This document shows, in pieces, positions 1-64,000 of a DNA stretch of 64,000 nt. The stretch covers positions 56,651,768 through 56,715,767 of the forward strand of contig CM067360.1 in the NCBI GenBank assembly GCA_034401795.1, written 5' to 3'. The notes below the pieces were generated by a model. That model saw only the letters and a program-made list of their open reading frames with translations, made no database searches and was not told the DNA's origin. The translations under genes and the position numbers were made by a program. The DNA is from Chaetoderma sp. LZ-2023a (Eukaryota; Mollusca; Caudofoveata; Chaetodermatida; Chaetodermatidae). Each line of letters opens with the position of its first letter. Position 1 is the stretch's first letter.

Positions 1-117
1 CACTGGGCAGGACAGGAGATGAAATATCGGTTTGATGCGGCCCTAGAGATCTCTGCTGCAAGACACAATGCGTCAGTTAATGTAACCAAAGATGAAGAAG
101 AAGATCTGGACTCATAG
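1..117 (+). CDS. Possible 3'-terminal coding exon of an unrecognised gene (partial)
   Basis: From the first base the plus strand is open for 38 codons and ends with TAG at 115-117. The peptide is balanced in composition, begins HWAGQEMKYRFDAALE and ends in an acidic tail (KDEEEDLDS), which looks like a natural C-terminus. The upstream part is outside the window, so no start or splice site can be judged, and I do not recognise the family. The opposite strand of 1-58 can also be read as an exon that would continue the FERM gene in phase (see findings), so the call is uncertain. Confidence 0.35.
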   Translation, partial: HWAGQEMKYRFDAALEISAARHNASVNVTKDEEEDLDS

Positions 118-385
118 GACATAACCTTTCCTCCAGTATCAACATACGGTTATGGTATGTAGTTATAAAAGTTGATTTTGCAGTTCTAATAATAGAATGA
201 TTAGAGAGAGAGTTCATGTACATTCTTGTTCAAGTATGTTAAGGATATATGGTATATATACATTACAGGTATACGTGTAAATATGTATATATATAGACTA
301 TATAATGTGTCAATCAAGTCATATATTAACATTTTCACCGATGAATTCCCCATATGTCGTTCTCAAGGCAACCATGCACAAAAAC
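118..385. other. AT-rich non-coding stretch
   Basis: I see no exon, repeat or RNA gene here. If the open frame ending at 117 is real, this would be its 3' UTR, but I see no clear AATAAA signal in it. Confidence 0.3.
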
Positions 386-473
386 TGTTGAATATTTTGA
401 AATTAATTTGCTGGAAGCCATTGCTGCCATAGGCAGCAACGACTTCCAGACAACTTAATTTCAAAATATTCAC
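386..473. repeat. Family B hairpin MITE
   Basis: This is an imperfect palindrome with arms TGTTGAATATTTTGAAATTA and the matching TTTCAAAATATTCA. Its centre is GCTGCC-AT-AGGCAGC. The same layout recurs at 1415, 31152, 33380, 40570 and 42846 and defines a short foldback family. Confidence 0.75.
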
Positions 474-1033
474 CAGAATCAGTAAATGTATTGTAAATAA
501 TTAAATTTTTCAGGGAATTGTCGCTGAAAGGGATAAAATATTAAAGATTTCATTATATAGTACAGCATTTACGTGTCAATTTAACCATGACCAATATAGA
601 GTAAGATATATATATAATAGTATATGAATTCTATACCAAGCTTCTACACAAAATCATGGATAAATTATTAAACCTGTCAAAAGTGAATGACCAATATCTA
701 GCACAACCAATATATACGGGTCAATATTTGTATGTTTGCATAGATTTCATACTTCACAACTTGATAGATCTACACACAGGCATCCCTTATGAAGAATAAT
801 TACCTTCTTTGTAGAAGGTACAGTGGGGATGGGGTGGGATCGGGGAGATGGGATGAAGAGGTTGGTGGGTAGATGTTTAGAACATATGTATATATTTGAA
901 TAGTAGAATTCCACAAAGAATCAATGTGTTAACCATGTTCATCTCATGTTTTCACTCTCTGAATATTAACATAAAAAGGTGGTGTCTAAATTATTAATAG
1001 AGTGTTGCTTTAAACAATGACTAACAATGACTC
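474..1033. other. AT-rich non-coding stretch
   Basis: Low-complexity AT-rich DNA with a short G-rich patch at about 821-870. I see no gene or recognisable repeat. Confidence 0.3.
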
Positions 1034-1222
1034 CTTAACTCGTTAATGGTCAAGTCAGCAAAAAAAGCTTCTGCAGTTGAACTTGAAGAATATCTACGGT
1101 CTTTATTTTTGAAAATATTACTGCTGGAATGACTGGCTCAATAACTGAGCTAGTAATTTTAGTGCAAAATTTTCAAAAAGAGTCTTCTTTTCGTTTGCAG
1201 ATGGCCATTTACTGATGTGAAA
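1034..1222. repeat. Family A palindromic MITE, degenerate copy
   Basis: The core 'GGAATGACTGGCTCA' and the flanking 'TTTTTGAAAAT...TTTTCAAAAA' arms match the family A consensus. The ends and one arm are heavily diverged. Confidence 0.55.
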
Positions 1223-1414
1223 TTTGTATTGCCATGACCGATATTGATCATTACTGGCTTAGAAAGAAACAACTTTCAGCAAAAACAAGTATTATAACAT
1301 ACATGTATAAACCCAGAGCTCTTTTAAATGGATTCGTGTCATAGAAGGTTGACGGTTAGCCCTTTCACTGACAAATCCCTGAAAATGTCATTTCTTCTAG
1401 CTGTATAGCATATT

Positions 1415-1506
1415 CTGTTTAATATTTTGAAGTTAATAGGACTGGAAGCCGTTGCTGCCTTACGCAGCAATGGCTTCCAGTCATATTAATTAAAAAAATT
1501 CAACAG
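1415..1506. repeat. Family B hairpin MITE
   Basis: Palindrome with AATATTTTGAAGTTAATAGG on the left, TAATTAAAAAAATTCAACAG on the right, and a GCTGCCTTACGCAGC centre. Confidence 0.75.
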
Positions 1507-2488
1507 CTTGTATTATTGTCTTGAAATTGAGATATGGGAAATTCAACAATGAAAGCGATAATATTGATTTCCCACATGTGATCTAGAGAAATTCTGGTGA
1601 CTTCAAGCTGATCACACTTGATATTTCTTTGTAAAACACTGTTTGTCATAACTGCTAACAGCTGTGTACATAAGCTTTTCTTCAACACATTCTATCAGCA
1701 TTAGTCATCATTATTATAATACTCTTGAGAACAGCACTATACTTAACCTTTTCTACTGAACAGCATCCAGTCAAAGTAGTTTCAAAATATGTATCATGGC
1801 ATAATGCCTAAGCATGGATCATTTATATAAATGGCTTACTGCTTAATGATTACCCAGACTAATGCTGGCATCTGAAGAGCTCTCAAGTGAATCCATCCAG
1901 AGGCCAGGAGACTATTTTTCTTAGTTCTGACACACACAACTAACTACATGTAGTATAAGTTGGTCCGTTAAATCTTTTGAGATTTCTGACATGGCCGATT
2001 AACTCGTAACTATAGAGCCAGGGAGGTGCTCTGGATGGGTGGTGCCTGGCCACACGCCCACCACACATCAGTGTCCACCCGGCACTCTGGACAGAATCTC
2101 CTCTTTTAACCATTCAAAATGCAGGAAATGGCTTCTCAGAGCATCTAGTTTTCAAAAGGACTTCCCCCCCCCCACCCCCACCTGCCCGGCACTCATTTTT
2201 ATCCGGCCACATTCCTGTAGAGCATACAAAATTTTCAAAAGTAAGCTTCTTTGGACTATACAAACAAACATTCAATAATCACAAGTCTCAATTTTAGTGA
2301 CTAATCTTGATAATTTTAAGGGCTAATGCAAGTCCTGTATGAACATGCACACAGTAGACATGATGAGCATAAAGCGTGACGCAGATACCGCCATCTTTGT
2401 TTACCGCGTATCGCGCGCATTGCACTATGGGACTGTTTGGGGGCAGTCGATCGTGCGGGCATAAACAAATGCACGTGAATGTATGGTT
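1507..2488. other. Non-coding stretch with a C-rich tract
   Basis: I see no gene. A pyrimidine tract sits at 2164-2190. The segment 2395-2455 resembles, in inverted orientation, 5220-5270: both contain a TGCCCCCAAAC-type motif next to a GCGCATTGCACT-type motif. The two appear to be copies of an unnamed repeat. Confidence 0.35.
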
Positions 2489-2664
2489 TTATGCTCATAT
2501 CAGCCAAAAATTACTTCTGCAGTGGTCTTGAGAAATGTCTATTTGCAGACCAAAGGTAGAATATTTTGGAAAATTTACCATTAGAATGGTAAATTTTCAA
2601 AAATGGTATTGTCTTGGTCTGCAAATGGACATTTTCTTTGAGAATTTGAGGGTTAAACAGAATT
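2489..2664. repeat. Family A palindromic MITE, shortened copy
   Basis: The outer arms match family A, with GTCTATTTGCAGACCAA and TTGGTCTGCAAATGGAC. The central GACTGGCTC hairpin is reduced to TTACCATTAGAATGGTAAA, which is itself a palindrome. Confidence 0.7.
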
Positions 2665-3169
2665 GGCCTTCTCCGAAAATCTCCCTTGTAGCTTATGGCC
2701 CCGGGCTGGATTCATGAAACATACTTAAGCATAGGAACATGCATAATGATTAAGTGTAACTAACAAATGCAGCATTGTGATTGGGCCATAGCTGATTGTC
2801 TACTTTACACAAGGTATACGTTAGGTATGCTTCGTGAATATGTAACACCCCCACCCCCACCTACCCACCCATTCATGGACACTACATATATATTATTTAG
2901 AAAACAGACACCTACACATCACAGGATTATAGTATGACCCATCAGAACAGTCATTCCTGAAAGCTTGATTATTCTACACCCCCCCCCCCCCACTAGCAAC
3001 AACACCCCCCCCACCCAAACACACATTATTATTTATTAACTATCTATGGCAATATATGAATAAATAATTGTTGAAATTTCGTCATTCTTGGCTCAAGTCT
3101 TCCTAAGACATCCTCTACCTATTTGATGTTTAAAAATCAATCATTTCAGGTGATTTAAGATTGTTTTTT
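2665..3169. other. Non-coding stretch with C-rich microsatellites
   Basis: Poly-C/CACC tracts lie at 2848-2870 and 2979-3015. I see no coding exon or recognisable element. Confidence 0.3.
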
Positions 3170-3372
3170 AAATAATTTATTTGAAATTTGCTGGAGAACG
3201 CTCCCCACACCCCCCCCCCCCCCCCCTGTATAATCAACACAACTCATTGACAAATCAGGCAATAATACACGATTTTCTGAAGTAATTTACTTGAAATGCG
3301 CTGGAGAACGCCCGCCCCCCCCCCCATATAATCAATGCAATTCATTGAAAAATCAGGCAATAATACACACGT
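3170..3372. repeat. Direct duplication with poly-C cores
   Basis: Two units share the order TTTGAAAT(T/G)(T/C)GCTGGAGAACGC, poly-C, ATAATCAA, then AATCAGGCAATAATACAC. The first ends at about 3270 and the second at about 3369. The C-run differs in length between units, as expected for slippage. Confidence 0.7.
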
Positions 3373-3845
3373 TTGATAGCGCCGTCGTGTACTGTTTGTT
3401 CGTCAAGCTCTCCCCTAAATTTGCTTAAATGTCAAATTTTCCCCCAAAAATATTCCAAGCCCTTTTTTCTGCTTAGGACCCCAAAAGAAACCCTTTTCAC
3501 GGCGCTTATGCTTTTAAGATTGTAGGCTAATCCTGTCCTATATACTTTTCGTCAATCTATTTAGGAAATCCGCCTTACGCGTCATGACGAAAAAAGCTGC
3601 ATAATTAAAATATAGTTTTTAATAATTTAATTTTAAATAAATAATGCAAAATTTAAGATGCATGTTTTGTGAAGCAAACTCAACAATTATATTTTTTAAT
3701 CTGGCAATAATGTCAGCGCTGAAAGATCGTCGGAGGCTAATACTGTTTCGTCAGTCTCTCACCCGGAATGCATATTTAGCGTTCAGTTTCAGTTTATTTC
3801 AGTTTATTTGTATCTAATATATGAGTAGGGTACGTGTATATTTTA

Positions 3846-4995
3846 TAATAACTAAACTCGAGAACTTAATGCCCGACGCTTTCTTAGTTTAATAAGTCTG
3901 GATGGGAGAAACTGGATATGTTCATCCAACATATGAATACATCACACGACACCATCAAATTCACGACTGAAATCTCAGCAACAAAAGTGAGCTTTCTAGA
4001 CACACTGGTTTCGATTTCGGACAAACATATACTCCAATTCGACCTCTTCACCAAATCCACTGACACCCATGGGTACCTACATTACCAGTCAGCACACCCG
4101 ACCGCCACCAAAGACGCAAGTCCATATGGCCAATTCCTGAGACTACGCAGAATCTGCAGCAACACTGAAGACTGAGAAACACGCTCATGATACGATTGCA
4201 CACTATGAGAATCGTGGTTATCCCACCAATCGCCTAATAGACAGCTATAACAAAGCGCTCCAAATGGAGAGACCATCCGTCACTCTTAAAACCGAAAGAG
4301 AACAAAACCAAAAACCACCGGATACCTCTCATCACAGATTACCACCCACACAGTATCCTTCTCAAGAAAATCATCAACCGACATTGGGATCTCCTACAAA
4401 CTAGCCCCAAATGCAGGGACACCTTTACCGAGAAACCACTCTTCGGCTACAGAAAGAACCCAACGCTTAGAGACCAACTAGTCCGTGCTGATTTCTCCCA
4501 CCCCTCTATCAAAGGATACCAGGGCAGTTCGATACCAAACAAAGTCGAACCGTGTCGAAAAGGAAACTGTTCCTTTTGTCACAGAATGGAGAAATGGAAA
4601 ACTTTCCAGAGCACACACACACGTCTAACATATAGATGTCATGTGAAAACATACTGCTCAACCATGAATGTAGTGTATCTCCTAACCTGCACTGTTTGCA
4701 ATAAACAATACGTGGGAGAAACTAAGAGAATTCCAGATCTGTATCAAAGAACATTTGAGCGATGTCAACAAACACAAAGACACACCGGTCGCACTACATT
4801 TTAACCTGCCAGGACACGATGCAAATAGTATCAGATACAGTCATAGAAGTTCTGCGTCATGACCCTGAAAGCACTGAGGCCACCGCCCCACGCAAGGACC
4901 GTGAATCTTACTGGATCCACCAACTCCACACAATGGATCCTGTTGGTATTAATCACGCAGATTGGTAACCCCCACACCCTGTGGGTGAGACACCA
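3846..4995 (+). mobile_element. 5'-truncated Penelope-like retroelement fragment
   Basis: About 1.15 kb of plus-strand coding remnant reads as the end of a Penelope-like reverse transcriptase followed by its GIY-YIG endonuclease. The catalytic part of the RT is absent, so the copy is 5'-truncated at about 3903. It is bounded by 15-bp direct repeats. Penelope-like elements are common in aquatic invertebrates. Confidence 0.75.
3903..4968 (+). pseudogene. Penelope-like RT C-terminus plus GIY-YIG endonuclease, broken
   Basis: The first open segment (to 4174) contains the family's '...TIKFT...VSFLDTLV' region after the RT palm and a 'PYGQFLRLRRICS' motif. After frameshifts and stops, the segment at about 4455-4804 carries the linker with CRKGNCSFC and the GIY-YIG start (VVYLLTCTVCNKQYVGET). 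The last open segment (4762-4968) ends with the typical 'ESYWIHQLHTMDP' and a TGG-TAA stop. At least three frame breaks are needed to read through it, so it is non-functional. Confidence 0.75.
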
Positions 4996-5010
4996 TACGT
5001 GTATATTTTA

Positions 5011-5387
5011 GTTAAGTATCTCAATATAATTGTATTCGCTTTAAAATATGTCTCGTGGAATCTCTCCCCTATTCATTCATAGGGGGAGAGAAAGACGATA
5101 TAGCCGTTTTGATCGCATACAATTACTTCTCTCGCTATAAGAAAAGCTCCTAAATCTACAACTTTCCAACTATCAAAATTATTACTACAAGCGACGTTAC
5201 TGGCCGACGTCATTTTAATACACCTGCCCCCAAACGCTCCCACAATGCACTGCGCTTCGAAAGTTTGCCCGAGTCACGTGGTTAAAATCAGTCATCCACG
5301 AAACGGGTTATTAGGTGGCAGGAAGTAGCCGCTATAACAGTACAGTGGAGATTAGAATCCTGATCACTAACCTCAAGTCAACCAAAA
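5011..5387. other. Non-coding stretch
   Basis: I see no gene. There is a short inverted pair CTCTCCCCTATTCAT / ATAGGGGGAGAG at 5063-5093. The segment 5220-5270 is related to 2395-2455 in inverted orientation. Confidence 0.35.
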
Positions 5388-5560
5388 TCAGCCTCTACAT
5401 TAGTCTTTAGGAATGTCCATTTGCAGACAAAAGAAGACTATTTTTGAAAATTTACCACAGGGATGGGATTCGTTAACCAAGCCAGTCATTCTAGTTGTAA
5501 ATTTTCAAAAGTTGTCTTCTCTTGGCCTGCATATGAACATTCATTATGCAAACATTAATT
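5388..5560. repeat. Family A palindromic MITE, copy without TTAA ends
   Basis: Both arms are recognisable (AATGTCCATTTGCAGAC and the inverted GGCCTGCATATGAACATT) around AAGCCAGTCATTC. The centre is rearranged. Confidence 0.7.
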
Positions 5561-6080
5561 TTATTGACAAATCTTGTATATTAATGAGCTAAAGGCTGCT
5601 GAATTGGCAACTACTGTACCACTAAGGTACTTCTGGCCATAAGTTTTATTCACTTTTGAGAATTGCAATTAATGTCGCACATTGTCATTCAAACAAGCAA
5701 CAGCTTCAAGCAACACTGTTCTCAGAATAGAAACCCCCTTTTCCACCATCCTTAGGTACAGAATGTTGACTTGTGTTCACTTAGCATAGTACAAGTGGTT
5801 AATTTATAATAATATATCGGAATCGCACTTGATTTCTGAAAAAGGCTATCTGTAACAAAAGCAGCTTAAAAGCCAGCAGTGCACTGACTGGTAAGATTTA
5901 ATGCAATGTACAGTTGCATATATAGGTCTATAACCACATGTGTGCTAGATAGAAAGGTCAACAAAGGGACAACAGAAATCCCCCAAAAGGACCCTTGTGG
6001 TAGGGTGCTAAAGAAATCACCACAGGGGTGAAATACAAATCCCTGAGTGGGTATAACAGACAACTCTACAAGGTTGCCAT
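5561..6080. other. Non-coding stretch
   Basis: I see no exon, RNA gene or repeat I can name. Confidence 0.3.
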
Positions 6081-6258
6081 TTAACCCTTTAACCATCATA
6101 TCAGCCAAAAATGGCTTCTGCAGTCGTCTTGAGAAATATCCATTTGCAGAACAAGAGGCTTTTTTTTAAATTTACCACTGGAATGACTGGCTCAGTTATC
6201 TTGGCCTGTAAATGGACATTTTCTATGAGAAATTTTCTTTACCAAATTTGAGTGTTAA
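6081..6258. repeat. Family A palindromic MITE, internally deleted
   Basis: It starts TTAACCCTTTAACCATCA and ends at GAGTGTTAAC. The second central arm after GACTGGCTCAGTTATC is missing, so the hairpin is shortened. Confidence 0.8.
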
Positions 6259-6260
6259 CT

Positions 6261-6495
6261 TTTTAACCATCAAATTTGTACAAGAAAATTTAAATTTTCT
6301 CGTAGAAAATGTTCATTTGCAGAACAAGAAGACTATTTTTGAAAATTTACCACTGGAATGACTGGCTCAGTTATAACCGAGTCAGTCATTCCAGTGGTAA
6401 ATTTTTAAAAATAGTCTTCTCTTGGTCTGGAAATGGACATTTCTCAAGACCACAAGAGAATCAGTTTCTGGCTGATATGAGGGTTAAAGGGTTAC
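6261..6495. repeat. Family A palindromic MITE, near full length
   Basis: Near-complete copy that starts TTTTTAACCATCAAATTTG and ends GGTTAAAGGGTTA. The central palindrome is GGAATGACTGGCTCAGTTAT followed by its complement. It abuts the copy ending at 6258. Confidence 0.85.
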
Positions 6496-6715
6496 ACACA
6501 TAATATAGGTCTGAAGGGAAATGGGAAAAGGTCAGACAGTAACCTTCTGAATTGTATGTCTTTGGTCAATTTACAATACAATAAACATTGAGCATTTTGA
6601 AACTAATTTGATTGGGCAAATTACTTTCAACCTATTCGACACCTTACCTTGAAATTGAGATTCCGATACTTCAATGGTTAAAATGTTAAAATCTATACAA
6701 ACACGCATACAAATG

Positions 6716-6822
6716 GGCAGTTTTGCTAAAAATTGGTGGGGGCTTTGCTATAAATGGGCAGGGCATAGCTATAAATGAGCTGTTCTTTGCTATAAATGGG
6801 TGGGGCATAGCTAGAAATTCCT
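6716..6822. repeat. Short degenerate tandem repeat
   Basis: Four to five units are built on TTTGCTATAAATGGG(C/T)(A/G)GGGC with AGCTATAAATG variants. Confidence 0.6.
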
Positions 6823-6935
6823 CTCTTCAATCTTCATGACCTGATGATTGAGTTTCAAGAGTGTGTTCTGAAGGCATATTCCTCTAGTATACTGACTGAC
6901 AACAACGTCATCTACATATAAGTCAGCATTGTAGT

Positions 6936-7161
6936 TTAACCCTTTAACATCCAGTTTTTTCAAGAAAATTTAAATTTATTCATAGAAAATCTCTATTTGC
7001 AGATCAAGAGAAGACTATTTTAACACTGGACTGACAGGATCAGTTGAGCCAGACAGTCCATTGATAAATTATCAAAAATAGTATTCACTTGGTCTGCAAA
7101 TGGACATTTTTCAGGATCACTACAGAAGCCGTTTTGGCAGGCTTGAGTGTTATAGGGTTAA
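6936..7161. repeat. Family A palindromic MITE
   Basis: TTAACCCTTTAACATCCAG at the left and AGTGTTATAGGGTTAA at the right enclose diverged arms. TTAA is present at both ends. Confidence 0.8.
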
Positions 7162-7257
7162 TAGCCTGTTTTCATAGATCTCTGCATTCCTGGCACAATA
7201 TTTCACATAATTAGCCATGATGGATAGTACATGCACACAAGTTTGAAAAATTCTAAT

Positions 7258-7440
7258 CTTTTAATGGTCACTCAATCACTCCAAAATCACCCTCTGCAAT
7301 GGTCTTCAGGAATGTCCATACCATATGCAGCAATTTTTGAAATTTTATCTCTTGAATGACTGGCCAGTCACTCCAGTAGCAAATTCTTCAAAATAGTCTT
7401 TCTTCTCTTGGCCTAAGTTCAATGAGGAGAAACTTCAAGT
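7258..7440. repeat. Family A palindromic MITE, degenerate copy
   Basis: It carries GGTCTTCAGGAATGTCCAT, TTGAATGACTGGCCAGTCAC and a CTTCTCTTGGCCT arm. It lacks TTAA termini. Confidence 0.55.
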
Positions 7441-7640
7441 TTTCATAAGCAATCTTGACAATGAATGAGGTAAAATAAATATTGCAACAAATGCCCATCA
7501 AATTATTTCCCAACTAATCATCAGGATATTGGCTGCATTTGCAACCGCCAACCAATCTCCAGTCACTCTCCTACCTGTGACATGAACAATCAGAATACAT
7601 GCATCTAACATCAAGACTACCACATAAATCTCTCACTGGA

Positions 7641-7852
7641 TTAACCCTTTAATGGTCAAATTTGGTCAGGAAAATATAAAAATCTGATTACTGAATGTCC
7701 ATTTGCAGGCCAAAAGAAGAGTATTTTTTTTAATTTATCACTGGAATGACTGGCTCGTTTATGGAGCCAGTCATTCCAGTGGTAAATTTTAAAAAATACT
7801 CTTGGCCTGCACATGGACATTTCTCAAGACCACTTGACCATTAAAGCGTTAA
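7641..7852. repeat. Family A palindromic MITE next to a host exon
   Basis: The element begins TTAACCCTTTAATGGTCAAA and ends TTAAAGCGTTAA. It is complete and has a long central hairpin. Its right end lies 25 bp from the last base of the FERM-protein exon at 7878-7975, just inside the intron after that exon's splice donor. Confidence 0.85.
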
Positions 7853-7877
7853 TCATGGTCACTGATAATGCACTCAC

Positions 7878-7975
7878 CTTGAATGATGTAGGATGCTAGT
7901 ACATTGGCATCAGTGGGCGTACACTGCAGGCGGCCATGTTGTAAATCACGTCTCAGTTGTAGGAACAAGAAATAC
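7878..7975 (-). CDS. FERM-domain protein (FRMD3/FRMD5-like), exon 5
   Basis: On the minus strand this 98-bp exon follows an acceptor reading ...CTATCTTGCAG (7976 upward) and ends at a consensus donor, CAAG|gtgagt. It starts with one base completing an Arg codon and ends in phase 1. The 32 codons read [18 protein letters not shown] followed by ...[11 protein letters not shown]. This is the hallmark segment at the start of the FERM central (F2) lobe, matching the family pattern RY..FLQ.KRDL.HGRL.C....A.L..Y.(V/I)Q. Proteins of this family link membrane proteins to the cortical cytoskeleton. The residue pattern is closest to FRMD3/FRMD5 as I know them; other band 4.1-type FERM proteins remain possible. 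The next exon is not recognisable inside the window. Confidence 0.85.
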
Positions 7976-8161
7976 CTGCAAGATAGCATCAAATAGCAGA
8001 CCATTAAATACCTGTACCTGGATTGTTAATACTAATACACTACTCTGATGTTTATGCTAGTCCTCGCATGATATAAATCGTAATTATGCCTCCTTGAGAG
8101 ACCACCTGCCTTCTGGAGCCAAAGCATGCTGGTTTATTACTACGGCTACTTGCTTTACCAT
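7976..8161. other. Intron of the FERM gene
   Basis: Unique-looking intron sequence upstream (in gene sense) of exon 5, with no further exon seen. Confidence 0.5.
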
Positions 8162-8385
8162 TTAACCCTCAAGCCAGCGAAAAACAGCTTCTGCACTGGT
8201 CACGGAAAATGTCTATTTGCAGATCAAGAAGGCTATTTTTTTCATTTATCAGTGGAATGACTGGTGCGAGAAGCGAGCCAGTCATTCAAGTGATAAATTT
8301 TCATAAATAATCTTACCTTGATCAGCAAATGGTCACTTTCTAAAAGAAAATTAAATTTTTCTTGACCAAATCTGCAATGTAATAA
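8162..8385. repeat. Family A palindromic MITE, diverged
   Basis: It starts TTAACCCTCAAGCCAGC and ends in the TTAAATTTTTCTTGACCAAA arm. The centre is GGAATGACTGG...CCAGTCATTC. Confidence 0.75.
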
Positions 8386-8640
8386 TAACTGCATCTTGTG
8401 TTTTTTAAAGGCAGACCATATGTGATTGACTTGTACTAAGCCACTACTTATCATTAATGACCGGTTATTGGTTATCCATAAGGTGGTCACTTAAGGCAGG
8501 TTTGATTTCATCACAGGTACACATAGTAAAGCTTTACATGAAGGCAGTGGGTGCTCAAGCGATAGCATCCAGTGTTAATCACTTACTACAGAGATTTCAT
8601 CGCTGTCAACTTCCAGGAATAAGTGCTAGTGCGTGAAAAC

Positions 8641-8718
8641 ATTTTTGAAAGTAGAATAACTGAAAGCTGTTGCTGTCTTAGACAGGGAGAGCTTTCAGTA
8701 ACTCTATTTTCTAAATAG
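8641..8718. repeat. Family B-like hairpin
   Basis: The hairpin reads ACTGAAAGCTGTTGCTGTC and inverted GAGAGCTTTCAGT, with AT-rich outer arms. It is diverged from the main family. Confidence 0.55.
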
Positions 8719-8800
8719 ACACAGGGACAGGTGCTTATTCGAATGGCTGATACAAGATGATATGCATTAAATATCAGCGCTACATGTTACCTCTGCCAAT

Positions 8801-8838
8801 GTCATCTGATAACAGTGGAATCATCTGATAACAGTGGA
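8801..8838. repeat. 19-bp exact tandem duplication
   Basis: TCATCTGATAACAGTGGAA is present twice in direct tandem. Confidence 0.75.
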
Positions 8839-9085
8839 ATACAATTTAGATGTGTTTGTCCGAATAATGCAATCAATGCAGTCGTCAACAAATAGACTAA
8901 TTGTACCAGTGTACTATTTGCATTGGTATGACTGGTGTTCAGTCAGTTCCATCAGTAGTTAGACCGCTCATTGACTACCACACTGAAAGCGCTCACTAAT
9001 CACAGGGGGGGATGGATGGGGTCAATTCCATTTTATCAATTCCAATTCCATACCAACATTTACTTGAGATCAACATTGTTATATG

Positions 9086-9319
9086 TTAACCCTTTATGGC
9101 CCAAGATTGGACAAGAAAAACTAGAATCATGACCAGCAAATGTCCATTTGCAGGATAAGAGAAGACTAGTTTTAAAAAATTTAACAATGCAATGACTGGC
9201 TCAGTTATGGAATCAGTCATTCCACTGGTAAATGTTCAAAAATAGTCTCTTAGCATACATATATATGATCCTTCCTCAAGACCCGCGCAGAAGGCATTTC
9301 TGGTTGGCTTCTCCGTTAA
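9086..9319. repeat. Family A palindromic MITE, diverged
   Basis: TTAACCCTTTATGGCC at the left, CTCCGTTAA at the right, and the centre GCAATGACTGGCTCAGTTAT. Confidence 0.75.
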
Positions 9320-9461
9320 TATTTAAAACAATTAGAATAAAAATTGTTGTTGCCAATAGGTAGTTATATCTTTCAGTCAAATTATTGTCCAAAAGGTCAA
9401 CATTCGGATCTTATTTTTAATTGCCTTAATTATAGCTTAATGCCATTAAACAGACTGGTTA

Positions 9462-9704
9462 TTAACCCTTTAACTTTCAAATTTCTTCAAGAAAACTTAA
9501 ATTTTCTCATAGAAAATGTCCATTTGCAGACCAAGAAATTATTTTTGAAAATTTACCACTTGACAAGCTTTCCAGGCTCGGTTATCAAGCCGGTCATTTC
9601 AGCGTTAAATTTTCTAAAATAGTCTTCTCTTGGTCTGCAAATGGACATTTCTCAAGACCACTGCATAGGCCGTTTTGGGCCGTCTAGAGTGTTAAACATG
9701 TTAA
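9462..9704. repeat. Family A palindromic MITE
   Basis: TTAACCCTTTAACTTTCAAA at the left, GAGTGTTAAACATGTTAA at the right, and well-preserved CATTTGCAGACCAAGA / TCTTGGTCTGCAAATG arms. It lies about 190 bp from the downstream edge of the FERM exon at 9897-9975. Confidence 0.85.
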
Positions 9705-9886
9705 ATGGTAAATTGGAAATTCAACAAAGACATAATTGAGACACTTTTGCCATGGAGCATTTCACTTTCGTGCTACATTGTAGCAAGCAAGACAAGTGAC
9801 ATATATTTTGATTATGATGTCAGATACTTGAGTGACATATCAGATACATCCATTATTTCATTTTCTAGCAAATATATAATGTATTA

Positions 9887-9994
<108 letters not shown>

Positions 9995-10269
9995 TTAATA
10001 TGACACACAAAATGGTGAACATATATAACTTTTTGTATTATTAAAATATTTAAATATAACACAAGAACTACTAGATACCAATTCTTTTAGTTATATTTAT
10101 ATATTAAATATTTGCCAGTTAAGGGCAAAAACTGGCTTCAGATCTCCAAAAACCATTGACACGTGTGTGATTTTGTGTGTGCGTGTGCATTCGACATGCC
10201 TGTTGGGGTTGGTGGGGTGGGGTGCATGAGGGTGTGTGTGGGTGGACGCGTGGAACACACGTGTCATGC

Positions 10270-10769
10270 NNNNNNNNNNNNNNNNNNNNNNNNNNNNNNN
10301 NNNNNNNNNNNNNNNNNNNNNNNNNNNNNNNNNNNNNNNNNNNNNNNNNNNNNNNNNNNNNNNNNNNNNNNNNNNNNNNNNNNNNNNNNNNNNNNNNNNN
10401 NNNNNNNNNNNNNNNNNNNNNNNNNNNNNNNNNNNNNNNNNNNNNNNNNNNNNNNNNNNNNNNNNNNNNNNNNNNNNNNNNNNNNNNNNNNNNNNNNNNN
10501 NNNNNNNNNNNNNNNNNNNNNNNNNNNNNNNNNNNNNNNNNNNNNNNNNNNNNNNNNNNNNNNNNNNNNNNNNNNNNNNNNNNNNNNNNNNNNNNNNNNN
10601 NNNNNNNNNNNNNNNNNNNNNNNNNNNNNNNNNNNNNNNNNNNNNNNNNNNNNNNNNNNNNNNNNNNNNNNNNNNNNNNNNNNNNNNNNNNNNNNNNNNN
10701 NNNNNNNNNNNNNNNNNNNNNNNNNNNNNNNNNNNNNNNNNNNNNNNNNNNNNNNNNNNNNNNNNNNNN
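10270..10769. other. Assembly gap (500 N)
   Basis: A run of exactly 500 N, the usual placeholder for a scaffold gap of unknown size. It follows a TG/GGTG-rich stretch (10160-10265). It lies between FERM exons 2 and 4 and probably hides a short exon of the gene. Confidence 0.95.
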
Positions 10770-11113
10770 AAATATTGTCGATTTTTAGTCTATCATAGGA
10801 ACAGTTTAAAATGTGGTGTCTGTTAGAGCAATAGTCAGCTGCTTGTTGCTGGCTTTACCAACCAGCAGTTGTGCTGAGCGTTGATTTAGTTAATGACAGA
10901 GAGGTGTATTAATAGTTTCATATTCAGGAAGGTTCCTCAATGGGTTTCATATTCAGCATGGGTCTGCTATCATGTCTATTGGTTTCCGAACAGGGTTCGC
11001 CAATTGGTTTTATACTTAGCATGATTCAATGTCTCTTTCATTCCGTGAACACCATCAACACATATTATCGATAACTGTATGAAATGTGTCAAGCCTTACA
11101 GGTATTAACTCAC
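10770..11113. other. Intron of the FERM gene
   Basis: I looked on the minus strand for the missing exon (expected to encode the HWL...K region of the F1 lobe) and did not find it. Loose repeats of GGTTTCATATTCAG / GGTTTTATACTTAG occur at 10912-11030. Confidence 0.4.
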
Positions 11114-11218
11114 CCTTTGCTTTTCTGCATCTGCGAATCTTAATCCAAAGTAATCCTTTTCAACAAGATTCAACTTGGCGCATACTTGATCTAGAACCCA
11201 CTGACCGATTGTGTCACG
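11114..11218 (-). CDS. FERM-domain protein (FRMD3/FRMD5-like), exon 2
   Basis: This 105-bp minus-strand exon lies between an acceptor ...GTGTGTTTTTCAG and a donor AGG|gtgagt, both strong, and is phase 0 at both ends. Its 35 codons read RDTIGQWVLDQVC, then AKLNLVEKDYFGLRFADAEK, then QR. The GQ...D.VC..LNL.EKDYFGLRF block is the signature of the FERM F1 (ubiquitin-like) lobe. In relatives the next residues are HWL, which must lie in the following, unseen exon. Confidence 0.9.
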
Positions 11219-11290
11219 CTGAAAAACACACAAAATACATCGGTACAACCATGTGACCAATTATCATAAATTGATGCCAGTCATGTCAGT

Positions 11291-11526
11291 TTAAAATATT
11301 TAACACTCAAATTTGTTCAAGAAAATTTTAATTTTCTCATAGAAAATTTCCATTTGCAGACCAAGGCTTTTTTTGAAAATTTACAACTGGAATGACTGGC
11401 TCGGTTCTCGAGCCAGCCATTCCAGTCGTAAAATTTTCAAAAATAGGCCTCTCTTGGTCTGCAAATGGACATCTCTCAAGACCACTGCAGAAGCCATCTT
11501 TAGCTGATATGAGTGTTAACGGGTTA
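11291..11526. repeat. Family A palindromic MITE, near full length
   Basis: It begins TTTAACACTCAAATTTGTTC and ends GAGTGTTAACGGGTTA, with the central palindrome GGCTCGGTTCTCGAGCC. It sits in the 33-kb first intron, 73 bp upstream (gene sense) of exon 2. Confidence 0.85.
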
Positions 11527-11654
11527 GTTTAACCAATATCGCTTTGATGTGACAGTTTTAATTGTCTCAGAGTCAAGAGTAAATGATGTTGATTATGTCA
11601 TGAACATTGCCATAGTACCCCAACAATTTAGGATTATGAAGAAATATCAGTGAG

Positions 11655-12007
11655 TGAAGGAAATTTCAATTTCCCTATCTCCGAGATCTAACAATACTCA
11701 CCATTCTATTACTTCTGATATATACAGCTGGCCCTGACAGCTGGCTCTAGGACTATATACTTAGAAAGCTTTACCGACTCCTTGGAACCGGGTACTCGGC
11801 TCCCAACTGCCGAGTACCCGTTTACCATGAAGTTCATATTGTTTGCATAGCCACCAAACAAGAGAAACTCATGGCTTGGCTCCGTGGGGCTGGGAGGCTG
11901 GGTCCATAATAGAATGGTGAGTATTGTTAAATCTCGGAGAAAGGGAAATTGAAATTTCCTTCATTCTCCTTCGATCAATACTCACCATTCTATAACTGCT
12001 GATATAC
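11655..12007 (-). repeat. DIRS copy 1: 3' terminus and internal complementary region
   Basis: The outer arm 11655-11712 is the inverted complement of 11906-11963 with three mismatches. The next 44 bp (11964-12007) are the inverted complement of the element's other end (up to 18635), with a few mismatches and one small length difference. So the internal block pairs with both termini, the defining DIRS arrangement. Between the arms lies an inverted copy of the 5' terminal region, including the palindrome GGGTACTCGGC...GCCGAGTACCC at about 11788-11820. Confidence 0.85.
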
Positions 12008-12504
12008 ACCAGATTTGGTTAGTAACCTGGTGGGAAGGGGCAAGCCATAACTGCTACTTTTGCCCCTTGGAGAAAGAGCTAGACTTAAACTTGACTAATG
12101 GAGACCTAAAAGGACCATCAAGTTAACGGAACAGAATCACATTCGCATCACTGCCCCCCCCCCCACCCCTTTTTTCTCCTAGGAAAAGAGAGAGAACTCA
12201 CAAACATGCATCTCGCCTGAAAACACAAATATCCCAAGAGGGTTAACTGCTCTTTGCATATATTAGCCTGGGAATGAGCATGAATATATAAGATGAATGA
12301 TCATGATATATAGACATAATACAAAACACTCTCAATCCTGAATTACCTCATGATATTTGGATTTTAGACCTGGAGCCTCCAACCATTCACTTGTCCGGCC
12401 ATCAGTGACACAATCTGGTTGATACCCTCTCGCTCGACCATGTCTGCTTCTTAATTATTTCTTACAAATGCCAAAAAAGGAAGAAGAGCAGTGTGGTCCT
12501 ATAG

Positions 12505-13658
12505 CTATCGTCTCAAAACAGCTAAAGCGAGTGGATTGGCAAAGTCTGACACATCCCTCATATAGTAATCCGTGAAAGAGGACTCACAGTGCCATTGTGC
12601 AACAGCCATGATGTCCTTAAATGGAACACCAATGTAAAAAAGGGCGGAAGGGGCGGCTATTCCTCTAACATCGTGCCCTTGCGCATTGTACTTGGTGCCC
12701 AGTCGTAATCTCACGGGTAGTCTGAATGCATTCGACTACCAAATGAGAGATAGAATCCACGGATGCGGCGCCATATGGCTCCTTATGGCACATCCACAGA
12801 TGTCTATCAATCGAACGTAACGAGTCTGTCCGTATTGTACTTAGTCAAAGCACGGACTGGGCACCAGACACTGGCATCATGATCAAACCTACTTAGTTTC
12901 GGTATAACGATCGGTTTGCCGGGATATCTCAAAGATTGAATCTTTGACATAAACTCTTCTCTTGGCAGTAGATGCAGACCCTCTCTGGAGACAATAAATC
13001 GGCCCCTCTCTGCTGAAAGTGCATGGATCACACTGCGCCTTCTAGCTGAGGAAGCTGCCAATAGAAAGACCGCCTTTAGAGTCAAATGCTTTAGACTAGC
13101 CGAACGCAACGGTTCGAAAGGGTGCTTGGCCAGTACATTAAGCACTAAAGATAGACTCCAGGCTGGAATGACTACCGGTTGTCTCGGTCGGAGATTGCTC
13201 ATTCCCTTCACCATCACACTCAACTGGGCCACCTCTGGACTATCCCTGTTGGCTAGACAAGGGATAACTGATGTCAAAGCTGACTTGTATCCAGCAATTG
13301 TGACAGGAGCTACTCCTGAAAAGAACAGCTCCCAGAGAAAGTCTGCTATTTGCTGAATAGTGGAATGGAAGGTAACAATACCCTTTTCCTCACACCAGTC
13401 TGCAAATCCGTTAACCTTGTTGTTATATGACTTGAAGGTTGACCTCCCTTTCGCAGCTGCGATGAAATCTGCAGCATGTCGAGAAAAGCCCTCCGACGTC
13501 GAACGTTGTTTGACAACCACGCAGTCAATAACATTTTGGGACGCGCGTGTAGGAAGCGTCCCTTGGCCTGGGAGATTATGTGCGGAATCTCGGGTAACTG
13601 CACTGGATTTTCCACCCGCAGACCTCGAAGATCTGTGAACCATGCCCTGCTGGGCCAA
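12505..13658 (-). pseudogene. DIRS copy 1 tyrosine recombinase, frameshifted
   Basis: The main part (13658-12807) holds the N-terminal SAM-like domain (STFKSYNNKVNGFADW) and the first catalytic Arg region (ASSARRRSVIHALS). After a frame break near 12715-12807, a second open part (12714-12505) carries the box II H-x-x-R motif (HDVRG), the AQWH segment and the tyrosine region (FTDYYMRDV), then ends LAVLRR. All catalytic parts are present but in two frames, so this copy is dead. The enzyme would join the DIRS cDNA circle into target DNA. Confidence 0.85.
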
Positions 13659-13664
13659 ATGGCG

Positions 13665-15509
13665 CTATAGCAGGACCAGGCACGGTTCCTCCCTGATCTT
13701 CACCAATATCTTCGGTAGAAGAATGGTGGGTGGGTACGCGTAAGCGTGCATCCCTCTCCAGCTTAACGCCAGAGCGTCTGTATCGACGGCACTAGGATCT
13801 GTAATCGGCGAGACATAAGTCATGATTTGAGCATTTTCCCTTGTGGCGAACAAGTCCACGTTGGGTTTGCCCCAATGCTCAAAGATCCTGTGAAGAACTG
13901 GAGGGTTGAGAGACCATTCTGTTGGCAGAATTCTCTGTCTGCGAGACAAAGCATCCGCCAGAATGTTCAATCGCCCAGGAATATGAGCTGCTTTAAAAAC
14001 AACCGAGTAATTCCTGCACCATTGAATCAAGTGCCACACTTAGATACATAGTGTGGGTGACTTGGTCTCGCCGTGGCGATTTCTTTATGATACTACTGTC
14101 GAGTTGTCCGACCGTATCAATATCGCCTTGCCCCTGACTTTTGGAAGAAACCGTTTCCAATGCCAGTTCCACTGCCATCATATCCAACAGATTGATATGC
14201 AGCTGGCTCTTGTGGAGAGTCCATGTGCCCGAGACCTGGTGTTCTCCCAGGTAGGGCCCCCATCCCTCCAGCGATGCATCCGTGTACACGGACAGCTGGG
14301 GGTGGGGTAGGTGCAGCGAAAAACTCCTACTAGGAGATTCTGACGCTTTTTCCCACCATACAAGGTGCGACATTATTGGCTCCAAAACTGGCACCAGTTT
14401 TGACAAGGGTTCTGTTCTCTGTTTCCACAGAGACATCAGATACAACTGGATAGGTCTTCACATCAGAGCAGCGTCCAGGATTACCTGCTCCTTGGAGACC
14501 ATCATGCCCATCATCTGAAGAAACCGTCTCGCCTGAATGTGGTTTCCCAATGGAAAACTCTTGAGGATGGCTAACAGAGACACCACTCTGGGCTCTGACG
14601 GGTAAACCATGCCCTCCTCGAGATCGAATCGTATCCCTAAATAAACGAACTGTTGAGTGGGTGTCAACTCGGATTTCTCCTTGTTGACTATCCAGCCTAG
14701 ATCTGAAAGTAACTTCAGAGTCAGAGCAGTATCCACCTCTAACTTGGCTGGCGTGACTGCCTTGATAAGCCAATCATCCATGTAGGTGTGAAGCGCCACG
14801 TTCTTCTCTCTTCTAAGAAACGCTGTCACCACAAGGACCACTCTGGTGAAAACCCCTTGGAGCTGTCGACAGGCCGAATGGGAGGATTTAAACTCCCATA
14901 CTAGATTCTGAAACGCAACTCTCAGAAACCTGTGACAACTCCTGTTCATAGGAATGTGGGAACATGCATCTCTCAGATCGATCGATACACACCACACCCC
15001 CTTCCTCAATCCTGCCATTACCGACCTCAGAGTTTCCATCTGAAACCGAGGCGTAAGGATAAACCAATTCAATGGCCTGAGATTGAGTACGCGTCTCCAT
15101 CCCCCTGTGCTCTTGGGGACAAGGAACATGTTTGAATAGAAGCCTGGAGTGTTCCGGTTTGCTGGTTTATTGCTCCCTTCAGAAGCAAACCTGACACTTC
15201 GGTTTTTTTAATAGCTTCTAACTTGTCTGGTCCCGTTGAACGGGTGTCCAGACAGGTGCCAAAGACACATTCTGTGGTGGAAAGTCCCACCACTCTGGTA
15301 TGTATCCCTGGGATAACCATCCCAGGACCAGACTGTCTGACGTCACACCTCTCCAAACCTCGATGAAAACGCATGAGCCTTCCACCCACTATAGACGCCT
15401 CAACGCCTAATGGGGGTGTCTGGCTCGCGTATCCGCTCTCCCCCCCCCTCCTCTCTCTTGACGAGAGAGAGAACCATATTGGTCTTGGCTTGGCCGGTCT
15501 AACTGGCAC
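13665..15509 (-). pseudogene. DIRS copy 1 RT/RNase H/methyltransferase-like polyprotein, broken
   Basis: Pieces in several frames match copy 2. 15129-14458 contains RT motif A (degenerate: LRDACSHIPM) and motif C YMDD. 14445-13993 has the start of RNase H (VYTDASLEGWG). 14039-13665 has PGRLNILADALSRR and the DLFATRENAQ domain that follows RNase H in DIRS elements. At least four frameshifts separate these parts. Confidence 0.85.
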
Positions 15510-15746
15510 CGCTGTTCCTGTCGCACAGGTGTGGTCCAGGCAGATGCGAAGGGAGCCTTCGTACCCTCGGGTACGATCCGTCCCTTCTGTCCGCCCTTTG
15601 AGGACTTACCCCTCCCCTTCCCGCCTCTCGGGCGATCAGGAGCAACATTGGGGAGGGTAGAGGGCCTCACAACCTTCTTGGCTTTCTTCGCCGAGGCGGC
15701 TGAGAAAACCCAGCAGAAAACAGAAGCAGCACTATGCTTTAGGCAT

Positions 15747-17617
15747 TCACCTTGCTTTTTGTCTGTTTCTTGAAGGTTGCCCGGTCAGCAGCCTGACTAC
15801 AGTCAGATAAACCGGCAACCCATTCTGCACAATGCTGGCCGTGTCCTCCAAGATGGCCAGCGCCTGGCCACCAAAGATGCTAAGGCCTGTCAGGGGCGTC
15901 CCAAGAAGACGCTCCCTGACGGCAGTAGCTGGACGCATATGGTCAAGGACCATCTGCCTCCTGGACATAGTCACACGCGCCGGCACCCTTGCCAATGCGT
16001 CCATAGACAGCACCAGGCCGTCATTAATGCACGAATGCGCCACAGGTGGCACAGGGTGGCCTGCCCCCACTTCAGCCCACACCGACTGAAGAAGACGATA
16101 AGAGTGGTTGACAGCACTCAGTGCTGTCCTCACACCCCCATCACACAGGGACAGGACTTCATTATGGTGTACCTGAGCTTTGTCCACCAGTGCCGGGGCA
16201 GGGCCACCCGCTCCAGCACTCTGGACACCCAGTACCCAGCGGTCATCCTCGGTGACCGACGGGACAACACCATACCTGTCGTATTCCCCCCGTGGAATAC
16301 GACCCCTCGCCCGCACCTCCCTGGAGGCCGCAAGAAGCTGGCCCTTGTTCATGCGTTGTTTGCTATAAATAGCATCAAGCAACACCATAAACCATGGATC
16401 CAGTCCAACAGACTGGATCAGGGCTGCGGGCAAGATCCCCGTCCTAATCGATGCAACCGATGGACGGGGTACATCCTCCTCGGCCGTGGTCGAAACCACA
16501 GACGGGTCCACCCTGGCTAGCCAAGCCAGAGCCTCAGACCAATCCGTCTCCGAGGAGGACACTCCCGTGAACACGTCACCCGTTGACATGTTCACGGCCC
16601 TACCAGCAACGGCCTCCCGGCTAGGAGCGATTGCTGATATGCCAGCAACTGCGGTACCGTACGGTTCCGCCGCCACCCCATGGAACACACCAGTCCATGG
16701 AGTAGGCCTGCATGGAAAACCGTGCGGTCCCGTAGCAGTTGAGGAACCGTGGCCAAACACGGGCGCCAACGGCACCCCATGTCTGACCGCCGGACCAGGC
16801 GAGATAGGTGAGTACCATGCCTGGCCGGCCACACCCGTCACCATGTTGGTTGGTGGCAAACCAACCATCACGGGACCAGTGCCCGGTACCGGAGTGGCCT
16901 CAACCACGGGCGGAGCCGCTGCTTGCGCCAGGCCAGACAGATGGAGGACGGTTCCGTCAGGACGGAATCGACATCCATGCTCTCCACCCGCGGCATCACA
17001 GGCCGCAGCAACCTCTCCTCCTCTGCCTCCTCATCTTCAGACCCCGAAGAGTCGTCACTAGACAAGGAAAACCATGGAGCCGTCCTAGCGGACGGCTCCC
17101 ATGCCCGACGGACCGGCCACCGCTACTGGACCACCCGGAGGTTGCCGCAGAGAGACAGAACCCATCAGGCCGGAGCCCGACGGGACTGCCAGGGGGCCGT
17201 ACAAGACGGCTCCCTCGGTGGCCAGTCCAGAACCCTGTCCAAGGACAGGGTCCGAATCAAACATGGGAAGAGACTGCCTTACAACTTTTGGCAGCAGGGA
17301 CGACACCAGCGTGGGCAGAACGCTATGCAAGAAACCTTGCCTAGCCGGACCAAACCACGCCGGCGGTGCCATCTCCGCCACCTCCGGTTGCAGACGTGGA
17401 ACGCCCCCACGGGCCGAAACGGACGCCCCACGATTTACTTTCGGACCGCCTGACCCCACGTCAGACCCTGCCAAGTCCTTCTGGCAAGGAACTTAAGCAT
17501 CATATCGACCGACCACACAGCGCAAACGTTACACCTACTGTCAAGACTACACTTAGTACAGTGGAAACAGACCTGGTCCTTGCATAGAACCCGTACAATA
17601 TGTGGCACTCGACACAT
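15747..17617 (-). pseudogene. DIRS copy 1 gag-like protein, broken
   Basis: It starts with a cysteine cluster (CFHCTKCSLDSRCNVC, ATG at 17615-17617). A frameshift follows, then a Pro/Gly/Ser-rich stretch (17474-17085), an acidic DDSSGSEDEEAEEE patch (17065 downwards) and a longer open part (16907-15747) with the conserved central domain (DPWFMVLLDAIYSKQ) and a basic C-terminal end. It corresponds piece by piece to the gag of copy 2. Confidence 0.8.
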
Positions 17618-18783
17618 GATGGCGGGGCTGGCTTGGCCTATAAAAAGCCAAACCTACAATAAGCCAGCGGAATGAAACAAAAATGGAAGGCAGACAATTA
17701 ATTTTCAAATATTTTGACCCTCCTGCACCCCACCCCGCAAGGTTACAGCAAAGATCGCATTGATTATGACTACAAGAACGAAGCGGGCAATAATACACCC
17801 ATACACTGATCCTCAAGGATGTATAACGGAACCAGGAATCATATCGCATAGCATTCGGGGTATATTTACTAATAAATATAAATTATACTCCTAACGAAGG
17901 CCAAAACGATATGTGAAGAAACAACAAAATGTAAACAAACTGCTGTAGCACACGGTAGAACCACAGACCACACATCTAAATCAAGAATTTTGAAACCACT
18001 GATCATTGCAAACAGATCGTGATAACACGCAAAACTTGAAAATTCCAAAGTTTTTCTGGTACCAATTAAAGTACGCAGCACCCAGAATCAGATGCGCGAA
18101 TTAATGAAACATTTTCTTCACATAAACATCCGAGAAACACGGGTGTGACGTCACCCGCTCGGATCTTACGGAGAACGACGTCAGCCGATAATCGTGTTAA
18201 AACACCGATAAGCCAACACCTAATTTCATATCTGCCGATCGCCTGTTGGGGATTTAAAGGAAGGCGATCATCTGGCATATTTCGTTGTTAACACACGTCC
18301 GAGATTCTTTGGGGTTAGAAATTGGAACATGCGACACAGACAAAATTTTAGAGACCTTTTAACTATGGAATAACATGGAAATATACGACCTGGTTATCAT
18401 CGGAAGCGTCCATACTAATCCAAAATATCCTTTTGAGAACGCACAAGCTATCACAATTAATCACAGTAAAAAGACTTAGGCTTAAACAATCTTAAGACTT
18501 TCCAACTGCAAAAAGCATGTATTCTCTTGTCGCTATGCAAATAAGAATGAGCTTCATGTAGTCCTAGAGCCAGCTGTCAGGGCCAGCTGTATATATCAGA
18601 AGTAATAGAATGGTGAGTATTGATCGAAGGAGAATTAGCCATCACCTAGCATTGTCTAGGGGTTTATATACTAAAACACTTCAAAGGACATTAGCCAGCC
18701 AGAATGTGCCAATGCAATAGTCATGACGAATGATCATTTGCATGCTAAGAAAATTATTACATATGTACCCTCACTCGATAGAG

Positions 18784-18838
18784 AAGATACTGTGCATGCG
18801 TGCGTGCATACGTGCGTGCATGTGTGTGTGCATGTGTT
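18784..18838. repeat. TGCG/TGCA microsatellite
   Basis: Imperfect (TGCGTGCA)n grading into TGTGTG. Confidence 0.75.
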
Positions 18839-18934
18839 CTGAGCTGTATCTAAAAAAAATTGCTGATCAATTTAATACAACAAAGGAACATGCCATGCAA
18901 GAGTATTTCTAAACTTTGACCATGATCCTGATAA

Positions 18935-19030
18935 ATGAACCCGGATTCGGATTGGATCAATTTCTGGATCTATGGATATCTCGGAAACTTCTGGTCTGAT
19001 TGTGCTCAGATTTTAATACAAGAAAGGGTG
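18935..19030 (+). repeat. Unnamed repeat, inverted partner at 21240-21345
   Basis: A GAACCCGGATTCGGATTGG-like start followed by GATATCTCGGAAACTTCTGG is the inverted match of 21240-21345 (ATATCTCAGAAACTACTGG in complement). Two diverged copies in opposite orientation lie between the DIRS elements. Confidence 0.6.
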
Positions 19031-19522
19031 TGGCCAAAAGGCAAATTGTATGTGTACAGATTTATTCTATGACATAGAATGCGGGCAGCCTAGGTTCAAT
19101 GAGGGCAATCTGTTTTAATATTTACATGTAGCATGCCCTGATGGCATTCATCTCTAAGAGTCAAGCTACAGCACTGCTTATACATGTATATTTAAAAACT
19201 GGCTCAGTTTTTACTATATCATAATTTACTATAATCAAGATACATGTCCTGCATTTTCCTTCTTCAAACCTGCCAAAACATGTTCAGCCTTCGGGAGGAT
19301 TTATATAAATGGCTGCCAAATAACCATCAGCAACAATTACAGATACTCTCCATTATCTGGCCACAACCGTAATCAGGGAATTATTATTACAAATAATAAA
19401 TCCTATTACCGGTAAATACAACATCAGTACCATCTCCCTAGAGTTTCAAGTACAAGCTACCATACAATTAGCATATATACATATTCCTTCATTATGCTAC
19501 AATTGTATCATGGTCGTGGTTG

Positions 19523-19763
19523 TTAACCCTTTAACACTCATATCGGCCAAAAAATGCTTCTGCAGTGGTCTTGAGAAATGTCCATTTGCAGACCAACAGA
19601 AGCCTATTTTTGAAAATTTACCACTGGAATGACTGGCTCGATAACAGAGCCAGTCATTCCAGTGATAAATTTTCAAAAATTGTCTTCTCTTGGTCTGTAA
19701 ATGGACATTTTCTATGAGAAAATTTAAATTTTCTTGAACAAATTCAAGGCTTTAATGGGTTAA
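19523..19763. repeat. Family A palindromic MITE, full length
   Basis: TTAACCCTTTAACACTCATA at the left and TTTAATGGGTTAA at the right. The central palindrome GGCTCGATAACAGAGCC sits inside nearly perfect 70-bp arms. The asymmetric ends are swapped relative to the copy at 34151, so this copy is in the opposite orientation. Confidence 0.9.
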
Positions 19764-19858
19764 TCATGTTAATTTGATTGATGTATATATGTACAAATGT
19801 CTATATCACTACTAGGATCTCAGGGATATAATCCAAGCCTGAATATCACAATCTCACA

Positions 19859-20014
19859 TTAACCCTTACCACTCGGATGTAAATATTTTCAAATTAAACT
19901 ACAATATGAACCGATGTTCGTTTTTCAACAAATTTTGTGGAAAATGTTGTCATATGCGGCGGCAACATCGTCCACTAAATTTTTTCAAAAATGTACGTCG
20001 GTTTCTTTGCTATA
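19859..20014. repeat. Family C palindromic element (truncated)
   Basis: It starts TTAACCCTTACCACTCGGATG and has arms TTTTTCAACAAATTTTGTGG ... CACTAAATTTTTTCAAAAATG. Its right end is cut where a family A copy begins at the TTAA of 20015. It is related to 37469-37677. Confidence 0.65.
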
Positions 20015-20214
20015 TTAACCCTTTAGCCCTTGAATTTGTTCAAGAAAATTTAATTTTTCTCATAGAAAATGTCTATTTGGAGACCAAGAACACTATTTTT
20101 GGAAATTTAGCACTGGAATGATTTCAAAAATAGTCTTCTCTTGGTTTGCAAATAGACATTTCTCAAGACCACTGCAGAAGCCGTTTTTGGCTGATATAAG
20201 TGTTAAAGGGTTAA
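20015..20214. repeat. Family A palindromic MITE with shortened centre
   Basis: TTAACCCTTTAGCCCTTGAA at the left and GTGTTAAAGGGTTAA at the right. The central GACTGGCTC hairpin is lost (GGAATGATTTCAAAAATAG), leaving single-stranded space between the arms. Confidence 0.85.
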
Positions 20215-20590
20215 TGACACAGCAAAGAATAGCTTATTGACGCTTGAGTGGTTCATGTATGGGTTCAATAGACAGTGAATAGCAATGATTGAGGTTAAGC
20301 CCTATATTTTCAACAAATATACATGAACATATGATGTAACATGGGGATATATAAACAAGTCTATGTATAACATTTGCACAGTTTGTGTCACAAACTGTGC
20401 CAGTTAATAACGCTTAATAAATCGGTTGTTCATGTGCCCTCTCCATGTTGAAGGTTGTGTGCACCTGTCAGGCCCACCGTTCCTTATCCTTGGCACCTCT
20501 GTTACCGAGGCTTGTAGATCCAGTCCAGTCCAGCTCCTTAATGTACCCAGTCCATAATCTATGATAGTCTTCCCTTAATATATATATATA

Positions 20591-20790
20591 TTAATCCTTT
20601 ACGTCAAGATTGACCAAGAAATAAGAATATTTCTTCGCTGAAAGTACAGACTCCGTTTACAGGTCAAGAAGGCTTGTTTGAAAATTTGCAACTGGAATGA
20701 CTGGCTCAAGCCAGTAATTTCTGTTTTAAGTTTTTCACAAATAGCTTTCTTGGCCAGCAGGCCAGCATACTTTGGCATGTCTGGAAAATG
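20591..20790. repeat. Family A palindromic MITE, diverged
   Basis: TTAATCCTTTACGTCAAG start, GGAATGACTGGCTCAAGCCAG centre and a decayed right arm. Confidence 0.6.
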
Positions 20791-20819
20791 GCGGAGGCCA
20801 AGTTTGTCTGACTTGTCTA

Positions 20820-21054
20820 TTAAGCCTTTAACCATCGAATTTGTTCACAAAAATTTCAATTTTCTCCTAGAAAATGTTCATTTGTGGACCAAGAAGACAA
20901 TTTTTGAAAATTTACCACTGGAATGACTGGCTCGGTTATCGACCAAGTCATTCCAGTGGTACATTTTAAAATGTAGTCTTCTCTTCAGCCGCAAATGGAC
21001 ATTTCTTAAGCCCGCTGCAGAGGCCATTTTTGGCTGATATGAGTGTGAAAGTGT
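20820..21054. repeat. Family A palindromic MITE
   Basis: TTAAGCCTTTAACCATCGAA at the left, GAGTGTGAAAGTGTTTA at the right, and the central GGCTCGGTTATCGACC. Confidence 0.8.
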
Positions 21055-21239
21055 TTACTGTGTTCCGATTTCGTATCCAAATTATCTACAGAGTTTAGTA
21101 AATATAAAACATTTTGAACAGGAGCAATCAGAGATTGCAGACACTCAACCTCCCATTTTTGTCAAACTAGGTTTTCAGATTTTTTACTGTTCAGATTTTT
21201 CCAGATTTTCTGGATCCGGCCCAAAGTTTAGTAATCCTA

Positions 21240-21345
21240 GTGTATGGTCACGCCGTTTCCAGTGTTAAAATCCTGAGCCAAATCGAACCAGTAGTTTCTG
21301 AGATATCTACAGTTCCAGGATTTGATCTGATCTGGATCCAGGTTC
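21240..21345 (-). repeat. Unnamed repeat, inverted partner of 18935-19030
   Basis: Complementary match to 18935-19030 (see there). Confidence 0.6.
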
Positions 21346-21399
21346 TCTTATTTGGACGATAGTCAGTCTGGAAGTACGCTTGCATGACCAGACCAGTTC

Positions 21400-22082
21400 C
21401 TTCGTTCTTTCATCACATGCACGTACACTCATACACACATACGAATGCACACATAGACACATTGGCAGATCACGGCATAATCCCACTTTTCTTCAAAAAA
21501 TGTGGGGATACTGATCCACCAGTGGATACAAACTACTTGTCAAAACAAGATGGTATCCAGGCCAATATTTTTGGAAACAGCATGGACACGAAATTCTTAG
21601 CATCGTCTGAATTCGGAAAACTTGAAAATACAATACAGAAGATCACCTGATGCCCGATGGGAAAACAAGACAGCTGAAACTTTACAATTTTGGGATCTGC
21701 GTCCACATTTTTGGAAATATCCCAAGTCAACATGGATGAGACATTTTTATCATCATCAGACATGTCAGAAAACTAGACACATTCTACCTTCTTGTATTCC
21801 AGAATTATGGTCCAGAAGGTGTATATTCTGGGTTGTCCTTCATGACCCCATGACATAGATATTTAATGCTTTAACCTGACTCTCATAGAACTTCTCGTCA
21901 CCTATAACATGAATAGATGTGCCAAGTTTGGTGATTCTACATGTACGTACTTGCATTCCAAATTTATGGATAAATGTGTATTCTGGTATGCACATAGTGA
22001 TCCACTGGACTAGATATTTGACTATTTGACCTCAAACATGACAAACATAGTTTTGCTTTAGCCATCTACAATATGAATAGAT
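21400..22082. repeat. Degenerate tandem repeat region into which DIRS copy 2 inserted
   Basis: Two units of about 175 bp share TTATGG(T/A)..A..GTGTATTCTGG, ...TAGATATTT..., then A(C/T)ATGAATAGAT. The second is interrupted at 22083 by the DIRS element. It appears to resume after the element at about 30726: GGCTAAACTTGCCGATTATAC there matches GCCAAGTTTGGTGATTCTAC of the first unit. Confidence 0.5.
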
Positions 22083-22432
22083 TGCAGGAAATGTCAATTT
22101 CCCTTTCTCCGAGATCTAACAATACTCACCATTCTGTTACTTCTGATATACAGCTGGCCTTGACAGCGGCTCTAGGATTATAGACTTAGAAAGCTTTACC
22201 GACTCCTGGGAACCGGGTACTCGGCTCCCAACTGCCGAGTACCCGTTTACCATAGAGCTCATATTGTTTGCATAACCACCAAACAAGAGAAAACTATGGC
22301 TTGCCTCCGTGGGGCTGGGAGGCTGGGTCCGTAACAGAATGGTGAGTATTGTTAGATCTCGGAGAAAGGGAAATTGACATTTCCTGCATTCTCCTTCGAT
22401 CAATACTCACCATTCTGTTACTTCTGATATAC
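22083..22432 (-). repeat. DIRS copy 2: 3' terminus and internal complementary region
   Basis: The 58-bp arm 22083-22140 is a perfect inverted complement of 22331-22388. The adjoining 44 bp (22389-22432) are a perfect inverted complement of the 5' terminus at 30682-30725. Between the arms, about 22141-22270 is an inverted copy of the 5' terminal region (about 30550-30681). This is the DIRS internal complementary region that pairs with both ends. Confidence 0.9.
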
Positions 22433-22569
22433 ACCAGATTTGATCAGTAACCTGGTGGGAAGGGGCAAGCCATACATGCTAATTTTGCCCCTTGGAGAAA
22501 GATTTTAGACTTCAAACTTGACTAACGGAGACCAAAAAGGACCGTCAAGTTCATGGAACCGAATCACAT

Positions 22570-22600
22570 TCGCGTCACAGTCCCCCCCCCCCCCCCTTTT
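22570..22600. repeat. Poly-C tract in DIRS 3' region
   Basis: A run of C followed by TTTTTTCTCCTA. The same tract is at about 12157-12178 in copy 1, so it belongs to the element. Confidence 0.7.
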
Positions 22601-23051
22601 TTCTCCTAAGAAAAGGGAGAGAACTAACGAACATGTATCTCGCCTGAAAACACCAATATGCCAAGAGGGTTAACTACTCCCTGCACATTGCTTGTATTAG
22701 CCTGGGAATGAGCATGAATATATAAGATGAATGAACATGATACATATACATAATACAAAAAACTCTCACTTATTGAATTACCTTATGATAACAGGACTTC
22801 AGACGTACCGCCTCCAACCATTCACCGGTTCGGCCATCAGTGACACAATCTGGTTGACATCCTCTCGCTTGACCATGCCTGCTTTAGGTTCTTTTCTTAC
22901 CAAAGTGAAAAAAGGGGGAAAAGCAGTGTGGTCACTAACTATCGTTTCAAAACAGCTAAAGCGAGTGGATTGGCTGAGTCTGACACATCCCTCATATAGT
23001 AATCCGTAAATGAGGACTCACAGTGCCATTGTGCAACGGCCATGATGTCCT

Positions 23052-24090
23052 CTAACGGAACACCATTGTAAAGGCGGTCGAGGCGGCTATTCCTCTAACA
23101 TCGTGTGCCCTTACGCCCTGCACCCGGTGCCCAGTCGCCATCTCGTGAGTAGTCTGAATGCATTCGACCACCCAACGAGAGATAGTATCCATGGATGCGG
23201 CGCCATAAGGCTTTTTATGGCAGATCCACAGATGTCTATCGTTCGACCGTAACGAGTCAGTCCGTTTCTTGTACTTAGTCAAAGCACGGACCGGGCACCA
23301 GACACTGGCATCACGATCAAACCTAGTTAACTTCGGTATAATGATCGGTTTGCCGGGATATCTCAAAGATTGGTTCTTTGACATAAACTCTTCTCTTGGC
23401 AGAAGCCGCAGACCTTCTCCAGAAACAATAAATCGGTTCCTCTCTGCCGAAAGCGCATGGATCTCACTGCGCCTTCTAGCTGAGGAAGCTGCCAATAGAA
23501 AGACCGCCTTTAGAGTCAAATGCTTTAGACTAGCCGAACGCAACGGTTTGAAAGGGTGCTTGGCCAGTACATTAAGCACTAAAGATAGACTCCAGGCTGG
23601 AATGACTACCGGTTGTCTCGGGCGGAGATTGCTCATTCCCTTCAACATCACATTTAACTGGGCCACCTCTGGACTATCCCTGTTGGCTAGACAAGGGATA
23701 ACTGATGCCAAAGCTGACTTGTATCCAGCAACTGTGACGGGAGCTAGTCCTGCAAAGAACAGCTCACAGAGAAAGTCTGCTATTTGCTGAATAGTGGATT
23801 GAAAGGTATCAATACCCTTTTCTTCACACCAGTCTGCAAATCTGTTAACCTTGTTGTTATATGACTTGAAGGTTGACCTCCTTCTCGCAGCCGCGATGAA
23901 ATCAGCAGCCTGTCGAGAAAAGCCTTCCGACGTGGAACGTTGTTTGACAACATCCACGCAGTCAATTTGAACATTTCGGGACGCTCGTGTAGGAAGCGTC
24001 CCTTGGCCTGGGAGATTATGTTCGGAATCTCGGGCAACTGCACAGGATTTTCCACCAGCAGATCTAGAAGATCCGTGAACCACGCCCTGC
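23052..24090 (-). pseudogene. DIRS copy 2 tyrosine recombinase, C-terminally frameshifted
   Basis: The recombinase overlaps the end of the RT frame, as is common in DIRS elements. Visible parts are the N-terminal domain (STFKSYNNKVNRFADW), the first catalytic Arg region (ASSARRRSEIHALS) and the H-x-x-R box (AHDVRGIAAS). A 4-bp deletion relative to copy 1 near 23070 shifts the frame, and translation stops at 23052 before the nucleophilic tyrosine (FTDYYMRDV-like sequence remains in another frame near 23000). The start is uncertain because the same frame stays open upstream as a shadow of RT; I place it near the SSRSAGGK segment. Confidence 0.85.
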
Positions 24091-25825
24091 TCGGCCAATA
24101 CGGCGCTATTAGCAGGACCAGACACGGCTCCTCCCTGACCTTCACCAATACCTTCGGTAGAAGAATGGTGGGTGGGTACGCGTAAGCGTGCATCCCTCTC
24201 CAGCTTATCGCCAGAGCGTCTGTATCGACGGCATTTGGATCTGGAATCGGCGAGACATATGTCATGATTTGAGCATTTTCCTTTGTGGCGAACAAGTCCA
24301 CGTTGGGTTTGCCCCAATGCTCGAAGATCCGTCGCAGAACCGGAGGGTTGAGGGACCATTCTGTTGGCAAGATTCTCTGTCTGCGAGACAAAGCATCCGC
24401 CAGAATGTTCAATCGGCCAGGAATATGAGCTGCTTTCAAAACAACCGAGCAATTCCTGCACCATTGAATCAAGTGCCACACCCTGATGCACAGAGTGGGC
24501 GACCTGGTCCCGCCTTGGCGATTTATATATGATACTACTGTCGAATTGTCCGACCGTATCAATATCACCTTGCCCCTGATCATCGGAAGGAACTCTTCCA
24601 ACGCCAGTTCCACTGCCATCATTTCCAACAGATTGATATGCAGATGACTCTCCGGGAGAGTCCATGTGCCCGAGACCTGGTGTTCTCCCAGGCAGGCACC
24701 CCACCCCTCCAGCGATGCATCCGTGTAGACGGACAGCTGGGGGTGGGGTAGGTGCAGCGAAACCCCTATTAGGAGATTCTGACGCTGTTTCCACCATAGA
24801 AGATGCGATATTATCGGCTCCAAAACTGGCACCAGTTTTGACAGGGGTTCTGTTCTCTGTTTCCACAGAGACATCAAATACAACTGGATAGGTCTTCGCA
24901 TTAGAGCAGCGTACGGGATAACCTGCTCCATGGAGACCATCATGCCCAGCATCTGAAGGAACCGCCTCGCCTGAATGTGGTTTCCCACTCGAAAACTCCT
25001 GAGGATGGCTAACAGAGACACCACTCTGGGCTCTGACGGGTAAACCCTGCCCTCCTCGAGGTCGAATCGCATCCCCAAATAAACGAAATGTTGAGTGGGC
25101 GTCAACTCGGATTTCTCCTCGTTGACTATCCAGCCTAGATCTGAAAGTAACTTCAGAGTCAGAGCAGTATCCACGTTCAACCTGGCTGCCGAGTCTGCCT
25201 TGAGCAGCCAGTCGTCTATGTAGGTGTGTAGCGCCACGTTCTCTTTTCTGAGAAACGCTGTCACCGCAAGGACCACTCTTGTGAAAACCCTCGGAGCTGT
25301 CGACAGGCCAAACGGGAGAACTGTAAACTCCCATACTTGATTCTGAAACGCAAATCTCAGAAACCTGTGCCAACTCCGATTCATCGGAATGTGGAAATAT
25401 GCATCTTTCAGATCGATCAATACACACCACATTCCTTTCCTCAATCCCGCCATTACCGACCTCGGCGTTTCCATCTGGAACCGAGGCGTATGGATAAACC
25501 AATTTAATGGCCTGAGATTGAGTATGGGTCTCCATCCCCCTGTGCTCTTGGGGACGAGGAACATGTTTGAATAGAAGCCTGGAGTGTTCCGGTTTGCTGG
25601 TTTTATTGCTCCCTTCAGAAGCAAACCCGACACTTCCTTTTGAACGGCTTCTAACTTGTCTGGCTCCCTTGGTACGGGTGTCCAGACAGGTGCCAAAGAC
25701 AGATTTTGTGGTGGAAAGTCCCACCACTCCGGCATGTAACCCTGGGATAACCATCCCAGGACCAGACTGTCTGACGTCACACCTCGCCAGGCCTCGACGA
25801 AACGCATGAGCCTTCCACCCACCAT
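23780..25825 (-). CDS. DIRS copy 2 reverse transcriptase/RNase H/methyltransferase-like polyprotein
   Basis: Open frame of 681 codons from ATG at 25823-25825. RT is about residues 60-270, with motif A (LKDAYFHIPM), motif B (LPFGLSTAPRVF) and motif C YIDD. RNase H follows at about 350-500, with its four acidic positions in VYTDASLEGWGA, INLLEMMAVELA, RSDNSTVVSYIN and LNILADALSRR. After it comes the block beginning DLFATKENAQ and including YAYPPTILLPK and LLIAPYWPSRAW, the Dam-like methyltransferase region of DIRS elements; the catalytic status is unclear. The protein would copy the element RNA into cDNA. This is the only fully open frame in either copy. The C-terminus overlaps the recombinase frame by about 300 bp. 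Confidence 0.9.
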   Translation of the reverse strand: MVGGRLMRFVEAWRGVTSDSLVLGWLSQGYMPEWWDFPPQNLSLAPVWTPVPREPDKLEAVQKEVSGLLLKGAIKPANRNTPGFYSNMFLVPKSTGGWRPILNLRPLNWFIHTPRFQMETPRSVMAGLRKGMWCVLIDLKDAYFHIPMNRSWHRFLRFAFQNQVWEFTVLPFGLSTAPRVFTRVVLAVTAFLRKENVALHTYIDDWLLKADSAARLNVDTALTLKLLSDLGWIVNEEKSELTPTQHFVYLGMRFDLEEGRVYPSEPRVVSLLAILRSFRVGNHIQARRFLQMLGMMVSMEQVIPYAALMRRPIQLYLMSLWKQRTEPLSKLVPVLEPIISHLLWWKQRQNLLIGVSLHLPHPQLSVYTDASLEGWGACLGEHQVSGTWTLPESHLHINLLEMMAVELALEEFLPMIRGKVILIRSDNSTVVSYINRQGGTRSPTLCIRVWHLIQWCRNCSVVLKAAHIPGRLNILADALSRRQRILPTEWSLNPPVLRRIFEHWGKPNVDLFATKENAQIMTYVSPIPDPNAVDTDALAISWRGMHAYAYPPTILLPKVLVKVREEPCLVLLIAPYWPSRAWFTDLLDLLVENPVQLPEIPNIISQAKGRFLHERPEMFKLTAWMLSNNVPRRKAFLDRLLISSRLREGGQPSSHITTRLTDLQTGVKKRVLIPFNPLFSK

Positions 25826-25992
25826 AGACGCCTCGACGTCTAACGGAGTTGTCGGCTCGCAGTCCGCCCCCCCTCTTTCTTAACGAGAGAGAGTGAGAAC
25901 CATTTCGTTCTAGGCACGACGGGTATAACTGGCACCGCTGTTCCTGTCGCACAGGCGCGGTCCAGGCGGATATGAAGGGAGCTTGCGTACCC

Positions 25993-27054
25993 TCAGGTAC
26001 GCTTCGGCCCCCTCTGTCCGCCCTTTGAGGCCTTACCCTTATCCTTCCCCTTCCCGCCTCTAGGGTGGTCAGGAGCAACATTGGGGAGGGTAGGCGCCTC
26101 TACAACCTTCCTGGGCTTCTTCGCCGGGGGCGGCTCCGAGAACCCAGCTGAAACAGAAGTCGCAACAGGCCTGGCTTTCGCCTTGCCCTTATGCTTCTTC
26201 TGCTTCTTTGAAGGCTGTCCCGTTAGCGGTTTGCCCACAGCCCCTAGTGCGTGCGCTTGCCGCACTAGCTCTAGCTGTAGATTTACCGCTAACCGATTCT
26301 GCGCGATACTGGCGGTGTCCTCTAAGGTGGCCCGCGCTTGGCCACCAAAGATGCTAGGCCCTGTCAGGGGCGTCCCAAGAAGACGCTCCCTGACTGCCGT
26401 AGCCGGACGCATATGGTCAATGACCATTTGCCTCCTGGACTTCGTCACTCGCGCTTGCACCCTTGCCAATGCGTCCATTGACAGCACCAAGCCGTCATTA
26501 ACACATGAGAGCGCCACAGGTGGCACAGGGTGGCCTGCCCCCGCTTCAGCACACACCGACTGAAGGAGACGATAAGAGTGATTGACAGCGCTCATCGCTG
26601 CCCTCACACCCTCATCGCATAGGGACAGGACTTCTTCCTGGTGTACCTGGGACTTATCCACTAGGGCCGGACCGGGGCCACCCGACCCGACACTCTGGAC
26701 TCCCAGTGCCCATCGGTCATCCTCCGTGACCGACGGGACTACACCATACCTGTCGTATTCACCCCGCGGAATACGACATCTTGCCCGCACCTCCCTGGAG
26801 GCCGCAGGGAGCTGACCCTTGGTCATTAGTTGTTTGCTATAAATAGCATCCAACAAATCTATGAACCGTGGATCCAGTCCCACTGACTGGATCCGGGCCG
26901 CGGGTAAAATCCCCGTCCTAATCGACGCAACCGACGGACGGGGCGCATCTTCATCGGCCGTGGCCGAAACCACAGACGGGTCAACCCTGGCTAGCCACGC
27001 CAGAGCATCTGACCAATCTACCTCCGATGAAGACACCCCCGCAAACACGTCACC
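25993..27054 (-). pseudogene. DIRS copy 2 gag-like protein, C-terminal part (split by hAT)
   Basis: Open from the hAT insertion to the stop at 25993-25995. It contains the conserved central domain (DPRFIDLLDAIYSKQ), a helical region rich in VNHSYRLLQSV-type segments and a basic tail (KKQKKHKGKAKAR, PPAKKPRKVVE) that looks like a nuclear localisation signal or nucleic-acid-binding end. The upstream part is at 28595-29600. Confidence 0.8.
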
Positions 27055-28594
27055 CGTTGACGTAGGGTTGGGCGATATTGCTCAAGGCATGACGATATCG
27101 GTATCTCATTAAAATACCGCGGTATCACGATATATCGTCATTTGGGTGGGGTGTGGAGTTAGGGTGTAAACATAGAATAACATGTATTTCAAATTGGTGG
27201 TGTCTACATGTTATTTTCATTAAATTTGTTGCATTGAAACCGTAAATTGAGATCGCCATGATTGCCATTTCCGCATATTTAATACACAGAATTCCACACT
27301 TTGACACCCTTCAATATACAGTTTAAAGCAACGAATGCAATCCAACTAACCGTATTCATCACAAATAAGAAAAATAAAGGATTTTCTTCTGTTCTTGTGT
27401 TGTATTTTGTGTTATCTTTACCTCACAACAACTGTCAAAAGATTGAGCAAGGAATAGCATTAACTTCATTGCGCAGAAAGGAATTCTGCCGAGCGAAAGC
27501 TGATTGGCCGCCGTATCATACTTGAGCCAATCAGAATTCACACCACAGAATTCCGACAGCTGTTATCACGCCCGCCGCTTGCGTAGACGATGCAAATTAA
27601 TAAAATAACACTGTATGATTTTGAACGAGAACCAGCGTGAAGACTGGAAACAATTATATCAGATTTTATTTGGTCTGTAATATTAAATACTAATTTGCCG
27701 CATTGTAGACCTATTCAAATTCGCTCACTACTTAGCAGTCCTATCCATTGATCTCAAGGTGTAGCCGGGATGTGTGAAATTAACCCAGTTGACACTGCAG
27801 CCAAAACTGCCACAACAGATCGAAGACTGGAAATAATTAGGCCTAAATTATTTATTTTAAGGCTGTTTCTCACTTAGAATAAATCCGTAATGTTATATGT
27901 GGAATGAATTTTGATCTGATTCGTTTAAAAATGCTAAATATATTGTATAAAGTTACATAAAAACGTATAACGGTAAAGCAAGAGATTAACTTCCCCCTCA
28001 CCCACCGTTCCAAGCTGTGGTATTGATAAGGGATTAAGTGTGTGTGGTTTCCTATCGACCTAAAAAGTTTTAAAGTTTGAATCTTTCACGGTCAGAAGAA
28101 TGTTTAACCATGCAGATCAATGACTAATGGATTGACCTGTAGTAATGACGCCATCAGATTGGAATGTGGGTGGTGCAAATGGTATTCCCCACTGACTAAT
28201 ACTCAGAATGAGGCAAGAAAAAACATGGCGTCGTCTATTTATGTAATTATAAAAAGTGAACAACAAAGGATTATTTTGTACTTTAAATCATTTTATTAGC
28301 GCAAACAAACCATGAATTAAATGAACACAGATTATTTTGCAGTTTATTAAGTTTTTATTACCTTAGACAAAGACTGGATTATTACTTAAGACTATTACTG
28401 GACCGAATAGAGGTAAGAGTATGACATTTCTAACTTAGTTATTTATATTATGCTCACAGTTAAAAGTGCAATATCGTCCTGTCGGTATTGACGATACTTA
28501 CGATTTTTCGAAACTATGACGATTTCGGTATCGGTATTCGGTATATCGCGATATTGACGATAATATCGAAAAATCGCCCAACCCTATGTTGACG
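27055..28594. mobile_element. Non-autonomous hAT-like DNA transposon inserted in DIRS gag
   Basis: A 1524-bp insert (27063-28586) has terminal inverted repeats TAGGGTTGGGCGATATT / ...AAAAATCGCCCAACCCTA and subterminal ATATCG-rich repeats at both ends. It is flanked by 8-bp direct repeats CGTTGACG (27055-27062) and TGTTGACG (28587-28594), differing at one base. TIR sequence and 8-bp duplication are typical of hAT elements. No transposase-like frame is present. DIRS copy 1 has uninterrupted sequence at the equivalent place (near 16580), so the empty site is known. Confidence 0.9.
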
Positions 28595-29600
28595 TGCTCA
28601 CGGGTCTGCCAGCCGCGGCCTCCCGGCAAGGAGCCACGGCTGACACGCCAGGCACTCCGCTACCACACGGTTCCGCCGCCACCCCATGAAACACTCCGGT
28701 CCATGGGGTAGGTCCGCACGGAAAACCGTACGGACCCGTAACAGTCGCGGAACCATAGCCGGACACGGGCGCCAACGGCACCCCACGTCCGGCTGCCGGA
28801 CCAGGCGAGATAGGAGAGTACCACGCCTGGCCCGGCACACCCGTTCCCATGACGGCTGGTGATAAACCAAGCCGCGCGGAACCGGTGCAAGGTAACGGAT
28901 TGGCCTCAGCCGCAGGCGGAGCGACTGACCTGGCTTGCGCCAAACCAGACAAATGGAGGCCGGTTCCGTCCAGGACGGAATCAACCTCCATATTCTCCAC
29001 CTGCGGCTTCACGGGCCGCAGCAACCTCTCCTCCTCGGCCTCCTCGTCTTCAGACTCCGAAGAGCCGTCACTAGACGAGTCAACCGTGGAGCCGTCCTGG
29101 CGGACGGCTCCCACACCTGATGGACCGGCCACCGCTACTGGACCACCCGGAGGTGGCCGCAGAGAGACAGAACCCGTCTGACCGAAGCCAGACGTGCCTG
29201 CCAGGGGGCCGTACGAGACGGCCCCCTCGGTAACCAGTCCAGAATCCTGTCCGAGGACAGGACCCGTACCAGGCATGGGGAGAAACTGACCCCCAACCTT
29301 TGGTAGCAGGGACGACACCAGCGTGGGCAGAACGCTATGCAGAAAACCCTGCATAGCCGGACCAAACCACGCCGGCGGTGCCATCTCCGCCACCTCCAGC
29401 TGGGGATGTGGAGCACCCCCACCGGCCGAACCGGGCGCTCCACGATTTCCTCTCGGACCGCCTGACCCCGCGTCAGACCCAGCCAAGTCCTTCTGGGCAA
29501 GGAACTTAACCATCATTTCGATGGACCACACTGCACAAACATTACACCTATGATCTATATTACACAGGGAACACCTAAAACAGACATGGTCCTTGAACAT
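28595..29600 (-). pseudogene. DIRS copy 2 gag-like protein, N-terminal part
   Basis: It starts at ATG 29598-29600 and reads through a cysteine cluster (CFRCSLCNIDHRCNVC), a Gly/Pro-rich stretch, an acidic patch (SESEDEEAEEE) and a Pro/Gly/Val-rich stretch up to the hAT target site. Upstream of this ATG the same frame stays open back to a TAG and contains another C-x-x-C-H motif (CDDCHK). The true start may therefore lie upstream or be made differently. Confidence 0.8.
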
Positions 29601-30544
29601 TACACGGACAAACTTATGGCAGTCGTCACATGATGGCGGGGCTGGGTTGGCCTATAAAATAAGCACAAACCTACAATAAACAAGCGGAACGAGACCCGGA
29701 TGGAAGGCAGACAATTAATTTTCAAATAATTTTGACTCATAGATTAACCGTAACCTCCCCGCACCCCACCCCGCCACGTTACAACAACGATCGCATTGAT
29801 TATGACGACAAGCACGCGGCGGGCACAAACACACCCATAACAGATCCTCCAGGATGTGTAACGGCTCCAGGAATCATATCGCATAGCATTCAGGGTATAT
29901 TTACTAATCAATATAAATTATACTCCTAACGAAAGCAGCACGATATGTGAAGAAAACAACAAAATGTATAACAAACTGCTGTCTCACACGGTAAAACCGC
30001 AGACCACACATCTACTCAAGAATTTTGAAACCACCGATCATTGCAAACCGATCGTGATCGCACGTAAACGTGATCATTCTAAAGTTTCCGGTACCATTTT
30101 TAGTACGCAGCAACCAGAATAAGATGCGCGAATTAATGAAAAAATTTTTCTTCACATAAACATCCGAGCGACCAGGTGTGACGTCACCCGCTCGGATTCT
30201 ACGGAGAATGACGTCAGCCGATATTCGTGTTAGAAATACCGTAGCAAACACCTATTTTCATATCTGCCGATCGCCTGTTGGGGGTTAAAGAAGGCGATCG
30301 TCTGGCATATATCGTTGTTAGCACACGTCCCAGATTCTATGGGGTCAGAAATTGGAACATGCGACACAACGAAATTTAGAGACCTAAGTCTTTTAACTAT
30401 GGATAATAAAGAACAATACAACATGGTTGTCTTGGGCGGTATTCTCCATAGTCCTTAGTTAATCCTTTCAGAACACACAAACTATCACCGATTAAAGACT
30501 TAGATTATTTAAAACACTAAAATCCCTAATGCAGAAAGCATGTA

Positions 30545-30725
30545 TTGCTCTTGTTGCTATGCAAACAAGAATGAGCTCTATGGTAAACGGGTACTCGGCA
30601 GTTGGGAGCCGAGTACCCGGTTCCCAGGAGTCGGTAAAGCTTTCTAAGTCTATAATCCTAGAGCCGCTGTCAAGGCCAGCTGTATATCAGAAGTAACAGA
30701 ATGGTGAGTATTGATCGAAGGAGAA
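30545..30725 (-). repeat. DIRS copy 2: 5' terminal region
   Basis: This 180-bp end is the inverted copy of the block at 22090-22270 and includes the palindrome GGGTACTCGGC...GCCGAGTACCC. The element ends at ...GATCGAAGGAGAA (30725). It probably carries the promoter and start of the element RNA, though I see no specific signal. Confidence 0.85.
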
Positions 30726-30766
30726 AGGCTAAACTTGCCGATTATACCTTCTTGCTATAATCTTCC

Positions 30767-30827
30767 ATTGAATATTTTGAAAGTAATTTGACTGGACACA
30801 GTCAAATCGGTTTCAAACTATTCAACA
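30767..30827. repeat. Family B hairpin MITE, short form
   Basis: TTGAATATTTTGAAAGTAAT and CGGTTTCAAACTATTCAACA around a shortened ACTGGACACAGT centre. Confidence 0.75.
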
Positions 30828-31151
30828 GCTTACCTGTATTACAATTAGCTACCTTGAAAATGTCATTCTGAGAATTCAGGGCTCATTGAAGTACATTTAT
30901 ATACATTGTAAATCGATCCCACTGCACAAAACATGAGTGGAGCTTAGCTGGTATTGGATGCCTCTGTTATATATTAGACAGAATAATGTTTTCTACTTGT
31001 AGGAAAACGCAGTGCTCGCTGTCAATGGACCGTTCCATTTTTTAGCCATGCCCTGCCCATCTCTAGCTAAGCTGCACCCACACCTCGTGTTTGGATCGAT
31101 CGATCTCTGAACTCTCTGACTATCAATTTCCAGAAAACTATACAGGTAAGC
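30828..31151. other. Intronic stretch
   Basis: I see no gene or named repeat. Confidence 0.3.
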
Positions 31152-31240
31152 TATTGAATATTTTGGAACTAATTTGACTGGGCGCTGTTGCTGCCTATGG
31201 CAGCAACAGCGTCCAGTCAAATTAGTTTCAAAATATTAAA
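31152..31240. repeat. Family B hairpin MITE, well preserved
   Basis: ATTGAATATTTTGGAACTAA and its complement enclose CTGTTGCTGCC-TAT-GGCAGCAACAG, a nearly perfect stem of about 42 bp. Confidence 0.85.
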
Positions 31241-31769
31241 CTGCATGTTTATTAAACAGGAGAGACGTACAATTCGACGTGTTGGTCTATTAAGAGTTAA
31301 CGACAGGCCAAATAGAACCATTTATGACATAATGATTATGATGTCATCCTATAAGGCACTTAGCTGATTATGACGTCATATGACAAGAGATGATAGATGC
31401 ATACTCTGGAAAGGTGAATTAGCTGACACTGTGTCTCACACATACCATGTATGCAGAGATAGCTTTCTCACTCCACATCGAAAAGAAAACCATTGACAAT
31501 CTATTGGTTTGACGTATTCAAAGTTGGTAACATTATACCTTCTTTCAATACAGATTTCAATGTACATGGATATAGGAACTGATACATAACCAAATAAACT
31601 GTCACCTAGAAAGAATAACAATGGTTTTCACCTTATTCAGAAATGGGCAAGATACAACAGTTTTAAACAAGAGTTTTCAAAATGTACACGTGTCTTCAAT
31701 CAATGCTCTTACTACTATTGTGACATCTTAGAGAACGGCACCATAAGGGTTACTATGTTGTATATTTAT
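31241..31769. other. Intronic stretch
   Basis: I see no gene. It contains ATGATGTCAT and TGACGTCA-type palindromes at 31335-31380. Confidence 0.3.
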
Positions 31770-31905
31770 ATATTGTGTAAATAAATTTAATGTGTATATT
31801 ACATATATCAAAGTTGTGTACATAAATGTAAATCGTATTAAGTATAGTCAGGGGGGGTGAAACCAGCTACCCGTAACTGATCGGTTTACCTTCGTTAAAT
31901 AAAGC

Positions 31906-31937
<32 letters not shown>

Positions 31938-31962
31938 ATTTATTATTATTATTATTATGAGA
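31770..31962 (+). repeat. 3' tail of a non-LTR retroposon ending in (ATT)n
   Basis: AT-rich sequence followed by a GGTTTACCTTCGTTAAATAA segment and then a (TTA)n tract to 31960. A unique 3' end followed by a short microsatellite is typical of CR1/RTE-type LINE or SINE tails. No coding part is attached. Confidence 0.5.
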
Positions 31963-32324
31963 ATAATTTATATGTAGAAATGTATACATTGGTAACAACA
32001 GATGTCCTGAAGTTCTCTATCTAGGGGTTTCTACAATAAATATTACGTGTACCTGTACCTCAACGTGTACCTGTACCTCAACGCGTGACACCTATGAGGT
32101 TTATGTTCACTACGTCATTGTGAAGATTTCACTAGATAAGCTGTATGTGAATATGATCATACATGTAATTTATGTGCAGGTACCTATATAGATCAAATTA
32201 ACTCATCTACATAAGTATATAGACATAGATGTTTTCTGTCACAGATCTGAATGGCTATCATGCTAGTGACCTGTGAGCTGCAGTGGTCAAGATTTTAAAA
32301 TAGAATACAATTTTAGCTTGTTGT
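31963..32324. other. Intronic stretch with a short tandem duplication
   Basis: GTGTACCTGTACCTCAAC is repeated twice at about 32047-32082. I see nothing else recognisable. Confidence 0.4.
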
Positions 32325-32492
32325 AGTGAATGCTCATTTGCAGGCCAAAAGAAGACTATTCGCTTTCAATTAGTTAAATCGAGACAGTCATTCAAGTCGT
32401 AAATTTTCAAAGAGATTTATCTTGCCCTGAAAATGGACACTTATTAAGGCCACTGCAGATGCAGTTCGGCCGGCTTGACCATGATCGGGTTG
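32325..32492. repeat. Family A palindromic MITE, decayed
   Basis: TCATTTGCAGGCCAAAAGAA, GACAGTCATTCAAGTCGTAA and an AAATGGACACTTATTAAGG arm are still visible. Confidence 0.6.
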
Positions 32493-32883
32493 ATATACAC
32501 TTAGTGCTTCATTTCCTAAAATTGATCGTGTACTGAGCAAACAAGTTTTTTCAGCACTTGACTAATATGGCCAAGCCAATGACTGCAGCAACGTAAGGTC
32601 AAAATTTCATAATTTTTTCACTCAGGTTAGTCATGTCACATTCACACACTGGACATGGAGTAAATGTGGTATATTTTACATATATATAATTATGAATCTG
32701 TTAATTCACCTTTCCAGAGTACCCACCCACCATATGACGTCATAATGAACTGTGTGATGTGTACAATGACATCATAATGAATGACGTCATGAATGATGTC
32801 AATAAGTACATCATGAACGCATATTTGAAGACGGTCTATGCGTTGTTGTACAAATTGTTTGCTTTTACTATTTAATAAATATT
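32493..32883. other. Intronic stretch with clustered TGACGTCA-like palindromes
   Basis: ATGACGTCAT-type motifs (the CREB/ATF site core) lie at about 32735, 32767 (TGACATCA), 32781 and 32794, within 80 bp. This may be a degenerate tandem repeat. No gene is seen. Confidence 0.4.
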
Positions 32884-32914
32884 CTGTTGAATATTTTGAA
32901 ACTAATTTGACTGC
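32884..32914. repeat. Half copy of family B hairpin MITE
   Basis: CTGTTGAATATTTTGAAACT continuing AATTTGACTG. Only one arm is present. Confidence 0.65.
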
Positions 32915-33379
32915 TTCCCTGTATAGTTCAGCTAAAACGTAAAATGTTAGTTTTTTAAAAACTAGGTTTTAGCAATGATAGTGACCTTGACCTTTGACAT
33001 TTTGCTACCAAGGTGCCACGTGTCATTCCCACCTATGACAAAGAAGCATGTGTTCAAGTTTGGCTCGAGTATGATTAAGCAAACATAATAATATTTGTCT
33101 ATATACAGATTATCTATCGATAAAAGACTTAAAGAACTAAAATAGTGAAACATTGACAAAATTCAACTTGTATGTGTTTGCATTTTTAATATGAAATTTA
33201 GAATATGCATATTGTTGGATATTGAGTGGCCATGTATATGTATATATAAAAATCAATGTTAAGATGAGGGTATTGACTCAAACTGAAGCGTTTTATGGAC
33301 ATGTTTCTGTATATTAACCAGTTAACCAATAAATTCCATGTACTGCAATCTCTGGGCAAACAAACATGATAGGAAAGAT
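32915..33379. other. Intronic stretch
   Basis: I see no gene or named repeat. Confidence 0.3.
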
Positions 33380-33478
33380 GCTGAATATTTTGAAATAATA
33401 TGATTCATATTGGAAGCCACTGTTGCCTTAAGGCAGCAATGGTTTCCAGTCATTATTAATTTCAAAATATTCAACAGA
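33380..33478. repeat. Family B hairpin MITE
   Basis: CTGAATATTTTGAAATAATA and the matching TTCAAAATATTCAACAG around TTGCCTTAAGGCAGCAA. Confidence 0.85.
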
Positions 33479-33716
33479 CTATATATTATATGCCCTACAT
33501 CGTAAAGAATTTACTGGGGATTTTAGCTGAGAGTTTAATTACTAGATATATTGACAGCAATTATATCTTAAAATTAGGAAAAATCTGGAATATCTTTATC
33601 GCATCAAAAAGACAACACGGAAGTGAATCGGAAGTAAACTAGAACTTGCCTCTGTCAGCACATTTAATTCATATGCATAAATTTTGATCTGTCTGAAAAA
33701 TCAGAATCTCTAAGGT

Positions 33717-33869
33717 GTTGAATGCTTTGAAACTAAATTGACTCGGTAACCGAGCCAGTCATTCTAGTGGTAAAACTTCAAAAATATTCTTCTCTCAGCC
33801 TTTCAAATAGCCATGTCTGAAGACGAATGCAAAGTTGTTCTTTGGTCAGTTTGACCATTAAAGGGTTAA
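33717..33869. repeat. Chimeric MITE: family B left arm joined to family A right half
   Basis: The first 26 bp (GTTGAATGCTTTGAAACTAA...) match the outer arm of family B. From 33743 (CTCGGTAACCGAGCCAGTC) to the TTAAAGGGTTAA end it is the right half of family A. Confidence 0.65.
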
Positions 33870-34150
33870 GTTGACACAAGAGTGGTTAAACGATGGTGAA
33901 ATTGCGAGAGCTTAATTATATATTTCATGCATATAATACCCTGGGGCTGTGGTATTATAATTGGAGTTGCTTTGAACACAATATGGCGCCTGAACATTTA
34001 CAGGTATCTAATTATTCAGGTATGTATATCACGACATAGTTTGAAAGCGTTTGGCTTTGTACAGTATGAAAAATAAAATCTGTACAGTAACACATACAAC
34101 TTATTCAGAGAATATATATATATATATAAGTGATTGATCAATTAGTATTG

Positions 34151-34386
34151 TTAACCCTTTAACCCTCGAATTTGTGCAAGAAAATTTTAATTTTCTCATA
34201 AAAAGTGTCCATTTGCAGACCAAGAGACTATTTTTGAAAATTGACCACTGGAATGACTGGCTCGGTTATCGAGCCAGTCATTCCAGTGGTAAATCTTCAA
34301 AAATAGTCTTCTCTTGGTCTGCAAATGGACATTTCTCAAGACCACCGAAGAAGCCGTTTTTGGCTGATACGAGTGTTAAAGGGTTA
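34151..34386. repeat. Family A palindromic MITE, near-consensus copy
   Basis: TTAACCCTTTAACCCTCGAA at the left and GAGTGTTAAAGGGTTAA at the right. Arms of about 75 bp are almost perfectly complementary around GGCTCGGTTATCGAGCC. It is a good reference copy for the family. Confidence 0.92.
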
Positions 34387-34401
34387 ATAAGATATGGACT
34401 G

Positions 34402-34594
34402 TTAACACTTTAATGGCCAAGCTGCTCAAAACTGGCCTCTATAGTGGTGTTGAGGAATGGCCATTTGTAGGCAAATGGAATGACTACTGAATCGATTAGT
34501 GAACCAGACATTTTAATGGGAAATTTTCAGAAATAGTCTCCACTTGGAAAGCAAATATATGTAGACATTTTCTTGAACATACTTGACCATTAAC
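34402..34594. repeat. Family A palindromic MITE, diverged
   Basis: TTAACACTTTAATGGCCAAG start and a TTGACCATTAA end with much-changed arms. It lies 16 bp from the previous copy. Confidence 0.65.
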
Positions 34595-34647
34595 TGTCCG
34601 CAAGCCACAAAACAATAATGTAAATGGGGTTTAACTTTGGACCTGGT

Positions 34648-34733
34648 TAAAATTTTGAAAACAATTTGACTGAATGTTGTGGGTGGTTTAGCCACCAACA
34701 ACTTTCAGTCAAATTAGTTTCAAAATATTCAAT
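34648..34733. repeat. Family B hairpin MITE variant
   Basis: The arms are as in family B but the centre is GTTGTGGGTGGTTTAGCCACCAACAAC instead of the GCTGCC stem. Confidence 0.75.
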
Positions 34734-35199
34734 AGGTCCTGCTTTAAACCCCATGAAAAATGCAGGTCTGCATAAATTCAGCAGGCAGAAAGAAGGTTTA
34801 CGGGTTATTAAATATGTGGGAAGCTTGTATATTAATCCTCACCACTCGAGGTATTTAGGACACGGCTATTTTATAAGCTGTCAGCTTTCTTATTATTATT
34901 AAGCAGACCTATATCTGCTGTTTATACAGTGTGAATAGCACAAATGATAGCTGATGGTTTACTGCTGCTGCAGGCATTGATCAATGGTTTGCAGAAATAA
35001 AAGTAAAATTCAGGCGCGCTCACATCTGTATGGCGAAACAGTTAATGTGCCTTATGACAGAATCCTGAACTTTACATCACATAACATATGCAAACGAACA
35101 GATAAGAAATAAATCGACTTAATGAAAAGCTAATTATAGTGTAAAATGCATGTATTTATAATAACAAGAGGCCTAAGGGTGTGTGATAGCGTTTGAGCC
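34734..35199. other. Intronic stretch
   Basis: A short TTAATCCTCACCACTCGAGG fragment near 34833 resembles the end of family C. No gene is seen. Confidence 0.35.
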
Positions 35200-36380
35200 A
35201 CTTCGGCACTTGCATTTACATAGACATGGATAATTTTCGGGAAATCCAAGATGGTCACCAAAGAAATTGACCAATCAAAATTGTTATTTGATATGTTGAA
35301 GCCTACCATAATAGGATCGTTCAACCCAAGTTTTATTGAAATCGTGCGATTGATTAAGGAGTACCCTTTTTAAATGGTGCCGGAAGATTTTCACAAAATC
35401 AAACATGGCTGCCAATACATTAACCTATTAGAATTCTGAATAGAATATCTAGACGCTACCACTATAGGATCCATCCAGGCAAATTTGGTTGAAATTGTTC
35501 AAGCAGTTAATGAGGAGCAGCGTTTTAAACAAATTCCCTTTTTTTCAGAAAATCCAAGCTGGCCACAAAAAAAACAATCAAGCCTTCAAAAATTTCTGTA
35601 CATAAGATCGGAAGCGTACCAATCTAGAGTACTTCCAGCCGTATTGTGCAGGCAGTTATTAATGAGTAGCGTTTTAAACAAATTCCTGCCATTTTTTGGC
35701 AAATTCAAGATGTCAGCCGAAGAAAAAAACTGACCGATCAAAATTATGTATACAAGTTTGAACCCACTCTAGCGCGCTTCCAACCAAGTTTGCTTGAAAT
35801 TGGCAAGTGGTTAATGAGTAGGTAGTATCCTTCCAGCCAAGTCTGGTTGAAATTGCACAAGTAGTTAATGAGAAGTAGCGTTGTAAACGATTTCTCAGCA
35901 ATTCAAGATAGCCACCGAAAAGAGTGACCAATCAAAATTCTGTATACAAGTCCTGCAGCATACCACTCTAGGGTCCTTCCCACCAAGTTTGCGTGAAATC
36001 GACTCAGTGGTTAATGAGGAGTATAGGCTTTTAACTGATTCCAGAAATTTTCAGAAAATCTAAGATTGCCACCGGAAAAATTGACCAATTAAAATTCTCG
36101 ATAGAATCGATGAAGCATGCCACCACAGGATTATTCCACCCAAACTTTGTGGCAATTGGGCCATTGATATTGGAGTAGGGATTTTCCAGACAATTTTTAG
36201 GAAAATCAAAGATGGCCACCAAATAAATTGACCAATCAATATTTTGAATAAACAATCTGGAGCCTACCACCATAGGATCCTTCTAACCAAATTTGGTTGA
36301 AATCGGTCAAACCGTTAATGAGATGCGATTTGACGGACGGACGATGGACAGCCGCCATGGCATAAGCTAACAAGAGTTTT
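35200..36380. repeat. Degenerate tandem array, units about 150-200 bp
   Basis: About six units share the order 'AAGATGGCCACCAAA', 'TTGACCAATCAAAATT', '(A/C)CACCATAGGATCCTTC', 'AA(G/A)TTTGGTTGAAAT(C/T)G', 'GTTAATGAG(G/T)AG'. GACCAATCA-type anchors lie at about 35268, 35731, 35927, 36079 and 36229. The array ends with GACGGACGGACGATGGAC, a motif seen at the end of similar arrays in molluscs. Small open frames in it are by-products of the repeat. Confidence 0.75.
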
Positions 36381-36414
36381 AGTGAAACTCAACATATTCC
36401 CGCAGCAGACAAAA

Positions 36415-36770
36415 CTTTAACAAATTTTAGCTTTTCAAGGGAGATAACTCTGGCGAATATGGACAGACTTTGTTGAAATGAAATCATGACACTTCGTCTA
36501 TCCCTAACACATCTGCTGAAAAGTAAATTGTGAGTGAAGAAAATTTTGAAAGATTTTTGCTTTTCAAGGGAGATAACTGGAAAATATGGGTGGATTTTGC
36601 CAAAAAGAAATCATTGCACATTGTCTATCCCTAACACATCTGCTGAAAAAATTTGTGATTGTAGGTTCAAAACTCTTCGAGATCTGCTCCGGACAAGAAA
36701 TCAGACAGATGGACACATGGACAGACAGCGAGCGCCATCACATAACAGCTTATGAGGGTGTATAAAATTT
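36415..36770. repeat. Two-unit tandem repeat with AAGGGAGATAACT
   Basis: Both units contain CTTTTCAAGGGAGATAACT and CTATCCCTAACACATCTGC, at 36430-36520 and 36556-36650. The tail has the GGACAGACAGCGAGCGCC segment. AGGGAGATAACT repeats are frequent in molluscan genomes. Confidence 0.7.
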
Positions 36771-36898
36771 TTTATTTGTTTAGCCTCAGTGTGCGACTGA
36801 ATACATGTATCACTGATGTTTTTCTCATGAGTCACTGAGACTGATATATTGAACGACTCATTGAGTGACCGAAAGTTTTTGGCTGGAATCAGTCTACT

Positions 36899-37131
36899 TA
36901 ACACTTTAACAAGTGCTCAAACCTGACAAAAATTACCTCTAGTGATCTTGAGAAATGTCCATTTGCATACCATGCGAAATCTATCTTTCAAAATTTATGA
37001 CTGGAATGACTAACTGAGCCAGTCATTCCAGTGGTAAATTTTCAAAAGGAGTCTTCTCTTAGTCTGCAAATGGACATTTTCTATGAGAAAATTGAGATTT
37101 TCTTGAACAAATTCAACGGTTAAAGTGTTAA
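36899..37131. repeat. Family A palindromic MITE
   Basis: TTAACACTTTAACAAGTGCT at the left and GGTTAAAGTGTTAA at the right. The centre GACTAACTGAGCCAGTC is diverged. Confidence 0.8.
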
Positions 37132-37468
37132 AGTCACATACATGTATAATTATTCACATGCTATATAATTAACTGACAAGCTGTTGATAATTAACATTAA
37201 TCAAATTGACAATTCAAACAGGAAGACTAGCGCGTTCCTGTGCAATTGTGCATATATCTCGTGTGATATGGCCTCAGGCAAGAAATGACTAATTATCTAG
37301 TTAATTATGATGATTCAATCAATAACATTTAGATTAAAATTAATGTAACCGGCAATAACATTGCTTTAATAGTGTCTAACGGATATAAAGAGGAATGAGC
37401 ATTTTTGGTAGCATACTGAATATGTACATATAGACACACCCAGACATAACAACTCTAAACACACTATT
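37132..37468. other. Intronic stretch
   Basis: AT-rich; I see nothing recognisable. Confidence 0.3.
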
Positions 37469-37677
37469 ATTAACCATATAGCACTCTGGTGTCACAATTT
37501 TCAAATTTTCAAATTAAATTAAAAGATAAACTGGTGTACATTTTTCAACAAATTTGGTGGGAGATGGTGCTGTCGTAGACAGCAATATCTTTCAGCAAAA
37601 TTGTTGAAAAATGCACACCATTTTTTTTTAATTGACAGTAAAATATAGAATATTGACATCAGAGTGCTAAGGGTTAA
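37469..37677. repeat. Family C palindromic element with TTAA ends
   Basis: TTAACCATATAGCACTCTGG at the left and CAGAGTGCTAAGGGTTAA at the right are imperfect inverted ends. Inside are arms GTGTACATTTTTCAACAAAT and ATTGTTGAAAAATGCACAC. It ends on the TTAA that opens the next family A copy. Confidence 0.75.
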
Positions 37678-37887
37678 CCCTTACTTAAGCTTTCTCTAAA
37701 AAAAATGTCCATTTGCGGACCAAGAATCTATTTTTGAAAATTTACCACTGGAATGACTGGCTCGGTTATCGAGCCAGTCATTCCAGTGTTAAATTTTCAA
37801 AAATAGTCTTCTCTTGGTCTGCAAATGGGCACTTCCCAAAATCACAGATAAAGCCATTTTTGGCTGTTTTGAGGCTTAAAGGCTTAA
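37674..37887. repeat. Family A palindromic MITE
   Basis: TTAACCCTTACTTAAGC at the left and GAGGCTTAAAGGCTTAA at the right, with a nearly perfect centre (GGCTCGGTTATCGAGCC). Confidence 0.85.
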
Positions 37888-38214
37888 TGTCAACATTAAT
37901 TGAAATGTTCAAACACAACATGTAACCTGGGTTAATCAGTCTCCCCAGAATGGAGAGTATTAACTTAGCCATGTCTATCAGTGTCTGGTGAGATAAATCG
38001 AGTTCTACAGATGGGAGCTTCACCATACTTGGGTGGGAGGTTGGGGTTGGGATGCTGAAGAACTGTATTGATTTTGAGGTCGAGATAAAAAAATCAACTA
38101 ACATGGTGGGATGGTGAGACGCGAAATTCTCTGGAATGCTAGTTGAATTGCATTTATTTCAGGATCAAAATCAATATCATCAGACACAAAATGTCAGAAG
38201 GGTAGACGATAGAC
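37888..38214. other. Intronic stretch
   Basis: I see no gene or named repeat. Confidence 0.3.
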
Positions 38215-38460
38215 GATAGTTCTTAAATTCCAAAACCGTCCTCTGCAATGGTCCTGAGGAATGTTCATTTGAATGCCAAGAGAAGACCGACTATCATGAC
38301 TATTAATAATCATCTAACACTGGAATCAATGCCTCGATAGCTGACCAGTCTTTTCCGGTGGTAAATTTTCAGAAACAGATTTCTCTTGACATGTAAATGG
38401 ATATATTCATTAAGCAAAAATCAGAATTTTCGACGGAAATCTTGACCCTTACATGGTAAA
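38215..38460. repeat. Family A palindromic MITE, decayed
   Basis: GGTCCTGAGGAATGTTCATT, CACTGGAATCAATGCCTCGA and GGTGGTAAATTTTCAGAAAC are still recognisable. Confidence 0.6.
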
Positions 38461-39020
38461 ATACTAAGTACTTCTACTAGTAGTACTATTAATAACTAAT
38501 ACTAGTAGTGGTGATTCTGGGAATTTTTTTCAGAGGGCCATGCAAAATTTCCACAATTTGGGTAAATTTACACCAATTTGGGTACATGAACATCTTTAGA
38601 AATATTTTTTTTAAATCTGATGTTCTGAGAGGGCATTTTTGCAAGCAGAGTGATAAAATCTTGGCTAAATAATCTGGGCAAATGTGTATTTCCCCCAAAA
38701 TTCTTTCAAGTGTGCCAGTCTACCATGATATTTCCCCTCCAGTCGCTATGCCACTGGCTATTACCCATAGGCCATAGCTATGTGTAGTATACTATAAGCG
38801 ACCTCAGGCATTTAAACACTAGCCTTGAAAGATGCACTCAGATGTACTACACACACCCCATAAAGGAGGAGTGCCCAGTATAAGATTGCAAATACCATGG
38901 TCAAACAACAATGAATGTAGTTCTCAATCCACTTCACAGATCAATGAAACCACTTACCAGTACCACTTTCATTGACAAATCCCTGAAAACCTATATTCAA
39001 AACAACATAAAAGTTATTCT
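38461..39020. other. Intronic stretch
   Basis: An ACTAGTAGTACT cluster at 38468-38512. No gene is seen. Confidence 0.3.
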
Positions 39021-39084
39021 ATTGAATGTTTTGAAATTAATTTGACTGGAAGGCTTTGCTGCCCAATTTCAAAATATTTAACAG
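39021..39084. repeat. Family B hairpin MITE, internally deleted
   Basis: ATTGAATGTTTTGAAATTAA to CAATTTCAAAATATTTAACA with most of the second inner arm gone. Confidence 0.75.
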
Positions 39085-39418
39085 TTTTCCTAAAGCTTAG
39101 GGTTGCCTTGAAAATGAGATACGGGGAATTCATCGGTGAAAGCATAACTCCACTATATGATAATTCATAATTGGTATCAATTTTGGATGCATACATTATG
39201 ATTTTGCCACATTCTAAAACGGCACTTTAGCTGTAAAAAACATAGTTTCACAAATTCAAACTACCCTTAGGCTTTCTTCTAGTATTAAAACCTTGCAATT
39301 AACCTAATTTTGACATCAATGTGATAATGGTTAACTCATAATAATGGCCAGAAGAGAACAATTGAGTCATGGACTCAGACCAATATTATATGTTCTACTA
39401 TCTGGACAAGTCTTGAAC

Positions 39419-39652
39419 TCTTTAACACTCAAATTTGTTCATGAAAATTTCAATTTTCTCATAAAAAATGTCCATTTGCAGACCAAGAGAAGACTATTTT
39501 TGAAAATTTACCACTGGAATGACTGGCTCGGTTATTGAGCCAGTCATTCCAGTGGTAAATTGTCAAAAATAGTCTTCTCTTGGCCTGCAAATGGACATTT
39601 CTCAAGACCACAGTAGAAGCTGTTTTGGCCGATATGAGAGTTAAAGGGTTAA
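39419..39652. repeat. Family A palindromic MITE, near-consensus copy
   Basis: CTTTAACACTCAAATTTGTT at the left, GAGAGTTAAAGGGTTAA at the right, and long matching arms around GGCTCGGTTATTGAGCC. Confidence 0.9.
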
Positions 39653-39744
39653 CTCTTGATTGAAATACAAGTGCCTCAAATTCATGGCTTGTCATGGCCA
39701 GCGACAGCTCCATGTCAAATTACAAGGGGTTACAGTTCAAATGT

Positions 39745-39945
39745 CAAGCCGGCCAAAATTCTTTTTTTACAATGATCGTAAGAATTGTCTATTTACAGGC
39801 CAGGAGAATGATCAGTATGAAAACATGAAGCCAGTCATTCCAGTGATATATTTTCAAATAGAGCTTTCTCCGGGCTTGCAAAAATAGATATTGAATTTAG
39901 GAAATATTTTTTTCGTTGTGAAAAAAATGTGATGATTAAATGGTT
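39745..39945. repeat. Family A palindromic MITE, decayed
   Basis: ATTGTCTATTTACAGGCCAG, AAGCCAGTCATTCCAGTG and a GATTAAATGGTTAA end. Confidence 0.55.
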
Positions 39946-40569
39946 AAACTATTGCTAATCTTAGCATCGGAAACAACAGGCCTACAGTTCCTGCGCAGAA
40001 CCATTATTATATATTTGAACCAGAAGTTCATCGAGGTGGTCTTTAGAGCAGGCGTGATTGTATGGGAGAGGCAACAAAATTCTTATATAGAATTTTTTAC
40101 ACATATCTTCCAAGTGTTGTTCAGATCTTATGCATACAAGCCTACAATCCCAGGACAGGTGTTTGCACATAGGTGCTAATTACCTGTGAATAGTCACATG
40201 CAGGCGTGAATTGTTTGAGGTAATTATCCTGTAGCTAATCCACTTAGTTCAGGTGAGGGTACACTAACCTGTGAGAGAACAGACTATTTGGTTAACAGAT
40301 TACTACATGCTTGAGCAATGCAGGGACTGTAAGAATATGGGAGGGTGTGATTCATACCACACACAATGATGTTGTCACTGCTGAGAGGTCTAGATAAGAA
40401 TATAAAATACTTTAAAACGTTTTTGAAAACAAATCTAAACCTGATTAAAAGATCACCCACATTTCAGTGACAGTAATTAAATAGCACAATATTTAGTTAT
40501 GCTAGTTGCAGTCGAATATGTTGAAAGAAAATGAAAAAAAAAATGACAATTCATTATAATAGAAAGAAT
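39946..40569. other. Intronic stretch
   Basis: I see no gene or named repeat. Confidence 0.3.
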
Positions 40570-40656
40570 ATTCTGATTAACATTTTGAAATTAATCCGAC
40601 TGGGAGCTGTCGGAGCAACAGATCCCAGTCCAATTAGTTTAATAATATTCAACAGG
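40570..40656. repeat. Family B hairpin MITE
   Basis: CATTTTGAAATTAATCCGAC to TAATATTCAACAG around a GACTGGGAGCTGTCGGAGCA centre. Confidence 0.75.
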
Positions 40657-41224
40657 TTTATTTAGACTTTTTAATTGAAACACAGATTTCAAACGTTATA
40701 AAAAGGGTCCAACAAAAAAATGTATCTTGTAGACCTCTATAGGCAATTTCTGAATCAATTCCATAATCACAATAAACCATTCACCCACACCCTAAACACA
40801 TGGTTTGGTAAAGTAGGGTCTGACATGCATCAATCTTCATAAGATTAATTTAGGCATGCATTTGTTTGATCAAAGTGTAAGCAAACACTATCTCTAGCTA
40901 AAGACATTGACACTAAATTTCATTCACTGAACATATATAGCTGACCAGTGTTCATTTTGTAAACAATGTTGCTGTTTAAATGGATGTCTAAGAGACAGTA
41001 ACAGTTTTCAACGTAATTGGTTTGAAAACAGACATCAGCTTTGTTTGAACTACTGACAATTAACCTTCTGAGCATGATAAGCAATTAGGGTCAAAGATCT
41101 GCTAACTAGTAATCACTTAATCATTTGCATGTTGATGCATATATTTAAGTGGTTAATGAATGGCTCCATAACGACCATAATGATATCATTTACAACAAAT
41201 CTAGTCTTAAATATAATCCTTGAA
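40657..41224. other. Intronic stretch
   Basis: I see no gene or named repeat. Confidence 0.3.
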
Positions 41225-41417
41225 TGAAAAATTTCGCCCGGAAAGGCTGACTCTGGAACATTTACTACTGAGTACTGATATAACTCAGACTGGCTCAGTT
41301 ATTGAGCCTGTCATTCTAGCAGTAAATTTTCAGAAATTATATTTGGCTCTTGGACGGCAAATGGATATTCCAAGACCACGTCTGCATCGGTCGGTTTGGT
41401 TAATTAAAGGGTTAAAG
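41225..41417. repeat. Family A palindromic MITE, decayed
   Basis: GACTGGCTCAGTTATTGAGC and an AATTAAAGGGTTAA end remain. The left arm is poorly conserved. Confidence 0.6.
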
Positions 41418-41493
41418 TTTAGCGCTAAGAATTGATGCATTCAAATGTTCCATTTTCTTTCTGAAGACAGTGTTCAAAATCAGAACTGATCAA

Positions 41494-41863
41494 TACATGT
41501 AGTTACTTGGGTTGTTACCGCATTTAATAATACATGTAGTTACTTGGGTTGTTACCGCATTTAATAATACATGTAGTTACTTGGGTTGTTACCGCATTTA
41601 ATAATACATGTAGTTACTTGGGTTGTTACCGCATTTAATAATACATGTAGTTACTTGGGTTGTTACCGCATTTAATAATACATGTAGTTACTTGGGTTGT
41701 TACCGCATTTAATAATACATGTAGTTACTTGGGTTGTTACCGCATTTAATAATACATGTAGTTACTTGGGTTGTTACCGCATTTAATAATACATGTAGTT
41801 ACTTGGGTTGTTACCGCATTTAATAATACATGTAGTTACTTGGGTTGTTACCGCAATTAATAA
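41494..41863. repeat. 37-bp tandem repeat, ten units
   Basis: The unit starts TACATGTAGTTACTTGGG and ends CCGCATTTAATAA. The first nine units look identical and the tenth has CGCAATTAATAAC. Such identity implies recent expansion or homogenisation; copy number in the assembly may be wrong. Confidence 0.95.
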
Positions 41864-41872
41864 CAGTGTTTA

Positions 41873-42149
41873 TTAACTCGTTAACCCTTAGACCTTTAAG
41901 ACTCAAATTTGTGCAAGAAAATTTCAAATTTGTGCAAGAAAATTTCAAATTTTTCTTCATACAAAATGTCCATTTGCAGACCAAGAGAACGTGTTTTTTA
42001 AATTTACCATTGGAATGATTGGCTTGGTTATCGAGCCAGTCATTCCATTGTTAAATTTTCAAAAAATAGTTTTTTCTTGGTCTGCAAATGGACATTTCTC
42101 AAGACCACTACAGAAGCCGTTTTTGGCTGATATAATGATTAACGAGTTA
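41873..42149. repeat. Family A palindromic MITE with altered ends
   Basis: The left end reads TTAACTCGTTAACCC and the right GATTAACGAGTTAG, giving a different terminal repeat. An internal 22-bp duplication of TTTGTGCAAGAAAATTTCAA lies at 41908-41951. Confidence 0.8.
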
Positions 42150-42189
42150 GAGACCATACTCAACAAATTCTTTACGAAGTAAGGAATAT

Positions 42190-42212
42190 TCTGTTGAATA
42201 TTTTGAAACTCC
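42190..42212. repeat. Half copy of family B
   Basis: CTGTTGAATATTTTGAAACT without a second arm. Confidence 0.6.
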
Positions 42213-42257
42213 TGAGTCAGACTGAACAACAATTGCAGAATAGTGTGTTCACAAGCA

Positions 42258-42428
42258 TGTAACACTCAAACTGGCACAAAACGCCTTCTGCAGTGGTCTT
42301 GGGAAATGTCCATAAATTCGCATACCAAGTTGAAGAGCAGGCAACTTTTGATAAATTATCGCTGGAATGACAGCCTCATTAACCGAGCCTGTCATTCCAG
42401 TGAAAAATTGTCAAAATTGAGAAAATGC
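42258..42428. repeat. Family A palindromic MITE, diverged
   Basis: GCAGTGGTCTTGGGAAATGT and CGCTGGAATGACAGCCTCAT with its complement are visible. Confidence 0.65.
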
Positions 42429-42454
42429 AATTTAAAAAAATATATATATGATCG

Positions 42455-42660
42455 TTACCCTTTTAACCCTCATGCAAAAAATGGTTTCAGCAGTGTTCTT
42501 GAGAAATGTCCATTTGCAGATCGAGAACAGACTATTTTTGAAAAATTTACCACTGGAATGATTGGCTCGAGAACTGAGCCACTCATTCTAGTGGTAAATT
42601 TTCAAAAATTGGCTTCTCTTGGTCTGCAAATGGACATTTTCTATTAGAAAAAATTTGAAA
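42455..42660. repeat. Family A palindromic MITE
   Basis: CCCTTTTAACCCTCATGC at the left. Arms CATTTGCAGATCGAGA / TCTTGGTCTGCAAATG surround GATTGGCTCGAGAACTGAGC. Confidence 0.8.
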
Positions 42661-42845
42661 TGTGATAAGATAAGATCAATATAACACTGGAGAACCATAA
42701 TAAAGTCTAACTCTTCGTAAGGACCACCTCTATATATCTAAGACAAGTTATGAACTCAGAAACTTGATGACTGGCCAGAGACCACACCTCTCAATAAATG
42801 CAATATTTCATTGGTCCCCAGAGTAGCCTGTATAGACGAAAGCAA

Positions 42846-42936
42846 CTGTTGAATATTTGTAAATTAATATGACTGAAAGCAATCTTAGGCAGCAAAATTT
42901 GACTTCCATTCATATTAATTTTAAAATATTCAACAA
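42846..42936. repeat. Family B hairpin MITE
   Basis: CTGTTGAATATTTGTAAATT to TTTTAAAATATTCAACA. Confidence 0.75.
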
Positions 42937-43124
42937 AACATGCTATGCATCAGCGTATATGGAGGGATTAAATATATATTCCACAATAGCAGCCAGTTAA
43001 TCAATCAATCAATACACAATTGTCTCATCCACTCTCAGGAGTGCCAGGTGAATAATGATTAATGCAGACATATATTTTCCATAATAATATACTGATCAAC
43101 ACATATCACCCCATTCCGCCAAAC

Positions 43125-43345
43125 ATTTAACCCCTTAGTTGTCAAGCTGTTAAAAAATTTCTAACTTGGTCTTGAGTCCTGAATGTTCATAAATTTGCTG
43201 GCAAAGAGAAGAATATATTTGTGAATTTACTGCAAAGGTAATAGAGAAAATAACAGAGAAAGTAACTGCAATGGCAAATTTTCCAAAATTGTCTTCTTGG
43301 CTGGTAAATTGACTAAGCAAGTTTTGTGATTCTCTTGACCAATCG
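43125..43345. repeat. Family A palindromic MITE, decayed
   Basis: TTAACCCCTTAGTTGTCAAG start and GGCAAATTTTCCAAAATTGT right arm. The centre is lost. Confidence 0.55.
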
Positions 43346-43407
43346 CGACTATTATGTCGCTATAGTGTCTGTACAGAATAGGTTATTTTACTCCACAAAG
43401 TGGTCGC

Positions 43408-43646
43408 TTAACCCTTTAACCCTCGAGTTTGTTCAATAAAATTTCAATTTTCTCATAGAACATGTCCTTTTGCAGACCAAGAGACGACTATTTTTGAAAA
43501 TCCACCACTGGAATGACTGGCTCGGTTATCGAGCCAGTCATTCCAGTGGTAGATTTTCAAAATAGTTTTCTCTTGGTCTGCAAATGGACATTTCTTGAGA
43601 CCACTGCAGAAGCCGTCTTTGGCTGATAGGAGTGTTAAAGGGTTAA
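43408..43646. repeat. Family A palindromic MITE, near-consensus copy
   Basis: TTAACCCTTTAACCCTCGAG at the left and GTGTTAAAGGGTTAA at the right. The GGCTCGGTTATCGAGCC centre is perfect. It lies 520 bp from the start exon of the FERM gene. Confidence 0.9.
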
Positions 43647-44166
43647 GACAAGAGCACTTTATGAATCTAAAAGCTGGAAGCTGTTTAGCATGTTCTTGTA
43701 TCCATCATGTGTTCATGGCTGGCGGCAATGATCTGTTATTAAAGAATGTTGCTGCAAAGTATGCACGACTACAAGTCTACAAACCTAAACTTGTTTTATA
43801 TGCGAAATGGAAATATTTAGTGTGTGATTTTGAGTGAGTGGTCAGGAGCTATAATCAGGAAGAGTGCCTAATTTATGCCTAACTGCCGACACCTGTTTAG
43901 AATACCTCACTAGTTATTAGGTCATATCCATGAAGAGGCCGATAAATATTCAGTCAATAAATTTTATGTGAATTAGGCATGTTTTTGTCCTTCAGTACCT
44001 TTCACGAACAGACCTGGAACCAATAATTTGACAGATAGACATACTTAAATAATTATTAATAGTCGCGAGTTGGAACGGAAAGGACATGGGTGGGTAAAGT
44101 AGACAATGCTTCTCATCCTGGCTATAATAATAAATAAATTGACTTTCACAATCCAAGGGGTCTCAC
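43647..44166. other. 5' part of FERM-gene intron 1
   Basis: I see no exon or repeat between the last MITE and the exon 1 donor. Confidence 0.4.
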
Positions 44167-44271
44167 CTTACAAGTGATGGTCATTGGCTCCGAATCATCC
44201 AGGAAACGAATTGTGCATGAGAACTCCTCTTTGAGGTCACTTTTGCTGCTCAATCGCTTGAAAACGCTCAT
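44167..44271 (-). CDS. FERM-domain protein (FRMD3/FRMD5-like), exon 1 with start codon
   Basis: On the minus strand ATG (44269-44271) sits in AAGATGA, with a purine at -3. The 35 codons read MSVFKRLSSKSDLKEEFS, then CTIRFLDDSEPMTITCK. The frame ends phase 0 at a donor TAAG|gtgaga; the overlapping TT|gtaagg donor would not keep the phase of exon 2. The (C)T(I/V)R.LDDSE segment is the start of the FERM F1 lobe in FRMD3/FRMD5-type proteins, and exon 2 follows in frame. Confidence 0.88.
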
Positions 44272-44720
44272 CTTGAATTTGAACTTTAGATCACATTCAT
44301 AAGTAGATCTGACAGAAGGTATACTTTATAACGGTATAGATTCCACAGAATCGATGCATTCAATACAATAAATTCCAAGATGGAGGTATGCGCTGAAATT
44401 TTCGCTCAACCAGCTAGCGGCGAAATGACCCAGTTTTCTCCTGACGACCTAGCGAACACCTGGTTGAACGTGTGCAAAATTAAACCTCTCCCCGCTTACT
44501 ATGTTCGTTAGTTCTTACGGACTGATGAGACAACTGGCGAAATAATGTGAACGGTACAAAATCTTTGCTGATAAATAGAGACGGTATACGTTACGAATTA
44601 CACGCTTAGGCGCTTCTGATGTCATATTAATCGAGTCTAGAAATAATATTGACGGTTCCATAATCAAGGGATCGACTCCAAATAATGAGCCTACAAAATG
44701 GAGTCGTTTGTTTATTTAAA
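44272..44720 (-). promoter_or_regulatory. Probable 5' UTR and promoter region of the FERM gene
   Basis: Inferred only from position upstream of the first coding exon. No TATA box or initiator can be placed with confidence. It is free of the MITEs that fill the intron. The plus strand has a 43-codon open frame at 44380-44511. Confidence 0.35.
44380..44511 (+). CDS. Short open frame divergent from the FERM gene
   Basis: 43 codons from ATG in the strong context CAAGATGG to TAG. The peptide (MEVCAEIFAQPASGEMT..., ending PLPAYYVR) has ordinary composition, but I do not recognise it and a chance frame of this length is expected. It would be transcribed away from exon 1, 109 bp apart. Confidence 0.15.
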   Translation: MEVCAEIFAQPASGEMTQFSPDDLANTWLNVCKIKPLPAYYVR

Positions 44721-44821
44721 GGAGTAGTTCACTTATGTTCAAGCCACTGCTTTTTTGTTGTCTGCGCGAAGATTGATCGAAAAGCTGTGAATGAGATCTT
44801 GTAACATTAAAGGTGATCGGC

Positions 44822-44861
44822 CGACAGGGGTGGGGGTTTGGTGCGGGTGGATGGGGTTTGG

Positions 44862-44940
<79 letters not shown>

Positions 44941-44945
44941 GCAGT
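44822..44945. repeat. (TG)n microsatellite followed by long poly-G
   Basis: GGGGTTTGGGTTTG grading into (TG)n and then about 39 G. Glycine/valine-rich or proline-rich open frames across it are artefacts. Confidence 0.9.
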
Positions 44946-45769
44946 TCAGAGAGAGAGAGGTGATCCGGGAATTCACGCCACCCCACCCACCTCTACTCTC
45001 CTGCACAAGTCTAACATGGCACAAACCCAGCGATTGTCTAAAAACGTTCCCCATGCAACGATCATTCCTAACTGTCACATTGTAAATGAATTGAAATTTG
45101 TTTTGTTATAGGTATGAACTCTTTTCCCGTTCATTACATTTCTGACGTAATTTTTGGTTCTAGGAACGTAGATTTATATTAGTTAAATATTTCAGGCATT
45201 TACACACATCGCTTAATATGTTGAATTATAGGCATAGTTATACATAGTAATACATGTTCAAGGCGCAAGACTAGTGCCTATTTATGGTCATAGTTGTGTT
45301 TTATTTAAACCTTGTGGGTAGAATGGGGATGCTTCAGACAGAGGGATGATCTATACAACCCTTTGCAATACCCAAATCTCACCTGCTACGAATCCCTGAT
45401 TTGCTGAAAACATTAATCTTTGACGTCATATTGTAAATGAACTGAAGTGTGGCAAATTGCTTAAATAGTTTGGGGTTGATGGACAAAGCTACTCTATGGG
45501 TTTCTGAACCATCCCTAGTACTTCCTACTAAAAATTGACATTTCTTCCTGACTTCCCATTCAATGACTGAACATTGAGTCAATTAGATCTTGGCTATTAA
45601 TTGTCAAATAACCTTTCTGTAATTTTTAATGTAATTAAAATATACATTTTGAGTGGTTGTGTCCGGAAAATGATTATGTCCAGAAGTAGCTAGTCCAAAC
45701 ATCCCTACCATAGGTGATGTTTCGGACAGCGTAGCGGCTTACAAAACCCCTATTATATACTGATCCATA
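44946..45769. other. Non-coding stretch
   Basis: I see no gene or named repeat. Confidence 0.3.
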
Positions 45770-47255
45770 TTAAAGACTTGACTCGACTTGACGACGTAGA
45801 TCCCTCACTTCTCTTGGGAATGGTTGCATCAACCTGAATATTATAAACCTGAAGAGAGCCGTATTATCATTCAAAAACTTCCTGTCTTCGTGTCTGATAT
45901 TGACCAGTCTTCTTATTTGGTGATAACTAGGTTAGTCTTTTTTCTCGATATTGGTACAATGCATAGCAATGTCATCTAGTGGTGGACTAGATTTTCTTGA
46001 ATATTTCATATGGTAAATCGGCTGAACTGGAGTCAAGAAGAAAGATGCATACTTTACTTACTTCATCTGTCATTCTGTGCCTTGACTCCAAAGTATCCAT
46101 TAATTCAGACTTCACGTCTAGATTATCACAGAGTGTATATCGAAGTTGGTTCATAATGCGTCATCCCACAACGTCATTAATTGTACATTGCAGCAGGAAG
46201 TGTTCTAATGTCTCTGTATGCTTCAGACAAAGCAGACACATATGATCTGATGTAGAGCTATTACGCCACCTTTTATTGGGCTGTAGCTGAAATGTTCCGG
46301 TCAGCATCAAGTTTTTTTACTGTAGCTCTGTAAACACCCCACAGACTATTACTGATGGATTCTATTACTGGATGTGTTTTTTTGAGTGAGATTTGTTATG
46401 AGGATAATCTCATTGATGTATAAAGCTCCACTTGCGATCTGAGGTATGCGACCCAGTATTCATCTATAGCCTTGTTTACTGTTGCTTTCCAAATGCCCTT
46501 AGTTGGTTGATTATCCAGAATAGTGTGGGCTGAAGGGAGCGAAAATTTTGCCAGCAAATTCCTTGTTGTACAAATCCAGTTGTCATTGTTATATATTTTA
46601 AGCACCCGTTGCCTGTTAAGTATTTCATATTCTGCTGCATTCCTATATCGATGGAGGCATCCCAGAAGGACCAATAGCTTGGCATCAATAATTGCTTCTA
46701 AAGGCCAGATTCCTAGGAGCGAGTAGCACGCAACTGCTGCTACCGTTGCTGGAAGCGTGAGCAGCCTGTTTAACATGATTCTGAATTATTTCTCCAGAAA
46801 GTCTAATTCTCTTCTACATGGGAGCACAATCTCTAATCCATATATTAATACTGGTATTACATACACCAGAAGCATGCTTCTTAGTATCATGGGAGGAAGG
46901 CCACCTTTACCGTGAATTCCTGCTCCCAGTAATCAATAGAGGGAAAGACGTGCCTTCTTTAGATTATTTTCACAAGTAGCTTGAGCACTGCCTACCTTTG
47001 AATCCCTAGATGAGTTGTGGAATCTGCGACCTGTATCTTCTGGAAACCAATTTCCCATGTACTAGGGAGATTACTAGGGGCACTCTTGCCATTGGTAATG
47101 ATTACACTTTTTGCCCCTTGATATTTGTAGCGCCTACTATCTGCATAGGCTGTACCTATATTCAGCTGAGTTTGGAGGTCAATGCAATTTGTCGAAAGAA
47201 TAGTTAAATCGTCTGCCACGTATGGGCTGGAAAGACAGAAATTTGATAACATACG
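45770..47255 (-). mobile_element. 5'-truncated, decayed LINE (CR1-like) fragment
   Basis: Read on the minus strand it carries an RT motif C (YVADDLTILS, about 47200), then a frame (46776-46396) of the type seen after the palm (LPATVAAVACYSLLGIWPLE...). Near 46170-46240 comes a cysteine/histidine motif CLLCLKHTETLEHFLLQC, the zinc-finger-like C-terminal motif of many invertebrate LINEs. Several stops and frameshifts are present. The N-terminal RT and endonuclease are missing. Confidence 0.75.
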
Positions 47256-47477
47256 TGTAGACAGCGAAGGTGTTAAGCTTTAGTGGGATACAATTTTAAC
47301 CTCCCTTCACTCAATTGATTACTGACTAGGATTATTTTTGTGAAAACTGTTTGAACCATCCCGCTCTCTGTGTCTCTCTTAGTGCATAACTGAGCAGTAC
47401 ATATATAGGATTAGTGCACATCGTTTTGTATAATGGAGTAGTGCATAGCAGAATATAAAAGTGCAATGCATAGAGTG

Positions 47478-48803
<1,326 letters not shown>

Positions 48804-48912
48804 AGGCAGTAGCGGGTTATAATAGGGGCAGAATGGGGGTGGGGGGGGGGGGGGGGGTGGAGGCAGTAGCGGATTATAATAGGGGCAGAGGGAGGTGGGG
48901 GAGGGGGGCATT
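48804..48912. repeat. Duplicated segment with G-rich tract
   Basis: GGCAGTAGCGG(G/A)TTATAATAGGGGCAGA occurs twice, separated by a poly-G tract with GGTGG. Confidence 0.75.
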
Positions 48913-49860
48913 TGGTCCCAGATCATGACCAGCCCCCAATTTTTTCTATCGAAAATTTTGCAGTTTGTCCTTTTGCAAACGAGATGCCCAGAGAGCTATT
49001 TTCGTTTGGAAAGAGAGAAACTGCCTGGTGAATAGAATGATAGGCTAATGAATGTTCACAATCTTAGTATATGACATGTCTTACCATAAACACTCTTTTC
49101 TCATTTGACTGCTTGATTATCTCCAAGAATGTTCTAAATTACAGGTAAAATAAAAAAAATCAATATTTGCACTCAGAAGGCTGGAAATCGCATCACAGCA
49201 GGTTTAAACTCACAGAATTTCTGGGTGGTGGGCGTGGGGTGGGGGAAGGGAGGGTGAGCACCACCCCCACTCCCCACGAAACCCACCACCATCATTTTTT
49301 AGGGGGACACCCCCTCAACGAGTCCCTTCCAAACCTACCCCAAGGACCACCCCCTTCAATAATATCTGGATCCGCCTCAGAAGATGAACACTGTAATGGA
49401 ATAGAAATTCCATTCAGACTTACAATGTTCGTCTTATTCTCTATTATATATTGTTTCAGTATTATTCTTTGGTAATGGGTTCCTTTTTTGTTTGATTTTT
49501 CAGATTATCCGTGATGACAAACTATAGTGGTGAGTGGTCATTCAGCGTCCCCCAAGCCCACGTGAAAAACTAATCATTTGAAGTTATTCTTTGTATGGAA
49601 TATGTAAGAATTAACCGTATGACAGTATGACCATATATCCATATGTGCCTCCCGGTAGTAAGGCGATGGGGTGGGGGTGGGGTGCGGTGGGGGTGGGGTG
49701 GGGGTGTCTTAGTGTCTTATTTGTTCATTATATATTGTTTCACTAGTCTTCTTATTAAAGAGGGTTTCTTTTGTTTTGAGACTTTTCTGATGTTTTAGGA
49801 GTCAGATGGTTCATCATTGTATTACAGTATAGTATTATTTTTTTATCTTCTAGATGCTCT
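48913..49860. other. Non-coding stretch with GGTGGG-rich tracts
   Basis: GT/G-rich tracts at 49225-49260 and 49668-49710. The 102-codon frame at 49167-49475 runs over C/A-rich low complexity and I do not believe it codes. Confidence 0.3.
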
Positions 49861-50076
49861 CAGATGGCACCACCTGCTCTTCCAGGGGTAAATTTGGCCC
49901 TTCAGTTGGCTGTTAAATTATTCATTAATTTCATTTTTTTGTTCATTCTGTTTTTTATCCAGTCCTGCTTTCACAAATGAGCGAGTAAAAATTGAAATTA
50001 AATGGCTAAAAAAGAATAATTTAACAGCCAACTGATGGTCCATATTTACCTCTGGAGATGCAGGATATGCCATCTG
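49861..50076. repeat. Foldback element with about 70-bp inverted arms
   Basis: The arm starting CAGATGGCACCACCTGC and ending GGCTGTTAAATTATTC matches the inverted complement of the segment ending at 50076, with about 85% identity by eye. The loop is AT-rich. It is not related to families A-C. Confidence 0.75.
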
Positions 50077-50640
50077 CAAGCATCTAGATTTCGCAATTTT
50101 CCGGAGAGGACCCCCGGACCCCACTTTGGGTTTGCCTTTCGCTTCCACTCAACTACACAAATATCCTTTGCCCCCAGCCCTGGCAAGGCTTGATTCGGCA
50201 CTGGGCACAGGTAGACATGCATGTAGTCTGCGGTGTGCTGGGAAAGATCGACATGTTATGCTGTGACTTTGATTACGGGTTGGTCCACAAGTAACCGTCC
50301 ACCAGTAACCAAAGTCACAATATAATATGTGCTTAGCATATTTGTTACGGCATTTTGCTTTTTAATGGTGCATTTTGAAACACTGCTAAATACCGATTTA
50401 CAAACCTTAGTGTATGTGTCTCCCTTATTATACGACATTAAGAATACAAATTTGTCATCTAAGCTAAAATTAGAGATATCTACAAAAGAGTTGAGGGAAT
50501 TAAATAGAGCCAGTCTTTCAATTTCATAGACTGGGCAATGAGCAATGAAATGCTTCTAGTCATCAACAACTCCGGCAGAGTACGCGGACACAGCCAGTAT
50601 TGTTCTCTGGACAGAGAAGACCAACACAAGCCAAGATGGA
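50077..50640. other. Non-coding stretch
   Basis: I see no gene or named repeat. Confidence 0.3.
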
Positions 50641-51611
50641 ACAGGACCTTGCACTGAGTGATACCGAGCCGTCTAGTGACCAACTAGATATGAACGATAC
50701 GCCGATATTAGAAATTGCTGTCGCCATGGCAAGGCTCTAGAAGACACCACATGAGATACCATCATTGACCGAATCCAACGTTTTTACAGGGAAATTCAAC
50801 ACCTGTTCCCTAGCACTTGCGCATCACCAGCTGCGACCTCTACGATAGCATCCTCATTTGCTGTCACCATCACCACTGTAAGTCCGAATCTCCCGGTCGT
50901 TCCTACCACAATCACGTCTTCCGCCGATCTTACCACCATTGTTGTGCCAACCTGTGTAACCTCTTCTCCATCACAAATTGTTACCCATCCATCAGTCATG
51001 ACGCCTACGCCCATCTGGCGAAATGTCGCTGCACCGCACATCTCTCCAACTTTCACGTATGCCACACTAATATCCTCTACGTTCGTCCAGACATTGTCCG
51101 AGTCACCGCCGCTTTTCCTGTCCAGGGATTGACAACAACATCTACTGGTACAGCTGTCATGACTTTTGCTGCTACAATAATAGCCTCCACCAACACGGCT
51201 TTTACCACCTTGACCGCAACCACAATTGTCATAACTGCTGTGGATACCCTTGCCACCACGGTTCCTACCGTTAGCCTAACTGCCACTTCAGCCTTCATCA
51301 CCAGAGTGAATTCCACTTCCGCTACTGGTATTCCTGCCACTTCAGCAGTCGCTTCGATCAGCATCGCTGAATTACATCCTCCCGCCTCGCCGACGAGCAG
51401 TGCGTCACTGCCGGCACACCACTTCTCAATGCACCTTGACGACACTACGAGCGCCTGCCTGGTAGACTTGCTTCGCCGAATTCAGACCTGCCATACTGCT
51501 ACCTTTAGGACAGCAAACTTTCAGCGGCGGACCCGTTTGCTTCTGCATTTCTATGCTTTCACCGCTCTCCTCGTGGACTCGGGTATAGTGACTGCACCTG
51601 ATCACATCTAG
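50640..51611 (+). pseudogene. Thr/Ser/Ala-rich coding-like region, unrecognised, frameshifted
   Basis: The plus strand has adjoining open parts in different frames. One begins at about 50637 (MEQDLALSDTEPSS...) and is short. The next is Ser/Thr/Pro-rich (SPAATSTIASS to about 51130). The third runs to 51611, Thr/Ala-rich then normal in composition (SACLVDLLRRIQTCH). The pattern suggests one low-complexity, gag- or linker-like protein broken by frameshifts, but there is no domain I can name. The minus-strand Val-rich frames are its complement. Confidence 0.35.
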
Positions 51612-52444
51612 AAGATGAGAGACTTGTGCAGCCATCATCTCCTCATATTCTCACAGGGAGTCCAAACTGCCATTGCACCCATTAGTCGTCAGATCCTACC
51701 ACTGCCGCAACATCCGTCCTGCTCCCTGCCTAGAGAACCACAGCGAGCCACCCTTTGTGTGCTATCAAGAAATCGACGCACGTTGATTCCTAGTAAGAGA
51801 AATTGCTGTTCTCGCATTTTTATTTAACTTTTCGCTGCTGACGACCTTCCTAAGATGAACTTGATCCGGGCCCACTTCTGGATCAACTTCCGCATCATCA
51901 TGCCTTTCACGTCTGCAATGTCTTTCCACGCCACTTCTCTTGCGACACATCTCTCCACATCAACAGGGGGTAAGTCGGAAACTTGTCTGGCAGCAGCGGG
52001 AATCGCAGAACGGTCTTTCATGACAGGGTAACCCAGTAGTCCTAGAGCGGCAGAACTTGGTGCGGGTGATTCATTCTTGGACAACATCGAAAGATCTATC
52101 AGCAAGGATGGTGAATCTCCAGGCATGGTACCGGAAAGGACGGGTCCTGGATATTCGATAGCAAGTCTCGCAGCTAAGCGCTGGGAACAAATAGGCAGGG
52201 ATCTCTTGACAGCGGTTAGAGTATCGGTTGTTATGTCATGCTTCTTGACATTGGCATGATGCCAGCCTTCATCGATGCAGATAAATACTGAAGGCAGGAG
52301 TGGCAGACAGCTCGAAGTCCAAGATGAACTTGGTTTTCATGTGCATGCAGGTCATTAGACCTGGTAAATGTCTTTTCACAAGATGGATTTTAACCATCTT
52401 CAATTGACGACGACTGAGTTCTTTTCTTTCTTGTGTATATACCC
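51612..52444. other. Unassigned stretch
   Basis: Contains 60-100-codon frames on both strands with no recognisable domain. Codon patterns do not favour one strand. Confidence 0.25.
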
Positions 52445-53080
52445 ATGGAAAGGAATATTAATAATCAGCCTTCCCAGACCACACTAGAAAGAATATATAC
52501 AGTTAGGGCAGAGGAATCCTTAATTAGCGGCTTGGTAAGAACTTGTACCGAAATCAGGATCTCTTGTCTGGAATCATTCTTTAGTCCAGACAGGCAGGAC
52601 TTCTTAACAAGCGCTATCTACACTGTGTCAACAGACGTGAGTACTCTGAATGCTCTTATCGTGTTCGAGGTGTGGGGGGTGGGGGCAGGGCTTTCATTTA
52701 ATTTCTCTCGACCTTACGATTGCAACTACTTTCCTTCGGGCAGTGGAGTTTTATCGCTTTGCAGTGATGCGGTCGAAATAAGTTTCACAAAATCTTATTC
52801 GGTGGCAGGGGTACGCTATACTTGGGAGGAAACTAGGTTATATGTCAGGGGTGCGAAAAAGGTGGTGGCAGCAAAAAAAACTGAGGCGATTCATAACGAT
52901 CATAGTTTATCCAGCTTTGATGGTTTGTATGAGGATCATTTGTTTTATGACCAGATTTCACGCGAGAGTGGAGATGATGAGCTTGGGAGTTTTTTAGCGG
53001 AAATCACAAGTGGATCTCCTATTATTTTATATACAGAAATAATACTCCAACACATGGCATCGGCTTGTGTCAAGTATTAG
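52445..53080 (+). CDS. Hypothetical protein, 211 aa, unrecognised
   Basis: Open from ATG at 52445 (the frame is open a few codons further upstream) to TAG at 53078-53080. In DNA of this AT content a 212-codon frame is unlikely by chance. Composition is ordinary and mixed; there is no signal peptide, membrane segment or repeat. The middle reads FNFSRPYDCNYFPSGSG and the C-terminal third is acidic (SFDGLYEDHLFYDQ, ESGDDELGS). No domain is recognised. It could be a single-exon gene, an exon of one, or part of an unknown mobile element. Confidence 0.4.
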   Translation: MERNINNQPSQTTLERIYTVRAEESLISGLVRTCTEIRISCLESFFSPDRQDFLTSAIYTVSTDVSTLNALIVFEVWGVGAGLSFNFSRPYDCNYFPSGSGVLSLCSDAVEISFTKSYSVAGVRYTWEETRLYVRGAKKVVAAKKTEAIHNDHSLSSFDGLYEDHLFYDQISRESGDDELGSFLAEITSGSPIILYTEIILQHMASACVKY

Positions 53081-53432
53081 TTGTTTTTTTTAAAAGTCCG
53101 CTTATCCAAATGGCGAGGTTGCCTGCACATTAGTATAAGTAGGTTATACATATAGACAGTGTTTATGAAATCTACCACCGGCTTCATCGTGTCGGGTTTT
53201 CCCGGTTTCAGTGAATACCATTATAACTAGTGAACACGTGTACGCCGACCTTTATGACCCATATGTGTATAGCCACTCAGAGATGCTGGTTAAGATTGTT
53301 ATTTAAAACATCAGGAACTTCCAATCTCAGGTGATTTTGAAAAGGATCTGATGTTAAATGCTGCAACATTCCTTGTCAGACATGAGGAAGTGGTTAGACT
53401 GAGGCCTTCGGTGGTATCAACAATACAGTTAT

Positions 53433-53657
53433 TAATAAGGAAAAAATAGTTACCTCTCCGGGATGTAGAAATTGTTTGAGTGTACCTTTCGTGACCATCT
53501 CGGTCACTTCTTCAGCACTAACTGACGGTCGCTGGCAACGTCACTCTGGTCAGTTCTTGTTGAGTCACGTGACAGCATGGACTGGCAGACTGCTGGTATA
53601 CAGTAGCCATCGTCTCTGTTCATGAATCCCGGAGAGGTAACTATTTTTTCCTTATTA
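53433..53657. mobile_element. Small element with 31-bp perfect inverted ends
   Basis: 53434-53464 (AATAAGGAAAAAATAGTTAC continuing CTCTCCGGGAT) is exactly the inverted complement of 53626-53656. The 161-bp interior is not palindromic and has no coding frame. The flanks carry ATACAGTTATT at 53423-53433 and again at 53693-53703. It looks like a young MITE; I cannot fix the target duplication. Confidence 0.75.
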
Positions 53658-54552
53658 TGAATCATCCTGGGATCGGGACCAACCTTTTCGGAAATACAGT
53701 TATTGTTTTGATACATTATCCCACATCGAGAATGGCCTCACTGACGGCGATGACGACTGTGAGCATTAATCGGGTATGTATTCTGTAGCGTTAGTTATGT
53801 ATGGCAGAAGAAGTATAGTGGGGTAACTTCAGCAAGATGAAGATGGTGTTTTCTTGATCGAGGAGGAGGCAATCGGATCGAGAAGGGAGACTGTGTCTAT
53901 CTATCCTTAGTCCTGCTGCGCTGAATATCTCTATACATATCCGTATGCACGAGGTGCATCCTTATGTACCAATGAGCGGCAGATTTCATTTACTTCGACG
54001 GGGTGTTCGTGTGCATACATTTCATACAGTTTTAATCCTCTCTTTTATATATATATGGCAGGGGTGTGGGTGTGAGGGTGGGGGTTGTGGGCAGTGAAAT
54101 GGGGCCACTACCGAGCATAATATTGAACCTCGAGACGTAGGTGGGTATATACTACAGGGGCAAGGGGTATCAATGCAGTTTGGGGGTCCGACATCAGGGG
54201 TTGGTGGTTTGGTCTACGATAGTACTTGCCGGGGAGGGTGCTCGTACATTTTCATGCGCATCCTCCATGCGGTGATGGAGCAATTCTACTTACAGAGATG
54301 GGGAATTTATTTCTCCGGGTGCACATGGCATCACGATATCCAGCGGTAGCGATAACGTGTGACCTAACATCATATGTGCGAGTGTAAGTCTGAAACTAGA
54401 ATGGACAGTGGTATGATAGGCCATCATCACGAAAGGGAGATGCAAGTCCAAATCGCGGCAATGTAGCTAAGTTTTCTTCGTCAGCGTGCTGGTGAGGGTT
54501 CGATTGAAACTGTACCATACCTTCACTATGCAGGTGGAAAGGGATAGTCCGC
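53658..54552. other. Unassigned stretch with G-rich tract
   Basis: A GGTGTGGGTGTGAGGG tract at 54061-54090. No gene is seen. Confidence 0.3.
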
Positions 54553-54567
54553 GTTTTTACTAGGACT

Positions 54568-54645
54568 GGGCGCGTGTACACGTGTACACGTTCAGGTGCG
54601 TGTACACGGTTACAAAAATCGTAACCGTGTACACAAAATTTTTTT
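54568..54645. repeat. hAT subterminal palindromes
   Basis: GTGTACACGTGTACAC is followed by a perfect hairpin GTGTACACGGTTAC - 7 nt - GTAACCGTGTACAC. Subterminal repeats of this sort bind hAT transposase. Confidence 0.8.
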
Positions 54646-54768
54646 AAAAATAAAATCTACATATCTATGTGAAGTAAGTAAGATAACCCTCAAAGAAAAT
54701 CTACATATTTTTTGACAAATTAATTCCCCGAATTTGCCGCCACACTCTATCTGTCAATAATTTCTGAA

Positions 54769-55007
54769 TTAACCCTTTAATGCTCAAGCGTCTCAAAACA
54801 CGGCTCCTGCAGTGATCTTGGGAAATATCAATTTACAGACCAAGAGGAAACAGGTTTTGTCTTTTAAATTGTACCACTGGAATGACTGGCTCAATAACCG
54901 AGCCAGTCATTGCTACGGTAAATTTTCAAAAACAGTCATCTCCTGGTCTGTTCATGGGGAGTTTTATGAGAAAATTCCAATTTTCTTGAACGACTTTGAG
55001 AGTATGT
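54769..55007. repeat. Family A palindromic MITE, diverged
   Basis: TTAACCCTTTAATGCTCAAG at the left and GGCTCAATAACCGAGCC at the centre. The right arm is decayed. Confidence 0.8.
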
Positions 55008-55009
55008 AT

Positions 55010-56715
55010 GAGAAACATCCTACAGCTGCAATCAGTCCTTCTTCGCTTTTTCCCACTGTGTCTTGTCTTCAGCCGAAATCCTTAGCTTCCTCAGATCCAT
55101 TCCTGACTTGATTGTACCCAGTCCTGCTTTCTTGAGATCACCTCGTAGCACGCTTAACAGATTTATATAATAACGCCCTCTCCTGGCTTTGTATTTGCTG
55201 GCTCCGTGTAGAGTGTGCTGGTGTCTCTTCTAGCATCCTTAGCACATGGCCAAACATGGACCATCTTTGCTGGGCGATTTTTACAGACAGCGGCGATGTA
55301 TTACACATCTTGTATAGTACATCGTTGGAAATTATGATGTCTGGTCATCGGTGTCCAGTGATGGTGTGTAGGTGTTTGCGGTGGCAGGCATCGAGTTTGT
55401 CTAGAGCTGCCTTTGGAGCTGCCCAGCTGTTACAGTTATACAGCATCAAGGATACGCAGGTTGCATTGTATAAAGGTAGCCTCTTTATCAAGGGCATCTT
55501 TGATCTACGAATCCATAGCTTCCAGAAGGACTGGAAAGCTATGTTCCCCATGACGCAGCGTGCAGAAATGTCAGCAGTACTGCAAAGCAGTGAGCCCAGG
55601 ATTTTACTTTTCCTCCATGGTTCGCCGCCACGAAGTGGGTCGTCATTTTCTATAGTTTTTTGTCGATAGGTATATGTGGCTGAACTCTGTTTTGGATTCA
55701 TTCATAAAGAGATTCTCAATTTTTAGTTTGCTTGCAGCTATTGGGAGAAGTTCGTCAAGGGGTTTCTTTTCCTCGTCTACGAAGTCCACATCGTCGGCAT
55801 ATTCCATCTCTAGCAGCATGCCCAGTATTAACACTGGGGGGTTTGGTCTTGTGGAATTTTCCCGCACATATTTCAATGCGGCAGCAAGGTAGCAGGTGAA
55901 AAGCACCGGTGATAGACCATCTCCCTGTAGGGAGCCGATTGATGTATCAAACTCACTGACTTCACTGACTTGACTCGTATGCTCAGCTTGGTATCTGCAA
56001 GCAGTAGTGTCACTAGTCGTAGCTCATCTTCATTGCAACTGGCCCGACATAGTACATCTAGGATCTTTGAGCGTTTAATTGTGTCGAAGGCTTGTGACAT
56101 GTCAATGCCCATTTTGTGGAAGTCCCAGTGTTTGGACATGACTATCGACACAAGCATGCGTTGAGCCCATACAATGTCTGCGCAGCTGCGTCCATGTTTG
56201 AAACCACTTTGACATGATCCAGTGAACTAATCGATCTTGTCTCGGATGTGGCATAGAGTAACATTGGATAGGATTTTCCGTATGCTGTTGAGGAGCACAA
56301 TGGGCCGCTGATTGTCGGGGGGGGGGGGGGGGGGGGGGGGCTCAGGTGGCTTCATGGGCTTGAGTAGTGCGATAAGGGTGCTTTGGCCTACACCCTCGAT
56401 GAGAAGGTGGTGCATAAAAGCTGAATTGGTTATGTGCGTGATCGGTTTTGAGATAATGTCACTTGCATATTTGAATAGTTCATTGCTCATGCCATCAGGT
56501 CCAGATGCACGTCCATTTTTCAGGGCTTTAAGCACCTTCTCAACTTCTGCTGTTTTATTTGGTGTTAGTAATGGCCTGGTGTCTCCTGAGAATTGGTGCA
56601 AGGGCTCATCATCGTTGTCAGTGAGCTGTTCTTTGAACCATTCTCAGATCGCCTCGGCTTTTCCATGGTCAGTCCCGATAAAGTGTCCTCCAAATTTGAG
56701 AGTCAACGAGGTTAA
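55010..56715 (-). mobile_element. 5'-truncated LINE inside the hAT element
   Basis: Minus-strand remnant of a non-LTR retrotransposon. 56601-56227 carries the RT start (LKNGRASGPDGMSNELFKYA, then the NQRPIVLLNSIRKILS block). 56157-55873 has motif A (IDMSQAFDTIKRSK). 55906-55643 has motif C (EYADDVDFVDEE). 55701-55345 is the thumb and beyond (LYNATCVSLMLYNCNSWA). The C-terminus (RWSMFGHVLRM) lies near 55250. At least four frame breaks are present. A poly-G/poly-C run at 56319-56340 has expanded a proline stretch inside the RT. Confidence 0.82.
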
Positions 56716-56911
56716 TTAATTATCCACACATAGCAGCAACGCCAGCACACCAGTATTCCTTTGAATAACCAACACCCATTGTCAGAACAGATAGGTGTGA
56801 ATTACTGTTCAAGCGTGATCTTATCAACATAGATTATCGCCATGAATGTTGTGACATGTGGCACTTATCTAAGCTCACAGTGGACTGTTTGCTGCCAACC
56901 GTGTGTCAACT

Positions 56912-57125
56912 AATTAAAGGCCAAGCCAGCCAAAATGGCCTCTATAGTGGTCTTGAAGAATATGTCATTATTGAAAGCCTATTCGCATGTCGAGAGAAGA
57001 CACCGAGCGACCCAGCCATCCCAGTGGTAAATTTTCAAAATGTTGTATTACATTTCCCTGCAGATTGACAATCAGTAGTCAGATTTCGATTTTTCTTAGC
57101 CAATCTTGACCATCAAAGGGTGAAA
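56912..57125. repeat. Family A palindromic MITE, decayed
   Basis: TTAAAGGCCAAGCCAGC start, GTGGTCTTGAAGAATATGTC and CCCAGTGGTAAATTTTCAAA. Confidence 0.6.
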
Positions 57126-57204
57126 ACACTGTTGCTTGATGTTGATCTGTCCCGAAAATACGAATTTTTGTCAAAAGCTGGTAAACAAGCTTTAGCCCTC
57201 TTGT

Positions 57205-57430
57205 GTCAACGTAACCCTATAATGGTCAGGCCAGCCAAAATGGCTTCGGCAATGGTCTCTATGTATTTCCCTTTGCAAGCAAAGAGAAGATTAGTTTGGT
57301 AAATTTATCACTGCAATGCGTGGCTCGGTAACCGAGCGACTCATTTCAGTTGTACTGTTTAAAAATATTTTTCTCTTGGACCCTGATCAAGCAAAAGTTA
57401 GGATTTTCCTTTTCGTTTTAATGTTAAAGA
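57205..57430. repeat. Family A palindromic MITE, decayed
   Basis: GTAACCCTATAATGGTCAGG start and GGCTCGGTAACCGAGC centre. A further, weaker copy may occupy 57434-57600. Confidence 0.6.
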
Positions 57431-58070
57431 CAACCTAAATTATCATTTAGTGGTCTTTTAGAAATACCCATTTGAATGAAATCAAAACGCTCTTTTTGTA
57501 AATTCCAATGATAATTTTACAAAATAGCCTTCTCTTGATCTGCAAATATAATTTAACGGAGAAAATCTTTTATATTTATCATTCGGTTAAATGTGCATAT
57601 TCACAGCAGAATGGTTGGAAATAAAATTGTGAAAATTGTATACTTTTATTAGAGTCTTAAATTGTGTGCCTAGATGTAATGAAACGAAATAAATCTTAAC
57701 ATATGATGATCTCATTACGTGTAAATTAATAAAAAAAATTTAAGTTGTCAAGAGTCCCTAATTTATATTTAAAACAATTTTATTTTCAAACATCTTTATG
57801 TGAATATGCACCTTTAATCAAGATGAGTAACACTTTGAGCACTTAGACGTGCTGTTCACACAGGCGGGTGTGGGTGGGGAGGAGAGATAATAAATTTATC
57901 TTATTTTCCAACCCCTCCATAGTACACCCCTCCATACATAACAGGCTCAATAGATAGCATCTATAATACTACATTTTTAAAGCAGAATGACAAACACATG
58001 TTCACGTTTATTAAAACTATCATGTACACGTGTACTAGTATTTCTCCAAATGCACACCCCTAGTTTTTAT

Positions 58071-58584
58071 TATGTGCAAAAGGCAACAGAGTTTCTGAAA
58101 AGGCGAAATTCGAAGTTCGTACCTTGGTCTGAGTGTGGGTCTAGGGAAATTCCAAAGCCGGAGAAACCCTGGTTTACCACATCATACCAACATACACCCA
58201 CTCACACCTGTGATTTCTTGCTATGTGAAGTAACATTACACTAGTGGGCTGGAGGTAGCCAATCAGATTTCTGCCTACTTCACGTGATAGACCAGACTTC
58301 GTCTGGTGACCTAATTTACAATCACAAAAAAACAATGGCAATCGTGATGTTGTTGAACTGGAAAGAGACATTTGCAAAAGCTTGCAATGGTTTTGCTCTA
58401 AACACGTTATCTGAGAAACAGAAAATGTGTAGATTGGTTTTCGGTAACAAAAACCGCTAGTTTGATTTACGCACTTGTGTAAATTTATCTACTTCCTTAT
58501 TTCTTACCAAGCAATCTTATTGGCGCAAGTTCACTGACCCCAGCTCATTAATATGTATGAAGCATCATGGACATAGCACAAATA
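58071..58584. other. Non-coding stretch between hAT and Gypsy elements
   Basis: I looked here for the 3' LTR of the Gypsy element (expected repeated beyond 63250) and saw no long match. Confidence 0.3.
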
Positions 58585-59021
58585 TCAAGACGTGCAAGCA
58601 CCGTACTCGATATGGGAACGTAGTGCGATGGCGAGGATCGTGCAATAGGACGATGGGTTTACCAGGGCGTCGGCGATAGTAGAGACCTCCTGGTTTGGGA
58701 TGGCAAAAGCTTCTGTCCATTTGGTGAAATAATCTTGAAGAATGACAATATAGTGGTTTCTGTTATCCGAGTTTGTCAGGGTCCCATTACATCAATGGTG
58801 ACACATTTGAAAGCGGTGCCTACTATATATGTTTGGAGTGCAGCGGTCGTACTAGCACGGCTCTGGCAGGGGCTACATTTACCCATGCATATTTTCATGG
58901 CTGTCTCTATCCTGATCCAGTGGAAATGCTGTCGAATTCTTTCGAGGGTGCGGTCATGTGTAAAACCTCCTGAGCAATCCTGCAATTGCTCAAGAACTGC
59001 TTTGCCATAGTTCCGGGGCAC
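58585..59021 (-). pseudogene. Gypsy integrase: zinc-binding domain and start of catalytic core
   Basis: 59021-58776 contains the H-H-C-C domain (THDRTLERIRQHFHW, then GKCSPCQSRAS) and runs into the core with VTIDVMGP, the first catalytic Asp region. A frame break at about 58780 follows, and the core continues as ILQDYFTKWTEAFAIP, with the second Asp. The rest is missing. Confidence 0.8.
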
Positions 59022-59155
59022 TACAAGGCAATTGCGGTAATACAGTATTCAGTTATGCAGGCAGAACTCTTCAAGGAGTTGATGGGAATACTTAGTAGTA
59101 CTAGAGGTGGAGGAGATTTACATGTGTGACGGATGGTCGTGGTTGCGTAACCAAG

Positions 59156-59880
59156 TCATGACAGGTCCAAGATGTGGATCGCTTTCTTGGGCAAGCAATC
59201 CGGGTCCAATTTGTCAGTGCAAAGGAGAGGAAACAACAATTCTTCACTTTCTTTAGTTTCCATGGGCAGGCCATCGATGGAAGAGGTAGGCATGGGCAGA
59301 TCTTTAAAGTCAGAATACGGTTCAGGGTGTTGGCAGGATAAAGCGTCAGCATTTCCATGCAACTTTCCGAGATGATGTATCACATCAAATTGTAAACTCT
59401 GGAGGGTTTCTTGCCAACAGGCAATCTGTACATCAGCTTTGCACAATTTCTGTAACCAGCGGAGAGAAGGGTTTGAAATGCTTAATGAAATCGACTGCCA
59501 CAAGAAGTTCATGCTTTGTGGTAGCATAACAGCATTCCGTGAGAGGTGGCGAGATCCATAATAAAGGACTTGTTCATTGCCACCTCGGTTGATCTGTGCT
59601 AGAACGGCGCCGATACCAGTGTCTGATGCCAATCGAGAATTAAAGGGCATGAATGGTCCAGGTGTGCCAGTATTCGGGTGGTAACCAGCTTTTCTGAAGG
59701 TGGCTTCGTATGTGGGCGTCCGCAGAAAGAGGTGATCGTTTTCTGTGCGTTGGAAAAGGGGTGCAGCAAGTTTGCTAAATTCTGGGACATACGCACTGTA
59801 GTATTGGCAAAGTCTCAGAAAACTATGAATTTCCGTGAGAGAGGTGGTGGTCTTCCAAGCAGCGACGGCGGATACTTTCA
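59156..59880 (-). pseudogene. Gypsy RT thumb and RNase H
   Basis: It opens with TTSLTEIHSFLRLCQYYSAY, the region after the RT palm, then LAAPLFQRTE, then RNase H (FNSRLASDTGIGAVLAQ, YYGSRHLSRNA), and ends with HHLGKLHGNADALS. The first RNase H acidic position is altered around FNSRLASDTG. Confidence 0.8.
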
Positions 59881-60081
59881 CAGGCTGTGTGGAAATGCTT
59901 TCGTCGGATATAACATGTGGTCATTTAGGCACCTATGGTCAATACAAAAGTGGAAAGTGCCGTCTTTCTTACTGGCTAAGACGACAAGGCTGACCCATGG
60001 CGAGGTAGATGCTTCAATCATACCAGATTGCAGCATTCCTGTTACTTGCTGGTGGACTTCCTGTTCATTATGGATAGGCAA
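59881..60081 (-). pseudogene. Gypsy RT N-terminal fingers; palm deleted
   Basis: VTGMLQSGMIEASTSPWVSL and LASKKDGTFHFCIDHRCLN are the start of a Gypsy RT. The sequence then jumps, after AFPHS, straight to the post-palm region at 59880. About 90 residues, including the YxDD active site, are absent. Confidence 0.8.
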
Positions 60082-61108
60082 GCGGAGGACGGGTTCTTAC
60101 ACTGGGTGGTAATCTCTGGTATCGATGTTATGGCATACCAGATGGGTTTCACCAAGGTCTAAATCACTGCTAGAGAAGGTTTGTGCATGATCGAAGGGCA
60201 TGGCATAGACTTTGCTCATCGTTCAATCCTTCCTTAATGCGGGAATACAAATCTTGCAGATGGGGAGGCAGAGGTGGTGACGAACAGTGTTTCTCATGCC
60301 ATCTAAATTTTGGAGGTCCCAGAGACACCACCTCTGGAGATCTAGGGCTCCAAACTTGAAATCTGGAGGTCCCAAACTGAAATTTGGGATGCCCGTGCAG
60401 TTTTTCTCACCAATGCTAAGATTAGAGAGTACCATAGGGTCACAGAGCTGAATTATGGGGGTCCAGTGCTAGGTTCTGTGGTTACTGTATGTTTGTGCAA
60501 AAACCTAAGAAACTAATTATCAATCATACAAGATTTCCAGAGATCCCATGGGACCCACTACGACAACATTTGGGAGTCCCAAGCTACACTCAAATCAAGA
60601 ATGGACCTGAGGAAGCTAAGGATTTCAGCTGAGGACAAGACATAGTTGGCAAAAGCGAAGAAGGGCTGATGGTACCTGTAGGCTGTTTCTACTACTACAG
60701 CCACAGAAATAATACATACATACACTCAAAAGGACCCTTATGAGAAAGCCTCTGGATGAAGCAGCATTTTCGGAGTGGGAGAAGTTGCCTGGCGGATGCA
60801 AATCATCATGAATGGAATCGGCTTCGAAAAGTCGGCGCAGATTTACCCAGCTTCTAGTGTGAGAGTTCAATAGAGGGGTTAAAAATGTGGTACGGGGACT
60901 AACTAATGCTCATGGAGCAGTGACCTTGACAGTCTGTGTGAATTCTTTATCGGGCTCCAATATGGCATTGGAAGAGTGAAGACAAGGGTTCAAGGCGGAA
61001 GCCCAGGAAATTTCTTCGAAAACTCTTCGATTTGGATGGTGAAGTTGGGAGCTCCAGCCACTTCCAGCGGTGTTCCAGCAGCGCCACAAATGTGGGTGCA
61101 TGGTTCCA
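60082..61108 (-). pseudogene. Gypsy region between protease and RT, heavily decayed
   Basis: Short frames in several registers. 60290-60600 has loose repeats of GGAGGTCCCA and GGGAGTCCC-type phrases that are not part of a usual pol and may be an insertion. Confidence 0.4.
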
Positions 61109-61582
61109 TCAGGAGCAGTCATAAATGTGCTGGCATAGTGCCGTAGAGACAAGAGCTAAGAAATTAATGGTGGCTCCAGTATCAATGGTGGCAAGAACTT
61201 GATTACCTTGAATGGCACAGTAACAATGGAGGGAGCTAGTGCGAGGGATGCGGACGGTTTCTACAACAGGTGGTGTCTGTGGTGATAAGGTCTGTGTATT
61301 TGATATGAACTTAACTATGTTTGAAAGTTCCAGTGCTTCGGTGGCAGAAGTGTTGTTGAAGTAGAGGCATCCAGTCGAACTTTGACTGGATGCAGAGTTG
61401 CAGCTAGCAGGGGAAGTCTTCATCAAGGGAGACGGTTCTTCCGTCAGGGTTTCTTGTTGTTTCTCCTCGATATTCGAAAGAGTCAGAGGTTGCGTATCAA
61501 GTTTGTTAATACAATTCCAGCATTCGTGTCTGAATTGGACAAATTTGGGGCAGAGGTGTTGCGGGTGACGTGCAATAGTCAT
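61109..61582 (-). pseudogene. Gypsy aspartic protease region
   Basis: CYCAIQGNQVLATIDTGATI contains the D-T-G-A active-site motif of a retropepsin, in the right place between gag and RT. The frame continues for only about 15 more codons. Confidence 0.75.
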
Positions 61583-62149
61583 CCATGCATCAACAGATTT
61601 TTCTGATGCTGAGGTTACTTGGAGGGCAGGGCCTTTAGAGAGCTCTGTACTAGAGACCCCAATTGGTTTAAATCATTCGGCAGGTATTCAGGAGCAGGTT
61701 CAGGGTCAGCGTATTCTATTCGCAGAAAGGCAGGGGAGTGCATGGGCAAGTTGGACGAATTCCAGTGGGAGTTAATCTAGTGCTAGCTGAATTTTGGGTG
61801 GTTTGCTGTGTTCAAGCAGCAAAATTAATCATTGTGTTTTGCATAGAAGTGACGCAGGAGTTGAGGTCTGACATTTACGTGATTATCTGATGGAGACTTT
61901 CTTCCATCGATAATCGACTGGCATCAGTGCTCTTAGGTGGGGCGGAGATATTCTGTGCTGCTTTCAATAAAGCGTCCATCTGAGCAGGAGTGGTGTTAGA
62001 TGAAGGGTGGTACATGTCAGAGCAGTCAGGTAGCAGAATCTATGGGAGGCGCACATGCATTAGCTGTGCATGGCTGATTATTATTATTATTCTTACCAGG
62101 TCCACATGGTCTGGTAACTTTGTTTACTGCAGCTTCAGTGTCTTAAGCT

Positions 62150-62775
62150 TCATCTATGTTTTCTGTCTGGCAGATTATTCTTCTTTGGGTGGCTTCTCGG
62201 GCCAAGAAATTGTTAATGCATATCACGGCATTAGTAAATTCTGTGATGTCTCTTTTAGGTGAGGGTGCCCGCCCAAGGCTGCGATGAAACTATCGATCAG
62301 AATGGAAGTCTAGGCTTCTCTATGTATGGAGTCATAGGCTCGTGCCACTAATTGTCTGACATGTCAGGGGAGTTCTGGGAGCATTTCTTTGGCTTCCCAA
62401 TGCATGATGCAGAGGAGAATGTGTCTGGTTTCTGCTTTGGCACTATCGCCAAACCATTCCCAGAGCAGCACTAGGCTGAGTAAAAGATGATCAGTTGGGT
62501 GGAGGTCCTTTTATCCTTAAGTCCATTAAAACGTGAAGGGCTTTTCCTTTTAGGTGTGTGGCTAGATACAAACCTTTAGCGGCATCATTCCACCTGTTTA
62601 GTTCTGCTATTAAACGAAACTGGCAAAGGCAATTTTCCCACGGGGATTCTCCATCATGTTCAGGTGGTGTTATTGTCTTTAGCCAATTGCAGCGGTGGGG
62701 CAGTTCCATTTGTGCATGGTAAGTCAGAAGTTGGAGTGGTCCCTCTGGCGATATATCCCAGAGGCAGAACCCCAT
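62150..62775 (-). pseudogene. Gypsy gag capsid region
   Basis: 62775-62491 reads PEHDGESPWENCLCQFRLIA, then YLATHLKGKALHVLMDL, the pattern of Gypsy capsid proteins. It continues in another frame near 62300-62450 with LVARAYDSIHREA and ILIDSFIAALGG. No intact zinc knuckle is seen downstream. Confidence 0.75.
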
Positions 62776-63765
62776 TCCTCATCGTAATCTGACTGTTGTC
62801 TTCATATGGGATTTGCTTCATCTGGATAGAAGGGTTAGGCAGGATACATTGTAGATCACCGCGGGTAATGTAGTCTTGGTGTAGCTGGCCAAGGGGTCTG
62901 GTACATTCCAGTTCCTTCTTCTGGTGTGGGCAGTGTGGGATGGTAAATTTGGGTATTTTGGTACTGAGGTGTGATCCAGTCGTTGATACCATCAAAAAAT
63001 GTTGTTGCATACCCACATCGGGCACAAGTTGTGGCTGGGTGGCCACTGCCCCGTGCCTGTCACCATCCAAGGGGACCAGGTGGGCAGTCATCGTGCAAGC
63101 TATCTTCACCTTCACATCCCTCGAGTCCCGGGCTGGGCTGCCAGTCAAGCGAGGTCGGTCCACCAAGGTGCAGGCTGTCCACACCTGTGAGTTCTCTAGG
63201 CGACGCTCGTGTACCTGTCCTGGTTTTAGTCCTTGCCGCCTAGTTGATCCAATGTTCTCAGCAGACGTCCAGAGGTGGGCCTTCTGTTGTGTCTAACTCT
63301 AAAGCTTTAAAGGGGATCCCGCACAAGGCGGTGCTTTTAGTTATCAAGATGTTTTTGCGGGTTAGGGCCTCAGAAGGGATGATGGGGCAAAAGGACACGA
63401 TCAGTACGATTATGTGAGAACCTCTTTCTTCATAGGGTCAGACAAATCTTTGGCTCAGAGCCTAGACCAACTTGAGCGACATCAAAAAGATCTTGGCATG
63501 GTCCAATGATGCACAAACAGGCCTCTGTAATTAAATAGGAAAGAGTTTAGTGGAACTTCTGCCAAGCCTGGGCGCTATGAAGACACGACAGACTTGGAAA
63601 AGATTCTGGTGATGCCGCAGTTGTACGGTCAGGTCACAAGAACTGATGTTAACTGCTCGATCATTTAATTAAAGCTACATTTATCCTGACCACCGCCCAA
63701 GCGGTCTAATAAAAAGGTTTGCTAAGCAACTGAGAAAGGTTATGCTGCAGTGTTTCTATTCAGCC
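62776..63765. other. Region upstream of gag, LTR not identified
   Basis: Expected to hold the leader and perhaps the 5' LTR. I see no primer-binding site or repeated LTR sequence that I can confirm. The 174-codon frame 63184-62660 overlaps gag in another register and is not supported by a domain. Confidence 0.3.
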
Positions 63766-63812
63766 TAGGGGTGGGGGTGGTGGGGGTGGGGTGGGGGTGG
63801 GTGGGGGGGGGG
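63766..63812. repeat. GGGGTGGG microsatellite
   Basis: Imperfect (GGGGTGG)n. Confidence 0.85.
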
Positions 63813-64000
63813 AGATACGCTTAGTGCGAAATTTAGGCGGCGAAACCTTCCCTATAGAAAAGAAAATGTAAGGGTCACAAGACTTGTTGGGTCAGTTGAA
63901 AGGATGGTGGGTGTTAATTGAAGCCTTGAAGTGTGTGGGGGGGGGGGTGGGAGAGGAGACAGTCTTATGTAGCGCAGTTTCCTCGAAAATGTCCTTTCAT
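63813..64000. other. Window end
   Basis: A second short poly-G run at 63937-63947. Nothing else is seen. Confidence 0.3.

Follow-up and report, generated by a model that had tools for sequence, protein, structure and literature searches.

RESULTS

A dense family of palindromic elements

The window (the whole 64-kb stretch of Chaetoderma DNA that was analyzed) hosts many copies of a short palindromic element, referred to here as family A. A search for TTAACCCTTTAAC with up to 2 mismatches returned 38 matches in the window, compared with 2.15 expected and a maximum of 5 in 100 shuffles. BLAST with the family A consensus yielded 34 clusters (E ≤ 1e-5) that occupy 9.6% of the window bases. With the cluster at 6081-6494 split into two, this corresponds to 35 copies or fragments (Table 1), 20 of which are at least 178 bp long, the remainder being fragments. 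These data bear out the initial annotation, which had described a dense family of about 30 copies in 64 kb. The range that it gave (6081 to 57430) does enclose most copies, but three clusters (starting at 1104, 2494, and 5378) lie upstream of it and one fragment (57502) lies just past it. It had also proposed that the copies are of unequal age, and this is supported by identities to the consensus that run from near-consensus to decayed: the three copies named as near-consensus, at 34151, 39416 (annotated as 39419), and 43408, proved to be so, and they are joined by the copy at 19523.

Table 1. Family A copies and fragments in the window (identity to the consensus by blastn unless otherwise stated)
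Feature	Position	Strand	Identity
Fragment (arms)	1104..1226	+	82.9%
Decayed	2494..2644	+	73.4%
Near full length	5378..5572	+	81.6%
Copy, palindrome shortened; TTAA 6255-6258 common with next copy	6081..6258	.	
Full length	6255..6494	-	89.3%
Full length, both-end TTAA	6936..7161	-	80.8%
Fragment	7281..7414	+	69.5%
Copy; end-like sequence to 7852	7641..7834	-	83.5%
Copy	8154..8371	+	80.1%
Fragment	9135..9306	-	77.7%
Near full length	9462..9696	-	85.3%
Near full length	11299..11526	-	89.7%
Full length, near consensus, both-end TTAA	19523..19763	+	93.8%
Shortened, both ends kept, within another repeat	20015..20214	-	77.9%
Fragment	20652..20759	+	74.2%
Full length	20820..21055	-	87.8%
Fragment	32329..32466	-	80.2% over 91 bp
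Half copy, one end	33739..33869	-	76.5%
Full length, near consensus, both-end TTAA	34151..34387	-	95.4%; fold z -18.5
Older family A relative	34427..34556	+	75.3% over 81 bp
Full length, both-end TTAA	36898..37131	+	82.8%
Without one end	37691..37887	-	87.0%
Older family A relative	38230..38431	+	71.9%
Full length, near consensus	39416..39652	-	93.7%
Arm fragment	39829..39882	+	81.5% over 54 bp
Fragment	41288..41379	-	79.8%
Copy; TTAA ends ~41881 and 42145	41893..42132	-	89.6% over 211 bp
Fragment	42260..42416	+	77.1%
Without one end	42455..42661	+	86.3%
Fragment	43193..43297	+	71.0%
Full length, near consensus, both-end TTAA	43408..43646	-	94.2%
Near full length	54769..55003	+	79.1%
Arm fragment	57008..57040	+	90.9% over 33 bp
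Fragment	57232..57379	+	78.0%
Arm fragment	57502..57547	+	85.1% over 47 bp

Structure and ends of family A

The 240-bp consensus consists of ~17- to 21-bp inverted ends (TTAA counted), two ~30-bp subterminal segments, and two arms of 63 bp that are perfect, unbroken complements, slightly shorter than the ~75 bp initially annotated. The left and right subterminal segments are mutually dissimilar, and each folds as its own small hairpin. Folding of the copy at 34151 gave an energy of -131.7 kcal/mol, compared with -49.0 ± 4.5 kcal/mol for shuffled sequences (z = -18.5). The description of nearly the whole element as one hairpin therefore holds as to the strength of the fold, but not for the dissimilar subterminal segments. 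The central sequence GGCTCGGTTATCGAGCC was found at 10 places (up to 2 mismatches), and its complement at 5.

The termini read TTAA-CCCTTTAAC...CTCG. In an alignment of 30 copies, about 27 of which are independent because at least 3 pairs represent duplicated loci, homology ends at TTAA on both sides; agreement in the flanking columns beyond it is mostly 0.3 to 0.5, with single columns reaching up to 0.8. This alignment supports the piggyBac-type termini that had been proposed (TTAA at both ends plus CCC/GGG); a consensus running well past them had been named as grounds for abandoning the proposal, and homology does not do so. TTAA lies on both sides of the insertion, the inverted ends (~17 to 21 bp with TTAA counted, compared with the ~12 to 19 bp expected of piggyBac-superfamily MITEs) begin with TTAA-CCCT, which carries the terminal CC[C/T]T described as a piggyBac hallmark (PMC2872659), and a transposase gene would not fit into the 240-bp consensus. 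Family A very probably represents a family of non-autonomous DNA transposons (MITEs) of piggyBac type.

Kolobok transposases share the TTAA target, and Kolobok is reported from bivalves (PMC10294476); an enzyme of this type would account for the target site of family A. However, RR adjoins TTAA in Kolobok elements, and AG does so in 10/10 frog elements for which both ends were found (PMC6004289), whereas CCC occupies this position in the 30-copy alignment, so that mobilization by Kolobok appears highly improbable. The T2-MITEs of Xenopus (Kolobok) resemble family A in being predominant MITEs at TTAA, and differ from it in their terminal AGGRR as opposed to CCC (PMC6004289).

Empty sites and nested insertions

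The initial annotation predicted that empty sites would carry a single TTAA, and we assessed this within the genome. Family A is inserted inside an older family A copy at two loci, L051 (its duplicate, L065, reflects the same event) and L005/L006/L007. At both, joining the flanks through a single TTAA gives a sequence that matches the consensus with a gap-free junction and scores higher than one joined through two (121 versus 111 and 127 versus 121, respectively). These two nested insertions fit the prediction. The copy at 20015-20214 is an ambiguous case: compared with a putative empty site in a repeat that is 73-75% alike, it shows a 5-base difference rather than a clean single TTAA.

Genome-wide abundance

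Across the 2.44-Gb genome, exact 13-bp family A ends occur 51,661 times (control, 111), and an exact arm 18-mer occurs 96,329 times (control, 0). We estimate that the genome contains some 180,000 to 260,000 copies or fragments, which would make up ~1% of its 2.4 Gb. The window is ~5- to 7-fold enriched.

Local density could be due to tandem or self-nested insertion, with each copy supplying TTAA sites (two outer and two inner) that draw the next one. Adjoining copies share one TTAA in the window (6255-6258), at L047 and L066, and, judged by flank similarity, at L064; moreover, three other piggyBac elements lie at or beside the inner TTAA of a family A end. Nonetheless, for 51,661 exact ends the genome holds only 11 exact tail-to-head junctions (decayed junctions fall outside this count), and TTAA density in the window (7266 per Mb) is 1.4 times that of the sample (5061 per Mb), compared with the 5- to 7-fold enrichment of family A. 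Self-nesting was set aside on account of the 11 exact junctions, and we regard it as a very unlikely cause of the density.

We also considered longer derivatives bearing family A ends. Among 139 near-exact ends examined (overlapping loci being counted repeatedly), 123 lead into family A sequence. Of the other 16, nine were assigned by reading to another MITE family, whose ends include TTAACCCTTTCAC; two reflect insertion of a piggyBac element into a family A end, one is an end of the autonomous element pB-A (L070), and four are unplaced. Such derivatives were rejected.

Candidate transposase partners

The genome search listed 119 matches to PF13843 (piggyBac transposase), none of which falls in the window, in agreement with the annotated lack of a transposase; since 116 of the 427 first-look candidates were scored, a badly decayed transposase could be missed. 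Flanks were read for 52 of the 119 listed matches, in 20 cases upstream (one of these, L093, and two others were later read downstream too). Among these 52, no autonomous piggyBac with exactly family A ends, as sought by the initial annotation, was found; an element with similar, not identical, ends was.

This closest element, pB-A, spans 3.41 kb by coordinates and contains an open 582-aa ORF (PF13843, E = 2.3e-87) related to the piggyBat transposase 9c0f (E = 4.1e-72). Two copies are 99.3% identical over 3144 bp, and TTAA bounds their homology at both ends. The agreement of the pB-A left end with family A end 1 was matched by 0.0003 of 4000 sequences composed of TTAACCC plus random bases, the best of 16 comparisons, and the right end in one copy (L070) agrees with family A at 16/17 bases. 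The left end is no closer to family A end 2 than is the left end of another element, pB-C (0.006 each), and the right end of L069 is unremarkable (0.03 and 0.22). Beyond the ends, comparison of the consensus with L018, L025, L069, and L070 revealed no common sequence, so family A did not arise from pB-A by simple deletion.

Two other candidates were rejected. The left end of L093 is TTAACCCTTTAAC, but right flanks (L098 and L033) show an end of its own, TTAACTCATTCAGCCCC; this element is itself inserted in a family A end, at its inner TTAA. pB-C (L079/L088), taken up on the same grounds, has the ends TTAACCCTTTAGATCCC and TTAACCCTTTCGATCCC. The partner of family A would be expected to carry TTAACCCTTTAACACTCG at either end.

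Arm covariation

The arms of family A covary beyond every permutation. Complementary double changes confined to a single copy numbered 25, compared with 24.1 ± 4.3 in permuted data, and 29 compared with 21.5 ± 4.1 once near-duplicates were removed. Given that these one-copy changes show no clear excess, the covariation signal lies mainly between subfamilies, and ongoing arm homogenization within single copies was rejected.

Selection on the hairpin as a functional host element (a source of small RNA or dsRNA), its MITE origin being secondary, might also produce a very strong fold and covarying arms. Yet Rfam returned no match in the window at the gathering threshold, and private complementary changes are not in clear excess; we deem host function extremely unlikely. 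We infer that the arms of the source elements stayed complementary through copying of one arm from the other. Tentatively, the hairpin may itself have been part of the spread, with arm-onto-arm copying in successive source lineages while genomic copies decay freely, a possibility we consider rather doubtful at present. The copying could proceed by template switch or by repair via the hairpin, during excision or replication, and would lead subfamilies to differ by matched double changes.

DISCUSSION

Family A is of an already known kind; what is remarkable is its copy number and the co-evolution of its arms. Among known systems, the CMITE families of Acropora (piggyBac MITEs) share with it the TTAA target, CCCTTT... 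ends (CCCTTTAAGCCCTA in CMITE family II), an interior without obvious similarity to related autonomous piggyBac elements beyond the ends, and tandem arrays (PMC2872659). CMITEs are ~100 bp long, with ~1600 copies estimated in A. millepora, in contrast to 240 bp, with long palindromic arms, and an estimated 180,000 to 260,000 copies or fragments for family A. The piggyBat and piggyBac transposases (PDB 9c0f and 6x67) are sequence relatives of that of pB-A; these elements likewise target TTAA and are reported to have subterminal palindromes (PMC11707139), but they are autonomous, whereas family A lacks the length to encode a transposase.

As to which transposase mobilized family A, we postulate a piggyBac-superfamily enzyme encoded elsewhere in the genome, which would have recognized the inverted ends TTAA-CCCTTTAAC...CTCG and probably also the subterminal palindromes. 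The latter are putative transposase binding sites; the piggyBac precedent is a palindromic subterminal sequence to which two cysteine-rich domains bind (PMC11707139). The enzyme would have excised the element and reinserted it into TTAA targets, so that a single TTAA flanked either end, and the family may thereby have grown to some 200,000 copies and fragments, mostly decayed by now.

Given the very large size of this piggyBac-type MITE family, and the persistence in the genome of an open reading frame for a candidate relative of its transposase, family A can be used to ask what permits such MITE numbers: whether it is the match of the ends, the palindromes next to them, or the long central palindrome. 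In addition, its subfamily-structured copies permit a direct test of hairpin-arm rewriting during transposition.

Abundance and distribution of family A

The initial annotation had described the palindromic, TTAA-flanked MITE family (family A) as very dense in the window, and this proved right: the end sequence TTAACCCTTTAAC, with up to 2 mismatches, matched 38 times versus 2.15 expected from shuffles, and BLAST revealed 34 family A clusters spanning 6137 bp (9.6% of bases). Across the genome (2,438,752,110 bases, with the window at G000:C2:56651768-56715767), the exact 13-mer ends occurred 26,201 + 25,460 times versus 57 + 54 for the reversed control, and the exact arm 18-mer CACTGGAATGACTGGCTC occurred 48,410 + 47,919 times versus 0 + 0. 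At the genome mean, the window would contain 1.4 exact 13-mers and 2.5 exact 18-mers; the actual counts are 10 and 17, a ~sevenfold enrichment for exact family A words.

Scaling these words by the 35 window copies per 10 exact 13-mers or 17 exact 18-mers gave estimated genome totals of ~181,000 and ~198,000 copies or fragments, respectively, and scaling from a non-random sample of 60 loci around transposases or transposon ends gave ~256,000, all assuming that decay is the same as in the window or in the sample. The 60 loci (171,438 bases, including a few near-duplicates, e.g., L097/L098 and L020/L021) contain 18 family A clusters (1.3% of bases, 105 per Mb). Family A is ordinary in kind and remarkable in number.

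Exact ends are clustered on chromosome C1, with a variance-to-mean ratio of 3.9 in 64-kb bins (5000 random simulations: mean 1.0, largest 2.0); this result covers a small part of one chromosome, as the 100 listed ends (92 once pairs were merged) all lie within its first 3.85 Mb. TTAA density, 7266 per Mb in the window versus 5061 per Mb in the sample, explains little of the window's enrichment, and only 11 exact tail-to-head family A junctions were found in the genome.

Anatomy and fold

We aligned the 30 top-scoring copies (L039-L068, beginning with window copy 34151), of which ~27 are independent, since at least three pairs are duplicated loci judging by their flanks (L042/L043, L051/L065, and L059/L060). 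Agreement was strong within the element and fell beyond the TTAA, where most columns lie at 0.3-0.5 and individual ones reach 0.8; the consensus therefore stops at the ends originally proposed. For 8 of the 30 copies the rule used gave no unambiguous orientation; these kept their original one, which may partly account for the few low columns.

The oriented consensus is 240 bp long. Its inverted ends match each other over ~17-21 bp and are followed by two subterminal segments of ~30 bp each, which are not mutual complements, and by arms in which all 63 consensus pairs (columns 55 to 187, around the centre GGCTCGATAACCGAGCC) are complementary. Folded as RNA, copy 34151 reached -131.7 kcal/mol (z -18.5), with a small separate hairpin in each subterminal segment. 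Read-through transcripts of such a hairpin could in principle yield long double-stranded RNA, as the initial annotation proposed. In piggyBac, two cysteine-rich domains bind a palindromic subterminal sequence, as PMC11707139 reports, and by analogy the subterminal palindromes of family A might be bound likewise. Identity to the consensus, measured over 60 unique full-length copies, was 0.93 for each arm versus 0.86-0.88 for the ends and subterminal segments.

Covariation of the arms

Changes in the two arms are correlated. In 99 copies with both arms (from 181 non-overlapping matches, the others being too short or contained), both members of a pair had changed in 144 cells versus 95.8 expected, a ratio of 1.50 at the true pairing and 0.78-1.08 when pairs were slid by 1-9 columns. 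Of these doubly changed pairs, 107 were complementary, versus 57.2 +/- 6.5 (maximum 75 of 300 permutations) when second arms were redealt among copies of similar divergence. Because duplicated loci supplied some shared changes, the test was redone on 94 copies without near-duplicates, yielding 98 complementary cells versus 50.8 +/- 6.4 (largest 73), 47 distinct matched changes versus 30.4 +/- 4.0 (largest 45), and a ratio of 1.47 versus 0.84-1.07 when slid.

Matched changes private to one copy showed no clear excess in either the first set (25 versus 24.1 +/- 4.3) or the 94-copy set (29 versus 21.5 +/- 4.1), and therefore the signal, which was obtained by alignment to a single consensus and is partly shared descent, lies mainly in changes common to several copies; so the founders of family A subfamilies were palindromic in different ways. 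In the source lineages, one arm may have been rewritten from the other.

Target site and nested insertions

Among 67 full-length copies (60 unique) tested for empty sites within the retrieved DNA, two independent nested insertions were informative, L051 with its duplicate L065 and L005/L006/L007, in both of which the host is an older family A copy, 71-74% identical. When their flanks were joined with a single TTAA, both were gap-free at the junction against the consensus, and the alignment reached the host copy's far end. One TTAA outscored two in L051/L065 (121 versus 111) and in L005/L006/L007 (127 versus 121), as anticipated for single-TTAA empty sites. A third candidate, window copy 20015 inside another repeat, shows an ambiguous 5-base difference to repeat relatives that are only 73-75% identical. 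For the family A copy at window 41881-42145, the joined flanks would give the near-palindrome TTAACTCG-TTAA-CGAGTTA.

Family A ends also carry insertions of three different piggyBac families, located at their inner TTAA or adjacent to it. pB-D (L093/L098) and pB-C (L079/L099) sit at this TTAA, flanked on either side by family A-like sequence, and pB-E in L080 is a less exact case seen on one side only. Given how many family A copies there are, these positions may be mere chance.

Candidate source transposases

At least 119 matches to the piggyBac transposase profile PF13843 were present among those listed, from scoring that covered 116 of 427 first-look candidates. Flanks were read for 52 of the 119: 30 (L009-L038), 20 on the upstream side (L076-L095, with L079, L088, and L093 also read downstream), and 2 via L071/L072 and L096/L097. 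Ends were recognised for five piggyBac elements, pB-A (TTAACCCTTAGCACTCGG), pB-B (TTAACACGTTGACTGCC), pB-C (TTAACCCTTTAGATCCC), pB-D (TTAACTCATTCAGCCCC), and pB-E (TTAACCTTCAAGTGACC), and for locus L017 (TTAACCCTTATCCTGC); several loci with flanks read had no recognised end.

pB-A spans 3.41 kb by coordinates, with an open 582-aa ORF, and its copies L018 and L025 share 99.3% identity and are TTAA-bounded on both sides. Its left end is the best match to family A end 1 (0.0003 of 4000 random controls; 16 comparisons) and ties with the pB-C left end for end 2 (0.006). The pB-A right end in L069 is unremarkable relative to the family A ends; in one copy, L070, it reads TTAACCCTTTAGCACTC, with 16 of 17 bases the same as in family A. 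The piggyBac-type class assigned in the initial annotation stands, but no autonomous element with exactly the family A ends was found among the 52 of 119 listed matches with flanks read. The exact partner may be extinct, or may be among the other 67.

piggyBac-type MITEs are marked by CC[C/T]T termini plus TTAA in PMC2872659, whose CMITEs also resemble family A in that they form arrays and differ internally from the autonomous element. Kolobok, the other TTAA group considered, has RR or AG adjoining the TTAA as described in PMC6004289, a motif that family A lacks. Papers containing "mite" and TTAACCCTTT included, among the matches listed, PMC2872659 alone as relevant by title; no report of family A was found in the literature searched, where one under a species or Repbase name could be missed.

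Other features

A second MITE family of ~200-210 bp has ends such as TTAACCCTTTCAC. Two GC-rich blocks with long ORFs look like DIRS-type retrotransposons, judging by RT-like and tyrosine-recombinase-like stretches recognised by sequence reading only. Consensus BLAST placed no family A copies inside them, and therefore the blocks may postdate the MITE burst. A run of 500 N, seen as X in translations, is an assembly gap or masked stretch.

Coordinates of other repeats and features in the window and at other loci
Feature	Location	Basis or remark
Second MITE family	L002:841-1053	
Second MITE family	L008:2681-2890	
Second MITE family	L046:1908-2108	
Second MITE family, perhaps	window 1356	
Penelope-like ORF	window 4241-4804	sequence reading
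Run of 500 N	window ~10270-10770	
GC-rich block	window 12807-17492	putative DIRS-type
GC-rich block	window 23052-29651	putative DIRS-type
RTE-like ORF	window 55345-56643	sequence reading
Gypsy-like ORF	window 59156-61672	sequence reading
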